NCBI RefSeq assembly: GCF_031326345.1
Contig: NZ_CP133671.1
Span: 5,704,001 to 5,768,000 of the forward strand
Source of the DNA: Aureispira sp. CCB-E
Lineage (GTDB): Bacteria > Bacteroidota > Bacteroidia > Chitinophagales > Saprospiraceae
DNA: 64,000 nt
Reading direction: 5' to 3'
Positions within the stretch are counted from its first letter, which is position 1. The number at the start of each line of letters is the position of its first letter. The notes under the pieces were generated by a model. That model was not told the DNA's origin. It saw nothing but the letters and a program-made list of their open reading frames with translations, and made no database searches. Made by a program: the position numbers and the translations under genes. Shown one piece after another: positions 1 through 64,000 of the stretch.

Positions 1-1865
1 TTAAAACTAGTAAAGGGCTCGCAGAAGGCTTTGCTTATATTTTTGAAGAGTTGAACGAGTATCACAAATACATCAACCAACTCAATAACTTTGTCTTGTC
101 ACTCATTACGGTAGAAAATGGAGAAAGTAAAGAGGCCTTAGAAAGTCGTAGCAATATCATCAAAAATCTATCTATTGAGGCAATTACGGGTAGTGTTAAT
201 TATATTATTAACTGGCAAAGTCAAGGAAAAACAACCAATGCCATTGAGTCTTTGCGTTCTGCTATGAAAAAAATTGGCGGCAGCGATGTTCCTGGAGCAT
301 TAACGACGACTATGGATGCTTTGTCTCAGTTTAAAACGGCTTTTGATCCTATTGCTGGACGAAATTTCACAAAGTCTTCGGTTACAATCAATGGTCAAAA
401 AGTCTCTTCTGCTGATCGAAACAAGGAGTTTGATAATCCTCTTAACCCAAGCAACGAGAAAACGGCCAATAAAGGTATTGCTATTATGAAAGGTAGTGTA
501 GATACGATTATGGCACTTAAAAAAGTTGTTCAAGAATTTACAAAACCTCCTTCTACGGATACTTTAAGTAAAACCATTGATTTGTGTGACAAATGGAACA
601 CGGCAATTTTGAATCTTAATTTTGAAAAGGATGTCAAAAGTCTTACTAAAAATATAGATATCCTTGCTAAATTCCCTGAAACAAGCACTCCTCCACCAAA
701 GAAAGAGCAAAAGGAGCTTACTATTGAGGAACTCGAAAAAACAGGTGGATTTAGCTTGCCTACATTTAAAAATACCATAAAACAACGTTTGTTAGAATAT
801 ATTGAGCAGCGATTCAAAGAAAAAACGAAAGATTTAAAGAATGTTTATGCACTTCGTTTTGCAGAATTACTAAAGTATATCGACAAAGACTTGGTAACCC
901 CTGAAGAGATTGATCCTGACTACGAAACTCGAAAATTGACTGTCAATTATGTTGATAATATGATGGGCAAGATTGAGGATAGTGATTATGCAGAAATCCT
1001 TAATCCTTTTAAGGAACGCTATCGCAAGCGAATAGACAATGAGATTAATTGGAGAGAACTTAGCAAAGGTAAAGCATCCAAAATAGAAGATGCCGATGGT
1101 TTCAAAAAGAAAACGCCTATTACAACGCATAAGGATGCTAAGAAACAAGGTCCTGCTCAAATTGACTATCATTTAGAAAAAATCAGTGCTTTAGAAGAAG
1201 AAATTTCAAAAAGCACAAAAGACATGGACTTACAAATCTTTTTACCTAATGTGAACATTGTTCAGTTTGAAACGTTCTCTACAGCCAAACCAGAAGCTTT
1301 AGCGGAGCACAAACGCAAATACCCAGATACTTTCCAAAATCTTATTGAAGAAAGTGATACTGCTGCCCTACCTACTGTATTGAGAGCCATGCGCACAACA
1401 GGCAAAGTTGCTGATGGTATTGACATGATGTCTTCTAGTTTTGTGCAAGCTTCTCGTGTTCTAAGTAGTATTGTTCCTGACAACGATATGACGGAAGAAA
1501 ATTTCCAAGTTGGGGCAAAGAAATGGCAATCTGTTGTAGAACTAATTGGTACTGCAGGAGGTGCTGCGGCTAGTATTACAGCTGCTTTTGTTGGGCCATA
1601 CGCCCCTATTCCTCTATTAGTAGGTGGAATTGTAAAAGGAATCACTAGCGCCATTAATGTCATCATTTCTCAGCGTATCAAAGCTTCAGAAGCTAGACAA
1701 TATTTAGATAAATTTATTGCTATTTTTGAGAAAGCAAGTTCGGCACTACAAGGTGCTAGGAATAAGGTTTCTAACCATAGAGAAAATCTACAAACTTGGT
1801 TAGCTTCTATTCTAAATGCAATCAAAAATATTAATGAGAATAAAGAAAGTTTAGAATTGGTATAA
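1..1865 (+). CDS. Large coiled-coil protein with hydrophobic hairpin, 5' end outside window
   Basis: The reading frame is open from base 3, so the true start lies left of the window; an internal TTG at 51 should not be taken as the start. About 620 residues are visible and I do not recognise the family. Most of the protein looks helical and charged. Near the C-terminus (about 110-65 residues from the end) there is a long Gly/Ala/Ile-rich hydrophobic stretch (AGGAAASITAAF, then PIPLLVGGIVKGITSAI), followed by an amphipathic helix (RIKASEARQYLDKFIAIFEK). This helix-hydrophobic hairpin-helix pattern is also seen in alpha-helical pore-forming toxins, but that link is only inference from shape. 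No signal peptide can be judged without the N-terminus. It converges with the DUF3570 gene. The frame is reliable; the function is unknown. Confidence 0.75.
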   Translation, partial: KTSKGLAEGFAYIFEELNEYHKYINQLNNFVLSLITVENGESKEALESRSNIIKNLSIEAITGSVNYIINWQSQGKTTNAIESLRSAMKKIGGSDVPGALTTTMDALSQFKTAFDPIAGRNFTKSSVTINGQKVSSADRNKEFDNPLNPSNEKTANKGIAIMKGSVDTIMALKKVVQEFTKPPSTDTLSKTIDLCDKWNTAILNLNFEKDVKSLTKNIDILAKFPETSTPPPKKEQKELTIEELEKTGGFSLPTFKNTIKQRLLEYIEQRFKEKTKDLKNVYALRFAELLKYIDKDLVTPEEIDPDYETRKLTVNYVDNMMGKIEDSDYAEILNPFKERYRKRIDNEINWRELSKGKASKIEDADGFKKKTPITTHKDAKKQGPAQIDYHLEKISALEEEISKSTKDMDLQIFLPNVNIVQFETFSTAKPEALAEHKRKYPDTFQNLIEESDTAALPTVLRAMRTTGKVADGIDMMSSSFVQASRVLSSIVPDNDMTEENFQVGAKKWQSVVELIGTAGGAAASITAAFVGPYAPIPLLVGGIVKGITSAINVIISQRIKASEARQYLDKFIAIFEKASSALQGARNKVSNHRENLQTWLASILNAIKNINENKESLELV

Positions 1866-1874
1866 TTAAATATA

Positions 1875-1924
1875 ATACTCTGTTGATTACTTCGCTGCTA
1901 CTGCGTAGTTTCAACGGAGTAATG
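1875..1924. repeat. Family A intergenic inverted-repeat element, short form (A1)
   Basis: ATACTCTGTTGA on the left pairs with TCAACGGAGTAAT on the right with one mismatch. Between them is the module TTCGCTGCTACTGCGTAG, shared by many copies in this window. It lies between two convergent genes. Confidence 0.7.
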
Positions 1925-1940
1925 TAAATAATAAATAGGG

Positions 1941-2020
1941 CGGAATTGAAAGGTGTTGCCAACATAAGTCTATCCTAGATTTTTTGTAGCAATCATATAT
2001 TTCAGTTCCGTTCTTTTTTT
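1941..2020 (+). terminator. Probable terminator after the first gene
   Basis: CGGAATTGAAA (1941-1951) pairs with TTTCAGTTCCG (2000-2010) with one G-U, followed by a T-rich run at 2011-2020. The loop is long (48 nt), so this is a moderate call. Confidence 0.45.
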
Positions 2021-2031
2021 AATAAAAATAT

Positions 2032-3243
2032 CTATTTCTTTAAGCCCACTTGTAGACTAATTATATGCGCATAAAGTCCATCGGTTCGATAGAAAAAGGC
2101 ATATCTTAAAATAACATTATTAAAATAAAAACTGGATTTTTTTCCTAGACGAGCATCAGGAAACCAACCGATTCCTATACCTGCTTTAATACTTCCTAAA
2201 GTTGAAAAATCATAATCAGAAGTATAGTATATCGAAGAAGGTTGATGTGCTCCATAAGGTGCAAAATAAGGCGAACCTTGCTGATAATATCCTCTTACAA
2301 ATGGGTATAATGTAATTTTATTGTTGGGTTTGATCGCTGTTTGCAACGCTAAAGTATGCGCCCAAATTCCAAAATTATCCCAATAAAAACGATAAGAAGG
2401 TTGAAAAACCAATGTTTGCTTAAAAAACCAATTGGCTGCAATGCTCAATGGCAAACGAATCCGTTGACGGGGCAAGTTCTCTACTTTGGGATCTGTAGAG
2501 TTGATAAAATAAACTCGATGAAAGGGAGTCGATAATAATCCTTCCTGATATGTTGCTCCAAGCCCTAGATTAAGTCGGAGACGTTTATTAATATCTTGGC
2601 GTACATTTAAATTTATATTGTAGGAATTGCGATGATAAATACCAAACCAATCTATATATCTTAATTCCACAGGATAAATTAATCTAGTAGGTTTAAACCC
2701 TTGGCTAGGGCTGAGACGTCCCCATCTTAGATCATCGAAAAAGAAATCTGTCGCAATAGAAATAGAACGCATTTTATTTTTGCTGCCCCAACTAAACCAA
2801 GTGCTAATACCATCTGACCAATAATCGGACTCAATGCCCAACATATAAGCTGCCCCAAAACTTATATTGTGCTTTTTGAGGCTATACTGATAACCTATTC
2901 TAGCCTGTACGTGATTGTCGTGTTCAGAAGCCGATGATTTAATGAAATTAATTTTATCTGTAGAGGGAGACGTGATTACATCGACACTAGCATCAAAAAT
3001 AATTAAGCTAGAATTGATGCCATAAGCCACATTGGCTCCCGTATGATAGACCTCTAAATGCTCATCTCCTTCCCCTCCCGTTACAGCGGAATGAGTGCCT
3101 TCTTGCGTGTACATAGAGAAAAAAGCTTGAACATCTAAGGTCGTGAGGGCTTTTTTTCGAAAACTACTGTCTCTTTCTTGTCCAAAACAGACCTGTGTGA
3201 GCAGTAACAATAATCCAATCAACTGTTTTTTGGGGATGCGCAT
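2032..3243 (-). CDS. DUF3570 outer-membrane beta-barrel-like protein
   Basis: This 403-residue protein begins with a Sec signal peptide (MRIPKKQLIGLLLLLTQVCFGQ). Alternating aromatic and polar strands follow throughout and it ends in LQVGLKK, as in an outer-membrane barrel. It matches what I know of the DUF3570 family in length and in the pattern of strands such as WFPDARLGKKSSFYFNNV. In many Bacteroidota and Proteobacteria this family sits beside a DUF4266 lipoprotein, a thioredoxin-like protein and the flavin transferase ApbE, exactly the partners found upstream here. That context suggests a role at the outer membrane in an extracytosolic flavin-based redox system; the exact job is unknown. 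It is the last gene of a minus-strand run, 63 bp after the DUF4266 gene. Confidence 0.85.
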   Translation of the reverse strand: MRIPKKQLIGLLLLLTQVCFGQERDSSFRKKALTTLDVQAFFSMYTQEGTHSAVTGGEGDEHLEVYHTGANVAYGINSSLIIFDASVDVITSPSTDKINFIKSSASEHDNHVQARIGYQYSLKKHNISFGAAYMLGIESDYWSDGISTWFSWGSKNKMRSISIATDFFFDDLRWGRLSPSQGFKPTRLIYPVELRYIDWFGIYHRNSYNINLNVRQDINKRLRLNLGLGATYQEGLLSTPFHRVYFINSTDPKVENLPRQRIRLPLSIAANWFFKQTLVFQPSYRFYWDNFGIWAHTLALQTAIKPNNKITLYPFVRGYYQQGSPYFAPYGAHQPSSIYYTSDYDFSTLGSIKAGIGIGWFPDARLGKKSSFYFNNVILRYAFFYRTDGLYAHIISLQVGLKK

Positions 3244-3306
3244 TTTATACTATTTCAATTTTCCAATAGTCTTTACTTATTATTTTTCTGATCACTTAAT
3301 TTATGA

Positions 3307-3555
3307 TTAATTACAACCACAACCACCACTACTTTTCCCCATTCCTCCTCCTGCTGCGCCTTCCCGATAAGTATGAGCACTTTGCTCAAATTTCTCGGGT
3401 GCGTTTTGTTTGAACGCCATATCTTTATCTTCTAAATAGGCTCTTTGATAAGGCTTTACAGTAGTGCAGGATGATACGGCTAGCAATACCCCACCCAAAG
3501 CAAGACTATATTTTAGTTGTAGCCAGTTAAACCTGTTCTTGGCTGGTATATTCAT
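3307..3555 (-). CDS. DUF4266 small lipoprotein
   Basis: This 82-residue protein has a lipoprotein signal ending in AVSSC (lipobox Cys about residue 29), the segment VKPYQRAYLEDKDMAF typical of DUF4266, and a Gly-rich tail ending GGCGCN. DUF4266 proteins are small lipoproteins that accompany DUF3570, thioredoxin and ApbE genes. The first 29 bp overlap the end of the upstream rloB-like gene in another frame, so translation may be coupled, or the start may have been re-made when rloAB was inserted. I see no obvious flavinylation motif (D-x-x-S/T-G/S-A-S/T) in it, so it is probably not itself the flavoprotein. Confidence 0.85.
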   Translation of the reverse strand: MNIPAKNRFNWLQLKYSLALGGVLLAVSSCTTVKPYQRAYLEDKDMAFKQNAPEKFEQSAHTYREGAAGGGMGKSSGGCGCN

Positions 3556-4246
3556 CTGCTAAATCTATTAATTCTTTGATTAAATGATGTACTTTTGTAC
3601 ATGGATTATGCTTTGCATAACTTCTATCTAAATATAGATTTTCTAGTTTTTCTGCATTCTCAATAGCAAAATCTTGATCTCCAAACTTATCTAGAATCGC
3701 AAACATTTCCTCTGAATTTTTTCTATATTTAAAATCCGTTCGATTGGATGCCTTATTAATCTCTTTTTCCAGAAGTTCTTGATATCGTTCCCTCGATATA
3801 CCTGTGTTGTAATAGCTAAAATGTAGAAGATACCATAACTCAAATGCCTCGTTAGACCATGCACAATTTACTTTTGGCTTGGAATTTTCGCCCTTATTAA
3901 TCGCATTGTTAAAATTTTTGGGAGGAAAGCTGTCCTTGTCAAATACCGCCCAAGACTTATCAATTTTTCTTAAATATTTTTCCTCATATCTTTTCCTAAG
4001 TTTTTTAGTTTCTTCTATTATTGATAATGTATTTTTTCCCGTTCCATCAATATCAATATTCGTCAACTCCAAAACGCCTTTTGGAAGAGAAGCTTTTAAA
4101 GACTCAAAATAGTTGGGTTCAGTTTTGACTCCTTCGCAAACAATCAAATAGAACTTTCTTTTCGATTTAAACTGTATTTTTCTTTTTTCTTCTTTTCTTG
4201 CCCTTCTTTTAAGAATGGCATTATCTATTTTTATTTTCCTAGCCAT
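3527..4246 (-). CDS. rloB: RloB-like protein (Toprim-like, abortive-infection type)
   Basis: The 239-residue protein starts with a very basic helix, followed by [11 protein letters not shown] (residues 37-47), an acidic pair in VFDKDS (D103, D105) and [13 protein letters not shown] (about 131-143). This order is the RloB family signature, thought to be a Toprim-like nuclease fold. RloB genes nearly always follow an RloA ATPase gene, as here (8-bp overlap). Pairs of this kind are found in restriction-modification and phage-resistance loci and resemble the AbiL abortive-infection system. It is likely the effector of the pair. Its C-terminus runs into the DUF4266 gene. The family call is firm; a defence role is inference from relatives. 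Confidence 0.85.
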
Positions 4247-5525
4247 TACCTAAAAGTTCTTCAAAATTACCAATAAATGGAATCGCTCCATATCTGCCAT
4301 TAATATAGTCTTTTTCAAAAGACCTATCTTTTCTAATTTTCTTGTTTGACCCCTCTTCTTTGTACTCAATCAAAGAATATAAGTCACTTGCCTCGTATTT
4401 ATCTTTTTCAAAAAAATAAATTTGATCTCTTCTAAATCGACCATATGACAATAAATTAGTATCGTGTGTAGCAAAAATTAACTGTGCATTATTATTATTA
4501 TATTCTGGAGAATTGAATAAATTCGTTATAGCAGCAGTCATTAATGGATGTAATTTAGCATCTAATTCATCAATAACAAGAACCCCACCATACAATAATG
4601 TACGAAAAATAGGTCCAGACATATCAATTACTTTATTTGTACCAGATGACTCATGTTCTCTTAAATCAAAATCCTTATGTCCAATCTGCTTACCCTCTGC
4701 ATTAAACTTTTTGTGTACAGTAGTAATTTTTGCAATTGTTTTCCCCTCTAAATCATTTATGATAACATCTAATAGTTCTGACGGTAAGTCTTTAGGTAAA
4801 ATTTTTCCTTGAAATTTCTCTTTTCGAAACTTTAACTGCTCAAATCCTAAATCTAAATCCTTAAAAAAATCAAGCAGTCTTTCTTTAGATTGTTCTTTGT
4901 CCAACAACGAAAATGTTACATGACTATAATTTTCATGACTTAAACCTGATATAGTTTCTAAATTATTAAACCAACTAATAATTTTAGTTGCTGTCTTTCC
5001 ATTAAACTGATCTACAACTGATAAAAACAAAGCATTATCTCTTGTTTTTGCTTCCAAAGCTTCTCCTTCGTTAAATTCATCAGTAATGCCAATTCCATCC
5101 TTTTCCCTTATAAAAAGAGGAATTTCCTCCTTATCCTCTAACTTAAATAGCCATTCTCCATAGATGGATTTATTATCCATTTCAAACCCGTACCTATATC
5201 TTATTGCTCCAATTAAAAAAACTACTTCGAAAAAAGATGGCTTATTCTCAGTGCTTGTATTCAATAGAAAAGGTACTATTTCAAACCTACTAGCAGAAGA
5301 TTTCTCAGCAGATGTCAAGATTATCATTTTCATAATTGACATTGCCTTTATAAAATTTGATTTTCCACTCGAATTCGCCCCATACAGGACAGCACTCTTT
5401 AATAATTTATTTTTACCATATTTAAATGCTGAATCCTTATATTCCGTAATATTAGTAGCTTCTAATGATAAAGTTTTGGGTTCCTTAAACGATAAAAAAT
5501 TCCCAACTGTAAATTCAATAATCAT
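4239..5525 (-). CDS. rloA: RloA-like AAA ATPase (ABC/SMC-type head)
   Basis: This 428-residue ATPase has the N-terminal pattern [20 protein letters not shown] typical of RloA/AAA_15 proteins. It has a Walker A GANSSGKS at 49-56, a Walker B near residue 312 ([13 protein letters not shown]) and an H-switch near 350 (FATHDTNLL). The domain between Walker A and B is short, without a long coiled coil, so this is an OLD/RloA-type ATPase rather than an SMC protein. It overlaps rloB by 8 bp. The pair probably forms an ATPase-nuclease defence module. It is encoded on the same strand as the flanking thioredoxin-ApbE and DUF4266 genes, between which it is inserted. Confidence 0.87.
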
Positions 5526-5780
5526 CTTTCATTTTTTATAGTTATTTTATTATTAGTAGTTCGTTGATTAGCTTTCAACAAACTATTGTTATTACAAACA
5601 TAACAATAAAGTGAGATTTTTTCTCACAAAACCCCAAAAAGCCATAATAAAAAGATATATTGCTTTTTCGAAATTATAACAAAGACTTCCGTTTTCGTCT
5701 ACATGTAAATATGCAGCAAAACTATAACTTATGAAAAACATGACTTTCAGCACTTCATATATTTACAACAACAATTCCAA

Positions 5781-7133
5781 CTATTTTTTGATTTGTAAGT
5801 CATCTGAATAATGAATATTTTGATCCTTATCAATAATAATACAATGTGTTTGTGGCATTTGATTGATTAAATCTAGACCAATTTCTGTCCCCAATATAAG
5901 AATACTTGTCGCCAATGCATCGGCTATTTCTGTAAAATCGCTTATTACGGTTACAGATTGCAGCCCTTCGATGGGAAAACCAGTATGTGTATTGATGATG
6001 TGACTATAAATTGTATTTTGATACTCAAAGTTCTTTTCTGAGGTTCCTGATGTAACAACAGCAAAATTCTCTACAGGCAACCATTTGACAATCTTATCTC
6101 GATCCAAAGGGCTTGCAACACCAACTTTCCAAGGGCTGCCATCTGGACGTTGTCCATGTGCATAAATATCCCCACTAGAATTAATCACAAAATTTTCGAC
6201 TCCTTTAGATAACAAAAACTCCTTTATTCGATCAACGGCATAGCCCTGCCCTATCCCACCCAAACCAATCCGCATTCTTGCAGGTATCCTAACTTGGTAA
6301 TCTGGAAGTAATTCTACTTGTTGATAATCTACATACTGAGAGAGCTGTTTGACTTGAACAGAGTCAAAAGGGAATACTTGTGTTTGATCAAACTTCCAAT
6401 AATCATAATAAGCTAAAAAAGTAATGTCAAAAGCTCCCTGTGTCAATTGACTAATAGCAATACTACGTTGCAATAATTTATAGACCTCCTCATGTACTCT
6501 AACGCCTTCTTTTCCTGCTTGTTGATTGATTTTGCTAATATCTGAGCTTGGAATCCATTCCGAAATAAGTGCTTCAATTCGCTTTGCCTCTTTAACACAA
6601 TCCTCAATTAAGGTCCAAGCAGCCTTTGCCTCCTTTTTGGGGGCTACCACAATAAATTCAAAAAAACTTCCCATTAAAGGGACTTTTTTTCTATACTCTT
6701 TGGCTCCTGTTTCAAGGGGCAAATATTGTTTAATTTGTGCGACGAATTGATGAGTGGCTTCGCTTTTGTAATTTAAATGAGCCAACAATTTAAAGTCTTG
6801 GTTGAGTAATAAAAGTTTGGGAAATTCCCCTTGTGGGTTGAAACGTTCTGCTAATGCTTCATTTTGTTGCACAACATCTTTGGGCAATTGGCTTCTTTGA
6901 GGAAAATCACATTTTAACACCACCAAAGCCTCCTCTGCATAAGCTTGAAAGGAAGACTCTTGCAGGACATTTTTATCAAAACGAATGCAAGGCTGGCACC
7001 AGTCAGAGCCTGAAAAAACAAGCAATATGGCTTTATTTTTTTCTTTTGCCCAACGAATTGCTTCTTCTTGATTGGTTGTCGTTTGGCTCTGTGCATAAGT
7101 TGTTAACATCAAAAACAGTAACAATACCAACAT
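5781..7133 (-). CDS. Thioredoxin domain fused to FAD:protein FMN transferase (ApbE)
   Basis: The 450-residue protein has an N-terminal signal segment (MLVLLLFLMLTTYAQSQ). A thioredoxin-like domain with active site WCQPC (residues 45-49) spans about 20-140. From about 145 there is an ApbE domain, marked by PLMGSFFEF, SEWIPSSDISKIN, GLGGIGQGYAVD, NSSGDIYAHG and, near the end, DALATSILILG with the metal-binding acidic residue. ApbE transfers FMN from FAD onto Thr/Ser of exported proteins. The thioredoxin-like domain may handle thiols in the same compartment. Related loci usually encode these two as separate neighbouring genes, so the fusion is noteworthy. The partner genes DUF4266 and DUF3570 lie downstream after the inserted rloAB pair. 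Confidence 0.9.
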   Translation of the reverse strand: MLVLLLFLMLTTYAQSQTTTNQEEAIRWAKEKNKAILLVFSGSDWCQPCIRFDKNVLQESSFQAYAEEALVVLKCDFPQRSQLPKDVVQQNEALAERFNPQGEFPKLLLLNQDFKLLAHLNYKSEATHQFVAQIKQYLPLETGAKEYRKKVPLMGSFFEFIVVAPKKEAKAAWTLIEDCVKEAKRIEALISEWIPSSDISKINQQAGKEGVRVHEEVYKLLQRSIAISQLTQGAFDITFLAYYDYWKFDQTQVFPFDSVQVKQLSQYVDYQQVELLPDYQVRIPARMRIGLGGIGQGYAVDRIKEFLLSKGVENFVINSSGDIYAHGQRPDGSPWKVGVASPLDRDKIVKWLPVENFAVVTSGTSEKNFEYQNTIYSHIINTHTGFPIEGLQSVTVISDFTEIADALATSILILGTEIGLDLINQMPQTHCIIIDKDQNIHYSDDLQIKK

Positions 7134-7690
7134 AATTTATCTAGGTTAATTTGGTTGAATAGTTTACTAAAATCACATAATGATAGAAGTTCTAATAAAT
7201 ATAAGTGCCCTCTATTCGTGTACACAAAGTAATTATTTAGTAAACTACGATGGCTTAATGAATAAAAACAAAGATATAGTTCCACCAATAAGATGCCATA
7301 TTTATTCTAAATAAGTGATCTGAATAAATTATAGTAATAGTAAGAACTGAGTTTTTTAGTTAGTTATTAGCTGTGCTGTTATTTTGTAATTGTTAATTAC
7401 TCCCTCTCGTCACGAACAACGCCTTTCGCAAACCATCGGTAAGCATAACAATGAACCTTTACTTAGTCCTAATTGAGAAACAGAACGGTAAATATATCTG
7501 TAATTGAGGGACGATTACTTAAAGTTATCTAAAATTTATACCACAACTTAAACAACAATTCTACTTTCCCTGTTCTTAGATTAAGCGACTTTTTGTATTT
7601 TTGCCAGCTCATAATGGCTCAGCAAGTTGCTATTTATCCTATTAACCCAAAGCATCTAGTGAGCTATTGTTTAAAATTAACCTTGGTATT
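7134..7690. other. Gene-free stretch with one candidate promoter
   Basis: No open frame with recognisable protein similarity is visible. The only element I can support is a TATTTTTG box at 7596-7603, the Bacteroidota -7 consensus TAnnTTTG, about 90 bp ahead of the DUF3050 start. No clear -33 TTTG is placed at the right distance. Confidence 0.4.
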
Positions 7691-8479
7691 ATGACAAATA
7701 TAGAAACGATTCAAACTCAAATCACTCCTCTTAGAAAAGCTCTAATCGATCATTCTTTGTATCAAAAACTAAGTAGCATAGAAGACATTCAAGCTTTTAT
7801 GGAACAACACGTTTTTGCGGTTTGGGATTTCATGTCTTTACTCAAGGCATTACAACAGCATTTAACTTGTACCCATACACCTTGGGTTCCTAACCCAAAT
7901 CCATTACTGAGTCGCTTTATTAACGAAATTGTATTGGGAGAAGAAAGTGATTTAAACGAGGCTGGTACTCCTCAAAGTCACTTTGATATGTACTTAGATG
8001 CGATGGAACAAGTGGGTGCTAATACTGATTTGATCAAGCGTTTTATCGTAGAAATCAAAGCAGGTGCTTCTGTCAAGGATGCTGCACAAAACCTTCAACT
8101 TAAGCCTGCTGTTCAAGATTTCATCAATTTTACATTTACTGTTATTGATTCCAACAAGCCACATCTTATTGCCTCTGCGTTTACCTTTGGTCGAGAAGAT
8201 TTGATTCCTGATATGTTTTTGGAAATTATCAAAAATGAAGAAGCTGCCAACCAAAAAACATCCTATAGCAAACTAACTTATTATCTAAAAAGGCATATTG
8301 AATTAGATGGAGACGAACATGGTCCTTTGTCTTTGCAAATGGTTCAGGAGTTGTGTGGACATGATGTAAAAAAATGGGACGAAGTATTGGCTGTCGCAAT
8401 ACAAGCACTAGAACAAAGAATCAAATTGTGGGACAGTATTTCCAAACAGCTTTCCGAACAATTAGAACCTAGTTTCTAA
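7691..8479 (+). CDS. DUF3050 protein (heme-oxygenase-like fold)
   Basis: I choose ATG 7691 (MTNIETIQTQ), giving 262 residues; a TTG at 7667 would add eight residues with no support. The pattern VWDFMSLLKALQ, NEIVLGEESD, SHFDMYLDAM, FTFGREDLIPDMF and LKRHIELDGDEHGPLS matches DUF3050, a family predicted to have the all-helical heme-oxygenase-like fold with Glu/His metal ligands. Members of this fold include di-iron oxidases, but the substrate of DUF3050 is unknown to me. It is a soluble, likely cytoplasmic, single-gene unit. Confidence 0.85.
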   Translation: MTNIETIQTQITPLRKALIDHSLYQKLSSIEDIQAFMEQHVFAVWDFMSLLKALQQHLTCTHTPWVPNPNPLLSRFINEIVLGEESDLNEAGTPQSHFDMYLDAMEQVGANTDLIKRFIVEIKAGASVKDAAQNLQLKPAVQDFINFTFTVIDSNKPHLIASAFTFGREDLIPDMFLEIIKNEEAANQKTSYSKLTYYLKRHIELDGDEHGPLSLQMVQELCGHDVKKWDEVLAVAIQALEQRIKLWDSISKQLSEQLEPSF

Positions 8480-8895
8480 CCGCAATTTTTAAAATCGTAT
8501 TGACAATCCTTTAACTAATCAACCGACACACTCTAGTTTTTATTAGATAATACTTTGTTGATTGGACTGGTACTCTATTTTCTTTCGAGAAAGTAAAGTC
8601 ACCCCTCTATTAACACATACCAACTATTTAAAACAACATTTACGAATTATCATTCGTTCTAGTTATAAATTCCCTTTTACCAGATAAAGCCTTGGTTATT
8701 TAAATCTTACGTTTTTGAGCATGGTTAATTTTGGCTTGTTTTTGGTAATTAATAAAATGCCTTCGGATTCTAGAAGTGCTACAATGATGTATAGAACCTA
8801 ACTTACCAACGACTACATTGTAATTCCGTTAACTATTTAGTGTCTTAGACTCGTCCTAATATCAATGTCTAAAACACAAAAAAAATTAACCAGTT
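8480..8895. other. Gene-free stretch
   Basis: No gene is visible. ATACTTTGTTGATTG near 8547-8561 resembles one terminus of the family A repeats, but I could not find a matching second arm, so it may be a decayed copy or chance. Confidence 0.3.
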
Positions 8896-10200
8896 ATGCC
8901 TAGATATACGTTTATCATTTTTGCATTTTTGTTCTATCACAATTTATTATTAGCGCAAGCATTAACCCCTTATTTCAATTATACCGTTACTGAAAAAGAC
9001 AAAACGCTTTGGAGTATTAGCCAAAAACATGGCGTCTCACTTGAAGAAATAAAGATTTTAAATCAAAAAGACGACAACAAAGTACAAGTTGGAGAGGTCT
9101 TAAAAATTCCTAAGCAGATCGCTAAAGATCCCGACTATATTATACATGTAGTAGAGAAAAAAGACAAAAACTTATACCGAATTGGGTTAAAATACAAAGT
9201 TACAACAGAAGAGTTGATGTTGCTCAACAACAAGAAAAACAGCACTATTCGAGCAGGTGAGCAACTTAAAATTCCTAAAAATGGGAAATACATTATTCAC
9301 ATCGTTTCTGAAACAGATAAAAGTCTTTGGGGGATTTGCCAAATCTATGGTGTTGAAGTTGAGGATGTCAAACAAATTAACCACAAAAAGAACAATATTA
9401 TCCGCAAGGGCGAACGCTTAGCCATTCCCAAAGAGTATCAAACAGCAACTACTTCTGAAACAACCTCAAGAACAACGACTACCCCACCCATCAATGGAGA
9501 TCCCCAAGGCACCAAAGCAGCTTATGATATTGATGCGAATCAATGGCGTTTTCCGTATCATAATCGCAAAGAATTACACATTTTCCCTAGTATTAAAACA
9601 GGTTTTTCTAATTATTATAAACTAAGTCCTGTAGAGTATGCTGCTTTTTTTCAAAACTCCAAAGATTATGCTCCCAACAAGGAACAAAAAGACCGCTATT
9701 TTTATTCTATAGAAAAGTCTTTTGCCAAGAGTCTCGACAAGCAGCAAACGCGCTACTTGACATTAGAAGAACAGGCTTTATTGGACATGCAGAATGGCTA
9801 TACCTACGATTTTATGACACTAATAGAAGTAGATTCGATTCAGAAGTCTTTTAAAATACTTCCCATCTTTTTGGTAAAAGATACTTATGGGAATGCTGCT
9901 TATTTACCCAAGGGAAGTTTTGCCTGTTGCGCTGATCCATTTCCTCTAGCAATGTATAAAAGAACAGAAGAAAAAGAAATTAATACATTCTCCACCCTTC
10001 TAACTCCTTCCATTATTCAACAAACAGAAGTTGTTAAGTTATTTAAAAACAATCAAGTTGTCCAGACCGATTCAACCATTTTAATTTTGCAACTAAAAAC
10101 AGATGCTGTCCCTAGTTTGATTGATTCTCAAGAATATAGAAATGGGAAAAAAACGCGTGCTTTTAGTAATTTAAAACGTCGACAAGAGCTAGACTATTAG
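8896..10200 (+). CDS. Secreted protein with three LysM repeats
   Basis: The 434-residue protein has a signal peptide (MPRYTFIIFAFLFYHNLLLAQA). Three LysM domains lie at about 28-73, 82-128 and 132-177; each opens with Y-x-V/I-x-x-x-D-K-x-L and ends in I-x-x-G-E-x-L-x-I-P. A Thr/Ser-rich linker (about 180-200) leads to a C-terminal region of about 230 residues that I do not recognise. LysM domains bind N-acetylglucosamine in peptidoglycan or chitin, so the protein is probably cell-wall-associated in the periplasm or at the surface. No amidase, NlpC/P60 or transglycosylase motif is evident, so it may be structural rather than enzymatic. Confidence 0.85.
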   Translation: MPRYTFIIFAFLFYHNLLLAQALTPYFNYTVTEKDKTLWSISQKHGVSLEEIKILNQKDDNKVQVGEVLKIPKQIAKDPDYIIHVVEKKDKNLYRIGLKYKVTTEELMLLNNKKNSTIRAGEQLKIPKNGKYIIHIVSETDKSLWGICQIYGVEVEDVKQINHKKNNIIRKGERLAIPKEYQTATTSETTSRTTTTPPINGDPQGTKAAYDIDANQWRFPYHNRKELHIFPSIKTGFSNYYKLSPVEYAAFFQNSKDYAPNKEQKDRYFYSIEKSFAKSLDKQQTRYLTLEEQALLDMQNGYTYDFMTLIEVDSIQKSFKILPIFLVKDTYGNAAYLPKGSFACCADPFPLAMYKRTEEKEINTFSTLLTPSIIQQTEVVKLFKNNQVVQTDSTILILQLKTDAVPSLIDSQEYRNGKKTRAFSNLKRRQELDY

Positions 10201-10312
10201 CTAATATGTTAAAATTCATCCTTTAAAGCGTTCTAAATCAGCATTTTTCAAATAAATTCCTTTGCTTTTTTGTATCTTGGTAAAGAGTCATAACCTTTCC
10301 AAGTTGATTACA

Positions 10313-11344
10313 ATGAGAACGCTACTTTTTACATTCATTTGGGGCTTTAGTAGTACATTCGCTTTATCGCTTCATCCTAATTTATACCACAAAAAAGAAA
10401 CGGACGTTAAAAAACGGTCTAGTAACATTCCCGACATTGCCTATACCTTTGACACTGCTTTTGCCAAAGAATTTGTTGCCGATTTTGATTTTGATCAACC
10501 TGCTAATTATGCGTTTCGAGAACTATCAGATGCAGGAATTTATCTCACCCATTTAGGAGAGAATAACAAGGCATTAAATGTCTTTCAATGGCTACACGAA
10601 CAACACTCTGAAGAATATAATATTACTTCTAACTTAGGAGTTGTACATGAATTGAATGGCAATTTAGATTCTGCGGAACACTATTTATTAAAAGCTTTTA
10701 CACAGTCGCCTCATGATCCTCCTAAAACCGAATGGGTACAATTAAAAATTATCGCAGCCAAACGATCTATTCAACAAGACCCCAACTGGTTACTACATCA
10801 CCACGTTTTAAATTTGAACTGGGACACCTCCTTTTATCAAAATAATTCTACTCAAAGTTATACTAAACAACAAAGGGATAGCCTACAACTCCTTCGTTAT
10901 ACCAATTACAAAAATCAATTGGATACCCTGTGGTCTATCGGAAATGTTATGAAAACTCATATTCCCTATGTATCTAGTCCCAATCTTTTGGTTGCCAATA
11001 TCATGAAGGAACTAGGATATCATTTTGCGATCAATTTATCTATTAAAGATGCCTTTGTTGCTTATAAAATTGCCCTACATTATGACCCTAAAAATCAACT
11101 GAACATAACCGAAGCATTAACACGATTAATGCCTCATTTTAGAAAATACGAATTTGACGAGTCTATTTTTGAAGCAAAATTTCATCCAGCCAATAATTCT
11201 TTATCTAGGCAGTTGCCTGCCAAGGAAAATCCTCCTGAGGATTATTTCGACTCTTTTTCTTTGCTCACATTGCAAGCAAGTATTGCTTTACTTCTTTTAG
11301 TTGCTTTTTTCAGTTATACCATCTTTAACCAAAGAAAAAAGTAA
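10313..11344 (+). CDS. TPR-like protein with C-terminal membrane anchor
   Basis: I choose ATG 10313 (MRTLLFTFIWGFSSTFALS), which begins directly with a signal peptide; a TTG start at 10262 would bury it. The 343-residue protein has TPR-like helices in the middle (LGENNKALNVFQWLHEQH, LGVVHELNGNLDSAEHYLLKAF, and later VAYKIALHYDPKNQ). It ends with a single transmembrane helix (about 22 residues before a short basic tail QRKK). Such proteins serve as periplasmic scaffolds held by the inner membrane. No catalytic motif is seen. It is probably transcribed with the methyltransferase 32 bp downstream. Confidence 0.75.
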   Translation: MRTLLFTFIWGFSSTFALSLHPNLYHKKETDVKKRSSNIPDIAYTFDTAFAKEFVADFDFDQPANYAFRELSDAGIYLTHLGENNKALNVFQWLHEQHSEEYNITSNLGVVHELNGNLDSAEHYLLKAFTQSPHDPPKTEWVQLKIIAAKRSIQQDPNWLLHHHVLNLNWDTSFYQNNSTQSYTKQQRDSLQLLRYTNYKNQLDTLWSIGNVMKTHIPYVSSPNLLVANIMKELGYHFAINLSIKDAFVAYKIALHYDPKNQLNITEALTRLMPHFRKYEFDESIFEAKFHPANNSLSRQLPAKENPPEDYFDSFSLLTLQASIALLLLVAFFSYTIFNQRKK

Positions 11345-11376
11345 TTTTTCACGCAAAAAATCTCTACTTAAGCCAA

Positions 11377-12021
11377 ATGGACAAATACAAAATTACATTT
11401 CAAACTTGGAATAAGATAGCCGATTTATACCAAGAAAAGTTCATGGATAGCACGCTTTACAATGACTCTTACGCTGCTTTTTGCAAAGCAATTCCAACAA
11501 CAGCCGCAAAGATTTTAGAAATTGGTTGTGGTCCTGGGAATATAACACGATACCTCATCCAACAACGACCTGATTTTCAGCTTACAGCCATTGACATTGC
11601 CCCTAATATGCTTGCACTCGCTAAGAAAAATGTTCCTAAAGCAAAGTTATTAGAAATGGATGCTCGTAATATTCATACCTTAAACGAAAAATTTGATGGG
11701 ATATGTTGTGGTTTTTGCCTCCCCTATTTGTCTAAAGACGACTGTTTAAAGTTGCTACAAGATAGCTTTAATTTACTCTCCTCTAATGGTTTATTATACC
11801 TAAGTTTTATAGAAGGGAACTATAACGACTCTGGATACGAACAAGGAAGCTCTGGAGATCAAGTTTTTGTCTATTATCATTCTTCTTCCCAAATAAAAGC
11901 AGCTTTAAAACAGTTTCATTTTGAGATACTCCAAATCAGCTCCTTAGATTACCCAAAAGGAGGAACACAGCAACAACATATTATTTTCATAGCTAAGAAA
12001 AAGCACATATTGTCACAGTAA
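11377..12021 (+). CDS. SAM-dependent class I methyltransferase
   Basis: The 214-residue protein has the class I motif ILEIGCGPGNIT (about 46-57), an acidic residue after strand 2 (LTAIDIAPNML), motif II AKLLEMDARNI and the post-motif segment FDGICCGFCLPYLSKDD. These bind S-adenosylmethionine. The substrate cannot be told from the sequence. The closest general type is the Methyltransf_25/UbiE-like group of small-molecule methyltransferases. It lacks a signal peptide and should be cytoplasmic. It follows the TPR gene closely and converges with the lipoprotein gene at 12346. Confidence 0.88.
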   Translation: MDKYKITFQTWNKIADLYQEKFMDSTLYNDSYAAFCKAIPTTAAKILEIGCGPGNITRYLIQQRPDFQLTAIDIAPNMLALAKKNVPKAKLLEMDARNIHTLNEKFDGICCGFCLPYLSKDDCLKLLQDSFNLLSSNGLLYLSFIEGNYNDSGYEQGSSGDQVFVYYHSSSQIKAALKQFHFEILQISSLDYPKGGTQQQHIIFIAKKKHILSQ

Positions 12022-12083
12022 TGGTGTTTACATTCTTAGGGCATATAGGCTTGGCTTCCTTTTATTTGCCTTATTTTTGAATA

Positions 12084-12268
12084 TTAAGTAATCGTTCAAA
12101 AAAATAACAAGTACCACGCAGTAGCAGCGCAGCTAAAACAGCCTTCTTTTTGCGCTACTCTTCATCAGAAAAACTTGTCTTAGCTCGCTAAGCCTTCCTT
12201 TTTCTTCTTGGATTAGCAAAAAAATAATCCCATTTTTTGTTCTTATTTTTTCTGACCTCTTACTTATT
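12084..12268. repeat. Family B intergenic element (B1) with a family A module inside
   Basis: The left end TTAAGTAATCGTTCAAAAAA and right end TTTTTTCTGACCTCTTACTT are imperfect inverted copies of each other. The interior carries ACCACGCAGTAGCAGCGCAG, a module also found in family A. It lies between convergent genes, so it may act at 3' ends. Confidence 0.6.
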
Positions 12269-12274
12269 AGATAC

Positions 12275-12313
12275 AAAAAAGCAGCTAAGTTTATACCTTT
12301 TAACTGCTTTTTT
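12275..12313. terminator. Bidirectional rho-independent terminator
   Basis: AAAAAAGCAGCTAA pairs with TTAACTGCTTTTTT around a short loop, with one mismatch. It has an A-run on one side and a T-run on the other, placed between convergent genes. Confidence 0.8.
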
Positions 12314-12345
12314 GTGCATTAATATTGAGTTATGAGTATTCCAAT

Positions 12346-12945
12346 TTATTTAAATTCGGGAAACAACAAACGAAATTTACCATTAGAGGCATTCTTAACC
12401 ATTCCATCACCATCCAAAACAAGGTTAAACTCTCCTTCTACGATTACTAAATCACCATAACCTAAAGCTACTACTGAAGAACGTTCTACAGAAGTAATTT
12501 TAAGATAATTAGCGGGAAAAATATTGTTGTTCTTATCTGTTCTCCAATCTGTAGTACCATCGTTATAATCCAAACCAATATGAATAGGTGCATTACAAAT
12601 GGCTGATGAAGAATAACACACTTCCAAATTTTGACCTACCAAACTATTTAGCTCATTGTATGTAACTGAGTCTTCATCCATATTAACATTAACATAGATA
12701 CTCTCCGTTTTTGAAAAATTAGATAAGTTAGGTTTCAATATACCTCCACTTACAGAAATTATACTACTTTGAGAGGAGTTGCATTGGTAGCTGGTTGATC
12801 GATACTCTACAGGTGTTCCATCAAAATCAAATGTAATATAATAATCATTAGGAGTGTTGTTAGTAGTAGTAGTAGTATCTTTTTCACAAGAAAAAAAACC
12901 AACACTAACTACGGTAAGCATTAAAAATACAAATAGGTTTTTCAT
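12346..12945 (-). CDS. Hypothetical lipoprotein
   Basis: The 199-residue protein has a lipoprotein signal (MKNLFVFLMLTVVSVGFFSC, Cys at 20) followed by an Asp/Thr-rich linker (EKDTTTTTNNTPND) of the kind common in exported Bacteroidota lipoproteins. The mature part looks beta-rich, with TFDFDGTPVEYRSTSYQC, a second Cys-containing loop (EVCYSSSAICNAP) and a final FNLVLDGDGMVKNASNGKFRLLF. This resembles small lipoproteins of unknown function with a jelly-roll-like core. I cannot name a function. It lies 168 bp downstream of the large sacsin-like gene on the same strand but is probably a separate unit. Confidence 0.75.
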   Translation of the reverse strand: MKNLFVFLMLTVVSVGFFSCEKDTTTTTNNTPNDYYITFDFDGTPVEYRSTSYQCNSSQSSIISVSGGILKPNLSNFSKTESIYVNVNMDEDSVTYNELNSLVGQNLEVCYSSSAICNAPIHIGLDYNDGTTDWRTDKNNNIFPANYLKITSVERSSVVALGYGDLVIVEGEFNLVLDGDGMVKNASNGKFRLLFPEFK

Positions 12946-13113
12946 TGTTTAGTTTAAATTTAGTTAATAATCGTCTGTACAATTTTTGCACAAACTATTG
13001 TTGATAAAAATTATTTCCATCTAAGAATTGTTTTTCAGGCGCAATATGATGATTAAAAGTAAAAGAATTATACCATTTTTATTTTTTATGAAATATTTAG
13101 GATATGTCGTTCA

Positions 13114-16100
13114 TCAACCTTTATCGACTTCCTTCTTCTCAATAATCATTTTCGATGACTTAGCATATTGTAGTAACTCTTCTAACATTTCAGCAGGCAA
13201 TTCACTAATGTCAAATGCCAGCTTGAGTTTCCCTTTGACATTTTGATCTTTGTACACTTGAATATCCTCTACAGAAGGGTTTTCAATTGCTTCCTCATTC
13301 TCTGCCAACTTTTCTTCCACCACAACTGTTTCTACCACTCGTTCAATGACCTTATGAGCACTTGTTTCTTTTTTATCTTCATTTTTGAAGCGCAGTAAGC
13401 CCAATAAATGTGCTTCTGTCAAAGTATTGTACTTCGTGATACTAAATAAATCTTCCTCAATATTGGTTGAATTACTATTCACGTAAGCAATTTTATTGCA
13501 CAAAACAGCATTTTCATGTTCATACTCTTTTACGACTTGATCTAAGAAGTAAACCACATAAGGCATTTTTCCATCATACAAATAAATGCTATATTCAGCA
13601 TCTTCTCGCCATTTCATATAGTGATCTGCCCCCCATTCTTGGCTATTGGCTTCTAATCGTTCAAGATCCAATTTGTTCTCCACTTTGGTTGTTTTAAACT
13701 CAATCCCTTTGATATCCAAATTTGTCAAATATTGCCCTGCTGCTGTCAAACAGTCGAATACATGAGCAATACTAATTTCAAATTTTTCAAAAAGTTGTTT
13801 CTGTTGTTTTTGGTCAAAGTAATACAACTCTTGATCCGCATGATTATCGACTTTGTACTCAAAGGTTGGTTCTTCCTCTATTCCTCCTACCTTAATAATA
13901 TAAGGTAAAGGTGTATTTTGAGTCAATTTAGGTAGTGTATTGTATAATTTTCTCAACCAATACAAACGCTCATCTTCGGAGGTAAATACCGTTCCTTCAG
14001 ACTGAAGCCAAAGGATGGTTTGCAATAAATAGTCTTGTTCTGAATTTCGTAAATCATTCAGTTGTTTTTGTGAAACAGGCTCTCCAATATTTGTATGAAA
14101 ATATTGGCGTACCCCTACTAGCGTAGAACGCTCTGTATTGACCCCTATAGCATTTAACAACGATAACTTGCCTCTAGGAATTAGAACAACTTTGGGCGAA
14201 GGGGGAACAAATTCCTCTACTTCCTCTCCGTCCACTGGAATTGGTTCCTCATAATCAGGCTGAATCGTACGTTCTTCCACTAACTCTTCTTCTTCTCCGA
14301 CCCAATTCATCAACCAATCAGGGAAACGCTCTTTTACCAAAGCATATTCCTCAGGATAAACCAGCTCCGCAGGTAATAAACCACCCAAGCTATTCTCTGT
14401 ATTTGTTTTAAGTTCCAACTGAGTAGGACGTTCCAAATCAGGAATTTCTGACCAAATTTCGTACAAGAAATTTAATAGTTCAGATTGCAATTGCTCTGGT
14501 TTTTCTTTCTCTTCCAACGTTCTAATCGGCGCACAATAGAAGGTATTTTTATCTATATAAGGACCATAAACCAAATTTTGAGACCCAAAACTAAATGCTG
14601 TTTCTTTCTCTTGTATACGAAGCAACTCATCAACTCCCGCATAGTATTGGGAATTCAAAATAGCACTTGAATCAATAAAAGAGTTGTTATTCAAATGAAA
14701 CGCATCAAACGTACTGATTTCTATGGGTTCAGCAGCTTGTGTATGCAGCAAAAACGATTTGATAATTTTGCTATTATCATTATCCTTCGCATACAACAAT
14801 GCAAAAGCTAGTTGATAAGCATTTTCCAAAACGGGATGATTTGCTTTTAGTTCATCAAAAATATCTTTGACCAGTTTCTCTTCCCCTTCAAAACAACGGC
14901 GTTGTAATACCGTGGGGGCCTCATAATCGACAAACTGATTCGCTATGTTCTGTAACAATGCTTGAATGACCTTAAAACGAGGCAGTACTTCTGATAATTT
15001 CAAATTAAACTTACCGCTTCGTTCAATAGAAATAGTAATCGCATCATCAAACCCAATATCATTCAACTTAAACAATTCTCCTTCTAAATTTTCGATATAA
15101 ATTTTAGATCGAACTTTAGAATGATCTGCCTCTTTGTTTCTGAATATTTGTAACGTTTGGTGCTCAAAAGAATCTTTATTATATGTTTGTCCCTCTTTGA
15201 GAACAATTTTATCAATTTTGCTGAATACTTGTTCTTGTACGTCGGCATTGCCACTCTCTACAATCAATGCCGAAAGTAGTTCAGGGGATACTTCTTTAGA
15301 CTTAGAAATCGCATTAAATAACTGACTTCCTCTTAATAAGCCTTTGTTTCTATAATCTGGCTGGTAAATTTTGGCAGGCACCAATTTATAAGTATCGCCA
15401 AAAATAGCATTAATTTTTTCCGCCAAACCTTGTTGTCCTTTTTCTACCGCATAAGGAATATTTCTAGCCCGCTTTCCAACTTCACACTCCCTCGAATTTT
15501 CTGGACTCTCTGTTAGATATAAGAAAGTAAATAAGTCCTCTTTTGTTTTTTCAAAGAAATGAACCAAACTAGCTGCTTCGCCTTTTTCCAAAACCACAAC
15601 ATCCTTGGCAATCGATTTAGACAAAATACTATTTCTAGTTTTGAACACCCCTTCTATCAAGAAAGGCAATACATCGGGATGTGGTGTATAACAATCCGTT
15701 AGTGTATTAATCGCTGTTCTTAGCGGACCGTATTTTTCTGTTTCAATCATCTGATTGTGAAAGAAAATTTGACCACTGCCAACAAAACCTATGCTAGTAT
15801 CTACAAAAATATACTTGCTTGTAATCAATGGTTTAGGTGACTTGGCTAAGCTTGCATATTTTAGCACTCCTTGATAAAAAGATTTGATATTAGCCGCTAT
15901 ACTACTATGCGTGGTTACCGCCTTCCATTCTGCAACAAGAATGTTGTTATAAATATCCGTTTCTTTCGCCAGATAATTTTGCAACAAGACATCGTCTTCT
16001 TTTTCATCAATACGATAATCATTCAACCAATTTTCAACAGACTTTGTAGAAGCAATCAGTTTAGACAACACCATGTGTTCCCCTTTTTGATTACGAAACA

Positions 16101-18750
16101 GTTCAATCCGAGCTAGTTCTTTGGCTGACAGAATGCCTGTTAATAGTACAAAGAAAGCTTTCTTTTCCTCAGGATTTAAGTCCGTTGTTTTACAACGTTC
16201 AATTAATCCATTTAGCCCTTTTTTCCATTCCTTACTAGCTGTGGTAGGGCTTGTTCTAAATGGATCAGCTTCTAGAAAGGGCAAAATACTAGGGTGTGGT
16301 AAAACAAGGTTCAACACTTTAGATACTGCCGAACGCAAAGCGGGGTAATCAACCTCTATTTGCCCTAAGCAGCGATGATAAAACACAGTTTGAGCAGTAC
16401 AAAATCCATGCTCTGAGTTGGTATAAATATAGTTGGCTTCGTCTAGTTTGGGCTGATTCGACTTTAACTTAAAATAATTGGCAACACTTGTATAAAATGC
16501 CACCAAACTTTCTTCATCCTCACCATCAATTCCTTTAACTAACTCGTCCCAAAAAGGAACAATAATATGAGTGTATAGTTCCCACTGATTTTTTTTAGAA
16601 ATGTATTGCTCTGCTAGTACTTCTGAATCCTCCTCTTCTGCTATTTTAAAATTCTCTAACCAATACTCAACATTGGCATCAGCGGGCAATAAGCCATGCA
16701 AAGGAGCAGGAAGTCCCTCTTTGTTATAAAATAAATGCACCCCTCTTAACGCTTCTTTTTTTACCCCATCTAAGCTCATCAAAAAGCTATATAAGTTGTG
16801 TTTTTGTTCAACTGAAAGCGTTGCATTGTTAGTACGTGCAGTTATTTTTTTAAACAAAGCCTCATCGTTGGTCAAATAATCTAACTGAGACTCTAGTTGC
16901 TGTAGAATTACAGCGTAATCTAAAATATTAAATTCCAATACTGAAAACCCTAACCCTTTGATGGAATCTCGAATAGGCAAGATATGCTCACTCATCAAGA
17001 AAATATCTTCTTGCCCTTGCAAATCATCAATAGCATAAAAATGAGCAGCACCTGTTGTACTTGTAAATTTGAAACACTTAATATTTCCAAACTTCTCTAA
17101 AAATGCCTCATCAAAGTCAACCCGTTTTAACTCTGCCACAAAAACTTGGTAATCTTCTGGTGATAGTTGTGCAATAAAGTTATTCAGCAAACTTAAATTA
17201 GCTTCCATGATTAACTCCTTTATTCCCCAACGCTTTAAACCTAGTTTAGCATTGTTGGCTGCGGAGCGCAAAATATCATTTTCTTCCTTTATATCCGTCC
17301 AATACAACCACTCTCTCCCAATTCCCAAACTCATAGGCTCAATGGGCAATGCTGTTCCTTTTGCAATGATTAAATCTTTGAGGTAAAAATTACCTTTATT
17401 GGTTGGAATATTCATTTGTATATACTCCAACAATGGATCGTACAAATGTTTATTAATCAATTCTGCATCGTATTCTGTAGAACGATCTGTCAACAACAAA
17501 GCCTTATAAATATGGCAATAAGTCTCTAAATTCTCTTGTTTATATTTATCCAAGTTACGTTTCAACGACTTGGCAATATACTTAAAGGTTTCAATATTCG
17601 CTTCGCCTTGATCATCTAAACGGGTTCTATCTGTAATTTTGGCAAAAGAAGAACTGTGCACAAAATAAGCCATTCCATGACGCTCGTTTCGCATTGGGAA
17701 AAACTGATATAAACTAGGCGCTTCTTTTAGAGCCTGCATTTGCTCCAAACTAGCAGGAAAGCCCAATGAAATTTCAATCGGACAAGTTGGAAATTCAGGA
17801 TCTATATTTTTAAAATCTTCTGTACCAGGTAGAATAGAATAACGTTCAAACTTAGTTTCAAACTTCTCTATGATATCTTCTTGCAAGGCTACCTTTTCCA
17901 AGGTTTTAAGATTATTCATAGCATAACCAATCCCCGAAGTAATGTTGAGCAACGATTCTTTTAGTTTTTCATGTTTTTTAGGACCAAATCGCAAGAAAAA
18001 TAGAGAGCCTTGTTCCAAAGAGAATTGTTGCAACAATTCTTTATTTTTATTTAAAAAAGCTACTAAGTCACCCAACTCCTCTTGGTTAAACAAAACTTGA
18101 TCTTTGTAATCTAAATTCTTTACCGATTCTTCTGGAGAAGTAGGAAAACAAGCCAAAATAATTTTTAACAGCCAAGGAGCAGTATCAGCCTCAATCAAAT
18201 TTTCTAAGTTCAAACTACCTCCATCATAATTCATCAAATCTGCAAACTGCTTGTTGTTGTACCAACTAAACAATAAGGGACCAGCCAAGTCTCGCAGCAA
18301 TTCTTCCGCACCATCTGATTTCCCCATCAACCGATAAGCTAACTTAAAACCAATACCATAGCGTCCAATTTTTCCACAATTTTCTACTTTTGTTTTATCA
18401 GCTTTTGTCCCTTGAAAAGAATTCAATAAAGCCTTCAAATCTTTTTCAGAAAAAGCACGTCCATTATTCAACACCATAAAAAAGGTTTCATCATAAATAA
18501 CAGCACACTCCGTCGATTGGCTATCTGCTGCATTTTGTAAAAACTCATAAATCGCTTGCTCGTCTTGTGCATTTTGCAACTTAGGCGTTAAATCAGCTTT
18601 AATGTTCTCAACAATACCATTGACCATTTTATAAAAACCACTATTCTCATTATGACCACTCCCTATAAAATTTTCATCCCAGTTAGGCATGTCATAACCT
18701 TGGGCATTGCGCCAGTTTGTACGAAATTGTTGGATATTTTTGATTTGCAT
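13114..18750 (-). CDS. Giant sacsin-like protein with HSP90-type ATPase domain and internal duplication
   Basis: This 1878-residue protein carries an N-terminal GHKL/HSP90-like ATPase: N-box YEFLQNAADS (68-77), NNGRAFSEKDL (95-105) and glycine-rich lid GKIGRYGIGFK (126-136). This is the sacsin-type variant of the fold. It is followed by very long alpha-helical regions. About residues 640-850 and 850-1060 form a tandem duplication (VEYWLENF/VENWLNDY, PHPSILPFLE/PHPDVLPFLI). An acidic, Glu-rich linker lies around 1500, followed by a C-terminal module with a possible nuclease-like or restriction-like core (YSIYLYDGKMPYVVYFL). There is no signal peptide. It is flanked by long repeat-rich gaps. 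Bacterial proteins of this layout occur sporadically and may serve as chaperones or in defence; both are inference. Confidence 0.85.
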   Translation of the reverse strand: MQIKNIQQFRTNWRNAQGYDMPNWDENFIGSGHNENSGFYKMVNGIVENIKADLTPKLQNAQDEQAIYEFLQNAADSQSTECAVIYDETFFMVLNNGRAFSEKDLKALLNSFQGTKADKTKVENCGKIGRYGIGFKLAYRLMGKSDGAEELLRDLAGPLLFSWYNNKQFADLMNYDGGSLNLENLIEADTAPWLLKIILACFPTSPEESVKNLDYKDQVLFNQEELGDLVAFLNKNKELLQQFSLEQGSLFFLRFGPKKHEKLKESLLNITSGIGYAMNNLKTLEKVALQEDIIEKFETKFERYSILPGTEDFKNIDPEFPTCPIEISLGFPASLEQMQALKEAPSLYQFFPMRNERHGMAYFVHSSSFAKITDRTRLDDQGEANIETFKYIAKSLKRNLDKYKQENLETYCHIYKALLLTDRSTEYDAELINKHLYDPLLEYIQMNIPTNKGNFYLKDLIIAKGTALPIEPMSLGIGREWLYWTDIKEENDILRSAANNAKLGLKRWGIKELIMEANLSLLNNFIAQLSPEDYQVFVAELKRVDFDEAFLEKFGNIKCFKFTSTTGAAHFYAIDDLQGQEDIFLMSEHILPIRDSIKGLGFSVLEFNILDYAVILQQLESQLDYLTNDEALFKKITARTNNATLSVEQKHNLYSFLMSLDGVKKEALRGVHLFYNKEGLPAPLHGLLPADANVEYWLENFKIAEEEDSEVLAEQYISKKNQWELYTHIIVPFWDELVKGIDGEDEESLVAFYTSVANYFKLKSNQPKLDEANYIYTNSEHGFCTAQTVFYHRCLGQIEVDYPALRSAVSKVLNLVLPHPSILPFLEADPFRTSPTTASKEWKKGLNGLIERCKTTDLNPEEKKAFFVLLTGILSAKELARIELFRNQKGEHMVLSKLIASTKSVENWLNDYRIDEKEDDVLLQNYLAKETDIYNNILVAEWKAVTTHSSIAANIKSFYQGVLKYASLAKSPKPLITSKYIFVDTSIGFVGSGQIFFHNQMIETEKYGPLRTAINTLTDCYTPHPDVLPFLIEGVFKTRNSILSKSIAKDVVVLEKGEAASLVHFFEKTKEDLFTFLYLTESPENSRECEVGKRARNIPYAVEKGQQGLAEKINAIFGDTYKLVPAKIYQPDYRNKGLLRGSQLFNAISKSKEVSPELLSALIVESGNADVQEQVFSKIDKIVLKEGQTYNKDSFEHQTLQIFRNKEADHSKVRSKIYIENLEGELFKLNDIGFDDAITISIERSGKFNLKLSEVLPRFKVIQALLQNIANQFVDYEAPTVLQRRCFEGEEKLVKDIFDELKANHPVLENAYQLAFALLYAKDNDNSKIIKSFLLHTQAAEPIEISTFDAFHLNNNSFIDSSAILNSQYYAGVDELLRIQEKETAFSFGSQNLVYGPYIDKNTFYCAPIRTLEEKEKPEQLQSELLNFLYEIWSEIPDLERPTQLELKTNTENSLGGLLPAELVYPEEYALVKERFPDWLMNWVGEEEELVEERTIQPDYEEPIPVDGEEVEEFVPPSPKVVLIPRGKLSLLNAIGVNTERSTLVGVRQYFHTNIGEPVSQKQLNDLRNSEQDYLLQTILWLQSEGTVFTSEDERLYWLRKLYNTLPKLTQNTPLPYIIKVGGIEEEPTFEYKVDNHADQELYYFDQKQQKQLFEKFEISIAHVFDCLTAAGQYLTNLDIKGIEFKTTKVENKLDLERLEANSQEWGADHYMKWREDAEYSIYLYDGKMPYVVYFLDQVVKEYEHENAVLCNKIAYVNSNSTNIEEDLFSITKYNTLTEAHLLGLLRFKNEDKKETSAHKVIERVVETVVVEEKLAENEEAIENPSVEDIQVYKDQNVKGKLKLAFDISELPAEMLEELLQYAKSSKMIIEKKEVDKG

Positions 18751-18876
18751 AGTTAGCTGAGGTTGTATTCAGTTGTGTAATGTTTAATTTTCTAACAACT
18801 TGATTGTTAAGCGATTTAAAAGAGCTTAATAATAACAATCAAATTAATATACTTTTTGGTAGGTTGTTATTGATTA

Positions 18877-19041
18877 TAATACTCCGTTGATTTTTTAGTT
18901 CTCCTACGAACCCGTAGGCTCACGAAGTAAAAACGTAAAAAAGCATCTTGCATTAGCTTGATTATCAGTCTTTTAGCACAAAAGCCAACAAAAGTACATC
19001 TTACTGATAATCAAAATAATACGATTTTTCAACGGAGTAAT
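18877..19041. repeat. Family A element (A2)
   Basis: ATACTCCGTTGA and TCAACGGAGTA close the element. Inside, TTGATTATCAGT pairs with ACTGATAATCAA. Read in reverse, its right half matches the left half of the copy at 49358-49499, so the copies occur in both orientations. Confidence 0.75.
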
Positions 19042-19640
19042 GTGATTATAAATAATACAAAAAACATACAGTAGTAAATATATTCATTTTTAGCTTAAAA
19101 AACAAAAATATGCACAATTTAAAACAAAAAGTTTTAAAAAATTCTATTTAAGTCTATCTGTACTGGCTAACAGCATGCTTGTTAAAAACACTACTGTGAT
19201 TCAACGTTTCTTCTATTTATTTATAGTGTCTAAAATAGCGATATTCTAATAAATATATGCATAAAGACCTTTATAAAAATAGATACTAAATCCTTTTCTT
19301 TTTTTTAAACGCAAACAATAAACAACCCTAAACCTCTATCTTTCAGCCATCTAATTACATCCACTTTAAATAAAACGGCTTAAAAGCCATTAGAAATATT
19401 AGACAAGTTATCAAATTATTTTTTTTAGATTTACCCAATTATTATAATCTGATTTAGACTCTGTATATTTGCCATCAAAATAGTTCAAAAGATTTTAGTT
19501 ATATAAAATCAACGGAGTAAGTAATCGTTCATAAAAATTTAATTATAAATATTTGGACATTCAGCAACTATCCTTCTAATAATCAATTGAACAACACACA
19601 CGTTCCTCCACAAAGTATTAAAAATTAAAGATTACTTCCA
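19042..19640. other. Gene-free AT-rich stretch with a joined repeat fragment
   Basis: I see no gene here. At 19509-19531 a family A right end (TCAACGGAGTA) runs directly into a family B left end (AAGTAATCGTTCA), as if two elements recombined. The rest is AT-rich leader for the T9SS cargo gene. Confidence 0.45.
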
Positions 19641-20639
19641 ATGCAATTTCGTTCAAAGTTAATGACAAGTTTTTTAAGTATTTTCTTTTTCTATTCTTTT
19701 GCTAATGCTCAATTTGCTCCTATTGCTGGACAGCCAGGAAGTACAGCAATCTACAAAGACTCTAGTATTTTGGTAGCTTGGGCGACCCAATGTGTGGTAG
19801 AACGGGGTTTGGTTGACATCAGCCAACCCAGTTTAGGTACGGCATCAGCAGGAAGCGTTGCGGGTACTTTGGGAATGGCTGGAGATGGTTTTACCTTGAG
19901 TCTTGGTGATGGTGGACAGGCCACCCTTACCTTTGAGCATCCGATTCAAAATGGACCAGGTGCTGATTTTGTAGTCTTCGAAAATGCTTTTAATGCTACG
20001 TTTTTAGAATTGGCATTTGTAGAAGTAAGTTCTGATGGGCAGAACTTTGTTCGCTTCCCTGCGATTTCCAATACAGACACGAGCGTTCAAGTTGGGGGAT
20101 TTGGCAATTTGGATGCTACTCGTCTGTATAACTTTGCGGGTAAGTATCGTGCCAATTATGGTACTCCTTTTGATTTGCAAGAATTGGCAGCAGACTCAGC
20201 TATACTCAACCTTAGTGCAATCAGTCATGTTCGCATTGTTGACGCTGTTGGCTGCATTCAAGATGCTTATGCGACTCGTGATAGCCGTGGAATCAAAGTC
20301 AATGACCCTTGGAGTACTCCTTTTCCTTCTAGTGGCTTTGACTTGGATGCAATAGGTGTTATTCATCAAAATACAACAATTGCTATTCAAAAAATTCCTA
20401 CTCCTATGGTTAGCATTTTTCCCAATCCTGTTCGCCAAGGAGCTCCTATTACCGTTGAAATTTCAACGCACAATACAGGTGATTACACTTTCTCTTTGTA
20501 CAATCTTCAAGGGCAATTAATTCTTGAACTACCTCCCAATACACAAAAAATCCCTACACAAAATCTATCCAAAGGTGCTTATCTACTCAAAATACAAACC
20601 GCCACTCAACACTTGACTAAACAACTAATTGTTTACTAA
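19641..20639 (+). CDS. T9SS-secreted cell-surface protein
   Basis: The 332-residue protein has a signal peptide ending SFANAQ. A beta-sandwich-like domain follows with GADFVVFENAF and LAFVEVSSDGQNFVRFP, a pattern I associate with a family of exported Bacteroidota and planctomycete cell-surface proteins. It ends with a type A T9SS sorting domain (about 255-332: VSIFPNPVRQG, YTFSLYNLQGQLILE, LSKGAYLLKIQT, TKQLIVY). The sorting domain sends it across the outer membrane through the type IX system, where it is attached or released. The ligand or substrate is unknown. No riboswitch was recognised in the long leader. Confidence 0.87.
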   Translation: MQFRSKLMTSFLSIFFFYSFANAQFAPIAGQPGSTAIYKDSSILVAWATQCVVERGLVDISQPSLGTASAGSVAGTLGMAGDGFTLSLGDGGQATLTFEHPIQNGPGADFVVFENAFNATFLELAFVEVSSDGQNFVRFPAISNTDTSVQVGGFGNLDATRLYNFAGKYRANYGTPFDLQELAADSAILNLSAISHVRIVDAVGCIQDAYATRDSRGIKVNDPWSTPFPSSGFDLDAIGVIHQNTTIAIQKIPTPMVSIFPNPVRQGAPITVEISTHNTGDYTFSLYNLQGQLILELPPNTQKIPTQNLSKGAYLLKIQTATQHLTKQLIVY

Positions 20640-20751
20640 AAAGGAAAAATTCAACCACTAAAGGATATAATTCTATTCTATGTCTTAATCCTCCTATTGG
20701 CAAACCAATCATGATATTTGAATTGGAGATGTTAAATCTTTTTTAGAGTTA

Positions 20752-21009
20752 ATACTCTATTGATTAGCTTCGCTGCTACTGCGTGGTGCTTCGTGAGCGC
20801 TGCGCTTTTAGTTAGCTTTGTTACTCCCTATGGTCGTGAGTTCGCTATGCTCGGTTCGCTCATGACCTTGGGCTTTTATGCTACTAGCACAAGCCTACTC
20901 GGCAAGCTTAGTTTTTTAGTTTTTTACAGGAGTGCTTTCCCATAAACTAACAGAATTTAGCTTTCAGCAAGCTTTGTTTACTACTACTATGTGGTTTCAA
21001 CGAAGTAAT
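20752..21009. repeat. Family A element (A3), diverged
   Basis: The left end is ACTCTATTGATTAG and the right end TCAACGAAGTAATG, an imperfect pair. The interior has the modules CTTCGCTGCTACTGCGTGGT and ACTCCCTATGGTCGTGAG shared with other copies. It lies between the T9SS gene and the arsR promoter. Confidence 0.65.
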
Positions 21010-21035
21010 GTAAAATAAAAAGTTCATTTCATTTT

Positions 21036-21069
21036 TTTGTTACAAAAGTTAATCGTAATATTGCAATAT
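21036..21069 (+). promoter_or_regulatory. arsR promoter with probable ArsR operator
   Basis: TTTG (21036-21039) and TAATATTG (21056-21063) fit the Bacteroidota -33/-7 pattern with 16 bp between. The -7 box lies within the perfect 12-bp palindrome ATATTGCAATAT (21058-21069), 20 bp before the arsR start. A repressor bound there would block transcription, as expected for autoregulation by ArsR. Confidence 0.55.
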
Positions 21070-21089
21070 ACAAATTAATAAAATTAATT

Positions 21090-21440
21090 ATGGGAATATC
21101 CAAAACAGACATTTTTACCAACGAACAAAACTCGATGGCACAAATAGCAAAAGCTCTAGGACATCCTGCTCGGATCGCTATTGTTGAATTTTTATTGCAA
21201 CAAAAATCCTGTATTTGTAAAGACATTGTAGAAGAAATTCCCTTAGCCCAGCCGACTATTTCTCAACATTTGAGAGAGTTAAAAAAAGTAGGATTAATCA
21301 AGGGGAACATTGAGGGAAATAGTGTTTGCTATTGTCTTAATCCAGAACCTTTTAAACTACTAGCCAATTATTATCAACATATACTTTATTCTATTCAACC
21401 AATGGACGACAATTGTTGTTCTGAAAAAGAAAAATCATGA
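21090..21440 (+). CDS. arsR: ArsR-family arsenite-responsive repressor
   Basis: This 116-residue winged-helix protein has the ArsR layout: KALGHPARIAIVEFL (helix 2-3), then C41-I-C43 in the position of the ELCVCDL metal-binding motif. The recognition helix is AQPTISQHLRELKKVGLI and the wing is GNIEGNSVCYCLN. Two further Cys (NCC) lie near the C-terminus. The paired Cys fit sensing of As(III) or Sb(III). Its stop overlaps the next start as ATGA, so the two genes are translationally coupled. The adjacent arsenate reductase and aquaporin support a role in arsenic response. Confidence 0.9.
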   Translation: MGISKTDIFTNEQNSMAQIAKALGHPARIAIVEFLLQQKSCICKDIVEEIPLAQPTISQHLRELKKVGLIKGNIEGNSVCYCLNPEPFKLLANYYQHILYSIQPMDDNCCSEKEKS

Positions 21441-21907
21441 AATTATCCACCTTAAAAAAGCATATTGCTAACATTGACCGCATTCATTTTCAGCTACCTG
21501 ATGGCAGCTCAGTTCCTAGCCATTATCATGTGACAGAAGTAGGAATGATTCAAAAAAACTTTATAGATTGCGGCGGTACATTAAGAGAAGAAAAAGTAAT
21601 TAATTTTCAGTTGTGGTATTCTGATGATGTTGACCACAGTCTTCAGCCTCAAAAATTACTCGACATCATCAAATTATCTGAAGAAAAACTAAGCTTAGAA
21701 GATTTAGAAATAGAGGTAGAATACCAAGCTGGAACGATTGGCAAATATGGCTTGTCCTTTGATGGCAAACATTTTTTGCTCATCAATAAAATGACCAACT
21801 GCCTCGCTCCTGACAAATGTATTCCCCAACTAGGCAAACAGAAATTAAATCTCAACGATTTGATTGCCAACCAAAATGCTTGTTCGCCAGACAGTGGTTG
21901 TTGTTAA
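21437..21907 (+). CDS. DUF6428 family protein of the ars operon
   Basis: The 156-residue protein starts MKLSTLKKHIANIDRIHFQLPDG and contains VPSHYHVTEVGMIQKNFIDCGG and IEVEYQAGTIGKYGL. It ends with SPDSGCC. This matches the DUF6428 family, often found next to ArsR regulators in Bacteroidota. The conserved His pair (HYH) and Cys (DCGG, DKCIP, terminal CC) hint at metal or metalloid binding, which is inference. It overlaps arsR by 4 bp and is certainly co-transcribed with it. No enzymatic role is known to me. Confidence 0.8.
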   Translation: MKLSTLKKHIANIDRIHFQLPDGSSVPSHYHVTEVGMIQKNFIDCGGTLREEKVINFQLWYSDDVDHSLQPQKLLDIIKLSEEKLSLEDLEIEVEYQAGTIGKYGLSFDGKHFLLINKMTNCLAPDKCIPQLGKQKLNLNDLIANQNACSPDSGCC

Positions 21908-22110
21908 TTTATTACTACTATTCCCCCCTCTGACTGGTCACAATATACTAAAACCATATCAGCGAAACCGCAGTCTACAAACGCACGCAGACCAACAACC
22001 AAGAGGAACGAACGAAACTAACTCGATTGCTTCTTTAGAGTAGATTTCTATTTTTTAAGGGAGCAGACAGAAGGCGTTGATAAAAAGGTTTTTTATTTTT
22101 TTAACATCAA

Positions 22111-22390
22111 TAATTATCGTATATATTTGTACAATAGTTCGTTGAAACCACGCAGTAGCAGCGAAGCTAAACTTTATTAGTTTGATAATCAGCAAATTGC
22201 GCCTTTGCTGCGTTTTGTGTTAAAATTTTGATTATCAAACTAATATAAATGTGCTTTTTTATCTTTTTGGTAACTAAGCTTGCGATCTCACGAGCGCAGC
22301 GAGCTAAAAAAGTAAAAAACTAAGCGATAGCGATCTCACGACCGCAGGGAGCTAATCAACGAACTACTATTTGTATATATACGATAATTA
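22111..22390. repeat. Family A element (A4) enclosed by a further 15-bp inverted repeat
   Basis: The element proper (22134-22370) has ATAGTTCGTTGA and TCAACGAACTACTAT ends and the inner arms ATTAGTTTGATAATCA / TGATTATCAAACTAAT. Outside it, TAATTATCGTATATA (22111-22125) is the exact inverse of 22376-22390, so the palindrome extends into flanking DNA. It splits the ars operon between the DUF6428 and arsenate reductase genes and ends about 20 bp before the latter's start. Confidence 0.8.
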
Positions 22391-22410
22391 TTATTCATCC
22401 ATTGTTATAC

Positions 22411-23040
22411 ATGACCCAATTATATTCTTCTATCTACCAATATTGCCAAGAATTAGAACAAAGTTTTGGACAAATTATTAACCATAGGCAGCAACAATTA
22501 TTGCGCTTAAGCACTTTTTTGAAAGAAAAGATACATGCTTCCCAAACACCTGATATTATCGCTATCTGTACGCACAACTCGCGACGCAGTCACTTAGCAC
22601 AGATTTGGTTGGCCATCGCTGCCGATTACTATCAAACACCTTCAATTCGAACGTTTTCTGGTGGCACCGAAGCTACTGCTTTTAATCATAGAACAGTTGC
22701 AGCATTACAACAAATTGGATTAAAAATTACAACAGACAATACAAATCTACTCAACCCTGTTTACCAAGTTCGCTGGAACGACAGCATGCCCCCATATTTA
22801 GCTTTCTCTAAACAATATGAAGCCCCACCCAATCCCCGCAAAGACTTTGCAGCGCTTGTTGTTTGTAGTCATGCAGATATTCATTGCCCGATTGTATTCG
22901 GCAGCGCTTTAAAAATAGCACTTCCTTATGCTGATCCTAAAGCATTTGATGGTACAGACTTAGAAGCGGTAGAGTATTTAAAAACTTGTCGGCTAATTGC
23001 CTTAGAAATGCTTTTTGTTCTAAAACAGATTACCTTATGA
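22411..23040 (+). CDS. Arsenate reductase of the low-molecular-weight phosphatase type
   Basis: I choose ATG 22411 (MTQLYSS), giving 209 residues; an upstream TTG at 22402 is less likely. The phosphatase loop CTHNSRRS (C53-S60) fits C-x5-R-S, and the later DPKAFDGT supplies a likely general-acid Asp. The extra Cys in VVCSHADIHCP may form the disulfide relay used when such proteins reduce arsenate to arsenite. The N-terminal 45 residues are a helical extension absent from the smallest family members. It overlaps the aquaporin gene as ATGA. A pure tyrosine-phosphatase role is possible, but the operon argues for arsenic. Confidence 0.85.
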   Translation: MTQLYSSIYQYCQELEQSFGQIINHRQQQLLRLSTFLKEKIHASQTPDIIAICTHNSRRSHLAQIWLAIAADYYQTPSIRTFSGGTEATAFNHRTVAALQQIGLKITTDNTNLLNPVYQVRWNDSMPPYLAFSKQYEAPPNPRKDFAALVVCSHADIHCPIVFGSALKIALPYADPKAFDGTDLEAVEYLKTCRLIALEMLFVLKQITL

Positions 23041-23699
23041 GAGCTTATCTAGCTGAATGTATCGGTACTTACGCTTTAGTTTTTTGTGGAACTGGTGCAA
23101 TTATTATTAACGATATCAGCAATGGTACAATTGGACATCAAGGCATTGCTATCACTTTTGGAGCTATTGTTATGGTAATGATTTATGCCTTAGCCCCTAT
23201 TTCGGGAGCTCATATTAACCCTGCTGTTTCTATATCCTTTACATTTACTAAGCACCTAAACTTTAAGAATTTAGCTTCTTATTGTATCGCCCAAATAACA
23301 GGCGCATTATTGGCTAGTCTCAGTCTAGCATTTTTATTCCCTACACACCAAACGCTTGGAACCACTCTTCCGTACGAATCTTGGCAACAGTCCTTTTTGC
23401 TTGAAATAATCTTAACTTATTTTTTAATGCTAGTGATTCTAATGGTTGGTCAAAATAGACATACTCAACCATTTACAGGGGTTGCTGTTGGAGCTACGGT
23501 TCTCTTAGAAGCAATGTTTGCAGGTCCAATAACAGGTGCTTCTATGAACCCTGCTCGCTCTATCGGCCCTGCATTAGTTTCTGGTCAACTGCATGCGCTT
23601 TGGGTCTACATCATTGCGCCTATTTTAGGTGCCTTATTAGCTGCTGTAACTTGGCAATTATTGACAGAAAAATCAAGCAGAAAAAACATCACTATTTAG
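23037..23699 (+). CDS. Aquaporin/MIP channel, probable arsenite exit channel
   Basis: I choose ATG 23037 (MRAYLAECIGTY), which overlaps the stop of the reductase gene by 4 bp and gives 220 residues. It has six hydrophobic segments and two pore motifs, NPA at 61-63 (GAHINPAVS) and 171-173 (GASMNPARS). The Arg after the second NPA is the selectivity-filter Arg. In this operon the channel sits where an ArsB or Acr3 pump would normally lie, as in the aqpS-arsC arrangement known from Sinorhizobium. The model is that arsenate is reduced inside and arsenite leaves down its gradient through the channel. Confidence 0.88.
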   Translation: MRAYLAECIGTYALVFCGTGAIIINDISNGTIGHQGIAITFGAIVMVMIYALAPISGAHINPAVSISFTFTKHLNFKNLASYCIAQITGALLASLSLAFLFPTHQTLGTTLPYESWQQSFLLEIILTYFLMLVILMVGQNRHTQPFTGVAVGATVLLEAMFAGPITGASMNPARSIGPALVSGQLHALWVYIIAPILGALLAAVTWQLLTEKSSRKNITI

Positions 23700-23949
23700 A
23701 TGACACCATTTATTGGTCTTGTTTTTCGAACTCTATTTTATTTCTTTACAACACAACACAATCTACACCTTTAAAGGTCGTATAAAATAAATCACAAACA
23801 CCTACAAATCAATTAAAAATAAAATTTCAAAGCCATTTGAAAATCCATAAAAAAAACTTTTTTAGACTTGAATAGGTTTCTACGATAGAATAATTTCGTG
23901 TTCAGATTTTTAAAATTATTATCAAAAAAGAAAGCAAATAATTTAAACA

Positions 23950-25236
23950 ATGAACACATTCAAACTGATAACAACATTAGCACTACTTACACTATGTTCC
24001 TATAGTTTTGGACAATTTGGAGGGTTAATAAAAAAGCCTAAAAAACCCAATATTACTACTACAAAAAATAAATCGAGTAAAAAAACGACAACATCTAACT
24101 CTTCTCAAAGCTCTCCTGTCGAAAGTAATAGAAATAAGGATGGAACACCTAAATACAATCCTGACGATGCCACCTATAAAGCTTATTCAAAGGCTAGAGA
24201 GAATATAAAATTTGCCAAAAGCATTATGGAGGGTATCGAATGGAAGCAAAATAGAGAGAAAGCTCAAAAAGATGCTGCTAAATATTTGGCAAAAGCAAAA
24301 GAAGGATTAGATATTTTAAATCAACAACCTTCTGAACAAAATCAAAATTACCTCAAGGAATTTAACGAAACATATACGACTCTAAACACTACTTGTTCTA
24401 GTGAGACAGCTGCATTTAACAAGAGAGAAACTTTTGAAAAAAACATAAAAAGTTATGAGAGCTGGATTCGATACGGAAATAAATCCGAAGATGCTGGGAT
24501 AGATTTTTCTTATCAAGGCTTTTACAAAGAAATCGAAAATTACAAAAAAGAACTGCCTGAAGCATTTGACAAAAGCTCCAATGTGCAAGCAATTTTCAAA
24601 AATTTAGATGATTATTTTAAAAATAGGGTCTATAAAGAAGTAACCAAAGCCGAAGAAGAAGCCGATATTATCATCGAAGCAATGTATAAAAAGCAGCTTT
24701 GGGAAGGACATGAGAACTATAAAATAGAAGCCGCTTCTTATCTCAAACGTCTCAATCAAATTTTGACTCGCATCCCATCCAAAGACAAACTACAAGATGA
24801 AACAACTGCAATTGCTTTAAGAAACAAAATAACTAAAGAAACCAGCATGTTGAAAGAATTTATTGATAGTGGACAATTGGAGGCAGCCATTAAACAACGC
24901 CAACAAGAGCGAATAGATGCCGTCCGCCTAAATCCTAAAGGCATGAGCAATAGTACTTACGAAAAAATGGCTTTAGATCGTACGTTCAGCGATGGAAAAC
25001 AAATCTTAAGAGCGGTTATAGTCTCTTCTGACTGGCAAGTTGTTAAAAATGCTTTGGATTTGCCCAAACACAAATCATTATGGTATAGCATTGCTGTAAA
25101 AGATAAGGATGGTGTTTGTTACAAAGCAAGTGGAGAACTAAGAAAAGATTATGAAGGAGGTGGGAAATATGGTGCTCCCAAATTTTTATTTTCAGAAATT
25201 GATACAGAAATGAACTGCAAAAACATTCACAAATAA
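23950..25236 (+). CDS. Hypothetical secreted helical protein
   Basis: The 428-residue protein has a signal peptide (MNTFKLITTLALLTLCSYSFGQ). A Lys/Ser/Thr-rich linker (about 30-60) leads to a long helical, charged region with several short amphipathic helices (AKYLAKAKEGLDILNQ, AAIKQRQQERIDAVRLNP). The C-terminal 90 residues look beta-rich with SDWQVVKNALDLPKHKSLWYSIAVKDKDGVCYKASGEL split across strands, and two Cys that could pair. I do not recognise the family. The gene stands alone and is followed by a strong hairpin terminator. It is probably periplasmic or surface-exposed. Confidence 0.75.
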   Translation: MNTFKLITTLALLTLCSYSFGQFGGLIKKPKKPNITTTKNKSSKKTTTSNSSQSSPVESNRNKDGTPKYNPDDATYKAYSKARENIKFAKSIMEGIEWKQNREKAQKDAAKYLAKAKEGLDILNQQPSEQNQNYLKEFNETYTTLNTTCSSETAAFNKRETFEKNIKSYESWIRYGNKSEDAGIDFSYQGFYKEIENYKKELPEAFDKSSNVQAIFKNLDDYFKNRVYKEVTKAEEEADIIIEAMYKKQLWEGHENYKIEAASYLKRLNQILTRIPSKDKLQDETTAIALRNKITKETSMLKEFIDSGQLEAAIKQRQQERIDAVRLNPKGMSNSTYEKMALDRTFSDGKQILRAVIVSSDWQVVKNALDLPKHKSLWYSIAVKDKDGVCYKASGELRKDYEGGGKYGAPKFLFSEIDTEMNCKNIHK

Positions 25237-25251
25237 TCAATCACCCAACTA

Positions 25252-25292
25252 AGCAGCTGCAATTTTTTTTCACTTACGCAGCTGCTATTTTT
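25252..25292 (+). terminator. Rho-independent terminator
   Basis: AGCAGCTGC (25252-25260) pairs perfectly with GCAGCTGCT (25278-25286), followed by ATTTTTGCTTTT. It lies between convergent genes. Confidence 0.8.
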
Positions 25293-25296
25293 GCTT

Positions 25297-26829
25297 TTAT
25301 GCCATTTCTCGAAATTCTTCATCCCATTCTTCTCCATCTACCCCCCAATAACACAACTTTTTAAATTCTTTTTTATCAATTTGCCAATCCAACCATCCTA
25401 AAAAATTGAAATACAGTAAGAATTCTCTTTGCAAAGAAGAATGTTCCCTTAAAAAAGAGAGCAACTTAGCCCTAAAACGAATCAATTCCCCTATATGCTC
25501 TTGTTGTGGTAATGAGATTAACTTATTGATCAGCGAAATAAACTTTTTATCAAAATCAAAAAGAACATCTTTCTTCTTAAAATTTCGTCGAACATTATTC
25601 AGGTAAGATCCTAATAGGATATATTCTTCTTGTTCGTATAGAATTATAATTCTAAGCAGCGAACTATAATTGGTTGGTTTCGTAGCCTGTTTATCATTCA
25701 GTATTTCATCTATTACTTTTAAGGCTACGTCGTAATCCTTATTACTATAATGTGATAGTGCAAATTGGTAATGCAGGAAGGTCGAAATCGTTTGATTAGG
25801 ATAGGTAGAACTAGGAGGCAAACTTTTTATGTATTCCTGACTTTCTTTAAACAGCCCTGTTGATAAATAGCCCTTTAATTGTGTCGAAGCAATGCTTAAT
25901 CGAACATAAAATGTAATGTATTTTTGATTTTCAGGGCTAATATTATTATAATCTTCCAACAAAACAACTATTGTTTTCCAGTCTGTGGAATTAACAATAA
26001 CTCCTCCTAAAGCTGTAAAATGTATTCGTTTATATTCTTGAAAAAGTAGTGGAGGCAACTCCTTTGTAAAATCATAGAGGTACTGATGATACTTTGCTGC
26101 ACTTTTGGTATCTCTAGCAACTGCTGCCAAATAAGCCCGAAGTTGTAATGCTGCGACTTCGCCTGGAACACTTTGCTGCTGGTATGGTTTATAAACAGGA
26201 AGACAATCACTTATTTCTTGAACCAAAGTAGGCAGTTGTCTAGAAAACTTTAGTTTTGAAGAATAAATAATTCGCCCCAATTGTATTCTGCAATCAGCAT
26301 ACTCTTTTGTAATAGAAAATATATCTGCATATTTTTGCTCATATTTTTCTAAATCAGCTTGCTCAACATTGTCATAACGGAAACGTGTATTTTGAAGTTT
26401 AAACCACCATTCATAAATCAAGGGCAGGATCAAAATTCGTTGCTGCCTTTCTGCTATATATTGCAACTCTAGCAACTTTTCAAGTGCTGTATTTAACAAA
26501 TTTTTGCTAAACAAAATTTCCAACTCTATCAGGCCTTCCATCAGTTCTACATCTACATTCTTATAGGCTTGTTGATTTCTCAAACTTTTTAATATTTGCT
26601 GGTACAAATACGTTTGAATGCCACTCAACCCTTTTACCTGTTGAAACTTTTGCTTAAATTTTTTTCGATCTAAGGTTTCCTGTTTGTCCAAATAATCAAA
26701 CACTTTTAAGTAAGTACCACTGTCATTATCCAAACGATATTTCTTTGAAAACAACTTAAAAGATCGTTTTTCTTCCTTCTTCAAACTTCCAATTAATTCA
26801 TAGAGTTTGAAAATTGTAATTCTATTCAT
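25297..26829 (-). CDS. Hypothetical cytoplasmic helical protein
   Basis: The 510-residue protein starts MNRITIFKLYELIGSLKKEE, then KRSFKLFSKKYR, and continues as an all-helical, charged protein without a signal peptide. Helix pairs of roughly 35-40 residues (LEILFSKNLLNTALEKLLEL, LHYQFALSHYSNKDYDVALK) suggest a degenerate TPR-like solenoid. I recognise the start as similar to proteins that occur in several copies in Saprospiria-type genomes, but no function is known to me. It is a single-gene unit, transcribed towards the secreted protein gene at 23950. Confidence 0.75.
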   Translation of the reverse strand: MNRITIFKLYELIGSLKKEEKRSFKLFSKKYRLDNDSGTYLKVFDYLDKQETLDRKKFKQKFQQVKGLSGIQTYLYQQILKSLRNQQAYKNVDVELMEGLIELEILFSKNLLNTALEKLLELQYIAERQQRILILPLIYEWWFKLQNTRFRYDNVEQADLEKYEQKYADIFSITKEYADCRIQLGRIIYSSKLKFSRQLPTLVQEISDCLPVYKPYQQQSVPGEVAALQLRAYLAAVARDTKSAAKYHQYLYDFTKELPPLLFQEYKRIHFTALGGVIVNSTDWKTIVVLLEDYNNISPENQKYITFYVRLSIASTQLKGYLSTGLFKESQEYIKSLPPSSTYPNQTISTFLHYQFALSHYSNKDYDVALKVIDEILNDKQATKPTNYSSLLRIIILYEQEEYILLGSYLNNVRRNFKKKDVLFDFDKKFISLINKLISLPQQEHIGELIRFRAKLLSFLREHSSLQREFLLYFNFLGWLDWQIDKKEFKKLCYWGVDGEEWDEEFREMA

Positions 26830-26992
26830 AACAAAACCTATCTAGCAACAACTTACCTTCCCAACAATTGGTATGGACCTCATTCTTCTTTATTTTTTTG
26901 ACTATACAAAAGTAATAAATTAAAATAAGTTTATCATTGGAAATAAATCATTTACTTTTCAATTCAAATGAGCTAACCAAATAAAACGCCTC

Positions 26993-27054
26993 AAAATTTT
27001 TAAACTAAAAACAACTCAATGATTGCCGTTCAATTACCTTGAGGCATTTTTATC
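26993..27054 (-). terminator. Possible terminator and nearby repeat fragment
   Basis: GCCTCAA (26993) and TTGAGGC (about 27047) pair across a long loop, and on the minus strand the stem is followed by a T-rich tract. Just beyond, 27058-27112 contains CAGCAGCGAGCGCACGACC and AAGGGAGTAACAAAACTAAG, scraps of the family A interior modules. The gap 26830-27157 holds no gene. Confidence 0.4.
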
Positions 27055-27157
27055 CTTTACTTCGTGGGAACAGCAGCGAGCGCACGACCAAAGGGAGTAA
27101 CAAAACTAAGTACTAACTACCAATACCTTTTATTAAATGCTAATTAATAGATTACTT

Positions 27158-28270
27158 TTATTGCTTCACAATTTTTTGCATAGGATAACGTAGCATATTG
27201 CTAGTAACCTTTAACATGTAAACCCCAGCATCTAAGGCGCTCATATCTACTGTCTCTTGATGATATCCTTTAGAGATCGTTCTATGCTCTTTTTCTAATA
27301 ACTTGCGTCCTGTCATATCGTATATTTCAACAGTGATTGTAGCCATTTCTGACGCCAATAAGCTTACCGTAATTTGCTTGCTGGTTGGATTTGGGAAGAC
27401 TTGAATGCTTTCATTTTGATTCATCTGATAATCAATTGCCTTCATTTCAGAAACCATAGCATTTCCCTGATAGTCATATTCTCTAATTCTATAATAATTA
27501 ACACCAACAAAAGGATGTTTGTCTACAAATTGATAGGTAGTTAGATTCGTACTATTTCCTGCTGCTGCCACACGTCCTAATTCCGTCCATTCTAACCCAT
27601 CTAAACTATGTTCTACCAAAAAATAATCACTATCTTTTTCTTGCTCTGTTTGCCAATCCAACTCTACCACTTGATCGACTAGATTGGCATTAAATTCTTG
27701 CATTTGTATGGGCAATAATGTTGTAAAATCAAATGCATCTAAACGGTTCCAATGAGTCGCCCCTGCAATATTCCTCATTGTAATGTGCGTAGCATTATTC
27801 GGAGCGACAAAACTTACGGTATATTGTACCCACGTATTAGGCACCGTAATCCCTGTATATATTAACGTACCAAACGTATTGTTTGCCGTAGATGCTCCTA
27901 TTTCAACATTGCCTTGTGGTCTAAATTGAATATCAGAATAGGCATAAAACGTAAAGGTGTAAGCTGTTCCTGCTACCAAAGGCGTAGAGAGTGCCATGGC
28001 TAATTCATCGCTATTAGGAGCAGCAAGAGCAATACAATAAGTACCATCTGGTATCGTAGGCACATAACAGCCTGCCACCATAATATCGGTTTCATTTCCT
28101 GCTCCATAAGCATTAACATCGCTCATTAGTGCATTAAAAGCTGTGTTATTAAGATTATAATTACAGCCTGTTGAGGTTGTATTCTCAAAACTGCCATTCA
28201 AAAAGCTTTGCGCTTTTGACGACTGTACATACATTAGGAATAAAATTAGAATATAAAATTGGGATTGCAT
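27158..28270 (-). CDS. T9SS-secreted protein with carbohydrate-binding-like domain
   Basis: The 370-residue protein has a signal peptide ending SSKAQ. Its N-terminal region opens with SFLNGSFENT and continues with PDGTYCIALAAPNSDELAMAL and VAGTAYTFTFYAYSD. That order is typical of CBM-like jelly rolls in exported Bacteroidota proteins. A fibronectin-like segment (about 190-280, VVELDWQTEQEKDSDYFLVE) is followed by a type A T9SS sorting domain (VFPNPTSKQITV, VEIYDMTGRKLLE, LDAGVYMLKV, QKIVKQ). It should reach the cell surface through the type IX system. The bound ligand is unknown. Confidence 0.87.
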   Translation of the reverse strand: MQSQFYILILFLMYVQSSKAQSFLNGSFENTTSTGCNYNLNNTAFNALMSDVNAYGAGNETDIMVAGCYVPTIPDGTYCIALAAPNSDELAMALSTPLVAGTAYTFTFYAYSDIQFRPQGNVEIGASTANNTFGTLIYTGITVPNTWVQYTVSFVAPNNATHITMRNIAGATHWNRLDAFDFTTLLPIQMQEFNANLVDQVVELDWQTEQEKDSDYFLVEHSLDGLEWTELGRVAAAGNSTNLTTYQFVDKHPFVGVNYYRIREYDYQGNAMVSEMKAIDYQMNQNESIQVFPNPTSKQITVSLLASEMATITVEIYDMTGRKLLEKEHRTISKGYHQETVDMSALDAGVYMLKVTSNMLRYPMQKIVKQ

Positions 28271-28582
28271 ATTGGGGAATTTTAGCGCACTGTCTGTGGT
28301 ATAGATACTTTGTAAGTATTGATATTAATATTCTTACAAAAGAATCTATTAAGAATAGCTAAACAAAAGAACTTTATTACAATGACATCCAGTAATTTAT
28401 AGACAAATCATCAATCTACTTTTCGATTATCTGAGTAATTACTATCAAATAAGTGTATAAATTTTGGAGTCTTTATCAACTTGTTCTGTAAAAAACAGCA
28501 TAACTTAACAGGCAGTGGTTTAAGGTGAAATAAAATACTACTCTATAAGGGGAATAAATCCATAAAAGAAATGTTATTATTA

Positions 28583-28868
28583 TAGTAGTTCGTTGATTAG
28601 CTCCCTGCGGTCGTGAGATCGCTATCGCTTAGTTGTTTACTTTTTTAGCTCGCTGCGCTCGTGAGATCGCAAACTTAGTTACCAAAAAGATAAAAAAGCA
28701 CATTTATATTAACTTGATAATCAAAATTTTAACACAAAACACAACAAAGGCGGAATTTACTGATTATCAACTGCGCAGCACTCATGAAGTACCACGAAGT
28801 AGCAGCGCAGCTAAACTAATAAAGTTTTTCAACGACCACGTAGTAGCAGCGCAGCTAACTATTGTATT
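28583..28868. repeat. Family A element (A5)
   Basis: This is close to the reverse complement of the copy at 22134-22370. It starts TAGTAGTTCGTTGATTAG and ends with TCAACGA, an interposed GTAGCAGCGCAGCTA module, then ACTATTG. The right end therefore looks as if a module was inserted into it. Confidence 0.75.
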
Positions 28869-29266
28869 AACTAATAGTTAGCTACGTTACTACTAATTAA
28901 TAGCCAATTCGGTTTAGTTTCTCTCATTATCCTACCCTTCTTATTGAGAGTGTGGAAATATTGAATTCATAAAAAACATTCGTCTGTATTAAAAATATAT
29001 TGTATTGCTTTGTGTGTACTTAACAATTGACTACTAATAATAAGCAGACTACTAAGCAAAAGTACATCTTTTTTAATTATCATACAAAGTATATTAGTAG
29101 GTTAACTTTTTCGTTCGGTTGTATTATTTTTTGTGTAATTTTTTTTCTGCAGCAAAATACGTATAATATGGAATTACTTATTCAACACTCATGAAATGGT
29201 AACACAACTAGGTGTTAAATATATAACGAAAGATTAACTTCATTCATTCATTCAAAGTTCCAAAAA
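28869..29266. other. Gene-free stretch
   Basis: No gene, terminator or repeat is supported. It is AT-rich leader to the GT9 gene; 28271-28582 upstream of the repeat is likewise empty. Confidence 0.4.
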
Positions 29267-30274
29267 ATGCAAAAAATTCTTCTTCTTCGTTTCAGCTCTA
29301 TTGGCGACATTGTCCTAACTAGTCCTGTTGTTCGCTGTTTAAAAACACAGTTACCAAACGTTGAGATTCATTTTTTGACCAAAAAGACGTTTACTTCCAT
29401 TCTCGACGCCAATCCGTACATTGATCAGGTACATACCTTTGATAAAGACACACAACCTCTCAAACAAGTCGTCAAAGCACTACAAAAAGAACAATACACA
29501 CTACTCATTGATTTACACAAAAATCTTAGATCTTGGTATGTTGCTCGCCAATTAGGGATCAAAACCATAGCGTTCAATAAATTAAATCTTCAGAAATGGC
29601 TGCTAACGCAATTTAAGATAGATAAAATGCCCCACCTTCATATTGTAGATCGTTATTTGGATACTGTTCGAGAATTAAATATTAAGAACGATGACAAGGG
29701 CTTAGATTACCACATTCCACCTCAAGATTATATTGATTTAACAACACTCGACCAACGTTTAACCGATCAGACCTTTATTGTCTTTGTGATTGGTGCTGCC
29801 CATGCCACCAAACGCTTGCCTGCTTCCAAAATTAAGTCCATCTGCCAAATGCTATCCAAAGAACTAATTGTTCTCATTGGCGGCAAAGGAGATCGTGAAG
29901 CTGCCCAAATTATTGAAACAGCAGGAAATCAGGTGATCAATGCCTGTGGCCAATTCAACTTACATCAATCGGCATCTATTGTAGACCGAGCCAAAGTAGT
30001 TATTGCTCATGATACGGGTTTCATGCACATTGCTGCTGCATTAAAGCGTCCCATTGTTTCTATTTGGGGCAATACCGTTCCCAAATTTGGCATGTATCCT
30101 TACTTGCCTAGTAATGGTCCTAAATTTACCATCATAGAGCAACCGACGCTCACTTGCCGCCCTTGTTCCAAAATTGGTCACCCGCAATGCCCCAAAGGAC
30201 ATTTCAATTGCATGAATCAACTCGATGGAGCGACTATTGTGGAGGCTGTTTTAGATATTCTGGACAACAACTAA
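29267..30274 (+). CDS. Glycosyltransferase family 9 (heptosyltransferase-like)
   Basis: The 335-residue protein starts MQKILLLRFSSIGDIVLTSPVVRCLKT split over the first strand-helix, the classic GT9 N-terminus with the R-F/L-S-S-I-G-D motif. The C-terminal half has VVIAHDTGFMHIAAALKRPIVSIWG, where the D-T/S-G-x-x-H segment binds the sugar nucleotide. Two Cys pairs near the end (CRPCSKIGHPQCPKGHFNC) are common in Bacteroidota members. GT9 enzymes add heptose or related sugars to lipopolysaccharide core on the cytoplasmic face. It is a single-gene unit, with the ferredoxin next in the same direction. Confidence 0.9.
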   Translation: MQKILLLRFSSIGDIVLTSPVVRCLKTQLPNVEIHFLTKKTFTSILDANPYIDQVHTFDKDTQPLKQVVKALQKEQYTLLIDLHKNLRSWYVARQLGIKTIAFNKLNLQKWLLTQFKIDKMPHLHIVDRYLDTVRELNIKNDDKGLDYHIPPQDYIDLTTLDQRLTDQTFIVFVIGAAHATKRLPASKIKSICQMLSKELIVLIGGKGDREAAQIIETAGNQVINACGQFNLHQSASIVDRAKVVIAHDTGFMHIAAALKRPIVSIWGNTVPKFGMYPYLPSNGPKFTIIEQPTLTCRPCSKIGHPQCPKGHFNCMNQLDGATIVEAVLDILDNN

Positions 30275-30444
30275 GTCTACTGTATCTCAGTCAAAAAGGT
30301 TGTTTCACTTCAATACCACACAATATACAAACCAATACACTATATTTTGAAAAAGCACTAAAAACACGTTGTTTGATTTCTTTATTCGATGTCAAAAGAA
30401 TTCACTTATTCCTGTAAAAAATAGTTTGAAAGTATCAACTTTTC

Positions 30445-30475
30445 TTGTTTTTTGGACGTTTTATAATTAGTTTTG
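30445..30475 (+). promoter_or_regulatory. Candidate ferredoxin promoter
   Basis: TTG (30445-30447) and TAGTTTTG (30468-30475) are 20 bp apart, which fits the Bacteroidota sigma-A pattern TTG-N20-TAnnTTTG. Confidence 0.55.
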
Positions 30476-30512
30476 CATTCTTATTTAATCACTTATCCAT
30501 AATATTCTAATA

Positions 30513-30860
30513 ATGGCTATTTATATCACTGATGAATGCATCAATTGTGGTGCTTGCGAACCAGAATGCCCCAACAACGCCATCTATGATGGAGGCGTAG
30601 AATGGGCTTATGCAGATGGTACAGGTGCAACGGGCATGTTTCAACTTGTTGATGGACAGGAAGTAGATGCGCATAAAATGAATGCACCGGTTGAAGAAGA
30701 TTTCTACTATATCGTAACTGATAAGTGTACAGAATGTGTTGGTTTTCACGAAGAACCACAATGTGCAGCAGTTTGCCCTGTTGATTGTTGTGTTCCTGAC
30801 GAAAATCATGTAGAATCAGAAGAAAGATTGCTAAAGAAAAAGGCGATTCTACACGTTTAA
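30513..30860 (+). CDS. 2[4Fe-4S] ferredoxin
   Basis: The 115-residue protein binds its first cluster through CINCGACEPEC (C9, C12, C15, C19). The second cluster uses CTEC plus the C-x8-C-x3-C pattern in CVGFHEEPQCAAVCP. The longer second-cluster spacing and the C-terminal extension are those of the Allochromatium-type ferredoxins, which have very low potentials. It would be a soluble cytoplasmic electron carrier; partners are not encoded nearby. It has its own promoter and a strong terminator after it, so it is a single-gene transcript. Confidence 0.93.
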   Translation: MAIYITDECINCGACEPECPNNAIYDGGVEWAYADGTGATGMFQLVDGQEVDAHKMNAPVEEDFYYIVTDKCTECVGFHEEPQCAAVCPVDCCVPDENHVESEERLLKKKAILHV

Positions 30861-30890
30861 TTTGCAATTGCTTTACCCCTTTTTATAAAG

Positions 30891-30928
30891 AAGTCATTCT
30901 GGATTCGTTCAGAGTGACTTTTATTTTT
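30891..30928 (+). terminator. Rho-independent terminator after ferredoxin
   Basis: AAGTCATTCTG (30891-30901) pairs with CAGAGTGACTT (30910-30920) with one G-U, followed by TTATTTTT. Confidence 0.85.
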
Positions 30929-31130
30929 GGGCTTACCCAACCAACATTTGCTCCTCCTTTTATTGAAGTTATCTTACCATTCATTGAAAACTGGTCGTCC
31001 TAATAAACAATAAATAATTTTTTTAGTCTATACTTGTGAACATTAAAGGACAAATATAGGTTTCATCCTAAACCTAACCCAACCTCTATTACTATAACCA
31101 TAACCAAATCGTTTAGATTGAACATAAATC

Positions 31131-32270
31131 ATGAATAAAATATTTCGAAAAATTAGTGTTGTTATTGGATTTGTCATTCTTGTTGGAGGTGTTTACTTTG
31201 CCTCTCAAGTTGGAAATTCAAGTGCTAACAAAACGAAGAAAACCAATACAGAATCTGCTGGTATGGCTACCGCTAAAACAAATTATGTTTATACCATGAA
31301 GGCAGCCAATGAAACCCTTTCATCTGAAGTCGTTATAAGTGGAAAAGTTGTTCCTCGCCAAAAAATTGACTTATACTCTGAGGTTACAGGTACCATAAAA
31401 AAAGCAGGGAAAGAGTTTAGAGAAGGCATTTTCTTTAAAGCCAAAGAATTGATGTTAACGCTAGACGATACAGAAGCTCAATTAGAACTCCAAGCTGCCA
31501 AAAGTCAATTGTACAGTTCTATTATCAGCATTTTACCTGACTTGGAAAATGACTATTCAGAAAATTTTGAAGCATGGCGAGCTTATGTAGATAATTTTGA
31601 TCTCAAACAACCTATCAAAGAATTGCCAAAAACCAAAAATGCTAGAGAAAAGCTTTACATAGGAGGTCGTAACATCGAAAATCAATACATCAATATCAAA
31701 CGTCAAGAATATCGGTTGACCAAATACAAAATTTATGCTCCTTTTGATGGCGTTCTTAGCAATGCTTCCACGTATGAGGGGGCATTGGTTCGTAGTGGTC
31801 AAAAACTAGGGGAACTAACGCACCCTTCTCGCTACGAATTGGAAGCAACCGTTTCTCTGTATGATGTACAGTTTTTCAAAAAAGGAAATAAGGTCAACCT
31901 CTATTCGGAGGCAACCAATGAAACGTGGTCGGGTACGGTCAATCGCTTTGGAAAAACTATTGAAGAAAAGACTCAAACTCAAAAAGTCTTTATCACTATC
32001 AATAGCAGCCAACTGAACGAAGGCATGTTTCTCAATGGAAAAATTACAACTAAGTCTTTGGATAATGTCGTTGCCTTGCCTAGAAAGCTACTTATCAATA
32101 ATAATAAGGTATATGTTGTCAAAGAGGGAAAACTAGACCTCCAACAAATTGAAGTGGTGAAAGTTGACAACAATCAAATGTACGTTCGAGGTGTGGAAGA
32201 CGGGACAGAGTTATTGGCACAATCTGTTTTAGGTGCCTACCAAGGTATGCCTGTCCAAGTAATTCAGTAA
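31131..32270 (+). CDS. RND efflux periplasmic adaptor (membrane fusion protein)
   Basis: The 379-residue protein has an N-terminal membrane anchor (VVIGFVILVGGVYFASQVG). A lipoyl/barrel-sandwich half follows (VVPRQKIDLYSEVTGTIKKAG) with a short helical hairpin, then the second lipoyl half (APFDGVLSNASTYEGALVRSGQKLGEL). The beta-barrel and membrane-proximal domains come last (ELEATVSLYDVQFFKKGNKV to the end). It bridges the inner-membrane pump encoded 12 bp downstream and the TolC-type channel. The helical hairpin is short compared with AcrA. The substrate is not evident. Confidence 0.92.
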   Translation: MNKIFRKISVVIGFVILVGGVYFASQVGNSSANKTKKTNTESAGMATAKTNYVYTMKAANETLSSEVVISGKVVPRQKIDLYSEVTGTIKKAGKEFREGIFFKAKELMLTLDDTEAQLELQAAKSQLYSSIISILPDLENDYSENFEAWRAYVDNFDLKQPIKELPKTKNAREKLYIGGRNIENQYINIKRQEYRLTKYKIYAPFDGVLSNASTYEGALVRSGQKLGELTHPSRYELEATVSLYDVQFFKKGNKVNLYSEATNETWSGTVNRFGKTIEEKTQTQKVFITINSSQLNEGMFLNGKITTKSLDNVVALPRKLLINNNKVYVVKEGKLDLQQIEVVKVDNNQMYVRGVEDGTELLAQSVLGAYQGMPVQVIQ

Positions 32271-32282
32271 AATCAATCATAA

Positions 32283-35200
32283 ATGAAAAACGCAATACAA
32301 TATTTTATAAAATACCACATCACAGCAGATGTATTGCTGCTTTTGATTGGTATACTGGGAGTGCTTTCTGCTATTAATATTCAACGCAGCCAGTTCCCTA
32401 GGGTAGAAAGTCGAGAAATCGTTATCGAAACGACTTATATTGGTGCCTCTCCTACTGAAGTAGAAAAGGGAATTACCATAAAAATAGAGGAAGAAATTGA
32501 TGGATTAGAAGGGATCAAAAAAGTTAGTTCTACCTCTGTCGAAAACTTATCAACGGTCAATGTTGAAATTTTTAGCAACTACAAAATTGAAAATGTCTTA
32601 AGCGATGTCAAAAATGCGATTGACCGAGTCAATACATTTCCTGATGACGCCGAAACGCCTGTTATTTACAAAAGAGAGCGAACAGATGCCGCAGCAGATA
32701 TTATGATTAGTGGCGATGTTGATTTAAAAACACTCAAAGAGTTTGCAGAAAGAGCAGAGCAAGAATTATTGGCAAAAAAGAACATCTCTAAAGTAATCGT
32801 ATCGGGCTATCCTGACGAGGAAATCGAGATTGCTATTCGAGAAAACGCTTTAGATGCTTATCAATTAACATTTGAAGATGTTGCCCGTGCTGTTCAAGGT
32901 TCCAATGTCGAATTGACGGGAGGAAATCTAGAAATGGGTAGTACTAAAATTACGATTCGTGCAGAAAATAAAGCCTACTATGCCGAGCAACTTGAAAACA
33001 TTATCATTCAAACAAGTTCTAGTGGTACCAATATTCTCCTAAAAGATATCGCTGATATTAAGAACCAATGGGCAGATGTTCCACAACGAGAATTTTACAA
33101 TGGCAAACCTGCTGTAAAAATTCAGGTGATGAGTCGTTTGAGTGAGGATATTATTACAACGGCTACCGAATCAAAAGAGTTTATAGAAGAATTTAATAAC
33201 GAAAACACAATTGTTGAAGCCTTTTTGCTTCGAGATGGAAGTATTGGTATTCAACAACGTACAGAGTTATTGGTCAACAATGGATTGATTGGATTTGTTT
33301 TGGTATTGCTACTATTAGGCTTGTTTTTAAAACCAAGAATTGCCTTTTGGGTCGCCTTGAGTATTCCTATTTCTATTGCAGGAATGTTTATAATCATGCC
33401 TTTTTCTACAGTTAACATCAATATGTTGTCACTATTTGGGTTAATCTTAGTTATTGGTATTTTGGTAGACGATGGGGTTGTTATTGCTGAAAATATTTTC
33501 CAGAAATACGAGAAAGGAATTCCTGCCAAACAAGCCGCCATAGAAGGTGTAATGGAGGTCTTGCCTTCTGTTATCTCTGCTGTTATTACAACTTGTTGGT
33601 TCTTTATGCTCTTCTTTTTGATTGAAGGGCAAATGGGAGACTTTATGTCTAATATTGCCTTTGTCGTTATCTGTACCCTACTCTTTTCTCTAATTGAGGG
33701 CTTCTTTATCTTGCCTGCACATGTTGCGCATTCCAAAGATTTAGAGCATGGGAATAAGAAAAACGTTCTAGAAAAAACCAGTACCGCATTTTTTGACTTT
33801 CTAAAAGACAAAGTTTATGGTCCTACCCTTCGTTTTTGTATCAACAACAAAATGATTTCTATTTCTGTAGGCATTGTTATCTTGGTTCTATGCGGTAACT
33901 TAGTAAAAGGAGGGATTGTAAAAGTTACTTTCTTCCCTAATGTAGATCAGGATAATGTAGTGGTTGCCTTAAAATTACCAGCAGGAACAACAGAAGAGGT
34001 TACTCAAGGTCTTTTGACAAAAATTGAAAAAGAGGCATGGAAACTAAACACGGAACTATCCGCTCAACGAGAAGATGGTCAAATGCTAGTACAGTCAATT
34101 GCTCGTTCTATTAGCAATAGCCCTAACGAAGGAAGCTTGTTTATTTCTCTGTTAGATGGAGAAACTAGAAATATGCTAAGTTCTGATTTTGGAAATCAAC
34201 TGCGTGATAAGGTTGGAAAAGTCTACGAAGCAGAAAGCTTAACCTATGGGCAAAAATCTATTTTTGGTGCTGCTATCCAAGTCGGTTTTGTTGGTGAAAA
34301 CATGGAGGAATTGCGCAAAGCAAAAGATGAATTCAAAGAGATTTTGGAAGCCGATAGTCGTCTCAAAAATGTTGAAGACAACGACCAAAAAGGAGGGCTA
34401 GAATTTCATATAGAACTATTGCCTAAAGCTCGTGCATTGGGCGTTGATATTTCAACCGTCATTCGCCAAATTCGCCAAGGCTATTTTGGTTACGAAGTGC
34501 AACGATTGCAACGTGGCACTGATGAGGTTAAGGTCTGGTTGCGATACACCAACCAAGAAAGAGAATCGTTCAGTCAATTGCTCAACATGAAAATTAGAGT
34601 GGGGCAAAATACGTATCCTTTAAAAGAACTGGTCAAACTAGAACAAAAACGAGTGGCGTTGAAGATTTCTCACGTCAATAACCAAGCAAAAATGGAGGTT
34701 AGTGCTTCTTTGAACGATCCCAATGCCTCGGCTACAGAAATTTTTGACGAAGCAAAAGATGAAATTGTTCCAACTATCTTGGCAAAACACCCTAGCGTAC
34801 AGGTTATTTATGAAGGTCAGAGCGAACGAGCAGGTGATACAACCTCCTCCATGAAACGTTGGTTGCCAGTTATTTTGTTACTTGTCTTTTTTACAGTGGT
34901 TTTGACTTTCCGTTCGTTCTTTCAAGCGGCAATAGTTTTACTCTTAATTCCATTTGCTTTTATTGGAGTGGTAACAGGACACTGGATTCACAATCTACCA
35001 ATCAGTATGTTGTCTCTTTTTGGTATATTGGCCGTTGCAGGAGTTGTGATTAACGATAGTTTGGTTTTGGTGAGTACCATGAACCGTTTGTTAAAAGATG
35101 GTTTGAGTTTTATGGATGCTGTTTATGAGGCTAGTATTTCCCGCTTCCGCCCAATCTTACTAACTTCTGTTACGACTGTCGCTGGACTACTGCCTATTGT

Positions 35201-35414
35201 TCTAGAAACCAGTTTGCAAGCACAGTTTGTTATTCCTATGGCGGTATCCTTAGCCTATGGATTATTGTCCGCTACCTTTATCATGTTATTAATGCTGCCA
35301 CCATTGTTGGTCGTTGTTAATAACCTCCGTAGAGGATGGAGATGGCTTTGGGAAGGAGAAAAAGTAGCGCCTAGAGCTGTTGAACCTAGTGTTCTAGAAG
35401 AGGAGGAAGAATAA
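32283..35414 (+). CDS. RND family efflux permease
   Basis: The 1043-residue protein has the two-fold RND layout: TM1, a large periplasmic loop (about 30-330), TM2-6, TM7, a second loop (about 560-860) and TM8-12. The TM4 motif GILVDDGVVIAEN places the proton-relay acidic pair at D396-D397. A matching repeat lies near AGVVINDSLVLVSTMN. It is a full-length AcrB-class (HAE-1-like) pump driven by proton influx. The final 25 residues are acidic (EEEE), which is unusual but harmless. It works with the adaptor upstream and the TolC protein downstream. Confidence 0.93.
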   Translation: MKNAIQYFIKYHITADVLLLLIGILGVLSAINIQRSQFPRVESREIVIETTYIGASPTEVEKGITIKIEEEIDGLEGIKKVSSTSVENLSTVNVEIFSNYKIENVLSDVKNAIDRVNTFPDDAETPVIYKRERTDAAADIMISGDVDLKTLKEFAERAEQELLAKKNISKVIVSGYPDEEIEIAIRENALDAYQLTFEDVARAVQGSNVELTGGNLEMGSTKITIRAENKAYYAEQLENIIIQTSSSGTNILLKDIADIKNQWADVPQREFYNGKPAVKIQVMSRLSEDIITTATESKEFIEEFNNENTIVEAFLLRDGSIGIQQRTELLVNNGLIGFVLVLLLLGLFLKPRIAFWVALSIPISIAGMFIIMPFSTVNINMLSLFGLILVIGILVDDGVVIAENIFQKYEKGIPAKQAAIEGVMEVLPSVISAVITTCWFFMLFFLIEGQMGDFMSNIAFVVICTLLFSLIEGFFILPAHVAHSKDLEHGNKKNVLEKTSTAFFDFLKDKVYGPTLRFCINNKMISISVGIVILVLCGNLVKGGIVKVTFFPNVDQDNVVVALKLPAGTTEEVTQGLLTKIEKEAWKLNTELSAQREDGQMLVQSIARSISNSPNEGSLFISLLDGETRNMLSSDFGNQLRDKVGKVYEAESLTYGQKSIFGAAIQVGFVGENMEELRKAKDEFKEILEADSRLKNVEDNDQKGGLEFHIELLPKARALGVDISTVIRQIRQGYFGYEVQRLQRGTDEVKVWLRYTNQERESFSQLLNMKIRVGQNTYPLKELVKLEQKRVALKISHVNNQAKMEVSASLNDPNASATEIFDEAKDEIVPTILAKHPSVQVIYEGQSERAGDTTSSMKRWLPVILLLVFFTVVLTFRSFFQAAIVLLLIPFAFIGVVTGHWIHNLPISMLSLFGILAVAGVVINDSLVLVSTMNRLLKDGLSFMDAVYEASISRFRPILLTSVTTVAGLLPIVLETSLQAQFVIPMAVSLAYGLLSATFIMLLMLPPLLVVVNNLRRGWRWLWEGEKVAPRAVEPSVLEEEEE

Positions 35415-35457
35415 TTTTAAACTTTTTAATACAAAAAGGTTAGCCAATTACTAAGCA

Positions 35458-35573
35458 TTACTCCGTTAAAACCACGCAGTAGCACCGCAGGTAACTAAGC
35501 TTGCGATCTCATGACCGCAGGGAACTAGCCTTGCGCTCTCATGAGCGTAGCGAATAATAATCAACGGAGTATT
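35458..35573. repeat. Family A element (A6) inside the RND operon
   Basis: TTACTCCGTTAAAACCACGC at the left and TCAACGGAGTATTAA at the right pair through AACGGAG/CTCCGTT. The interior repeats the module CTTGCGATCTCATGACCGCA in two variants. It separates the permease gene from the tolC-like gene. Confidence 0.75.
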
Positions 35574-35590
35574 AACTAAAAAGATATAAC

Positions 35591-36904
35591 ATGAAATTTA
35601 AAAGCATCATTATGGCGTTCTTATGGAGTAGCCCTATATTAATGCTAGCTCAACAACAGCCTATTCAATTGGACGATGTCGTTCAAACGGCTATAGAAAA
35701 TAATTTTAATATTAAAATTGCTAAAAATAATATAGAAGTAGCTGCCACTAATGCCACTATTGGCGCCGCTGGTTTTTTGCCTACCATTGATTTTTCGGGG
35801 GGCTATACTTATTCTAATAATAATAGCAAGACGACCTTTTCTGGTAATATTCCTGATCAAAATGAACCCGCAGCAGCTTCTCACAACTTTAATGCAAATC
35901 TAAATTTGCGCTATACTATTTTTGATGGTCTAAAACCTGTTTATCAATTAAAAAAGTCAAAGGTAGATGTTCAGTTGAGCAATACGCAATATCAACAGCA
36001 GATTGAAACGACTATTTATAACGTCATTCAAGCCTACTACAACTTAGCTTTGTTGCAAGAAGATTATAGAATTGCTACTGAAAAATTAGAGCTAACAAAA
36101 ATTCAACTCAAGCGCATTGAAACACAACGAAAATATGGTCAGGGTTCTGAAGTAGAACGCTTGAATTTATTGACCTCTTATAACAGCGATAGCACGCAAT
36201 TGCTACGTCTTAAATTAAATATGCGCCAAGCTGTCCGACAGTTAAATAAAGCTCTAGGAACAGAGGAAGTTGCTGATGACGCTATTGTTCAAGTAGATAC
36301 AGAACTAGACTTGTCCTTAAACTATGAAACGGTCAAAGAAGCTGCCTTAAAAAATAACTTAATGGTGATTTCAGCTCAGCAAAATATTGAAAAAGCAAAC
36401 CTTGATTACCAAATAACTAAAACGGAATTGTTTCCTAAACTAAATACAACGATTACGTATGGTTATAATGGTTCTAGGAATGACGTTGGTATTGTAAAAA
36501 CAAGCGATGCCTTTGGTCCTAGCGTCAATTTAGGATTGACCTATACCATTTATGGTGCAGGTGCGGTCAAACGTGCTAAGATTCAAAATCGCCTAAATAT
36601 TAAAAATCAAGAACTCAATCTAGAATTGGTTCAATATGATATTGAGCAAAGCGTTAAAGATGCTTATTCGAACCATGAAAACAATATGGCCTTAATCCCT
36701 CTGGAAGAGAGCAATGTAGTCATTAGTAAGCAAAGTTTTGATCGTATTACTAAAGCCTACAATTTAGGGCAAGCGAGTCTCTTAGATTATCAACGTGCCG
36801 AGCTCAATTATATACAAGCTCAAAAACAAGTCATTACAGCAAAATACAATGCCAAATTATCAGAATGGGAATTGCGTCGCTTAGCAGGTACTATTGCCAA
36901 ATAA
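35591..36904 (+). CDS. TolC-family outer-membrane efflux channel
   Basis: The 437-residue protein has a signal peptide (MAFLWSSPILMLAQQQ region) and the duplicated TolC helical-hairpin layout. IQLDDVVQTAIENNFNIKIAKNNIEVA opens the first repeat (read as two pieces); a matching VKEAALKNNLMVISAQQNIEKA opens the second half. FDGLKPVYQLKKSKVDV and YGAGAVKRAKIQNRLNI mark the two beta segments. It forms the trimeric exit duct for the RND pump encoded upstream. The repeat element between may reduce its expression relative to the pump genes, which is inference. Confidence 0.92.
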   Translation: MKFKSIIMAFLWSSPILMLAQQQPIQLDDVVQTAIENNFNIKIAKNNIEVAATNATIGAAGFLPTIDFSGGYTYSNNNSKTTFSGNIPDQNEPAAASHNFNANLNLRYTIFDGLKPVYQLKKSKVDVQLSNTQYQQQIETTIYNVIQAYYNLALLQEDYRIATEKLELTKIQLKRIETQRKYGQGSEVERLNLLTSYNSDSTQLLRLKLNMRQAVRQLNKALGTEEVADDAIVQVDTELDLSLNYETVKEAALKNNLMVISAQQNIEKANLDYQITKTELFPKLNTTITYGYNGSRNDVGIVKTSDAFGPSVNLGLTYTIYGAGAVKRAKIQNRLNIKNQELNLELVQYDIEQSVKDAYSNHENNMALIPLEESNVVISKQSFDRITKAYNLGQASLLDYQRAELNYIQAQKQVITAKYNAKLSEWELRRLAGTIAK

Positions 36905-36920
36905 AGAGGAATTTCTAGTA

Positions 36921-36979
36921 AAACCATTTTAAAACTATAAACATTCATCATCAGTTCGTTCATAGTTTTAAAATGGTTT
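36921..36979. terminator. Perfect 18-bp hairpin, probable bidirectional terminator
   Basis: AAACCATTTTAAAACTAT (36921-36938) is the exact inverse of 36962-36979, with a 23-nt loop. It separates the tolC-like gene from the PhyH gene. The stem is AT-rich and not followed by a pure T-run, so another role is possible. Confidence 0.55.
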
Positions 36980-37008
36980 ATTCTTACACTTCACCAATCT
37001 AAAAAACA

Positions 37009-37596
37009 ATGCTTTTCTTAGAAAAAAACGGCTATCAACTGCTGCCCCTCTTTATTTCTGAGGCTACTCTACAAACACTACAATCGTGCAGCATAGCATT
37101 GGAGGGGGCTTCACCAAATATCCGAAAAAATGTCTTTTGCCATTCTACTAGTATAAAACCTATTTTTAAGCAAATCGAAACCAGTTTAAAGCACAAAGGA
37201 TTGCCTTGTTTTATGACAGATTATTGCTTTTATCTATCCAAGTCTAAGCAAGAAAATTGGCCCTTACAATTTCACCAAGACATTAATCTTCCTGCTTATT
37301 TACAATTGGATCATTCTCAAAAAGAATTGTGGTTAAATCAAGGCTTTTGGGTGCGAATCAACTTAGATTTCAATGATCGTCAAACGGGTGCCTTAAAAGT
37401 AATTCCTCAAAGTCACTTAAAAGGAAAAAACAGTCCTTTTTCTAAAGAAGAGGTTGTCTTTTTAGATGCAAACGCAAGGGATGTTATTTTATTTAGTCCC
37501 CTACTCTATCATGGTTCAGATAGAATGCAACAAACTGCTCAAAGGCGTGTTTTCCAATGCTTTTTTCAGAAATCTACTTTTAATTCCCCCCAATAG
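37009..37596 (+). CDS. Phytanoyl-CoA dioxygenase (PhyH) family protein
   Basis: The 195-residue protein has the Fe(II)/2-oxoglutarate dioxygenase facial triad, H89-x-D91 (LQFHQDINLP) and distal H168 (LLYHGSDRM). An Arg about 10 residues on (RRVFQCFF) would bind 2-oxoglutarate. It is short compared with the usual 250-300 residues, lacking some N-terminal helices. PhyH proteins hydroxylate small molecules or lipids. The substrate is unknown, and it is unlikely to be linked to the efflux operon because a hairpin separates them. Confidence 0.82.
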   Translation: MLFLEKNGYQLLPLFISEATLQTLQSCSIALEGASPNIRKNVFCHSTSIKPIFKQIETSLKHKGLPCFMTDYCFYLSKSKQENWPLQFHQDINLPAYLQLDHSQKELWLNQGFWVRINLDFNDRQTGALKVIPQSHLKGKNSPFSKEEVVFLDANARDVILFSPLLYHGSDRMQQTAQRRVFQCFFQKSTFNSPQ

Positions 37597-37600
37597 CTAC

Positions 37601-37677
37601 TTAAGTAATCGTTCAAAAAAATAGCAAGTCAAACGATCTTATTTTTTGTTATTATTTTTTCTGACCACTTACTTAAC
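37601..37677. repeat. Family B intergenic element (B2)
   Basis: TTAAGTAATCGTTCAAAAAA at the left and ATTTTTTCTGACCACTTACT at the right are imperfect inverted copies. It sits between convergent genes and its right end contains the stop codon of the DUF998 gene, suggesting a 3'-end or terminator role. Confidence 0.65.
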
Positions 37678-38346
37678 TAATTTTAAAGCACCATAACTTT
37701 GATATAACATACACAAGATTTCGGCATATACCACCACTTTTTGGGCAACTGCCTGTAAATACAAAGCCTCATTAGAATGCCAAGCATTGGTAGCATAAAA
37801 CATGATAGCTATTTGTATCGCTAAAACGATAGCAAAAACAGCCATTGCAACAGCATAACGATTGGGATATGCTTGCTCTCTTAAAATAGCTAAGGTATAA
37901 AAAAGGGTCATCGCCAAAAACGCTAAAAAACCTACTCGCACATACAAACGATGTCCCCAATAGTCAATATCCCAAGGAACTTGCCCAATTCCAATATAGC
38001 TTGCGCCTGCCAAAACACCAAAAATCATAGTCAGCAATCCAAACACTTTGGCAGTAGGTTGGGTAAATAAATTGGGCAAAGCCACAAAAAAGACCATCAA
38101 ACAAGTTCCTCCTATCCCCAACGCTGTCTTAAAAATCCAATGCGTCAACCAATTGGAAGTATGGTTAAACGTAACTGTCCGACCTAAGTCACTAAAAAAA
38201 TTATATAAAAAGGAATAATGCTCTAGATAAGGCTCGTGCAACGTTCCTCCTGGATAAACTAGCATTGCTACAAGAGTCAATATAATAAATTGCAAGGCAC
38301 CAAAAACACCTAAAGTATAGCAACGTTTCTGCCAAATTGTTGTCAT
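37669..38346 (-). CDS. DUF998-type integral membrane protein
   Basis: The 225-residue protein has six predicted transmembrane segments (for example FGALQFIILTLVAMLVYPGG, IGGTCLMVFFVALP, GLLTMIFGVLAGASYIGIG). The conserved NFFSDLGRT loop after TM1 is typical of DUF998 and related proteins. It is likely to lie in the cytoplasmic membrane. The function of this family is not established. Its stop codon lies within a family B repeat. Confidence 0.75.
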   Translation of the reverse strand: MTTIWQKRCYTLGVFGALQFIILTLVAMLVYPGGTLHEPYLEHYSFLYNFFSDLGRTVTFNHTSNWLTHWIFKTALGIGGTCLMVFFVALPNLFTQPTAKVFGLLTMIFGVLAGASYIGIGQVPWDIDYWGHRLYVRVGFLAFLAMTLFYTLAILREQAYPNRYAVAMAVFAIVLAIQIAIMFYATNAWHSNEALYLQAVAQKVVVYAEILCMLYQSYGALKLVK

Positions 38347-38472
38347 GTATTTAGTAATAATAGTACGTCACCATTATGAGGTGTTTATCTCATGAACTTC
38401 GTTTTATAAGTACTGTGCAGTTGATAATAAAAACCGTAGCACAAAACATAATAAATTTAGTAACATTCTTAT

Positions 38473-38943
38473 TTATCGCTTTGATAACTCATAGCAATAT
38501 TCATAATCCGAAGTAGATTCTTCAACTCTCAAATGATGATTGATGTTTATATTTTGAACTTCCCAAACGTAATGAATTAAGCCCCCCGCTTGATCTGCTA
38601 AGGCAATCGAAATAATGTATTCTGTAACACTATCTCCATCGTCATCTGTTCCGTCAACAGATCTAATGTCCCAAATTCCTTCTAATTGATCACCATTAGA
38701 TTCTGTGTAGTAAGCTGTTTTATCTTTCTCAAATCTAATCAAATCCCCTTCGTAGTGAGAAAAAATAGATTGGTGCCCAGCAAAGGCTTGATAAGAACGT
38801 TGGCTAGCACTTGTAAATTCCCAAGTTCCCTCTATGTTCATTTCTATACGATCAAAGGTATCTTTTCGACAATTGGAAAATGTGCAAATAATTAAGGCAA
38901 GTAGTAGTACTAATTTTGGCATGAAGTGTATTTTTAAGGACAT
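38473..38943 (-). CDS. Small lipocalin-like lipoprotein
   Basis: The 156-residue protein (or 149 if ATG 38922, MPKLVLL, is used) has a lipoprotein signal ending TFSNC. The mature part opens with NIEGTWEFTSASQRS, then LIRFEKDKTAYYTESNG, QLEGIWDI and a beta-rich end. The order G-x-W then a run of antiparallel strands fits the lipocalin-like proteins frequent among Bacteroidota lipoproteins. The ligand is unknown. The gene stands alone between repeats. Confidence 0.72.
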   Translation of the reverse strand: MSLKIHFMPKLVLLLALIICTFSNCRKDTFDRIEMNIEGTWEFTSASQRSYQAFAGHQSIFSHYEGDLIRFEKDKTAYYTESNGDQLEGIWDIRSVDGTDDDGDSVTEYIISIALADQAGGLIHYVWEVQNININHHLRVEESTSDYEYCYELSKR

Positions 38944-38976
38944 TATACAAAGCCAAAAAGGTTTTCAACCTTATAC

Positions 38977-39245
38977 TAGTAGTTCGTTGATTACCTGCGG
39001 TGCTACTTCGTGGTAGCTTCCTGCGGTCGTGAGATCGCTATCGCTTAGCTGTTTACTTTTTCACCAAAAAGATAAAAAAGCACATTTATATTAGTTTAAT
39101 AATCAAAATTTTAACACAAAATGCGATAAAGTCATAACTTATTAATTATCAACTGCGCAGCACTCACGAAGTACCACGCAGTAGCAGCGCAGCTAAACTA
39201 ATAAAGTTTAGCTGCGCTGCTACTGCGTGGTTTCAACGAACTATT
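38977..39245. repeat. Family A element (A7)
   Basis: TAGTAGTTCGTTGATTACC at the left pairs with TCAACGAACTATTG at the right. The right end also holds a local hairpin, GCAGCGCAGCTAAACT / AGTTTAGCTGCGCTGC. The middle AAAAGCACATTTATATTAG is shared with the copies at 22134 and 28583. Confidence 0.8.
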
Positions 39246-39461
39246 GCTATACGGTTATTAACTTATTCAGATCTATATAATGTAGAGTGAATGAAAAGGC
39301 GTTCTTAATAATTTTTAGAACCAAATTTCATACCTCCTTCTCAACTCCTCAACACTTTAACTATCCCTATACACAAAGATTAACATTTCTAAGCTCTCTG
39401 ACCATTCAGTAAATCGAAAAAACTGGTGCTAGTTTAAAAATCAGCTACACTACTACTCCGT

Positions 39462-40220
39462 TTACAATATATGAGAAAAATCTTGCCAGTAGCGCGTTCT
39501 AGGCACCTCTGCTTCACAAAGCACCTCTTCATTTGAAATCGGGTCTCTAAATTGCAGTTGCCAAGCATGCAAACAAATAGCCAAAGGAAGGTGTTTTTTG
39601 GTGGCACCATACTTTTCGTCTCCTATGATAGGACAGCCTATAAAGCCAAATTGCGCTCGAATTTGATGAAAACGACCTGTCTGTAATTCTATTTTGACAA
39701 GGTGACCATTAGCACTTGATTTTAAAAGCTCGTAAGACAAAGTACACTGTACACTACCTTTCTTATTTTCCTTAAAAATATCTGCTCGTTTTGCTTTTTG
39801 GTTTTTGACCAAATAGTGCCGCAACGTTCCTGCCTTGTTTGGTGGCTCATTCTCAAGGATAGCTAGATACGTTTTTTTTATTTTTCGACTACTCAACTGA
39901 TCATTGAGTTTTTTAAGGCTATTCTTCTTTTTGGCAAATACCATGGTACCACTTGTAACCCGATCCAAACGGTGTACAACGCCGACAAAAGCAGCATTTT
40001 TAGGTTTTGTTGGTGCCTTGAAGTTCTTTCGATTCTTTGATGCAGCAACCTGATTACGCTCCAAACTGTATGGAGTTCGTTTGCCTGTTGTTAGATACTC
40101 TTCTACTAAGGATTCTACTGTAATTATCTCGAAAGGATTTCTTTCTGTAATTAAACCTGCTCTTTTATTAATAACAATAAAACTAGGACTTTCTTCAATA
40201 ACTTTAAGCTTCTGAAACAT
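39462..40220 (-). CDS. RluA-family RNA pseudouridine synthase
   Basis: The 252-residue protein has the RluA catalytic motif HRLDRVTSGTMVFAK, whose Asp is the nucleophile, followed by KTYLAILENEP. The C-terminal segment GRFHQIRAQFGFIGCPIIGDEKYG completes the fold. There is no N-terminal S4 domain. It isomerises uridine to pseudouridine in rRNA or tRNA; the position cannot be deduced. It is a cytoplasmic housekeeping enzyme in a single-gene unit. Confidence 0.9.
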   Translation of the reverse strand: MFQKLKVIEESPSFIVINKRAGLITERNPFEIITVESLVEEYLTTGKRTPYSLERNQVAASKNRKNFKAPTKPKNAAFVGVVHRLDRVTSGTMVFAKKKNSLKKLNDQLSSRKIKKTYLAILENEPPNKAGTLRHYLVKNQKAKRADIFKENKKGSVQCTLSYELLKSSANGHLVKIELQTGRFHQIRAQFGFIGCPIIGDEKYGATKKHLPLAICLHAWQLQFRDPISNEEVLCEAEVPRTRYWQDFSHIL

Positions 40221-40252
40221 AACTGGTAAACGTATTTTTTCTTTAGTATCAA

Positions 40253-40281
40253 GATAGTAGCAGTGCAGCTAACTATTGTCA
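40253..40281. repeat. Family A interior fragment
   Basis: GATAGTAGCAGTGCAGCTAA followed by CTATTGTC matches the inner modules of family A without intact ends. Confidence 0.4.
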
Positions 40282-40430
40282 AGAAGTACATTACAAATTA
40301 ATAAGTGGTACTCAACCCTACTAAAAGTATCAATAATCGGCAAAGATATTCTTTTTTAAGCATTATTGTACTGTTCCTTAGAAAGTTTATTAAAAACAAT
40401 TTTATAAAATTTACGTTACCAAGCTCTCCA

Positions 40431-41666
40431 TCAAAAACTCACAATTTCAATTTCCACTCGTCGATTTAAATACGCAAATTTACCATGAATATCGTGTAAC
40501 ATTCTTTTACATCCATAGCCAACTGAATCCAAACGTTTGGGGTTAATTTTATAATCAATTAAAAATGTTGCTACGGTAGCTGCTCTAGCATCTGATAACT
40601 CTTGAGAAAACACTTCTCCATCTAGACAACCATTCGTATGTCCTTCAATTTTTATTTTCAACTTTTTATTGCGTTGCATCATTTTATACAATGCCTTGAG
40701 TGTGGGCATAGACTTCGGCAGTGGCTTGGGCGAACCACCGTAAAACAAGATATTGCTAACAACAAACTTAGTTCCTTTTTTTAATCTTCGAATGGGTGTT
40801 TTTAATTGAATATTTCTCATTTTGGTTTTAATTTTAAACGCCGTCATGAGTGTATCATAAAAGAAGTACCCCTCCTTGCTCACCTCTAAATGCAATAGGT
40901 CATTCATCTGGCTTTTGGGCAGATCAAACATTAGTTGATACGCTCCAGTCATAGAGTCTGCTGTTGTTTCGGCAATAACAAGACCCGTTTTAGTATTCGT
41001 CAAAGTAATATTGGCATCCAAGCTCCCCGCTCCATCTACTTGAACAACTTGTCCTGTCAACTCCATATTAATACTGTAATCGAAATGCAGCCAATGCCCT
41101 TTGCCATTGCCATAAACATTATTGACTAACAGTACATATTTTTCTTTGGGTTTTACAACAACAGATTGAGCATACGCCGCGTTAATCCCAGAAGTTACCA
41201 ACATTTCCTCGCTTTCCATATCTAGCCCTGTCCTACTTCCTATAGCGGGTTTATTCCGAGAAAAATTAGTTCGAATTGGCAAAATTGTTTTATTCCGAAC
41301 ATTGGCACAAAAATTATCATCTGTGTATTTGTATAAAGCAAAATCATAATCATTTAAGCTATCCAAAGGCTCTATTTCAAATGTTAAGTGCCCTCCTGTT
41401 TTTGTTTCAAATTCATACCAAACGGTGTGATTCTCACGCTCCATAAAATGCAAACTCTTTGAATCGTTTCTACTAAACTCCAAGACTTCGCCATGTCCAT
41501 TAGGACTTGTTGTTGGACCAATTGTTTTTCGTGTTTCAATGCTCAAACGAGTTGTACAATCTGCATGACCGTTTATATCCAAAGTATCGTTTGATATTTG
41601 TGCGCAAAGTATATTTCCGATTAGCAACAGTAAGCCACTTAGTAATAATTGCTGATAATTTTTCAT
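40431..41666 (-). CDS. OmpA-family outer-membrane protein
   Basis: The 411-residue protein has a signal peptide (QLLLSGLLLLIGNILCAQ). Its N-terminal part is beta-rich (about 40-200) with conserved Asn/Cys spacing seen in Bacteroidota surface proteins. A carboxypeptidase-like beta-sandwich covers about 205-280. A C-terminal OmpA domain (about 300-411) has IKIEGHTNGCLDGEVFSQEL, SDARAATVATFLI and YLNRRVEIEIVSF. The OmpA domain binds peptidoglycan and ties the outer membrane to the wall. The N-terminal domains may face the surface or periplasm. Confidence 0.87.
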   Translation of the reverse strand: MKNYQQLLLSGLLLLIGNILCAQISNDTLDINGHADCTTRLSIETRKTIGPTTSPNGHGEVLEFSRNDSKSLHFMERENHTVWYEFETKTGGHLTFEIEPLDSLNDYDFALYKYTDDNFCANVRNKTILPIRTNFSRNKPAIGSRTGLDMESEEMLVTSGINAAYAQSVVVKPKEKYVLLVNNVYGNGKGHWLHFDYSINMELTGQVVQVDGAGSLDANITLTNTKTGLVIAETTADSMTGAYQLMFDLPKSQMNDLLHLEVSKEGYFFYDTLMTAFKIKTKMRNIQLKTPIRRLKKGTKFVVSNILFYGGSPKPLPKSMPTLKALYKMMQRNKKLKIKIEGHTNGCLDGEVFSQELSDARAATVATFLIDYKINPKRLDSVGYGCKRMLHDIHGKFAYLNRRVEIEIVSF

Positions 41667-41888
41667 CGTATTGAGATTGTTATATGGAAATTGATCGAGT
41701 GATTAATACATCTAACTAATAAAAACTAAACAAGAAGCTTCTAAGTTTTTGGTCAGCAAGTTAGCTTTTATTTAAACTAGATGATTGCTGTCTATATATA
41801 ATAAAAACCTCCTCAAAAGATACAACTATTACTATCAATACTTCTTGTCTTCTACCTAAAATATTATTGATGAAGAATTGGGTGATAT

Positions 41889-41945
41889 TTTGGTGCTTTG
41901 ACAAATTTGTATATTTTTGCATTAAATCTTATTTAGACTAAATAA
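41889..41945 (+). promoter_or_regulatory. TonB-receptor promoter with iron-type palindromic operator
   Basis: TTTG (41889-41892) and TATTTTTG (41912-41919) fit the Bacteroidota promoter with 19 bp between. Nine bases downstream lies the perfect palindrome TTATTTAGACTAAATAA (41929-41945), which recurs unchanged ahead of the siderophore biosynthesis operon. Sites of this shape are bound by DtxR/Fur-type metal repressors, which is inference. Confidence 0.7.
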
Positions 41946-41957
41946 AAATAAATTTAA

Positions 41958-44315
41958 ATGAAACACTTCTCTGCTCGCTATATACTGTTACTCTTGTTGT
42001 TCTCCATTGCCCTTGTTAGCAATGCTCAGTATGTAAAAGGAAAAGTTGTAGATGGTTCTAATAATGTTCTTCCATTTGCTGATATTTCTATAAGTGGAGA
42101 AGGGTTTCTTTTAACAACACTATCCGATAGCATAGGCACTTACAATTTTGACAACCTTCCCAAGGGAGTCTGTACTCTATCCGTACATTATTTGGGGTAT
42201 GAACGCTTTGAAAGAACAATCTCAATCACCGAAAAGAAAACATACACCATCAATGTCACCTTAACCAGCTCTACCAATGTGTTGCAAGAACTAGAAGTTG
42301 TTGGCCAAAGCGATGAACAGATGCTAAAATCTTCTGCCTATGCGGTTGATGTCATTGCGACCAAAGCTTACAAAAACCTTACGGTTGATTTGAATCAGTT
42401 GCTCAACAAAACCGCAGGCATCCACATTCGTTCGGTAGGTGGGCTTGGTTCTGCTTTTAATTTGTCTCTCAACGGGCTTTCGGGCAATCGCATTCGATAT
42501 TTTGTAGATGGTATTCCTATGGAAAATTTGGGTACGTCTCTAAGTTTGAACAATTATCCTGTCAACTTAGTCAAAAGTATTGAAGTCTACAAAGGCGTTG
42601 TTCCTATCGAATTAAGCGCAGATGCACTAGGCGGTGCTATCAATATTGTCAGCGATTACAAAGGAAAAACATTCTTGGATGCTAGCTATTCATTTGGCTC
42701 TTTTAATACCCATCAAATTGCCTTAAATGCACAATACTCCCAACCCAATAAAGGCTATTTCATAACACTAAACGCCTTCTTTAACCATTCTGATAACAAC
42801 TACTGGATGGACGACCTTCCTGTTTATGATGAATTGGGCAATAAAGTAAACAACATCAGTATCCAACGATTTCACGATCAGTACACTTCTGGAATGGTCA
42901 GATTTAGAATAGGTTTATTAGATAAAGTGTTTGCAGACGAATTGTCACTCTCTGTAATGGGAGCCTTAAATAGAAATAATTACCAACATCCCAATAATAA
43001 TATCAAACTAACATTTGGGGACTACCATACTAAAAACCAAACGCTTTCTGCACAAGCTTTGTATAAAAAATCGTTTAAGAAGATAAAAATAAAAGCGTAT
43101 ACCCAATGGAGTAATGTTGTCGAATCGGTTGTCGATACTAGTCAAAAAAAATACAATTGGGCTGGTGTGTATTGGTGGAGAGATGCCAGTTCTTCTAGAG
43201 GAGAGTTGAACGAGCGTCGCTCACTCTTTGTTTTGAATGACAAACTAATCAACTCTAGCTTACAACTTTCTTACAAAATACATCCTCGCCATCAAGTCAA
43301 CTGGGCAGTGCATCAAAATTTCTTGTATCGAGAAGGCAAAGATAAAGTTGATGCATTAAGGCGATCATTTACCACTCCTAGTACTTTGCATAAAAATTTA
43401 ATGAGTTTAGGGTATAGCATCAACACCAAAAACAAGCGACTAGAGGCAACGGTCTTTGGCAAAGGCTATTGGTTCAATGCCCATATTATTACTCAAGATT
43501 ATACCAACAATGATGTTGAGAATACTGTCAACAACTTTTTGGGGGGCTATGGCATTGTAGGAACTTACCGACTCCCTAAAAAAATGCAATTCAAACTGTC
43601 GTATGAAAAAGCATATCGCCTTCCTGAAACTTATGAAATATTAGGTGATGGCATCTACATTCGCCCAAACCCAGCATTGCTTCCAGAAGCAAGTCACAAT
43701 ATAAATTTTGGATTTAATACGAGTCCTACCATACCACTATTTCAGTTTCATTATGAGTGCAACTTTTTTTATAGAAATGCTCAAAACTACATTCGCTTTG
43801 TCCCTCTAGGTCCTTTTGGTTCTTATGAAAACATCAACAATGTTGGTGTTATTGGAGTAGAAATGGGCGGTGCGGTTCATTATAAAAAAACCGTTAGCTT
43901 GTCTCTTAATGCTACCTATCAGCACCTTACGGACGAATCTCCTTTTGATGAAGGTTTGCCCAATGTTAACTACCAAAGTAGGGTTCCCAATATTCCATAT
44001 TTATTTTCCAATATTCGCTTGGGGTACCACTTCGACCTAAAAACAAAAGATCTACAATTTGCTATTTTTTGGAGTGGGCGCTATGTCCATCAATTCTACT
44101 TGACGTGGGAAAAACTTGGCAATGCTACGACAAAAAATGTTATTCCAAGTCAGTTCATTCAGGATTTGAACCTAGAATGCTCGTGGAAAAAAGGCAAGTA
44201 TAATTTAGCAGCTAGTCTTAACAACTTTACCAATACCAAAGCATACGATAATTTTAATATACAAAAACCAGGGATTGCATTTTATGTCAAACTAAGATGC
44301 TTTTTCCTGAAATAA
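41958..44315 (+). CDS. TonB-dependent siderophore receptor
   Basis: The 785-residue protein has a signal peptide ending LVSNAQ. A carboxypeptidase-regulatory-like domain (about 24-105; GKVVDGSNNVLPFADISISG) and a plug domain (about 120-235; SVGGLGSAFNLSLNGLSGNR, FVDGIPMENLG, LSADALGGAINIV) follow. A 22-stranded barrel runs to the terminal aromatic FYVKLRCFFLK. It imports ferric-siderophore through the outer membrane using TonB energy. The shared operator with the siderophore biosynthesis genes makes the home-made hydroxamate its likely substrate. The DUF4374 gene follows closely. Confidence 0.92.
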   Translation: MKHFSARYILLLLLFSIALVSNAQYVKGKVVDGSNNVLPFADISISGEGFLLTTLSDSIGTYNFDNLPKGVCTLSVHYLGYERFERTISITEKKTYTINVTLTSSTNVLQELEVVGQSDEQMLKSSAYAVDVIATKAYKNLTVDLNQLLNKTAGIHIRSVGGLGSAFNLSLNGLSGNRIRYFVDGIPMENLGTSLSLNNYPVNLVKSIEVYKGVVPIELSADALGGAINIVSDYKGKTFLDASYSFGSFNTHQIALNAQYSQPNKGYFITLNAFFNHSDNNYWMDDLPVYDELGNKVNNISIQRFHDQYTSGMVRFRIGLLDKVFADELSLSVMGALNRNNYQHPNNNIKLTFGDYHTKNQTLSAQALYKKSFKKIKIKAYTQWSNVVESVVDTSQKKYNWAGVYWWRDASSSRGELNERRSLFVLNDKLINSSLQLSYKIHPRHQVNWAVHQNFLYREGKDKVDALRRSFTTPSTLHKNLMSLGYSINTKNKRLEATVFGKGYWFNAHIITQDYTNNDVENTVNNFLGGYGIVGTYRLPKKMQFKLSYEKAYRLPETYEILGDGIYIRPNPALLPEASHNINFGFNTSPTIPLFQFHYECNFFYRNAQNYIRFVPLGPFGSYENINNVGVIGVEMGGAVHYKKTVSLSLNATYQHLTDESPFDEGLPNVNYQSRVPNIPYLFSNIRLGYHFDLKTKDLQFAIFWSGRYVHQFYLTWEKLGNATTKNVIPSQFIQDLNLECSWKKGKYNLAASLNNFTNTKAYDNFNIQKPGIAFYVKLRCFFLK

Positions 44316-44389
44316 ATAGGTTCATTTTTTACCATCATCCTTACTTCGTTCAAACATTTTATAACACGAAGTATCAAATTACTTATATC

Positions 44390-45625
44390 ATGTATAGCAT
44401 GTCTAATTTAAATAGTTTTTTCTGCTTATTGCTCAGCATTTCTTTAGGTTTTGTTGCTTGTGAGCAAAAAGTAGTGACACCTCAACCTGTTGAAGCAGGA
44501 ATTACATATGCCCTAAAAACGACAGGTACAGATGAAACAGAGTTTTTATTGAATAAAACAGACCTTATGCAGGGAGAACTCTCTGCTGTCAATAGTGGTG
44601 TAGAGCAAACGGGCTGGCGTTTTTATTATCCTGTCGGCAAAACCTTGTTTGCATCGGGATATAGTGATGACAATCAATGTGCTGCTTATGCCTTAGACGA
44701 AAATGGAAGTTTGATGAAAAAAGGAGAGTTTATTTTTGATAATGCCTTAGAAATGTTTGGTGCATCTTCGGATGAAGAGACCTTGTTGGCGATGGAGATT
44801 CCTAGAGCTGGTTTCCAAAACAGAAGGCTCTATTTTATTGATGTCAATACTGTTGGTGTCAAGAAAATCGTTGGAACAAAAATATTTGAATCCATTCCTG
44901 ATTCTTTGGTTGCTTGGCCTACTGCCTTAAAAGTTCGTGGCAATCATCTATTTGTGCCATTTCATAAATTGGACGTACAAGGCAACTTTAGCACACCACA
45001 ACCCAACGAAGCTCTAATTGCTGTTTATGATTACCCAAATGTAGGAACAAGCCCTACCAAAATTATTTCAGATTCTAGAACTTGTCACATTGGCGCGAAT
45101 GGTGCAACAGAGGGCTTGATAGAAGCCGATAATGGGGACCTTTATTCTTTCTCTTGTGGTGCTATTATGGCTGGGTTTTCTGTCGCTCCTACCAAACCTT
45201 CTGGTATTTTGAGAATCAAAGCAGGGGAAACTGATTTTGATCCTAATTACTTCTTTGATATAGAAGCGGCAACCAATGGAGGTAAATTGTTTTGGTTTGA
45301 TTATGTAGGTAATAATAAAGCTATTGCTAGAATATTGACGTCAGACAATCCAGCCGCTCCTTGGGCAGCTTATGGTCGTGATATTTTTAATCAGAAACTC
45401 GTCATTATTGACTTAGCAAATCAAACGATTACGGATGTTACCAATGTACCTTTGCATGCCAAACGATACACCTCTCCTATCTTGGTAGAAGAAGGAAAAG
45501 TTTATGTAAGCATTGAAACAGCCAATGATGCTTATGTCTATCAAGTTGACATCGCTTCTGCTGTAGGAACCAAAGGTGCCAAAATAGTAGGAAAAACAAT
45601 CAAAGGGTTTTACAAACTTTACTAA
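44390..45625 (+). CDS. DUF4374 lipoprotein of siderophore-uptake loci
   Basis: I choose ATG 44390 (MYSMSNLNSFFCLL), with ATG 44399 as the alternative; an upstream ATG at 44297 overlapping the receptor gene would hide the signal peptide. The 411-residue protein has a lipobox LGFVAC and a repeated beta-propeller-like body (YALKTTGTDETEFLL, GWRFYYPVGKTLFASGYSDD, NGATEGLIEADNGDLYSFSCG). DUF4374 lipoproteins occur next to TonB receptors and PepSY proteins in Bacteroidota and probably help capture iron complexes at the surface. The exact role is not established. Confidence 0.87.
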   Translation: MYSMSNLNSFFCLLLSISLGFVACEQKVVTPQPVEAGITYALKTTGTDETEFLLNKTDLMQGELSAVNSGVEQTGWRFYYPVGKTLFASGYSDDNQCAAYALDENGSLMKKGEFIFDNALEMFGASSDEETLLAMEIPRAGFQNRRLYFIDVNTVGVKKIVGTKIFESIPDSLVAWPTALKVRGNHLFVPFHKLDVQGNFSTPQPNEALIAVYDYPNVGTSPTKIISDSRTCHIGANGATEGLIEADNGDLYSFSCGAIMAGFSVAPTKPSGILRIKAGETDFDPNYFFDIEAATNGGKLFWFDYVGNNKAIARILTSDNPAAPWAAYGRDIFNQKLVIIDLANQTITDVTNVPLHAKRYTSPILVEEGKVYVSIETANDAYVYQVDIASAVGTKGAKIVGKTIKGFYKLY

Positions 45626-45645
45626 GGCAAAGTATTTCAAAATTT

Positions 45646-45702
45646 AAGTAATTGTTTAGGAAAAAGCATTTTAAAAATTGATTTTTTCTAAGCGATTATT
45701 TG
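45646..45702. repeat. Family B intergenic element (B3), diverged
   Basis: TAAGTAATTGTTTAGGAAAAA at the left (cut here to its first part) and TTTTTTCTAAGCGATTATTT at the right form imperfect inverted arms. It lies after the DUF4374 gene, consistent with a 3'-end role. Confidence 0.55.
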
Positions 45703-45730
45703 GCTTGATTTTGCACTTATGTTATTGCTT

Positions 45731-45799
45731 TAGTCCGCTCATGCTTAAAAACACAGCACACTTGTTAATTATAATAAGTCAAGCATTAAGAGCGGACTA
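45731..45799. repeat. Inverted repeat unrelated to family A
   Basis: TAGTCCGCTC (45731-45740) is the exact inverse of GAGCGGACTA (45790-45799), with ATGCTT / AAGCAT immediately inside. A further small hairpin follows near 45865-45895. The gap 45626-46017 contains no convincing gene. Confidence 0.55.
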
Positions 45800-45912
45800 T
45801 TGCAATGTATTGCAATTCAACATTGCCTATCAAATTTATTTTCTAATACTCAATATCAATAGCCTGATAATCATTCATAGGCTACTATTAACAATAACTT
45901 TCGCCTATCTAT

Positions 45913-46001
45913 TACTCTGTTTCAAAAATCGTATCAATCTAATTATTAGCAAGGTACATTCTTATAAATTTTCAAATACAATACTAATAAGCAACAGAGT
46001 A
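45913..46001. repeat. Family A element, third arm variant (A9)
   Basis: TACTCTGTT (45913-45921) and AACAGAGTA (45993-46001) are exact inverses. The interior AAAAATCGTATCAATCTAAT corresponds to the left arm of the copy at 49358. It ends 17 bp before the PepSY gene. Confidence 0.65.
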
Positions 46002-46017
46002 TCACCTATTAAGATTT

Positions 46018-47169
46018 ATGAAAAATAAGCCTCCTCTAAAACAACGCATAAAAAAAGTAGCTAGAAAAGTTCATCTCTTTTTAGGCTTAGTAACTGGTTT
46101 GATTGTTTTTATTCTTGCCCTAACTGGTGTTTGTCTCTCTTTTCAAGATGAGATAAGAGATTTTGGCGCAGATTACAAAACGGTTCCCAAAGAATCCAAA
46201 CCATTTTTGACCGCTTCTGAGGTCAAAGAAATAGCACAAACCATTTTTCCTGACAAAGCCATTCATGGTAGTGTTTTTGGGAAAGCCACCGATGCTATTG
46301 AAGTTATCTTTTATGAAGCAGAACCTGAGTTTTATTATAAGGTTTATCTAAATCCTTATAGTGGTGCTGTCTTACACAAAGAAGATTGCCTTTCTGGTTT
46401 TTTAGCTTTTGCTTTGCAAGGGCACAAAACGCTGTGGTTACCCAAGTCTATTGGTGCTGTCTTGGTCTCCTATGGTACCTTTCTATTCTTAATTGTGTTG
46501 GTATCGGGTCTTCTGCTTTGGTGGCCCAAAAACAAACGACATTTCAAACAAACCCTACAAGTCAAATGGACCAAGAGAACTTCTTTGAAAAAGAAAATTA
46601 TTCAAATACATACGATTCTTGGTGTTTATCTATCTTTATTTGCTTTGATTATTGGTATTACAGGCTCTATAATAGGTTTAAATTGGTTTTATTTCATTGT
46701 TTTTAAAGCCGTTGGAGGAAGTAAAGCTCCTCAATTTATTATTCCTAATAATATCTCTACGCCAAATGGTAATCCGTCCGATACCATTGCATTGGATCAA
46801 TTGATTCCCCGAATCAAAAAAGACATTCCCAATTATCAAAATTTAGAATTGCATTATCCAGAAACAGATTCTACCGCAATTTATGTAGAGGTGTCGTATA
46901 GCCAAGGCGTTTATTACGACTCTGATTATCGTTTTTACGATCAACATACATTACAAGAAATAAAACCAAATTCTATTTATGGTATTTATAAAGACAGCGA
47001 TTTTGCCGATAAAACCATCCGCATAGCTTATGATACGCACGTTGGAGCAATTTTAGGATTGTTTGGTAAAATTATTGTCTTTCTCGCTAGCTTTCTTATT
47101 TCTATTTTACCTGTAACTGGTTTGTTAATTTGGTGGAAAAGAAAAAAAGATATTGCCGAACGAGTATAG
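46018..47169 (+). CDS. PepSY-associated membrane protein (siderophore-iron reductase type)
   Basis: The 383-residue protein has four transmembrane helices (about 20-42, 150-172, 205-228, 350-372) and a periplasmic PepSY region (about 60-130, TASEVKEIAQTIFPDKAIHG). Conserved His lie at the membrane edges (KVHLFLGL, QGHKTLW, QIHTILG, DTHVGAI), as expected for heme ligation. Proteins of this type (FoxB/FpvG-like) reduce ferric siderophore in the periplasm to free the iron. Its place after the TonB receptor and DUF4374 genes supports that role. Confidence 0.88.
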   Translation: MKNKPPLKQRIKKVARKVHLFLGLVTGLIVFILALTGVCLSFQDEIRDFGADYKTVPKESKPFLTASEVKEIAQTIFPDKAIHGSVFGKATDAIEVIFYEAEPEFYYKVYLNPYSGAVLHKEDCLSGFLAFALQGHKTLWLPKSIGAVLVSYGTFLFLIVLVSGLLLWWPKNKRHFKQTLQVKWTKRTSLKKKIIQIHTILGVYLSLFALIIGITGSIIGLNWFYFIVFKAVGGSKAPQFIIPNNISTPNGNPSDTIALDQLIPRIKKDIPNYQNLELHYPETDSTAIYVEVSYSQGVYYDSDYRFYDQHTLQEIKPNSIYGIYKDSDFADKTIRIAYDTHVGAILGLFGKIIVFLASFLISILPVTGLLIWWKRKKDIAERV

Positions 47170-47330
47170 TACTCGTTTTTTTTGTTGATTTTCAGTTAAT
47201 TACACCACATAAATGTATATTAATGATTATCAATTTTTTGATAAAAATTTAAAAATAAAACTTGCGATAATGGAGATTGTGACGTTATATGTAATCCATA
47301 AAAGGATTTTTAACAAAAAAAGTCTTTAAT

Positions 47331-47537
47331 ATGAAAGCAAAATCAGCATTAATACTAAGAATAGCGCTATCTATTATACTAATTTGTGCTTCAATTATTT
47401 TTATTCATACTTCTTTGGATTCAAAGAATAGAAATAATTGTATGATCAAAGCAAAAAGCTGCGATAATGGAGTAAAAAGATACACTTATACCAGTAAGTA
47501 TATTGGGGAATGTGACTGTACAGTAATCTGTCAGTAG
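47331..47537 (+). CDS. Small cysteine-containing exported or anchored peptide
   Basis: The 68-residue peptide has an N-terminal hydrophobic helix (about 8-28, LILRIALSIILICASIIFI). A short mature part follows with four Cys (NNCMIKAKSC, GECDCTVIC has further ones) arranged as C-x6-C and C-x-C-x3-C, ending ICQ. I do not recognise it. It lies between the PepSY gene and the siderophore operon, with a strong terminator directly after it, which supports a real transcript. It could be a small exported peptide stabilised by disulfides or metal. Moderate confidence that it is expressed. Confidence 0.55.
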   Translation: MKAKSALILRIALSIILICASIIFIHTSLDSKNRNNCMIKAKSCDNGVKRYTYTSKYIGECDCTVICQ

Positions 47538-47553
47538 ATATATCTTTCCCCTC

Positions 47554-47592
47554 AAAGAGGCTGTCGGAAAAGTCCGAAGTCTCTTTTTTTTT
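47554..47592 (+). terminator. Rho-independent terminator
   Basis: AAAGAG and CTCTTT form the base and TCGGA/TCCGA the upper stem, followed by a run of T (47583-47592). It separates the uptake genes from the siderophore biosynthesis promoter. Confidence 0.8.
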
Positions 47593-47760
47593 GTGCAACT
47601 TTTAGCCGTATTAGAAAGTTTTGTGCGCCCCCCCCTCTCCTCCTTTGCAACATTCTTATGCCGTTGCAATCACAACTGTATATATTTTCATTGAAAGTAT
47701 ATTTCCTATAAATCTCATTATCAGATATTTATTTTTTCAACTCTAAAAAGGTGAAAAAAT

Positions 47761-47843
47761 TATTTAGAATAAGTCTAAATAAAATTGAATTATAAAATAT
47801 AATTACATAGCTTTGTGGCATTAAACTTATTTAGACTAAATAA
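47761..47843 (+). promoter_or_regulatory. Siderophore operon promoter flanked by two palindromic operators
   Basis: ATTG (47784-47787) and TAGCTTTG (47808-47815) form the promoter with 20 bp between. Upstream is TATTTAGA-N5-TCTAAATA (47761-47781); downstream is TTATTTAGACTAAATAA (47827-47843), identical to the site before the TonB receptor and at nearly the same distance from the -7 box. This arrangement fits tight repression by an iron-dependent regulator when iron is plentiful (inference). Confidence 0.72.
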
Positions 47844-47852
47844 AAATAAGCA

Positions 47853-49355
47853 ATGATTCTAAATTACCTTTCTAAAAACGAGACAGATTTTAGCAGTATT
47901 CTAGATGCGACATCGGTTCACACGCTAAAAAATAACATAGAAAAGACGATTGATTATTTAATTGGATTTTTTGAACGAGAAAAGTTTTATAGTGGTGCTT
48001 CTATTGAAGAATTAAAAAATAAAATGCAACAAATTGGAGAGGCGACGGGGCATCCTCTTAATTTATCAGCCGCATTGGATGAAATCAAAGACATTTACTT
48101 GGATCATACCATCTCTTTTCATAATCGAGATTATATGGCACATCTAAATTGTCCTGTCACGATTCCTGCTATCATTGGTGATTTCTTGGCTTCAACAATC
48201 AATACAGCAGTTGAAACATGGGACCAAAGTACATCTGGCACCTTAATCGAACAAGAACTCATTGAATGGATTGCAACAAGTTTCAAAATGCCTGCAACTG
48301 CCGACGGAGTTTTTACAAGTGGAGGAACACAATCAAATTTCATGGGCTTGTTGATGGCTCGAGACCACTATGCACATCAATATTTAGGTCTAAATATTAA
48401 GCAGCATGGCTTTTCTAAAGTGGTTCATAAATTTCGAATCTTCTGTTCTGAAAAAGCACATTATAGCATCAAAAAAAATGCTGCCTTATTGGGCTTAGGT
48501 TACGATGCTGTGGTTGAAGTACCAACAGATGCGGTATACAAAATGAATCCACAAGCCCTATCTCAAGCCATTGAGACAGAAAAAGCAAAAGGCAATATCC
48601 CTATCGCTGTAGTCGCTACGGCAGGAACAACTGATTTTGGTAGTATAGACCCTATCGCTGACATTTCTAAAATTGCTAAGGCTCATAACTTATGGTTGCA
48701 TGTAGATGGTGCTTATGGGGGGTGTTTTATTTTTACCCAAACGCACCAAAAAACATTGGAAGCAATCCAGCATGCCGACTCTCTCACCATTGATTTCCAT
48801 AAAACATTCTTTCAACCTGTTTGCTCTAGTGCTTTTATTACTGCTAACAAGGCTAATTTTAAGTATGTATCCTACTATGCCGATTATCTAAATCCAATAG
48901 AAACCAAAGATGCAGAAGCTCCCAACTTAGTTGTCAAGTCGCTTCAAACAACTAGACGTTTTGACGCACTCAAACTATGGTTCACACTACGGATGACAGG
49001 GATTGAAACCATTGCCTCTTTCTTGGAAATTGTACACCAACGCGCCTTAGATGCCTATAACTTATTGTTAGCAGCCGATTGCTTTGAGGTCATGCACAAA
49101 CCAGAGTTAAGTACGGTCGTGTTTCGATACAAACTAAAAGCAGGGATTGAAGACGACGCTGTTCTTGATAGTGTCAATTTAGCCATTAAAACTGCTTTAT
49201 TTAACACTGGACAGGCCTCTATTGCCAGTACCAAAATTAATGGCACGACCTATCTAAAATTCACGCTACTAAATCCCAAAACAACTCCTTCAGACCTCAA
49301 AAAGATTATTCAGTTAATCATTCAACAAGGAAATATCTTCTATTCTAACAACTAA
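47853..49355 (+). CDS. PLP-dependent diamine-forming decarboxylase of siderophore pathway
   Basis: The 500-residue group II decarboxylase has SGGTQSNFMGLLMARDHYA near residue 155, the PLP-phosphate and ring contacts ATAGTTDFGSIDP and HVDGAYGG (H283, D285), and the Schiff-base lysine K317 in LTIDFHKTFFQ. It belongs with siderophore decarboxylases related to DesA and diaminobutyrate decarboxylase. The product is probably cadaverine or putrescine; no diaminobutyrate aminotransferase gene is present nearby, which argues against 1,3-diaminopropane. It is the first gene of the biosynthetic operon, directly under the double operator. Confidence 0.9.
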   Translation: MILNYLSKNETDFSSILDATSVHTLKNNIEKTIDYLIGFFEREKFYSGASIEELKNKMQQIGEATGHPLNLSAALDEIKDIYLDHTISFHNRDYMAHLNCPVTIPAIIGDFLASTINTAVETWDQSTSGTLIEQELIEWIATSFKMPATADGVFTSGGTQSNFMGLLMARDHYAHQYLGLNIKQHGFSKVVHKFRIFCSEKAHYSIKKNAALLGLGYDAVVEVPTDAVYKMNPQALSQAIETEKAKGNIPIAVVATAGTTDFGSIDPIADISKIAKAHNLWLHVDGAYGGCFIFTQTHQKTLEAIQHADSLTIDFHKTFFQPVCSSAFITANKANFKYVSYYADYLNPIETKDAEAPNLVVKSLQTTRRFDALKLWFTLRMTGIETIASFLEIVHQRALDAYNLLLAADCFEVMHKPELSTVVFRYKLKAGIEDDAVLDSVNLAIKTALFNTGQASIASTKINGTTYLKFTLLNPKTTPSDLKKIIQLIIQQGNIFYSNN

Positions 49356-49357
49356 TA

Positions 49358-49499
49358 TTACTCCGTTAAAAAATCGTATCAGTTTGATTATCAGTAAGAT
49401 GCATTTTTATTATTTTTTATGATAAAAGGCTAATAATCAAACTGATGCAAGATGCTTTTTTATGTTTTTTATAAAAAAACTAAAAAATCAACGGAGTAC
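49358..49499. repeat. Family A element (A8) inside the siderophore operon
   Basis: TTACTCCGTTAAAAAATCG at the left pairs with TCAACGGAGTA at the right. ATCAGTTTGATTATCAGT and the later AATAATCAAACTGAT form inner arms. It separates the decarboxylase and hydroxylase genes. Confidence 0.8.
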
Positions 49500-49519
49500 T
49501 AAACTAATATACTATCGTA

Positions 49520-50854
49520 ATGAACACAAGTAAAATTTATGACTTCATCGGTATTGGTGTTGGTCCTTTTAACCTAGGATTGGCAGCACTAACAGAACCT
49601 ATACAAGAACTACAGGGACTATTTTTTGACCAATCCACTTCTTTTGACTGGCATCCAGGAATGATGATTGAAGGAACAACATTACAAATTCCTTTTATTG
49701 CAGATTTGGTTACCTTAGCAGATCCTACCAACCCTTATAGCTTCTTAAATTATATCAAGCAAGCTGGTCGAATCTATGCCTTTTATATTCGTGAAAACTT
49801 TCTGTTACTCCGAAAAGAATACAACCAGTACTGCCAATGGGTTATTCAACAATTGCCCAACGTTCATTTTCAATCTCGAGTAGATTCTATCCATTACAAT
49901 GCCTCCAATAAACTTTATGAGGTTTCTGTTTTTCATCAGCCATTGCAAAAAACGCTTGTTTATAAAACAAAAAAAATCGTATTGGGTACAGGAACAAGCC
50001 CACATATACCCAAGTGTTGTCTTGCGCACAAGGAAACGCTTATTCATTCATCTAATTATTTAGCACACAAAAAACAACTGCAACAGCAAAAAAGCATTAC
50101 GATTGTTGGAAGTGGTCAAAGTGCTGCTGAAATCTTTTACGATTTATTGCAAGATATTGATCATATGGAGTATGAATTGAATTGGATTACTCGTTCTGAT
50201 CGTTATTTTCCTTTGGAATATACCAAGCTGACTTTAGAAATGACTTCTCCTGAATATGTTGATTATTTCTATCGCCTCCCTGCCGCCAAAAGAGATGCCA
50301 TTCTTCAACGTCAAAAACATCTGTACAAAGGAATCAACGGCGATTTGATCAATGCTATTTATGATTTACTGTATACCAAACGCCTTTCAAAACCTAATAT
50401 AAACGTACAGTTACAAACACATTCGACCTTAAAAGAAGTTCGTCCTACTGCTCTATCGGAATTAGAGCTTACCTTTCATCAACACCAACAAGATGCCTAT
50501 TATGAGTTAAAAACAGAAGGGCTGGTTTTGGCGACAGGTTATACCTATAGGTTACCTAAATTTCTGGAAAGCATTCACGAGCGTATTCAGTGGGATGACA
50601 AGGGGCGATTTGATGTCCAAAGAAATTATAGCATCGATACTCAAAACAATGCCATTTTTGTTCAAAATGCTGAATTGCATACGCATGGTTTTGTAACACC
50701 TGATTTGGGAATGGCTGCTTATCGCAATTCTTACATTATCAAAGAAATGACAGGAATTGACTACTATCCTATCGAACAAAAAATTGCTTTTCAACAATTT
50801 GAAGTAGACCACACTTCCCAATTACAATTAAAAGACCTTGAACATCAAGTCTAA
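49520..50854 (+). CDS. Flavin-dependent diamine N-hydroxylase
   Basis: The 444-residue protein has the FAD motif DFIGIGVGPFNLGLAAL (about 8-24), the FQSRVDSIHY region, the NADPH motif ITIVGSGQSAAEIFYDLL (about 195) and the C-terminal LATGYTYRLPKFL. It belongs to the lysine/ornithine monooxygenase family (IucD/DesB type). It would N-hydroxylate the diamine from the preceding decarboxylase, making the hydroxylamine later acylated to a hydroxamate. It is followed 11 bp later by the exporter gene. Confidence 0.92.
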   Translation: MNTSKIYDFIGIGVGPFNLGLAALTEPIQELQGLFFDQSTSFDWHPGMMIEGTTLQIPFIADLVTLADPTNPYSFLNYIKQAGRIYAFYIRENFLLLRKEYNQYCQWVIQQLPNVHFQSRVDSIHYNASNKLYEVSVFHQPLQKTLVYKTKKIVLGTGTSPHIPKCCLAHKETLIHSSNYLAHKKQLQQQKSITIVGSGQSAAEIFYDLLQDIDHMEYELNWITRSDRYFPLEYTKLTLEMTSPEYVDYFYRLPAAKRDAILQRQKHLYKGINGDLINAIYDLLYTKRLSKPNINVQLQTHSTLKEVRPTALSELELTFHQHQQDAYYELKTEGLVLATGYTYRLPKFLESIHERIQWDDKGRFDVQRNYSIDTQNNAIFVQNAELHTHGFVTPDLGMAAYRNSYIIKEMTGIDYYPIEQKIAFQQFEVDHTSQLQLKDLEHQV

Positions 50855-50865
50855 AAATACACCTT

Positions 50866-52053
50866 ATGGATTTAAGATTTTTTTTAATTTTAATGACTTT
50901 AGTTGCTGTTGTAAGTGACTATCTACTGCATCCTTTTTATCCTCAATTTTTTGAATTAAGATTTGGCATTACAGATCCTAAAATAGTTGGTTATTATTTT
51001 GGGGCGATTTGCTTTATGGTCATGATTGCCTTCCCTTTCTGGGCATACCTAGCCAAGAAAATAGCAGAACTAAAAATTTTAGTTATTACTCAAGCCATTG
51101 CAGGGGTTTTAGCCTTGTATTGTTTCAGTACTAGTTCTTATTTTAATTTTTGGTTGGCTTCTTTAATAATGGTTTTATTCAAGGGAAGTTATCTACTGGT
51201 TTATCCGTTTATTCTTAAAATAATCAAAAAAGAAGAACAGGTACACACCATTGGTTTGCTCTCTGTTATTGTTCATCTAGGTGGCATTGGAGGAGCTGTG
51301 ATTGGCGGTTTAGCAGTTGATTTTTTAGATCCTCGGTACATATTTTTAATCATGGCTTTGGGGGATTTTGTTCAAATGGCTATGAGTTGGTACCTTTTAA
51401 AAAGCAACCGTTTTTTGACCAATCAAGTCCTAACTTCAGCAGCAATAGCAGTAGAAAAGCGTAGTAATAATGGCTTTATTCTAAAGGTAGGTTTACTCAC
51501 TTTAGTCCTGTATTTTAGTGATTTCTTAATTCGACCTTTTTTCTCTACCTATTGGGAAAGTATTTCTATATACGACAGCAAACTAGTTTCTGGAACGATG
51601 TACGCTATTCCTGGTTTTGTGGCACTGATTGGTCTTTTTTTCAATCAAAGACACGCACCTAATAACCTGTATAGAGGTATTTTATCCGCCTTATTATTAG
51701 GAATAGTTGGGCTGTGGCTACAAGCCTCTCAAATAGATGTTGTCTTAATTTTGGGTAGAATCATTTATGGCTGGGCAATATTTCAAGGCATGGTTCGGTT
51801 CGATGTCCTTTTGTTTGAACAAAGCCATCCAGATGCTTATGCCCTAGACTATAGCAAGATTCATTTTTTCCAAAACTTAGGCGTTTTATTAGCCTCCTTG
51901 TCAGTCGGAATTATTGTTGACTTAGAAGGATTAAGAATGCCTTTCTTGATTGCTGTAGGTTGTTTTATGGCGATTCTTTTAATGTATTATATACTCTTTT
52001 ATGTACAAATAAACGTCAAGTCTGCACTCAATAACAAGGTGTCTAAAACATAA
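50866..52053 (+). CDS. MFS transporter, probable siderophore exporter
   Basis: The 395-residue protein has 11-12 transmembrane segments and typical MFS features, with GAICFMVMIAFPFWAYLAKK in the TM2-TM3 region (loop motif A is degenerate) and HLGGIGGAVIGGLAVDFLDP in TM4-5. It sits between the hydroxylase and synthetase genes, so export of the finished siderophore across the inner membrane is the natural assignment. Uptake of a siderophore or precursor is the alternative. Confidence 0.85.
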   Translation: MDLRFFLILMTLVAVVSDYLLHPFYPQFFELRFGITDPKIVGYYFGAICFMVMIAFPFWAYLAKKIAELKILVITQAIAGVLALYCFSTSSYFNFWLASLIMVLFKGSYLLVYPFILKIIKKEEQVHTIGLLSVIVHLGGIGGAVIGGLAVDFLDPRYIFLIMALGDFVQMAMSWYLLKSNRFLTNQVLTSAAIAVEKRSNNGFILKVGLLTLVLYFSDFLIRPFFSTYWESISIYDSKLVSGTMYAIPGFVALIGLFFNQRHAPNNLYRGILSALLLGIVGLWLQASQIDVVLILGRIIYGWAIFQGMVRFDVLLFEQSHPDAYALDYSKIHFFQNLGVLLASLSVGIIVDLEGLRMPFLIAVGCFMAILLMYYILFYVQINVKSALNNKVSKT

Positions 52054-52079
52054 CACACCATTTCAAAGTAAACCGACTA

Positions 52080-52155
52080 TCAATAATAGTAGCAGCGAAC
52101 CGAGCGCAACGAGCTCACGACCGCAGGGAGTAACAAAGCCAACTATTGTCAATAA
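52080..52155. repeat. Family A interior fragment inside the siderophore operon
   Basis: AATAGTAGCAGCGAACCGAG, GAGCTCACGACCGCAGGGAG and AACTATTG match inner family A modules. Intact terminal arms are lacking. Confidence 0.5.
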
Positions 52156-52175
52156 GATTATAACGATTTAATATT

Positions 52176-54623
52176 ATGATAAAAGATAAAAAAGAAACTG
52201 TACTCTATCAAATCAGTTACGAGCATTTTGGCACCATTGAGTTAGCCCCATTTGATATAACAACAGATGTTCCACTAATTCACCAATGGGTCAATCAAGA
52301 ATATGCTTTTTTTTGGGGATTGCAAGATACAACCCTAGAGCAAGTAAAACTAGAGTACCAAAAGCTAATTCACCCAAAACATTACGATGTTTTTATGGGC
52401 TACTACAATGGAGTGCCAGCCTTTTTATTGGAACGATATGATCCTGAAAAAGACCTCATTTCCAACTACTATAGTCAGCGAATTGGTGACTGTGGCATCC
52501 ATGTATTAGTGGCCCCCGCAGAACAACCGATTCCCAACTTTACATGGCATATTTTTGATGCCATCAGTCGCTTTATTTTTAGCAATCCAACTGTTGAACG
52601 CATTTTAGTAGAACCAGATATTCAAAACAAGAAGATGTTTGCCATTTGTGAGCGCATTGGCTTTGTTTTAGATCGAATTGTCAGTCTACCGCACAAAACA
52701 GCACAACTTGCTTTTTATGAAAAAAAAGATTTTATCATCAATCAAAAGACCCATCGCATGATCAAACGAAGTGCTATGAATACGACCAATAATAATATTG
52801 TTTCACCACAACAAGCCATTGCACATATTCAACCACAAATATGGCAACAGGTCAATCGTCTATTAATCAAAAAAGCAATCTGTGAGTTTTCACACGAACG
52901 CCTAATTGAACCTGTAATTCAAGAAAGTTCAGAAGGTTGGAATACGTATACCTTAACAACAGATGATACTAGCATTGTCTATACTTTTAAGGCCAAGGAA
53001 ATGGCCTTGAATCACTTGTACATAGCTTTAGATTCTATCACCAAAACCAAGACAGGAACCCCTGTTTCATTAGATGCCCTTTTGTTTATCAAAGAGTTTA
53101 AAAATGCTTTAGGGATACAACAAAAGAATTTAGCCATTTATTTGGAGGAAATCACCAGCACTCTCTATAGCAGTGCCTATAAACACATCAAACAAAATCC
53201 TTGTGCCAAAGAATTGGTCTATGCTGATTTTCAAACAATCGAACAAGCCATGATGGAGGGACACCCTGGTTTTGTGGCCAACAATGGTCGTATTGGTTTT
53301 GATAGCGGTGATTATAGAGCTTATGCCCCTGAATCGGGCAATTCATTTTCTCTACTGTGGTTAGCAGGGCACAAAGATCGAACATTCTATGCGGGGACAA
53401 AGGATTTGCCTTATGAAACCCTAATTCAACAAGAATTGGATGCTGAAACACGTGCGATGTTTTCGAAAATGATAACAGACGATGGTTTTGCCCCTGAGGA
53501 TTATTATTTCATTCCTATCCATCCTTGGCAATGGTTCAATAAATTATCCAATATATTTGCGCCCGAAATAGCTCAAGGCAAACTTATTTGTTTGGGTTAT
53601 GGCAACGATCAGTATTTTGCGCAGCAGTCCATACGCACCTTATACAACAGTACACATCCTCATAAGTTTTACACCAAAACAGCCTTATCCATTCTCAATA
53701 TGGGCTTTATGAGAGGGCTTCCAATGTATTATTTAGGAACAGCTCCTCAAATGGCAGTTTGGTTGGAAAATTTACTACATCAAGACAAATATATACAAGA
53801 AACTGGCTTTGAAATGCTCGGAGAAATTGCATCGGTTAGTTATATCAATCCTTATTATGAAGAATTGGGTCCTCACAATGATTATAACAAAATGCTGGCC
53901 TCTTTGTGGCGAGAAAGCCCAACTTCCAAACTTCAAGAAGGGCAACAAGTCATGACGATGGCAGCACTGCTGCACGTAGATCAAAATGGCGATGCTTTGC
54001 TGCCTGAACTTATCAAAGCTTCTGGCTTAACAACCGACCACTGGCTTCGAAAGTATCTCAAAGCCTACCTAAGTCCTCTCCTACATTGTTTCTATCAATA
54101 TGACTTGGTCTTTATGCCACATGGTGAAAATTTAATTCTTGTGTTTGACAACCATATGCCTATCAAGGTCTTTTTGAAAGATATTACAGAAGAAGCCGTT
54201 ATTTTAAATCCTAATATAGAGCTTCCCAAAGGATTAGAGCGGATGTATGCCCCTGTTGATGAAGATGTAAAACTACTCTCTATTTTCATTGACATCTTTG
54301 ACGGCTTCTTCCGTTTTTTGGCACAGATTCTAGTAGAGCATGCCAACTATGACGAGCAACGATTTTGGGAATTGGTAGCCGAAAACATATTAGACTACCA
54401 AGCTAGATACCCCGAACTACAATCTAAGTTCGAGCAATACGATTTATTTGCACCTGATTTTCAATTATCTTGTTTAAATCGCCTCCAACTAAATAATGGC
54501 AAGCAAATGATTGATTTAGATGATCCGACGGCTCTGTTACAATTTGTTGGGCGCTTAAAAAATCCTATTGCAAATTACAACACAACAACAACTTCTTCTA
54601 TCATCAACCAGGCTGCTTTATGA
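52176..54623 (+). CDS. Acyltransferase-NIS siderophore synthetase fusion
   Basis: The 815-residue protein joins a GNAT acyltransferase (about 15-190: FGTIELAPF, IHQWVNQEYAFFWGL, GDCGIHVLVAP, ERILVEPDIQNKKMF) to an IucA/IucC synthetase (about 205-800). The latter has EQAMMEGHPGFVANNGRIGF, FIPIHPWQWFNKL, FYTKTALSILNMGFMRGLP and VFMPHGENLILVFDN. The first half acylates (for example succinylates) the N-hydroxy-diamine; the second uses ATP to join the carboxylate to an amine. The same fusion is known for BibC of bisucaberin pathways. The stop overlaps the next start as ATGA. Confidence 0.92.
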   Translation: MIKDKKETVLYQISYEHFGTIELAPFDITTDVPLIHQWVNQEYAFFWGLQDTTLEQVKLEYQKLIHPKHYDVFMGYYNGVPAFLLERYDPEKDLISNYYSQRIGDCGIHVLVAPAEQPIPNFTWHIFDAISRFIFSNPTVERILVEPDIQNKKMFAICERIGFVLDRIVSLPHKTAQLAFYEKKDFIINQKTHRMIKRSAMNTTNNNIVSPQQAIAHIQPQIWQQVNRLLIKKAICEFSHERLIEPVIQESSEGWNTYTLTTDDTSIVYTFKAKEMALNHLYIALDSITKTKTGTPVSLDALLFIKEFKNALGIQQKNLAIYLEEITSTLYSSAYKHIKQNPCAKELVYADFQTIEQAMMEGHPGFVANNGRIGFDSGDYRAYAPESGNSFSLLWLAGHKDRTFYAGTKDLPYETLIQQELDAETRAMFSKMITDDGFAPEDYYFIPIHPWQWFNKLSNIFAPEIAQGKLICLGYGNDQYFAQQSIRTLYNSTHPHKFYTKTALSILNMGFMRGLPMYYLGTAPQMAVWLENLLHQDKYIQETGFEMLGEIASVSYINPYYEELGPHNDYNKMLASLWRESPTSKLQEGQQVMTMAALLHVDQNGDALLPELIKASGLTTDHWLRKYLKAYLSPLLHCFYQYDLVFMPHGENLILVFDNHMPIKVFLKDITEEAVILNPNIELPKGLERMYAPVDEDVKLLSIFIDIFDGFFRFLAQILVEHANYDEQRFWELVAENILDYQARYPELQSKFEQYDLFAPDFQLSCLNRLQLNNGKQMIDLDDPTALLQFVGRLKNPIANYNTTTTSSIINQAAL

Positions 54624-55183
54624 ACCAAACACCGTTAAAAGAAACACATCCTATTTCCTTTCGACCATTTAGTGTCAAAAAAGACGCTGCTTGTTTATTG
54701 AAATGGGTCAACAATCCACATGCTCAATATTGGGGTATGTTAGATGCTACGGCAGAGGAGCTGATTACAACTTACACGCATTTGCTCAGTATCCCTGACT
54801 ATAAGGTATATATTGGGGAGATACAGAATGAAGCTGCTTTCTTGATGGAATCTTACAACCCCAAAACGGATCCTATCGGGCAACATTACCCCGTTTTAGA
54901 AGGAGATTGCGGCATGCATGTATTGGTCAAACCTCCTCAACATCGAATTTCTGGTTTCACTTGGCATGTCTTTTCTAGCATTATGGATTTTTTATTTGAG
55001 CAAAACCATTGCAAACGCATTGTTGTCGAACCAGATGTCAATAATCACAAAATTCATCGCCTTAACAAACGAGCGGGTTTTGTCTACGACAAACAGGTCA
55101 ACCTACCTGACAAAAAAGCTTTCTTAGCTTTCTGTACTTACGAGGCTTATCAGCAAAGTCGAGCTGAATGTAGTGTCTATTAA
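54620..55183 (+). CDS. GNAT acyltransferase, second copy
   Basis: The 187-residue protein resembles the N-terminal half of the preceding fusion: ISFRPFSVKKDAACLLKWVN, AQYWGMLDATAEEL, GDCGMHVLVKPPQH and RIVVEPDVNNHKIHRLNKRAGF. It is an AlcB/IucB-type hydroxamate-forming acyltransferase, complete on its own. It overlaps the fusion gene by 4 bp. A second acyltransferase suggests either two acyl donors or a second acylation position in the product. Confidence 0.9.
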   Translation: MNQTPLKETHPISFRPFSVKKDAACLLKWVNNPHAQYWGMLDATAEELITTYTHLLSIPDYKVYIGEIQNEAAFLMESYNPKTDPIGQHYPVLEGDCGMHVLVKPPQHRISGFTWHVFSSIMDFLFEQNHCKRIVVEPDVNNHKIHRLNKRAGFVYDKQVNLPDKKAFLAFCTYEAYQQSRAECSVY

Positions 55184-55222
55184 GCAGTTTCTTAAACCAT
55201 CAAAGATTTAAATATATTATCA

Positions 55223-57067
55223 ATGACTTCATCTTACCATCATTCGATTATTCAACATCTAAATCCTGACAGTTGGGCTATTGTCAATCGAAAACAACTA
55301 AAAAAAGCAATGGCTGAATTAGCGCACGAAGGACTAATAAAGCCAACGTTAAGAAAGGATAGTAATACTTCATATATTGTCTACGCTGATGATCCTAATA
55401 TTTATTATCAATTTGATGCTAAAATATTAGCGTTAGAACACTGGCACATCGACGAAGCCTCTCTTACCAAGATCAATTATGGTCAAAAAGAGACGCTAGA
55501 CTTACTTGCTTTTGTTTTAGAATTTGAAATTCAATTGGGAATTACGGCAAGCGTCTGCCCTACCTACTTAGAAGAATTGACCAGCACACTTTCTAGTCAA
55601 GCATATAAATACTGTCATCAAAAAAATAACTCAAAAGCATTGGTTCAGGCCGATTTTCAGACCATAGAGCAAGCAATGGTAGAAGGGCATCCTTGTTTTA
55701 TAGCCAATAGTGGTCGCATAGGCTTTGATGGAAATGATTACGAAGCGTTTGCTCCAGAGGCAGCCAATCCTTTTACTTTAGTTTGGTTGGCAGGACATAA
55801 GACTCGCACTTGTTTTAGTGCTATTCAAGCCTTGAGTTACCAGCAACTTTTGGAACAAGAATTAGGACTTTCGATGATACAGGATTTTAATAAAAAAATA
55901 ATCGAGTTGGGACAAAATCCTGATGATTTCATTTTCATTCCTGTACATCCTTGGCAATGGTTCAATAAGTTAGCGTTGGTTTTTGCCCCCGATTTAGCCC
56001 AAAAACGACTCTTATATTTAGGAACGTCTAAAGACAGCTATGTCGCTCAGCAATCTATTCGCACACTATATAATAAGGATAAGCCCAATCATTTTTATAC
56101 CAAAACGGCTTTGTCTATTATTAATATGGGATTTATGAGAGGCTTGTCTCCTAATTATATGAAAAGCACCCCTGTCATTACAGACTGGATTAACCAATTA
56201 TTAGAGCCTGATGCTTATTTGCAAGAATGTGGTTTTCTTATGTTGGGTGAAGTTGCTACCATCGGATATACCAATCATTATTATGAAAAACTAGGCAGCT
56301 CTTGCGCCCATAATAAGATGCTTTCTGCTTTATGGAGAGAAAGCCCTCTATCCAAAATAACAGCATCGCAACGAGTCATGACAATGGCGGCGTTGTTACA
56401 TATAGATCATCAAGGAACAGCCTTTCTGCCAGAACTCATAAAAGCATCTGGTCATTCTATAGAAATATGGATAAAAGCCTATTTAAAAGCTTATTTTTCT
56501 ACGCTATTGCATTGTTTTTTTAAGTATGAATTGGTCTTTATGCCTCATGGTGAAAATGTCATTCTCATTTTAGAAGACAATTTACCAACAGGTATTTTCA
56601 TGAAAGATATTACAGAAGAAATTCTTCTTTACAACAAAGAATTGACACTTCCTAAAGCCGCTCAACGAGTGTTTGTCGAAACAACTGATGAAATGAAAAT
56701 ATTGTCGTTGTTTACCGATGTTTTTGATTGTTACTTTAGATTTATGAGCGCTATTCTTAATGAACAAACTCATTTTTCAGAAGATTCATTTTGGCAACTT
56801 GTAGCAGAATGTGTACACGACTACCAAAAACGCTTTCCAAGCTATGCAGAAAAATATCAACGCTACAATCTTTTTGTTCCTCAATTCAAAAAATGCTGCT
56901 TGAATCGCTTGCAAATCCGCAACAATCAACAGATGCTTGATTTGGAAGATCCCATGAATAGTTTGCAATTTGCGGGTATGCTTAACAATCCAATCGCTTG
57001 CTATGCCAATCAAGCATTGGGCTACTCTACCAATAATTATCCATCAAAAGAGCTAAATACGCTGTAA
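55223..57067 (+). CDS. NIS siderophore synthetase (IucA/IucC), second copy
   Basis: The 614-residue protein matches the C-terminal half of the fusion throughout: EQAMVEGHPCFIANSGRIGF, FIPVHPWQWFNKL, FYTKTALSIINMGFMRGL, FMPHGENVILILEDN and KDITEEILLYN. All motifs for ATP and substrate binding appear intact. Two synthetases in one operon imply either sequential couplings with different partners or a non-symmetric or trimeric product. Together with the separate GNAT this is a split counterpart of the fused gene, probably from duplication of a GNAT-NIS unit. Confidence 0.92.
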   Translation: MTSSYHHSIIQHLNPDSWAIVNRKQLKKAMAELAHEGLIKPTLRKDSNTSYIVYADDPNIYYQFDAKILALEHWHIDEASLTKINYGQKETLDLLAFVLEFEIQLGITASVCPTYLEELTSTLSSQAYKYCHQKNNSKALVQADFQTIEQAMVEGHPCFIANSGRIGFDGNDYEAFAPEAANPFTLVWLAGHKTRTCFSAIQALSYQQLLEQELGLSMIQDFNKKIIELGQNPDDFIFIPVHPWQWFNKLALVFAPDLAQKRLLYLGTSKDSYVAQQSIRTLYNKDKPNHFYTKTALSIINMGFMRGLSPNYMKSTPVITDWINQLLEPDAYLQECGFLMLGEVATIGYTNHYYEKLGSSCAHNKMLSALWRESPLSKITASQRVMTMAALLHIDHQGTAFLPELIKASGHSIEIWIKAYLKAYFSTLLHCFFKYELVFMPHGENVILILEDNLPTGIFMKDITEEILLYNKELTLPKAAQRVFVETTDEMKILSLFTDVFDCYFRFMSAILNEQTHFSEDSFWQLVAECVHDYQKRFPSYAEKYQRYNLFVPQFKKCCLNRLQIRNNQQMLDLEDPMNSLQFAGMLNNPIACYANQALGYSTNNYPSKELNTL

Positions 57068-57084
57068 AGTAATTATCTAACAAA

Positions 57085-57675
57085 ATGATGAATGAAAAAA
57101 ATAAAGCTGCATTTTTAAGCGAAATCATTCGCACCCGAAAAAGTGTTTATGCCGATGATTTTTTAGCTAAAGAAATCCCTGATTCGATACTAACAGAATT
57201 AATCATCAATGCGACTTGGGCACCTAATTATAAATGTACGGAACCTTGGCGTTTTGTGGTCTTGAGAGGCAAGCATCGAAAAGCATTGGGCACTTTTTTA
57301 CTAGACTATTATCAAAGAGAATGGAACGAGAAAGATTTCCCTCCTTCCCGATACGAACAGACACGCCACTATCCACAACATGCTACGATGGTCGCTATTA
57401 TTATGCAACGTTCTTTAAAAGTAAACATTAAAGAATGGGAGGAACTCGCTGCTGTTGCTTGTGCCGTTCAAAACTTGTGGTTGTCCTGTACTGCTTATGA
57501 CATAGGGGGCTATTGGGATAGCTCTGAAGCTGCTATTTTATATGGTGCTCAATTAGGTCTTAAAAAAAATGAACGGTGTTTGGGGCTTTTTTATATGGGA
57601 TACTATTCTCCCAAACAAGCACCTCCCAAAAGAAGAAGAAAATTATTACGAAAAAAATTAAGTTGGTCAGAATAA
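57085..57675 (+). CDS. Nitroreductase-family flavoprotein in siderophore operon
   Basis: The 196-residue protein has the nitroreductase N-terminus IIRTRKSVYADDFLAKEIP, the FMN-contact segment ATWAPNYKCTEPWRFVVLRG (cut across its middle) and the C-terminal GLFYMGYY. The fold binds FMN and reduces small molecules with NAD(P)H. It is 18 bp after the synthetase gene, so it belongs to the operon. A role in modifying the siderophore or in reductive iron release is possible, but neither is shown by the sequence. Confidence 0.87.
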   Translation: MMNEKNKAAFLSEIIRTRKSVYADDFLAKEIPDSILTELIINATWAPNYKCTEPWRFVVLRGKHRKALGTFLLDYYQREWNEKDFPPSRYEQTRHYPQHATMVAIIMQRSLKVNIKEWEELAAVACAVQNLWLSCTAYDIGGYWDSSEAAILYGAQLGLKKNERCLGLFYMGYYSPKQAPPKRRRKLLRKKLSWSE

Positions 57676-57746
57676 ACAATTGCTAAAGATTAGCTTCCCT
57701 CGTGAGCAACTCTTGGCGTTAACTAGATTATCGCTTATTAGCATCA

Positions 57747-58874
57747 ATGAACCAAAATAAAATACAAATGAATCCAAATATTAATAATAGAAATAGAGTA
57801 CTTGCCATCGACTTGGCAAGAGGAATCAGTGTCCTATTTGTTGTTGTTGTTCATACATTATGGATGTATGGAAATCCTTATACTCAAAGTAGCACTTGGC
57901 TTGGAACGAGTATTCATTTCATCGGAAAAGGTACTCCAATGTTCTTAATCGCCATGGGCTTCTCTTTTTGTCTATCTAAAAGACAGAGTACCCGTGCTAT
58001 CATTCGTAGAGCCTTAGGGCTATTGGGATTTGGTTATGGAATGAATCTCTTTAAGTTTGTTGTTCCCTATTTCTTAGGTATTCTACCTACTGAATTTATA
58101 GCAGCCTATGGTTGGACAGCTCCACTAGAGTTTGGGCAATTAACTTATCTATTATTAACGGGCGACATCTTGCAATTAGCAGGAATTTCGCTATTACTTT
58201 TGGTTGGGGTTCAAAAATTGGGCAATAACAAGTTTATTCCATTGGCAATAGGACTACTTCTACTAATCATTACCCCATTCGTACGAGGTATTCGTTTGGA
58301 TATAATAGGTGTTGACTATTGCTTGGATCTACTTTGGGGAGGAGAATGGAATGTTTACTTTGCAGTATTTCCTTGGTTCTTTTTTATTTTAGCGGGCATG
58401 TTTTTTGGCAGGTGGTTCAAGGAAAAAAACAACCATCAAACGTTTATTTTTAGGCAAATGCTACTATATGGTCTGCTGTTTCTTCTTATTGGAGGAGGGT
58501 TAGTTTATAGCAATTTTAGCTACCACTTTAACGATTATTTTCATTTAGGACCAGGTGGTGCTATCTACTTATTAGGTTTTAATCTTGTTTTGCTGTTCAT
58601 TGTTAACAAAATTGCAGGCTATTTTGCCCCTAATGTATTTTTTAATTTTTTGATCTATTCTAGCCAACGAGTTACGTTATTATACGTATTTCAATGGGTT
58701 ATTATTTGTTTTGGAATGGGAATCTTGGGGTACCAACAACATGGTGTTGGCGTTGTTCTTGTCCTTATTCCTATCATCACCATTTTCACTTATTTTATTC
58801 ATTTTTATTATGAAAAAATGCATAAAGTTTCTTTTAGAAAGAAGAAAAAAACACTTGGAATATCTGTTCGTTAA
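57747..58874 (+). CDS. DUF1624/heparan-glucosaminide N-acetyltransferase-like membrane protein
   Basis: The 375-residue protein has about ten transmembrane helices and begins RVLAIDLARGISVLFVVVVH, where the early Arg and conserved His (H in VVVVHTLWM) are typical of membrane acyltransferases of the YeiB/DUF1624 group. The basic C-terminal tail (RKKKK) lies in the cytoplasm. Members move acyl groups across the membrane or onto sugars. Its place at the end of the siderophore operon suggests a late acylation or transport-coupled step, which is inference. An alternative start is ATG 57768 (MNPNINN). Confidence 0.75.
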   Translation: MNQNKIQMNPNINNRNRVLAIDLARGISVLFVVVVHTLWMYGNPYTQSSTWLGTSIHFIGKGTPMFLIAMGFSFCLSKRQSTRAIIRRALGLLGFGYGMNLFKFVVPYFLGILPTEFIAAYGWTAPLEFGQLTYLLLTGDILQLAGISLLLLVGVQKLGNNKFIPLAIGLLLLIITPFVRGIRLDIIGVDYCLDLLWGGEWNVYFAVFPWFFFILAGMFFGRWFKEKNNHQTFIFRQMLLYGLLFLLIGGGLVYSNFSYHFNDYFHLGPGGAIYLLGFNLVLLFIVNKIAGYFAPNVFFNFLIYSSQRVTLLYVFQWVIICFGMGILGYQQHGVGVVLVLIPIITIFTYFIHFYYEKMHKVSFRKKKKTLGISVR

Positions 58875-58981
58875 CCTATCATTTTTTAAATTCAATTCGG
58901 CATTTTCCTCATTATTTTGAATTATGAAATTTCTACTCTATCTTTCGACAATGGTTTAAGTAACATTCCAAAAAGATAGAA

Positions 58982-59614
58982 ATGAAATTTAAGTGCATCA
59001 TTTTTGATTGTGATGGTGTTTTGGTTGACAGCGAAGCTACTTCAATAGGTGCGATTGTTGATTTGGCACAAGAAATGGGCTATTCTATGTCTCTAGAACA
59101 AGCTATTGGTGAATTTTCTGGTCAATCATTGCAATATTGTTTTGATTATATAGAAAAAGCTAGTGGTCAAAAGTTTCCTGCTAATATTGTCCATATTTAT
59201 CGTGCTCGAACCTATGAAGCTTTTGAAAAGAGCCTACAACCCATCCCTGGAATTCATGCAGCTTTAGAACGCTTGACACTTCCTCGATGTGTTGCCTCTA
59301 ATGCTCCTCAAGAGAAAATTCGATTGAATTTAGGGCTGTTAAAATTAACACACTTTTTTCAAGGTAATATTTTTAGCGCTTATGATATCCAGAAGTGGAA
59401 GCCTCAACCCGACCTATTTTTACATGCCGCAAAAACAATGGGTTTTGCGCCTCATGAATGTCTCATTGTTGAGGATAGTTTGGCGGGTGTTACTGCTGCC
59501 AAAACAGGTGGCTTCGAGGTGCTTGGCTATGCTTCTAAGCGTACAGCTAAACAGCTTGAGGAAGCAGGAGCCACTGTTTTTTATGATATGAATTTGCTTG
59601 ATAACTATTTATAA
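58982..59614 (+). CDS. HAD-family phosphatase (phosphoglycolate/beta-phosphoglucomutase type)
   Basis: The 210-residue protein has the HAD nucleophile motif FDCDGVLVDSE (D9, D11), motif II in CVASNAPQ, motif III Lys in WKPQPDLFLHA and motif IV IVEDSLAG. The helical cap between 18 and 80 places it in the subfamily IA. It removes phosphate from a small sugar or related phosphate; the substrate is unclear. It is cytoplasmic and has no clear link to the siderophore genes upstream. Confidence 0.88.
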   Translation: MKFKCIIFDCDGVLVDSEATSIGAIVDLAQEMGYSMSLEQAIGEFSGQSLQYCFDYIEKASGQKFPANIVHIYRARTYEAFEKSLQPIPGIHAALERLTLPRCVASNAPQEKIRLNLGLLKLTHFFQGNIFSAYDIQKWKPQPDLFLHAAKTMGFAPHECLIVEDSLAGVTAAKTGGFEVLGYASKRTAKQLEEAGATVFYDMNLLDNYL

Positions 59615-59733
59615 TAATCACATTACTTCCTAACAACCAATTAGTAGTAGCATTCGACAATAGTCCACTTAACCTCCTTGCGTTAAATTAGCTAGGTAGT
59701 TTATCCATAAATGGGCTAATACAGAATTGAATA

Positions 59734-60885
59734 ATGACTGGACAAACTCATATGAAAATAGGATTTGATGCCAAACGACTTTTTTGCAATTTTACAGGGT
59801 TGGGCAATTACAGTCGCACGCTAGTATCTAATTTAGCGACCTTTCACCCAGAGCATCAATACCATTTATACAGCCCTAAAATTAACCATGATGCTCGAAC
59901 AACTCCCTTTTTAAATTCCAATCTCTACCACTCTTTTGCCCCCAAAACTTTATTTAAAAGTTGGTGGCGTACCTTTTCAATTCCCAAACAACTACGAGCA
60001 GATTCTATTGAACTATACCACGGTCTTAGCCACGAATTGCCCATTGGCATTCAACGCAGCGGTATAAAAAGCATCGTCACCATTCACGATCTAATTTTCA
60101 AAGTTTATCCCCAAACGTACTCTTTTTTTGATCGACAAATATATGATAGAAAATTTAGGTACAGTTGTCAGCAAGCAGATCGAATTATAGCTATTAGCGA
60201 ACATACAAAACGAGATATTGTACAATATTATAAGATAGCTCCTGAAAAAATAGAGGTTATCTATCAAGCTTGCCATCCTATCTATTACACCTTAAATGAT
60301 TCTACTTCTATAGAAGCCTTGCTAAAAAAATATAGATTGCCCGAACGATATGTTTTGTCTGTGGGAACCATTCAAGAGCGTAAGAATTTAAAGTTGCTAA
60401 TTCAGGCTTACCAATATTTGCCTTCCGATCAACAGTTGCCTATTGTAGTCGTTGGACAGGGAGGGCAGTATAAAAAAGAAGTTCAAACGCTGATTAAAGC
60501 AATGCAGTTAGAGAAAAAAATCATCTGGATAACGGACTTGGCATCCAATGAAGTATTGCAAGCACTCTACCAAAAAGCAACACTCCTTGTCTACCCTTCT
60601 TTTTATGAAGGCTTTGGCTTGCCTGTTGTTGAGGCTTTATTAAGTAAAACTCCTGTTATTACAGCAAACACCTCTGCCCTAACAGAAGCTGGAGGTCCAC
60701 ATTCTTTGTACGTATCTCCAACCGATAAACAAGGTCTTGCTCAAGCCATTCAACAAGTGTTGAAGCACCCCACCTTAGCACAAACAATGTGCAACAAAGG
60801 ATACGAGTATGCCCAACAATTATTTCATCCTCAAAAGCTCAGTCAACAATTAATCACCTGTTACCAACAATTACTACTCCGCTAA
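59734..60885 (+). CDS. Glycosyltransferase family 4 (group 1)
   Basis: The 383-residue protein (377 if ATG 59752, MKIGFDAKRL, is used) has the GT4 N-terminal loop FTGLGNYSRTLV, VSVGTIQERKNLKLLIQAY at the start of the C-terminal Rossmann domain, and the E-x7-E motif in YPSFYEGFGLPVVEALLS. These bind the nucleotide sugar; retaining transfer is typical. The product is probably a cell-surface polysaccharide or lipopolysaccharide. It is the last intact gene before the decayed patch. Confidence 0.9.
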   Translation: MTGQTHMKIGFDAKRLFCNFTGLGNYSRTLVSNLATFHPEHQYHLYSPKINHDARTTPFLNSNLYHSFAPKTLFKSWWRTFSIPKQLRADSIELYHGLSHELPIGIQRSGIKSIVTIHDLIFKVYPQTYSFFDRQIYDRKFRYSCQQADRIIAISEHTKRDIVQYYKIAPEKIEVIYQACHPIYYTLNDSTSIEALLKKYRLPERYVLSVGTIQERKNLKLLIQAYQYLPSDQQLPIVVVGQGGQYKKEVQTLIKAMQLEKKIIWITDLASNEVLQALYQKATLLVYPSFYEGFGLPVVEALLSKTPVITANTSALTEAGGPHSLYVSPTDKQGLAQAIQQVLKHPTLAQTMCNKGYEYAQQLFHPQKLSQQLITCYQQLLLR

Positions 60886-60904
60886 ATAATCCACAGAGTA
60901 GTGA

Positions 60905-61027
60905 TTGGAAAGAGACCTCAACTTAAGATATATGCCAACACTACTGGCCCATAATTCGATTAAAACCACTGAAATATATACTCATATTTTTAAACATTTT
61001 TTTCAACAAAAATTGCTGGCTCTTTAG
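60905..61027 (+). pseudogene. Remnant of a tyrosine recombinase/integrase
   Basis: The short open stretch encodes a tail that includes DLNLRYMPTLLAHNSIKTTE followed by IYTHIFKHF. This matches the C-terminus of XerC/integrase proteins (D-L-R-Y-x-x-x-L-L-G-H-S-S-x-K-T-T-E-I-Y-T-H), including the catalytic His region and the nucleophile Tyr. An in-frame TGA lies directly upstream at 60902, and the rest of the enzyme is missing. The canonical LLGHSS is changed to LLAHNS. It marks a past mobile element at this site. Confidence 0.75.
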
Positions 61028-61152
61028 ATTTTTTAATAATTTGGAACTTATTTTTTATAGATAAATACAATGGACTATTGTGTTTGGCAAGTAGTTAGTG
61101 ACTATAAAAGTAAAAACCTAAAATTCAATTTCAAAAAGTTACTTTATAAATA

Positions 61153-61272
61153 ATGAATTTCGACGATTTCTATAGTACCATAGACACTGAAGCTACTCAA
61201 AATACTGAACGTCTAATCAAACCTAATGAAATTACTCCCTTTTTAATTAAATTGAATCGAAGAGCTGAATAG
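61153..61272 (+). CDS. Short open frame, possibly part of the decayed patch
   Basis: ATG 61153 opens 39 codons (MNFDDFYSTIDTEATQN, then IKPNEITPFLIKLNRRAE). It ends 7 bp before the next open frame. It may be a real small protein that precedes the broken OmpA-like gene or a leftover fragment; I do not recognise it. Confidence 0.3.
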   Translation: MNFDDFYSTIDTEATQNTERLIKPNEITPFLIKLNRRAE

Positions 61273-61279
61273 ACTAATT

Positions 61280-61977
61280 ATGACACGTACATTGATTACT
61301 GCTGCGCTATGTTTTTTTCTAATTAAACTTCCCTTAAATGAGCAAATAACTGAGGTATGTTTTCTTCTTTTTTCAATTTTATTCTTTATCTATAATGTTT
61401 TTTTTGAAGAAAAAAGTAAAATTATAGACTTATCTGGAGCAATAATATATACTTGTATTTTTATTTATTTAAGTGATTTTAGTTTACTTGAATTACTAAG
61501 TTCTTTTATAATCATACTATCCTTTATTGTAAAAACACTATCAAAGAAAAAGCAGAATTTAAAGATAAAGTCTTAAAATCTATAGCTCCTACCCTTAAAC
61601 TAAAAGCTCTTAAGTATATTGCACCACCACCAGTCTCAAAAGAGCTAATTTTTGAATCAGAAAATCAAGCAATTCTCTCTTGTGACCAACTAAGGGTTCT
61701 TCATAAATGGTGGGATTCATTACAACAAGAACTCAAAAACAAAGTAGAAAATAGAGAAGCATATATAAAAGTTATTGGCTATACTACTACTACAGGAAAT
61801 GACCGATATAATGACAAATTAGGTGAGCAGCGGGCATTAGATGTCAAAAAACTACTAGATACTATTATTGGTAAGTAATCAGAAACTGAAGGAGTTGCTG
61901 ATATCCGATATTCCTCTAAAGGAGAAATATCGGATGATCCAGACAGATATGTAAAAATACTTGTAATTGTTAGATAA
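61280..61977 (+). pseudogene. Broken gene: membrane segment plus OmpA-like domain
   Basis: ATG 61280 opens 98 codons with about three hydrophobic helices, stopping at 61576. From 61492 a second frame is open and encodes an OmpA-like domain: VSKELIFESENQAIL, then IKVIGYTTTTGNDRYNDKLG and EQRALDVKKLL. A TAA at 61876-61878 interrupts that frame, after which the last OmpA strand continues (DRYVKILVIVR) to a stop at 61975. A frame change near the A-rich tract at about 61540 plus the internal stop indicate a gene broken twice. OmpA domains bind peptidoglycan. Confidence 0.65.
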
Positions 61978-61982
61978 AACAA

Positions 61983-62471
61983 ATGAAAAAAATACTACCT
62001 ATAATAACTATTATATTGATCTTTCTCTATTCTTGCAAGAATAATCATTCACCCAACTTAAATGAAAAAAAAAATGGGGAATATCATGATATTGAAAGTA
62101 TCATAAATAAAAGAATTATGGAATATACTTTAAATCTTAAATATGATTCATCTTCTCAAGTAAAATTGAATAATGATAATTACAGAACAATTGCCAAATG
62201 GCTTGATAAATTTGAAACAGATTCCATCCTTAAAATTGTCCCTATTGATGAATTAGAAGACCTGTTCATATTTCAGATTGAAGCAAGTGTAAATCAAAAA
62301 ATTTCAAAACATACTTGTAAAGAAAGGATGGAGAATATTCAAGACATTATAGATACTAGATTAGGGAAAAAACAATTCAACATTAGTGTCTACAAAACAT
62401 TAAAAAGCTATAAGCCAACATCTAAAGATAAGAACGAAATTCAAATAAGAATAAATAAGTTCTTGTTATAA
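61983..62471 (+). CDS. Hypothetical lipoprotein
   Basis: The 162-residue protein starts 5 bp after the broken OmpA-like gene and has a lipoprotein signal (MKKILPIITIILIFLYSC, Cys at 18). The mature part is charged and helical (IINKRIMEYTLNLKYD, ERMENIQDIIDTRLGKK) and has no motif I recognise. The spacing suggests it once formed an operon with the OmpA-like gene. It may be a surviving piece of an accessory module. Codon use is markedly AT-rich compared with the genes to the left. Confidence 0.65.
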   Translation: MKKILPIITIILIFLYSCKNNHSPNLNEKKNGEYHDIESIINKRIMEYTLNLKYDSSSQVKLNNDNYRTIAKWLDKFETDSILKIVPIDELEDLFIFQIEASVNQKISKHTCKERMENIQDIIDTRLGKKQFNISVYKTLKSYKPTSKDKNEIQIRINKFLL

Positions 62472-63106
62472 AAAACTCTACCTAACAACAAGCGATCAAA
62501 ATTAAGTGGGTCCATGAGCTCTCACTAATTTTACCCTGTTGCTGCACTGCTCCTCGAGTACAATTGGCAAAATACTCCCTATATAGTAAGTGGGCATAAA
62601 AAATTATAGGTAAAAAATAGCCTTATTTTTAGTACTAATCGAAGAGGAAAAGTGTGGCTTTACCTGCGGTGCTACTTCGTGGTTTATAGAATTTTTTCTG
62701 AACGATTACTTAATTTTAATAAATTAACACTTATTCATCCATTGTTCTAGAAGGCTCTTTAGAACTAAAGCTTGGGGACTTTGTTTAACACCACAAAATC
62801 TATGATTTTTCTTTGGGATTAGTTATATTCATAGTGCATAATTTGTGGCACACTGCCGTGTCCCCTAAATAATGGATAATACATCGATTATTCATTAAGA
62901 ATTCTAAGCTTATTTTTTCTAAAAAAAACTGAAAATAATATATTTGCCCCAACATAAGTAAAAAGTATGTTGTCAACCAAATTGTTCATTTGTTCATGCA
63001 TTCTAGGGTAACTAATCGCAGCATAATTACAGACATGTAAGTATAACGAGCCAATCATTCAAATTTTAGAACTGGGTTATCCAAGAATTTTTTTATTGTT
63101 CAGGAG
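62472..63106. other. Gene-free stretch with a family B half-element
   Basis: No gene is supported. TACCTGCGGTGCTACTTCGT (62660 region) followed by TTTTTTCTGAACGATTACTT (62693-62712) is the right half of a family B element with a family A module; the left half is absent. TATATTTG at 62939-62946 fits a -7 box and could serve the SET gene about 160 bp downstream. Confidence 0.45.
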
Positions 63107-63496
63107 ATGAGTCAACAGATTCCCCATATTTTTGTCGCTCACAGCAAATTGCATGGGCGAGGTGTTTTTACAGGTGTACCAATTAGCTCTGGTAGTATTA
63201 TAGAAATTTGTCCTATCCTATACCTCCCTAAAGAAGATATTCCAGCTTTGCAAGGGACCATTATCAACGATTATTATTTTGAATGGGACGAGGATTTACA
63301 AGCAGGAGCACTTGCTTTGGGCTATGGCAGCATTTACAATCATTCTTTTACCTGTAATGCTACCTATCAAGTTGATATGGATGCGGATGTTCTTTATATC
63401 CACGCCTTGAGAGACATTGTTGCTGGCGAAGAAATTACGATTAACTATAATGGCAATCCAGAAGATGACTCTCCGCTTTGGTTCGACACCAAATAG
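63107..63496 (+). CDS. SET-domain protein
   Basis: The 129-residue protein is a compact SET domain: HSKLHGRGVFTGVPISSG opens it, GYGSIYNHSFTCNATY holds the N-H-S SAM-binding motif, and AGEEITINYNGN supplies the pseudoknot Tyr. There are no pre-SET or post-SET parts. SET proteins methylate lysine using S-adenosylmethionine. Bacterial single-domain members exist, with mostly unknown targets. It is cytoplasmic and a single-gene unit. Confidence 0.88.
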   Translation: MSQQIPHIFVAHSKLHGRGVFTGVPISSGSIIEICPILYLPKEDIPALQGTIINDYYFEWDEDLQAGALALGYGSIYNHSFTCNATYQVDMDADVLYIHALRDIVAGEEITINYNGNPEDDSPLWFDTK

Positions 63497-63499
63497 CAA

Positions 63500-63540
63500 A
63501 AAAGATGCGCTGATTTAAGTACCATCCAATCAACGCATCA
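63500..63540 (-). terminator. Terminator, best read on the minus strand
   Basis: GATGCGCTGATT (63504-63515) pairs with AATCAACGCATC (63528-63539) with one G-U or mismatch. On the minus strand the stem is followed by TTTTTTGC. It can serve the minus-strand gene to the right and may also stop the SET transcript. Confidence 0.7.
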
Positions 63541-63744
63541 TAAATAAATACACCACTAAATTTGAATTCATAAGAACAGGAATACTACTAAAAGAAAAGC
63601 ATCCAGCCCTCTTAAAATCTTATCTTGCACATAGAATCATCTATCCAAACACTTTATTTTAGTTACTAGTCGTTCCTAGTTTTACATCCCCCTAAAGTGG
63701 TGTCAAAAAATAAGTAAGCTATCTAATTATCCTGTAGTAACCTA

Positions 63745-64000
63745 TTATGGTCTTGTCACTGTTCCACTAGGATTAGTAGTATTGTTATTATTCATATTAT
63801 AAGACGTACCATTCGTCGCATTAGCGGGTACTGTTGCAGCCAACGGTTTTAGTAAAAATGGCTTCTCACTATTGTCTGGAAATGGTTCTACAGAAATAAC
63901 AACATTAGCATTCGACAAATCCAAAGGAAAAGTAATTCCAGAAGGAGCATTGGTTAAAAAGTCTTCGCCAGGAAAAGCTGGTCCTGCATTAGGACCACTG
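63745..64000 (-). CDS. C-terminal part of an exported or membrane protein, cut by the window edge
   Basis: A minus-strand frame is open from the right edge to a stop at 63745-63747, giving 84 residues. It reads PAFPGEDFLTNAPSGITFPL, VVISVEPFPDNSEKPFLLKP and ends in an Asn/Thr-rich tail (MNNNNTTNPSGTVTRP). The pattern G-E-D-F-L-x-N-A-P-x-G-x-T-F-P and I-S-V-E-P-x-P-D-N-S resembles the C-terminus of Bacteroidota lipoproteins and anti-sigma-like proteins. The start and most of the protein lie outside the window. Confidence 0.7.
   Translation of the reverse strand, partial: SGPNAGPAFPGEDFLTNAPSGITFPLDLSNANVVISVEPFPDNSEKPFLLKPLAATVPANATNGTSYNMNNNNTTNPSGTVTRP

What the first reader, a model, noticed from the sequence alone, without database searches (positions are those of the whole stretch)
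41889..58874. Hydroxamate NIS siderophore island with two synthetases and two acyltransferases
A decarboxylase, N-hydroxylase, exporter, GNAT-NIS fusion, GNAT, NIS synthetase, nitroreductase and membrane acyltransferase follow the TonB/DUF4374/PepSY uptake genes. Known cadaverine or putrescine pathways (bisucaberin, putrebactin) need one synthetase; citrate-hydroxamate pathways need two but use other diamine genes not seen here. The product may be a non-symmetric or extended hydroxamate not described before.
Basis: partly seen in the sequence, partly recalled or inferred. Interest (0 to 1): 0.75.

Follow-up and report, generated by a model that had tools for sequence, protein, structure and literature searches.

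The report
Bisucaberin-B-type iron-scavenger gene island
A marine bacterium of the genus Aureispira carries the same gene set that Tenacibaculum uses to make linear hydroxamate iron scavengers, so the layout is already known, but the role of its duplicated enzyme pair is still unexplained and a shared DNA switch sits before its synthesis and uptake genes.

Summary
The genes are real and correctly placed, but the novelty claim mostly fails. Decarboxylase, N-hydroxylase, exporter, GNAT-NIS fusion, GNAT and NIS match, in the same order, the published bsb cluster of Tenacibaculum mesophilum (bisucaberin B). Both synthetases are type C: D1 falls in a D1 clade (29 of 29 rows, support 100), D2 in a clade with Tenacibaculum D2 (25 of 29, support 99). 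Uptake resembles XusABC, closest to the ferrichrome-binding XusB. Expected product (inferred): linear cadaverine-succinate hydroxamates, plain or acyl-tailed as in Tenacibaculum.

Three points I did not find in the papers searched: (i) D1, whose counterpart was inactive in E. coli, is more conserved than D2 in 780 of 780 locus pairs, and C1 and D1 carry their own invariant residues, so the extra pair is probably functional with another substrate; (ii) a palindrome, TTATTTAGNCTAAATAA, lies at the decarboxylase gene's 5' end in 30 of 39 two-set loci (background 19 of 2207), and its only two exact copies in the 7.39-Mb genome are before the island's receptor and decarboxylase genes; (iii) an HGSNAT-like acyltransferase is in 37 of 40 two-set loci, against 2 of 35 other type C loci.

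The parts
41929..41945 (.). Palindrome TTATTTAGACTAAATAA, 12 bp before the receptor ATG; proposed iron-responsive operator
   Evidence: one of two exact copies in the whole own genome
41958..44315 (+). TonB-dependent receptor (XusA-like)
   Evidence: Plug and CarboxypepD_reg domains; NCBIfam myxochelin receptor model below cut-off, 468 of 925 bits
44297..45625 (+). DUF4374 protein (XusB-like)
   Evidence: PF14298, 86.6 bits; B. fragilis XusB 9hqe, 170 bits
46018..47169 (+). PepSY_TM membrane protein (XusC-like, proposed ferric-siderophore reductase)
   Evidence: PF03929, 189 bits; role from PMC13142918 passages
47827..47843 (.). Second copy of the palindrome, 9 bp before the decarboxylase ATG
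   Evidence: conserved position in other loci
47853..49355 (+). A: PLP decarboxylase (lysine to cadaverine, inferred)
   Evidence: Pyridoxal_deC; desferrioxamine-pathway decarboxylase 5o5c, 448 bits
49520..50854 (+). B: diamine N-hydroxylase
   Evidence: Lys_Orn_oxgnase 430 bits; 5o8p 584 bits, putrescine N-hydroxylase 7us3 466 bits
50866..52053 (+). E: MFS exporter
   Evidence: MFS_1; counterpart of bsbE
52176..54623 (+). CD1: fused GNAT (C1) and type C NIS synthetase (D1)
   Evidence: DfoC 5o7o over residues 30-801, 808 bits; C1 clade and D1 clade
54620..55183 (+). C2: GNAT, proposed succinyltransferase making HSC
   Evidence: DfoC N-domain 148 bits; keeps the I-H-N residues of single-set enzymes
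55223..57067 (+). D2: type C NIS synthetase, BsbD2 counterpart
   Evidence: DfoC 678 bits; D2 clade with Tenacibaculum
57085..57675 (+). Nitroreductase-family protein, role unknown
   Evidence: PF00881; in 14 of 40 two-set and 4 of 6 citrate-like loci
57747..58874 (+). HGSNAT-like membrane acyltransferase, proposed end-group acylation
   Evidence: PF07786 72.6 bits; in 37 of 40 two-set loci

Best explanation
A bsb/tbs-type N-hydroxy-N-succinylcadaverine (HSC) siderophore island with a Xus-like uptake operon. Inferred route: lysine is decarboxylated by A; cadaverine is N-hydroxylated by B; C2 adds succinate to give HSC; D2 joins HSC units into a linear hydroxamate without closing the ring, as shown in E. 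coli for T. mesophilum BsbD2; the MFS protein exports it. The ferric complex returns through the TonB receptor with the DUF4374 protein, and the PepSY protein reduces the iron. The second pair, C1-D1, is an old, strongly conserved duplicate; its likely role (inferred, about 0.4) is to make and attach a different end unit, such as an N-hydroxy-N-acylcadaverine cap. Receptor and biosynthesis units are probably co-regulated through a shared palindromic operator.
For: Same core gene order as bsb. Nearest solved relatives of the core enzymes are desferrioxamine-pathway proteins. D1 clade 29 of 29, support 100; D2 clade 25 of 29, support 99, with Tenacibaculum D2; all 29 D2 together not rejected, p-AU 0.756. 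Linear, acyl-tailed products in Tenacibaculum. D1 more conserved than D2 in 780 of 780 pairs. C1-specific M-F-C in 40 of 40 and seven D1-specific residues in 41 of 41. DUF4374 protein nearest ferrichrome-binding XusB. Operator.
Against: No chemistry from Aureispira. The window's D2 is only 52-55% identical to most other D2, so the linear outcome is an extrapolation. T. maritimum, with the same kind of cluster, gave no detectable bisucaberin B. In the simpler-model tree the D2 rows form a grade, not a clade. G003 lost C1 and the HGSNAT gene genome-wide but keeps D1 with its special residues, which does not fit a D1 that needs the product of C1. The special residues were picked from the data and could be a founder effect.
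Confidence: 0.88

Rival explanations
1. Citrate-hydroxamate pathway (aerobactin, schizokinen or rhizobactin type): two synthetases of different types add two hydroxamate arms to citrate.
For: Two NIS genes and a decarboxylase with some match to the DABA decarboxylase RhbB model, 414 bits against a cut-off of 900.
Against: Both synthetases score far better against DesD (597-623 bits) than IucC (219-239) or IucA (31-39). They are 52% identical to each other. The citrate-like clusters L023-L028 branch outside both. No aminotransferase family was found among the eleven island genes.
Confidence: 0.03
2. C1-D1 is a redundant or decaying copy of C2-D2 with no separate role.
For: The BsbD1 part made no siderophore in E. 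coli; G003 has lost C1.
Against: D1 is more conserved than D2 in 780 of 780 pairs and has 271 columns at 95% or more against 198. C1 keeps the GxH histidine and EPD aspartate in 40 of 40. The one likely broken synthetase seen is a D2, in L108.
Confidence: 0.1
3. C1-D1 is a second HSC machine that makes larger or cyclic oligomers (desferrioxamine-E- or bisucaberin-like), with C1 also a succinyltransferase.
For: D1's nearest solved relative is DfoC, with the same GNAT-NIS fusion; characterised enzymes of this type mostly cyclise.
Against: The BsbD1 part given HSC produced nothing, though it was tested without its C1 domain. C1 departs from the I-H-N residues found in 39 of 40 single-set and Chitinophaga C domains. 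The three T. maritimum product families end in N-acetyl, hydroxamic acid or succinic acid, i.e. open chains.
Confidence: 0.2

Closest known systems
bsb cluster of Tenacibaculum mesophilum (bisucaberin B; PMC6164419, parts 1-3 of 4 read)
   Same: A, B, MFS, CD1 fusion, C2, D2 in the same order; C1/C2 44% and D1/D2 50% identical there, 41% and 52% here
   Different: Nitroreductase, HGSNAT-like gene and the uptake trio are not among the six ORFs of the bsb cluster as described there; product here unknown
tbs cluster of Tenacibaculum maritimum (PMC5561996, passages; siderome PMC12224167, section 16)
   Same: MFS gene and duplicated/fused CD gene
   Different: Its products are acyl-tailed with three kinds of end group and no bisucaberin B was detected; gene order not seen in the passages
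Single-set desferrioxamine/bisucaberin clusters (DfoJAC type; e.g. Pantoea, Erwinia)
   Same: A, B and a GNAT-NIS fusion; nearest solved structures
   Different: One set only; 2 of 35 single-set or other type C loci have the HGSNAT-like gene
XusABC uptake of Bacteroides (PMC13142918, passages)
   Same: TonB receptor, DUF4374 protein and PepSY protein side by side; nearest to ferrichrome-binding B. fragilis XusB
   Different: Here next to the organism's own siderophore genes, not described as piracy of foreign siderophores

Membership tests
bsb/tbs-type two-set HSC siderophore cluster | Genes A, B, MFS, CD1 fusion, C2, D2 in this order | tested here: met
bsb/tbs-type two-set HSC siderophore cluster | D1 and D2 each orthologous to the D1 and D2 of Tenacibaculum | tested here: met
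   with Tenacibaculum congeners; T. mesophilum itself not available; D2 a grade in the simpler tree
bsb/tbs-type two-set HSC siderophore cluster | Product bisucaberin B or another linear HSC hydroxamate | not testable with these tools
   Needs mass spectrometry
Type C NIS synthetase | Sequence groups with DesD/DfoC rather than IucA or IucC | tested here: met
Citrate-hydroxamate pathway (aerobactin, schizokinen, rhizobactin) | Two NIS synthetases of different types, one acting on citrate | tested here: not met
   Both are type C
Citrate-hydroxamate pathway (rhizobactin) | Diaminobutyrate aminotransferase beside the decarboxylase | tested here: not met
   No aminotransferase family among the island genes; rest of the genome not searched
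Xus uptake system | TonB receptor + DUF4374 protein + PepSY membrane protein adjacent | tested here: met
Xus uptake system | DUF4374 protein binds a ferric siderophore | not testable with these tools
   Needs a binding assay

The most novel reading that the evidence does not exclude
C1-D1 is a neofunctionalised capping pair: the C1 domain loads a non-succinyl (fatty or short) acyl group onto N-hydroxycadaverine and D1 condenses that cap with HSC chains, a dedicated asymmetry module of the NIS pathway kept across marine Bacteroidota, followed by end modification by the HGSNAT-like enzyme, the whole switched together with uptake by a DtxR-like operator.
Probability: 0.4. Interest if true: 0.6.

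Novelty: new member of a known kind. Interest (0 to 1): 0.38.

Why it matters
It also makes an open puzzle testable. The 2018 bsb paper could not say what the duplicated C1/D1 set is for. Here that set is better conserved than the set known to work, has its own invariant residues, and occurs in a genus (Tenacibaculum) whose siderophores carry acyl tails. The palindrome gives a handle for finding further genes of the same regulon in marine Bacteroidota.

Tried and rejected
Citrate-type pathway: rejected, both synthetases are type C and the citrate-like clusters L023-L028 branch outside. Recent duplication inside Aureispira: rejected, D1 and D2 each group with their counterparts in other genera. 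Putrescine instead of cadaverine: not excluded; the hydroxylase scores 584 and 503 bits against desferrioxamine-type enzymes and 466 against putrescine N-hydroxylase, which does not prove the substrate. Island as foreign DNA by base composition: G+C 0.32-0.39 over the island, no clear break. Promoter and terminator scans: 64 against 65.6 expected and 15 against 12.1 expected, no information. The short core TTTAGNCTAAA at one mismatch is not enriched in the window (10 against 7.8 expected), and the 17-mer at two mismatches is not enriched in the genome (17 sites against 16 for the reversed pattern); only the two exact copies and their conserved position carry weight. AlphaFold model of the C1D1 fusion: mean pLDDT 71.5, with the stretch of most D1-specific residues partly under 50, so not used. 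A paper search for DesD substrate recognition gave listings only and nothing was read from it.

Limits of the counts. Near-duplicates L032, L055, L062 and L067 were dropped from group counts. 'Two-set' means that a D1-clade synthetase is present: 40 loci (36 named, 4 unnamed), of which L005 lacks C1 and L108 has D2 in two frames; the window is extra. The tree left out 16 loci, near-duplicates or close congeners chosen by hand; that used 44 loci chosen by hand. The C1- and D1-specific columns were picked by looking at the data.
Full report
What is there. The window is part of a 7.39-Mb genome in two contigs. Aureispira sp. CCB-QB1 (Saprospirales) carries the same island at 99-100% protein identity (L032), so the host is most likely an Aureispira.

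Where it belongs. The nearest solved relatives of the core enzymes are desferrioxamine-pathway proteins: decarboxylase 5o5c (448 bits), N-hydroxylase 5o8p (584 bits), DfoC 5o7o for the fusion (808 bits), DfoC N-domain for the free GNAT (148 bits), DfoC for the second NIS (678 bits). Both synthetases are type C: DesD 597-623 bits, IucC 219-239, IucA 31-39. They are 52% identical to each other; the two acyltransferases 41%.

Known precedent. PMC6164419 (parts 1-3 of 4 read) describes the bsb cluster of Tenacibaculum mesophilum: bsbA, B, E (MFS), CD1 fusion, C2, D2, with C1/C2 44% and D1/D2 50% identical. BsbD2 made linear bisucaberin B in E. coli. The BsbD1 part, tested without its C1 domain in a host supplying HSC, gave no product; the authors leave open poor expression or inactivity. 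PMC5561996 (passages) reports a similar tbs cluster in T. maritimum. PMC10734526 (passages) counts 167 bisucaberin-B-like clusters among the Flavobacteriaceae genomes it examined. The premise that cadaverine pathways need one synthetase does not hold for this group.

Comparative evidence. In 395 genomes sampled from the phylum, 10 had a match at E <= 1e-30: 4 with the two-set layout and 6 with one distant NIS, 36-39% identical. The six carry A, a second protein with weak NIS and/or GNAT similarity, B and the NIS; in the one scanned with Pfam (L023) that protein is an NIS-GNAT fusion. I read them as citrate-like, which was not tested further. Of 40 relatives searched for any NIS gene, 2 have one, the own genome and G003, so the island is patchy. 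The named scan gave 80 loci. After dropping near-duplicates, 40 loci carry a D1-clade synthetase, in Tenacibaculum, Aquimarina, Flavobacterium, Cellulophaga, Kordia, Microscilla and others. A mixture-model tree of 74 rows puts 29 of 29 D1 in one clade (support 100) and 25 of 29 D2, including the window's and Tenacibaculum's, in another (support 99); holding all 29 D2 together is not rejected, p-AU 0.756. A simpler-model tree of 120 rows has the same D1 clade (41 rows, 100) but shows D2 as a grade. The duplication is therefore older than these genera, or spread with the cluster.

The second pair looks functional. Across 40 loci (window included, L108 left out) D1 is more identical than D2 in 780 of 780 pairs, mean 70.9 against 60.5%. 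D1 has 271 columns conserved at 95% or more, D2 198. C1 shows M-F-C in 40 of 40, where C2 (41 of 41) and the single-set and Chitinophaga C domains (39 of 40) show I-H-N. C1 forms one clade, support 100. C1 keeps the GxH histidine and the EPD aspartate in 40 of 40; that these are catalytic is recalled from work on MbtK/Rv1347c, not tested. Seven residues (D1 numbering P319, L323, A326, M329, A330, S356, S358) are the same in 41 of 41 D1 and differ from 40 of 40 D2; five lie directly after the conserved NMGFMRGL motif. The columns were chosen from the data, and a founder effect with strong conservation could look the same, so this suggests a changed substrate and does not prove it.

What the second pair may do (inference). 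Tenacibactins K-M have a fatty acyl end on N-hydroxycadaverine (PMC8767563, abstract and part 1 of Results). T. maritimum gave 20 complexes with HAC and HSC units in three end-group families, and no bisucaberin B (PMC12224167, section 16). In Streptomyces, accessory enzymes that supply N-hydroxy-N-acetylcadaverine shift the balance between desferrioxamines B and E (PMC12161575, passages). A second acyltransferase-synthetase pair that makes and attaches a cap fits these facts. Against it, G003 has lost C1 and keeps D1 with its seven residues.

Accessory genes. The HGSNAT_cat-type acyltransferase is in 37 of 40 two-set loci, 2 of 35 other type C loci, 0 of 5 Chitinophaga and 1 of 6 citrate-like loci; in 40 aligned sequences R17, D22, H36 and H266 are invariant. 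I propose acylation of a free amine of the siderophore, since N-acetylated ends occur in T. maritimum; this is untested. G003 has no match to this gene. The nitroreductase is in 14 of 40 two-set, 4 of 6 citrate-like and 2 of 5 Chitinophaga loci, so it follows Bacteroidota NIS clusters in general.

Uptake. The DUF4374 protein matches XusB 9hqe (170 bits) far better than the other DUF4374 chains (35-46 bits). PMC13142918 (passages) says that 9hqe is B. fragilis XusB, which binds the hydroxamate ferrichrome, and describes XusC as a PepSY iron-siderophore reductase. The trio here is probably the return path for the island's own hydroxamate.

Operator. TTATTTAGACTAAATAA stands 12 bp before the receptor ATG and 9 bp before the decarboxylase ATG. 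In the own genome these are the only exact copies of TTATTTAGNCTAAATAA; at up to 2 mismatches there are 17 sites against 16 for the reversed pattern, so only the exact pair is telling. In two-set loci a site with at most 2 mismatches lies at the 5' end of the decarboxylase gene in 30 of 39 and of the receptor gene in 7 of 13, against 19 of 2207 background windows; single-set loci have it at the decarboxylase in 0 of 31. Seven Flavobacterium-type loci without the MFS gene show no site there. G003 has an exact site before its decarboxylase gene. Sites lie before the nitroreductase in 4 of 4 citrate-like loci that have it, and a one-mismatch site in the own genome precedes another TonB receptor. 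The genome has one DtxR-family match and two FUR-family matches. The likeness to DtxR-type operators is recalled, not tested. A full-text search for the motif listed five papers, by title none on bacterial iron regulation; they were not opened.

What is new. For points (i) to (iii) of the summary, 'not found' rests on the paper searches and the papers read; the library lacks most subscription journals.

Verdict. New member of a known kind. Two points are worth following: the function of C1-D1 and the operator.

Noticed in passing
window 41929-41945 and 47827-47843: Two exact copies of a 17-bp palindrome before the receptor and decarboxylase genes; the same element sits at that place in 30 of 39 related two-set loci.
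   Followed up: yes
L005 (G003, same genus): Rearranged island without C1 and without the HGSNAT-like gene, uptake genes at the other end; a natural deletion of C1.
   Followed up: partly
L058, L080, L091 (Chitinophaga): Clusters with two type C synthetases side by side that lie outside the D1 and D2 groups, i.e. apparently a separate duplication.
   Followed up: no
L034, L035, L037, L038, L041, L042, L044, L050, L077, L084: C2 and D2 are fused as well, giving two GNAT-NIS fusion proteins.
   Followed up: no
L106 (uncultured Shewanella): A single-set gammaproteobacterial cluster that carries the HGSNAT-like gene (48% identical), unusual outside Bacteroidota in this set.
   Followed up: no
L108 (Flavobacterium davisii): D2 appears as two separate open frames while CD1 is intact.
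   Followed up: no
window 47331-47537: Small ORF (68 aa by eye) with a hydrophobic start and several cysteines between the PepSY gene and the decarboxylase gene.
   Followed up: no
own genome G000:C1:1440857-1440873 (L132): One-mismatch copy of the palindrome directly before another TonB receptor gene.
   Followed up: partly
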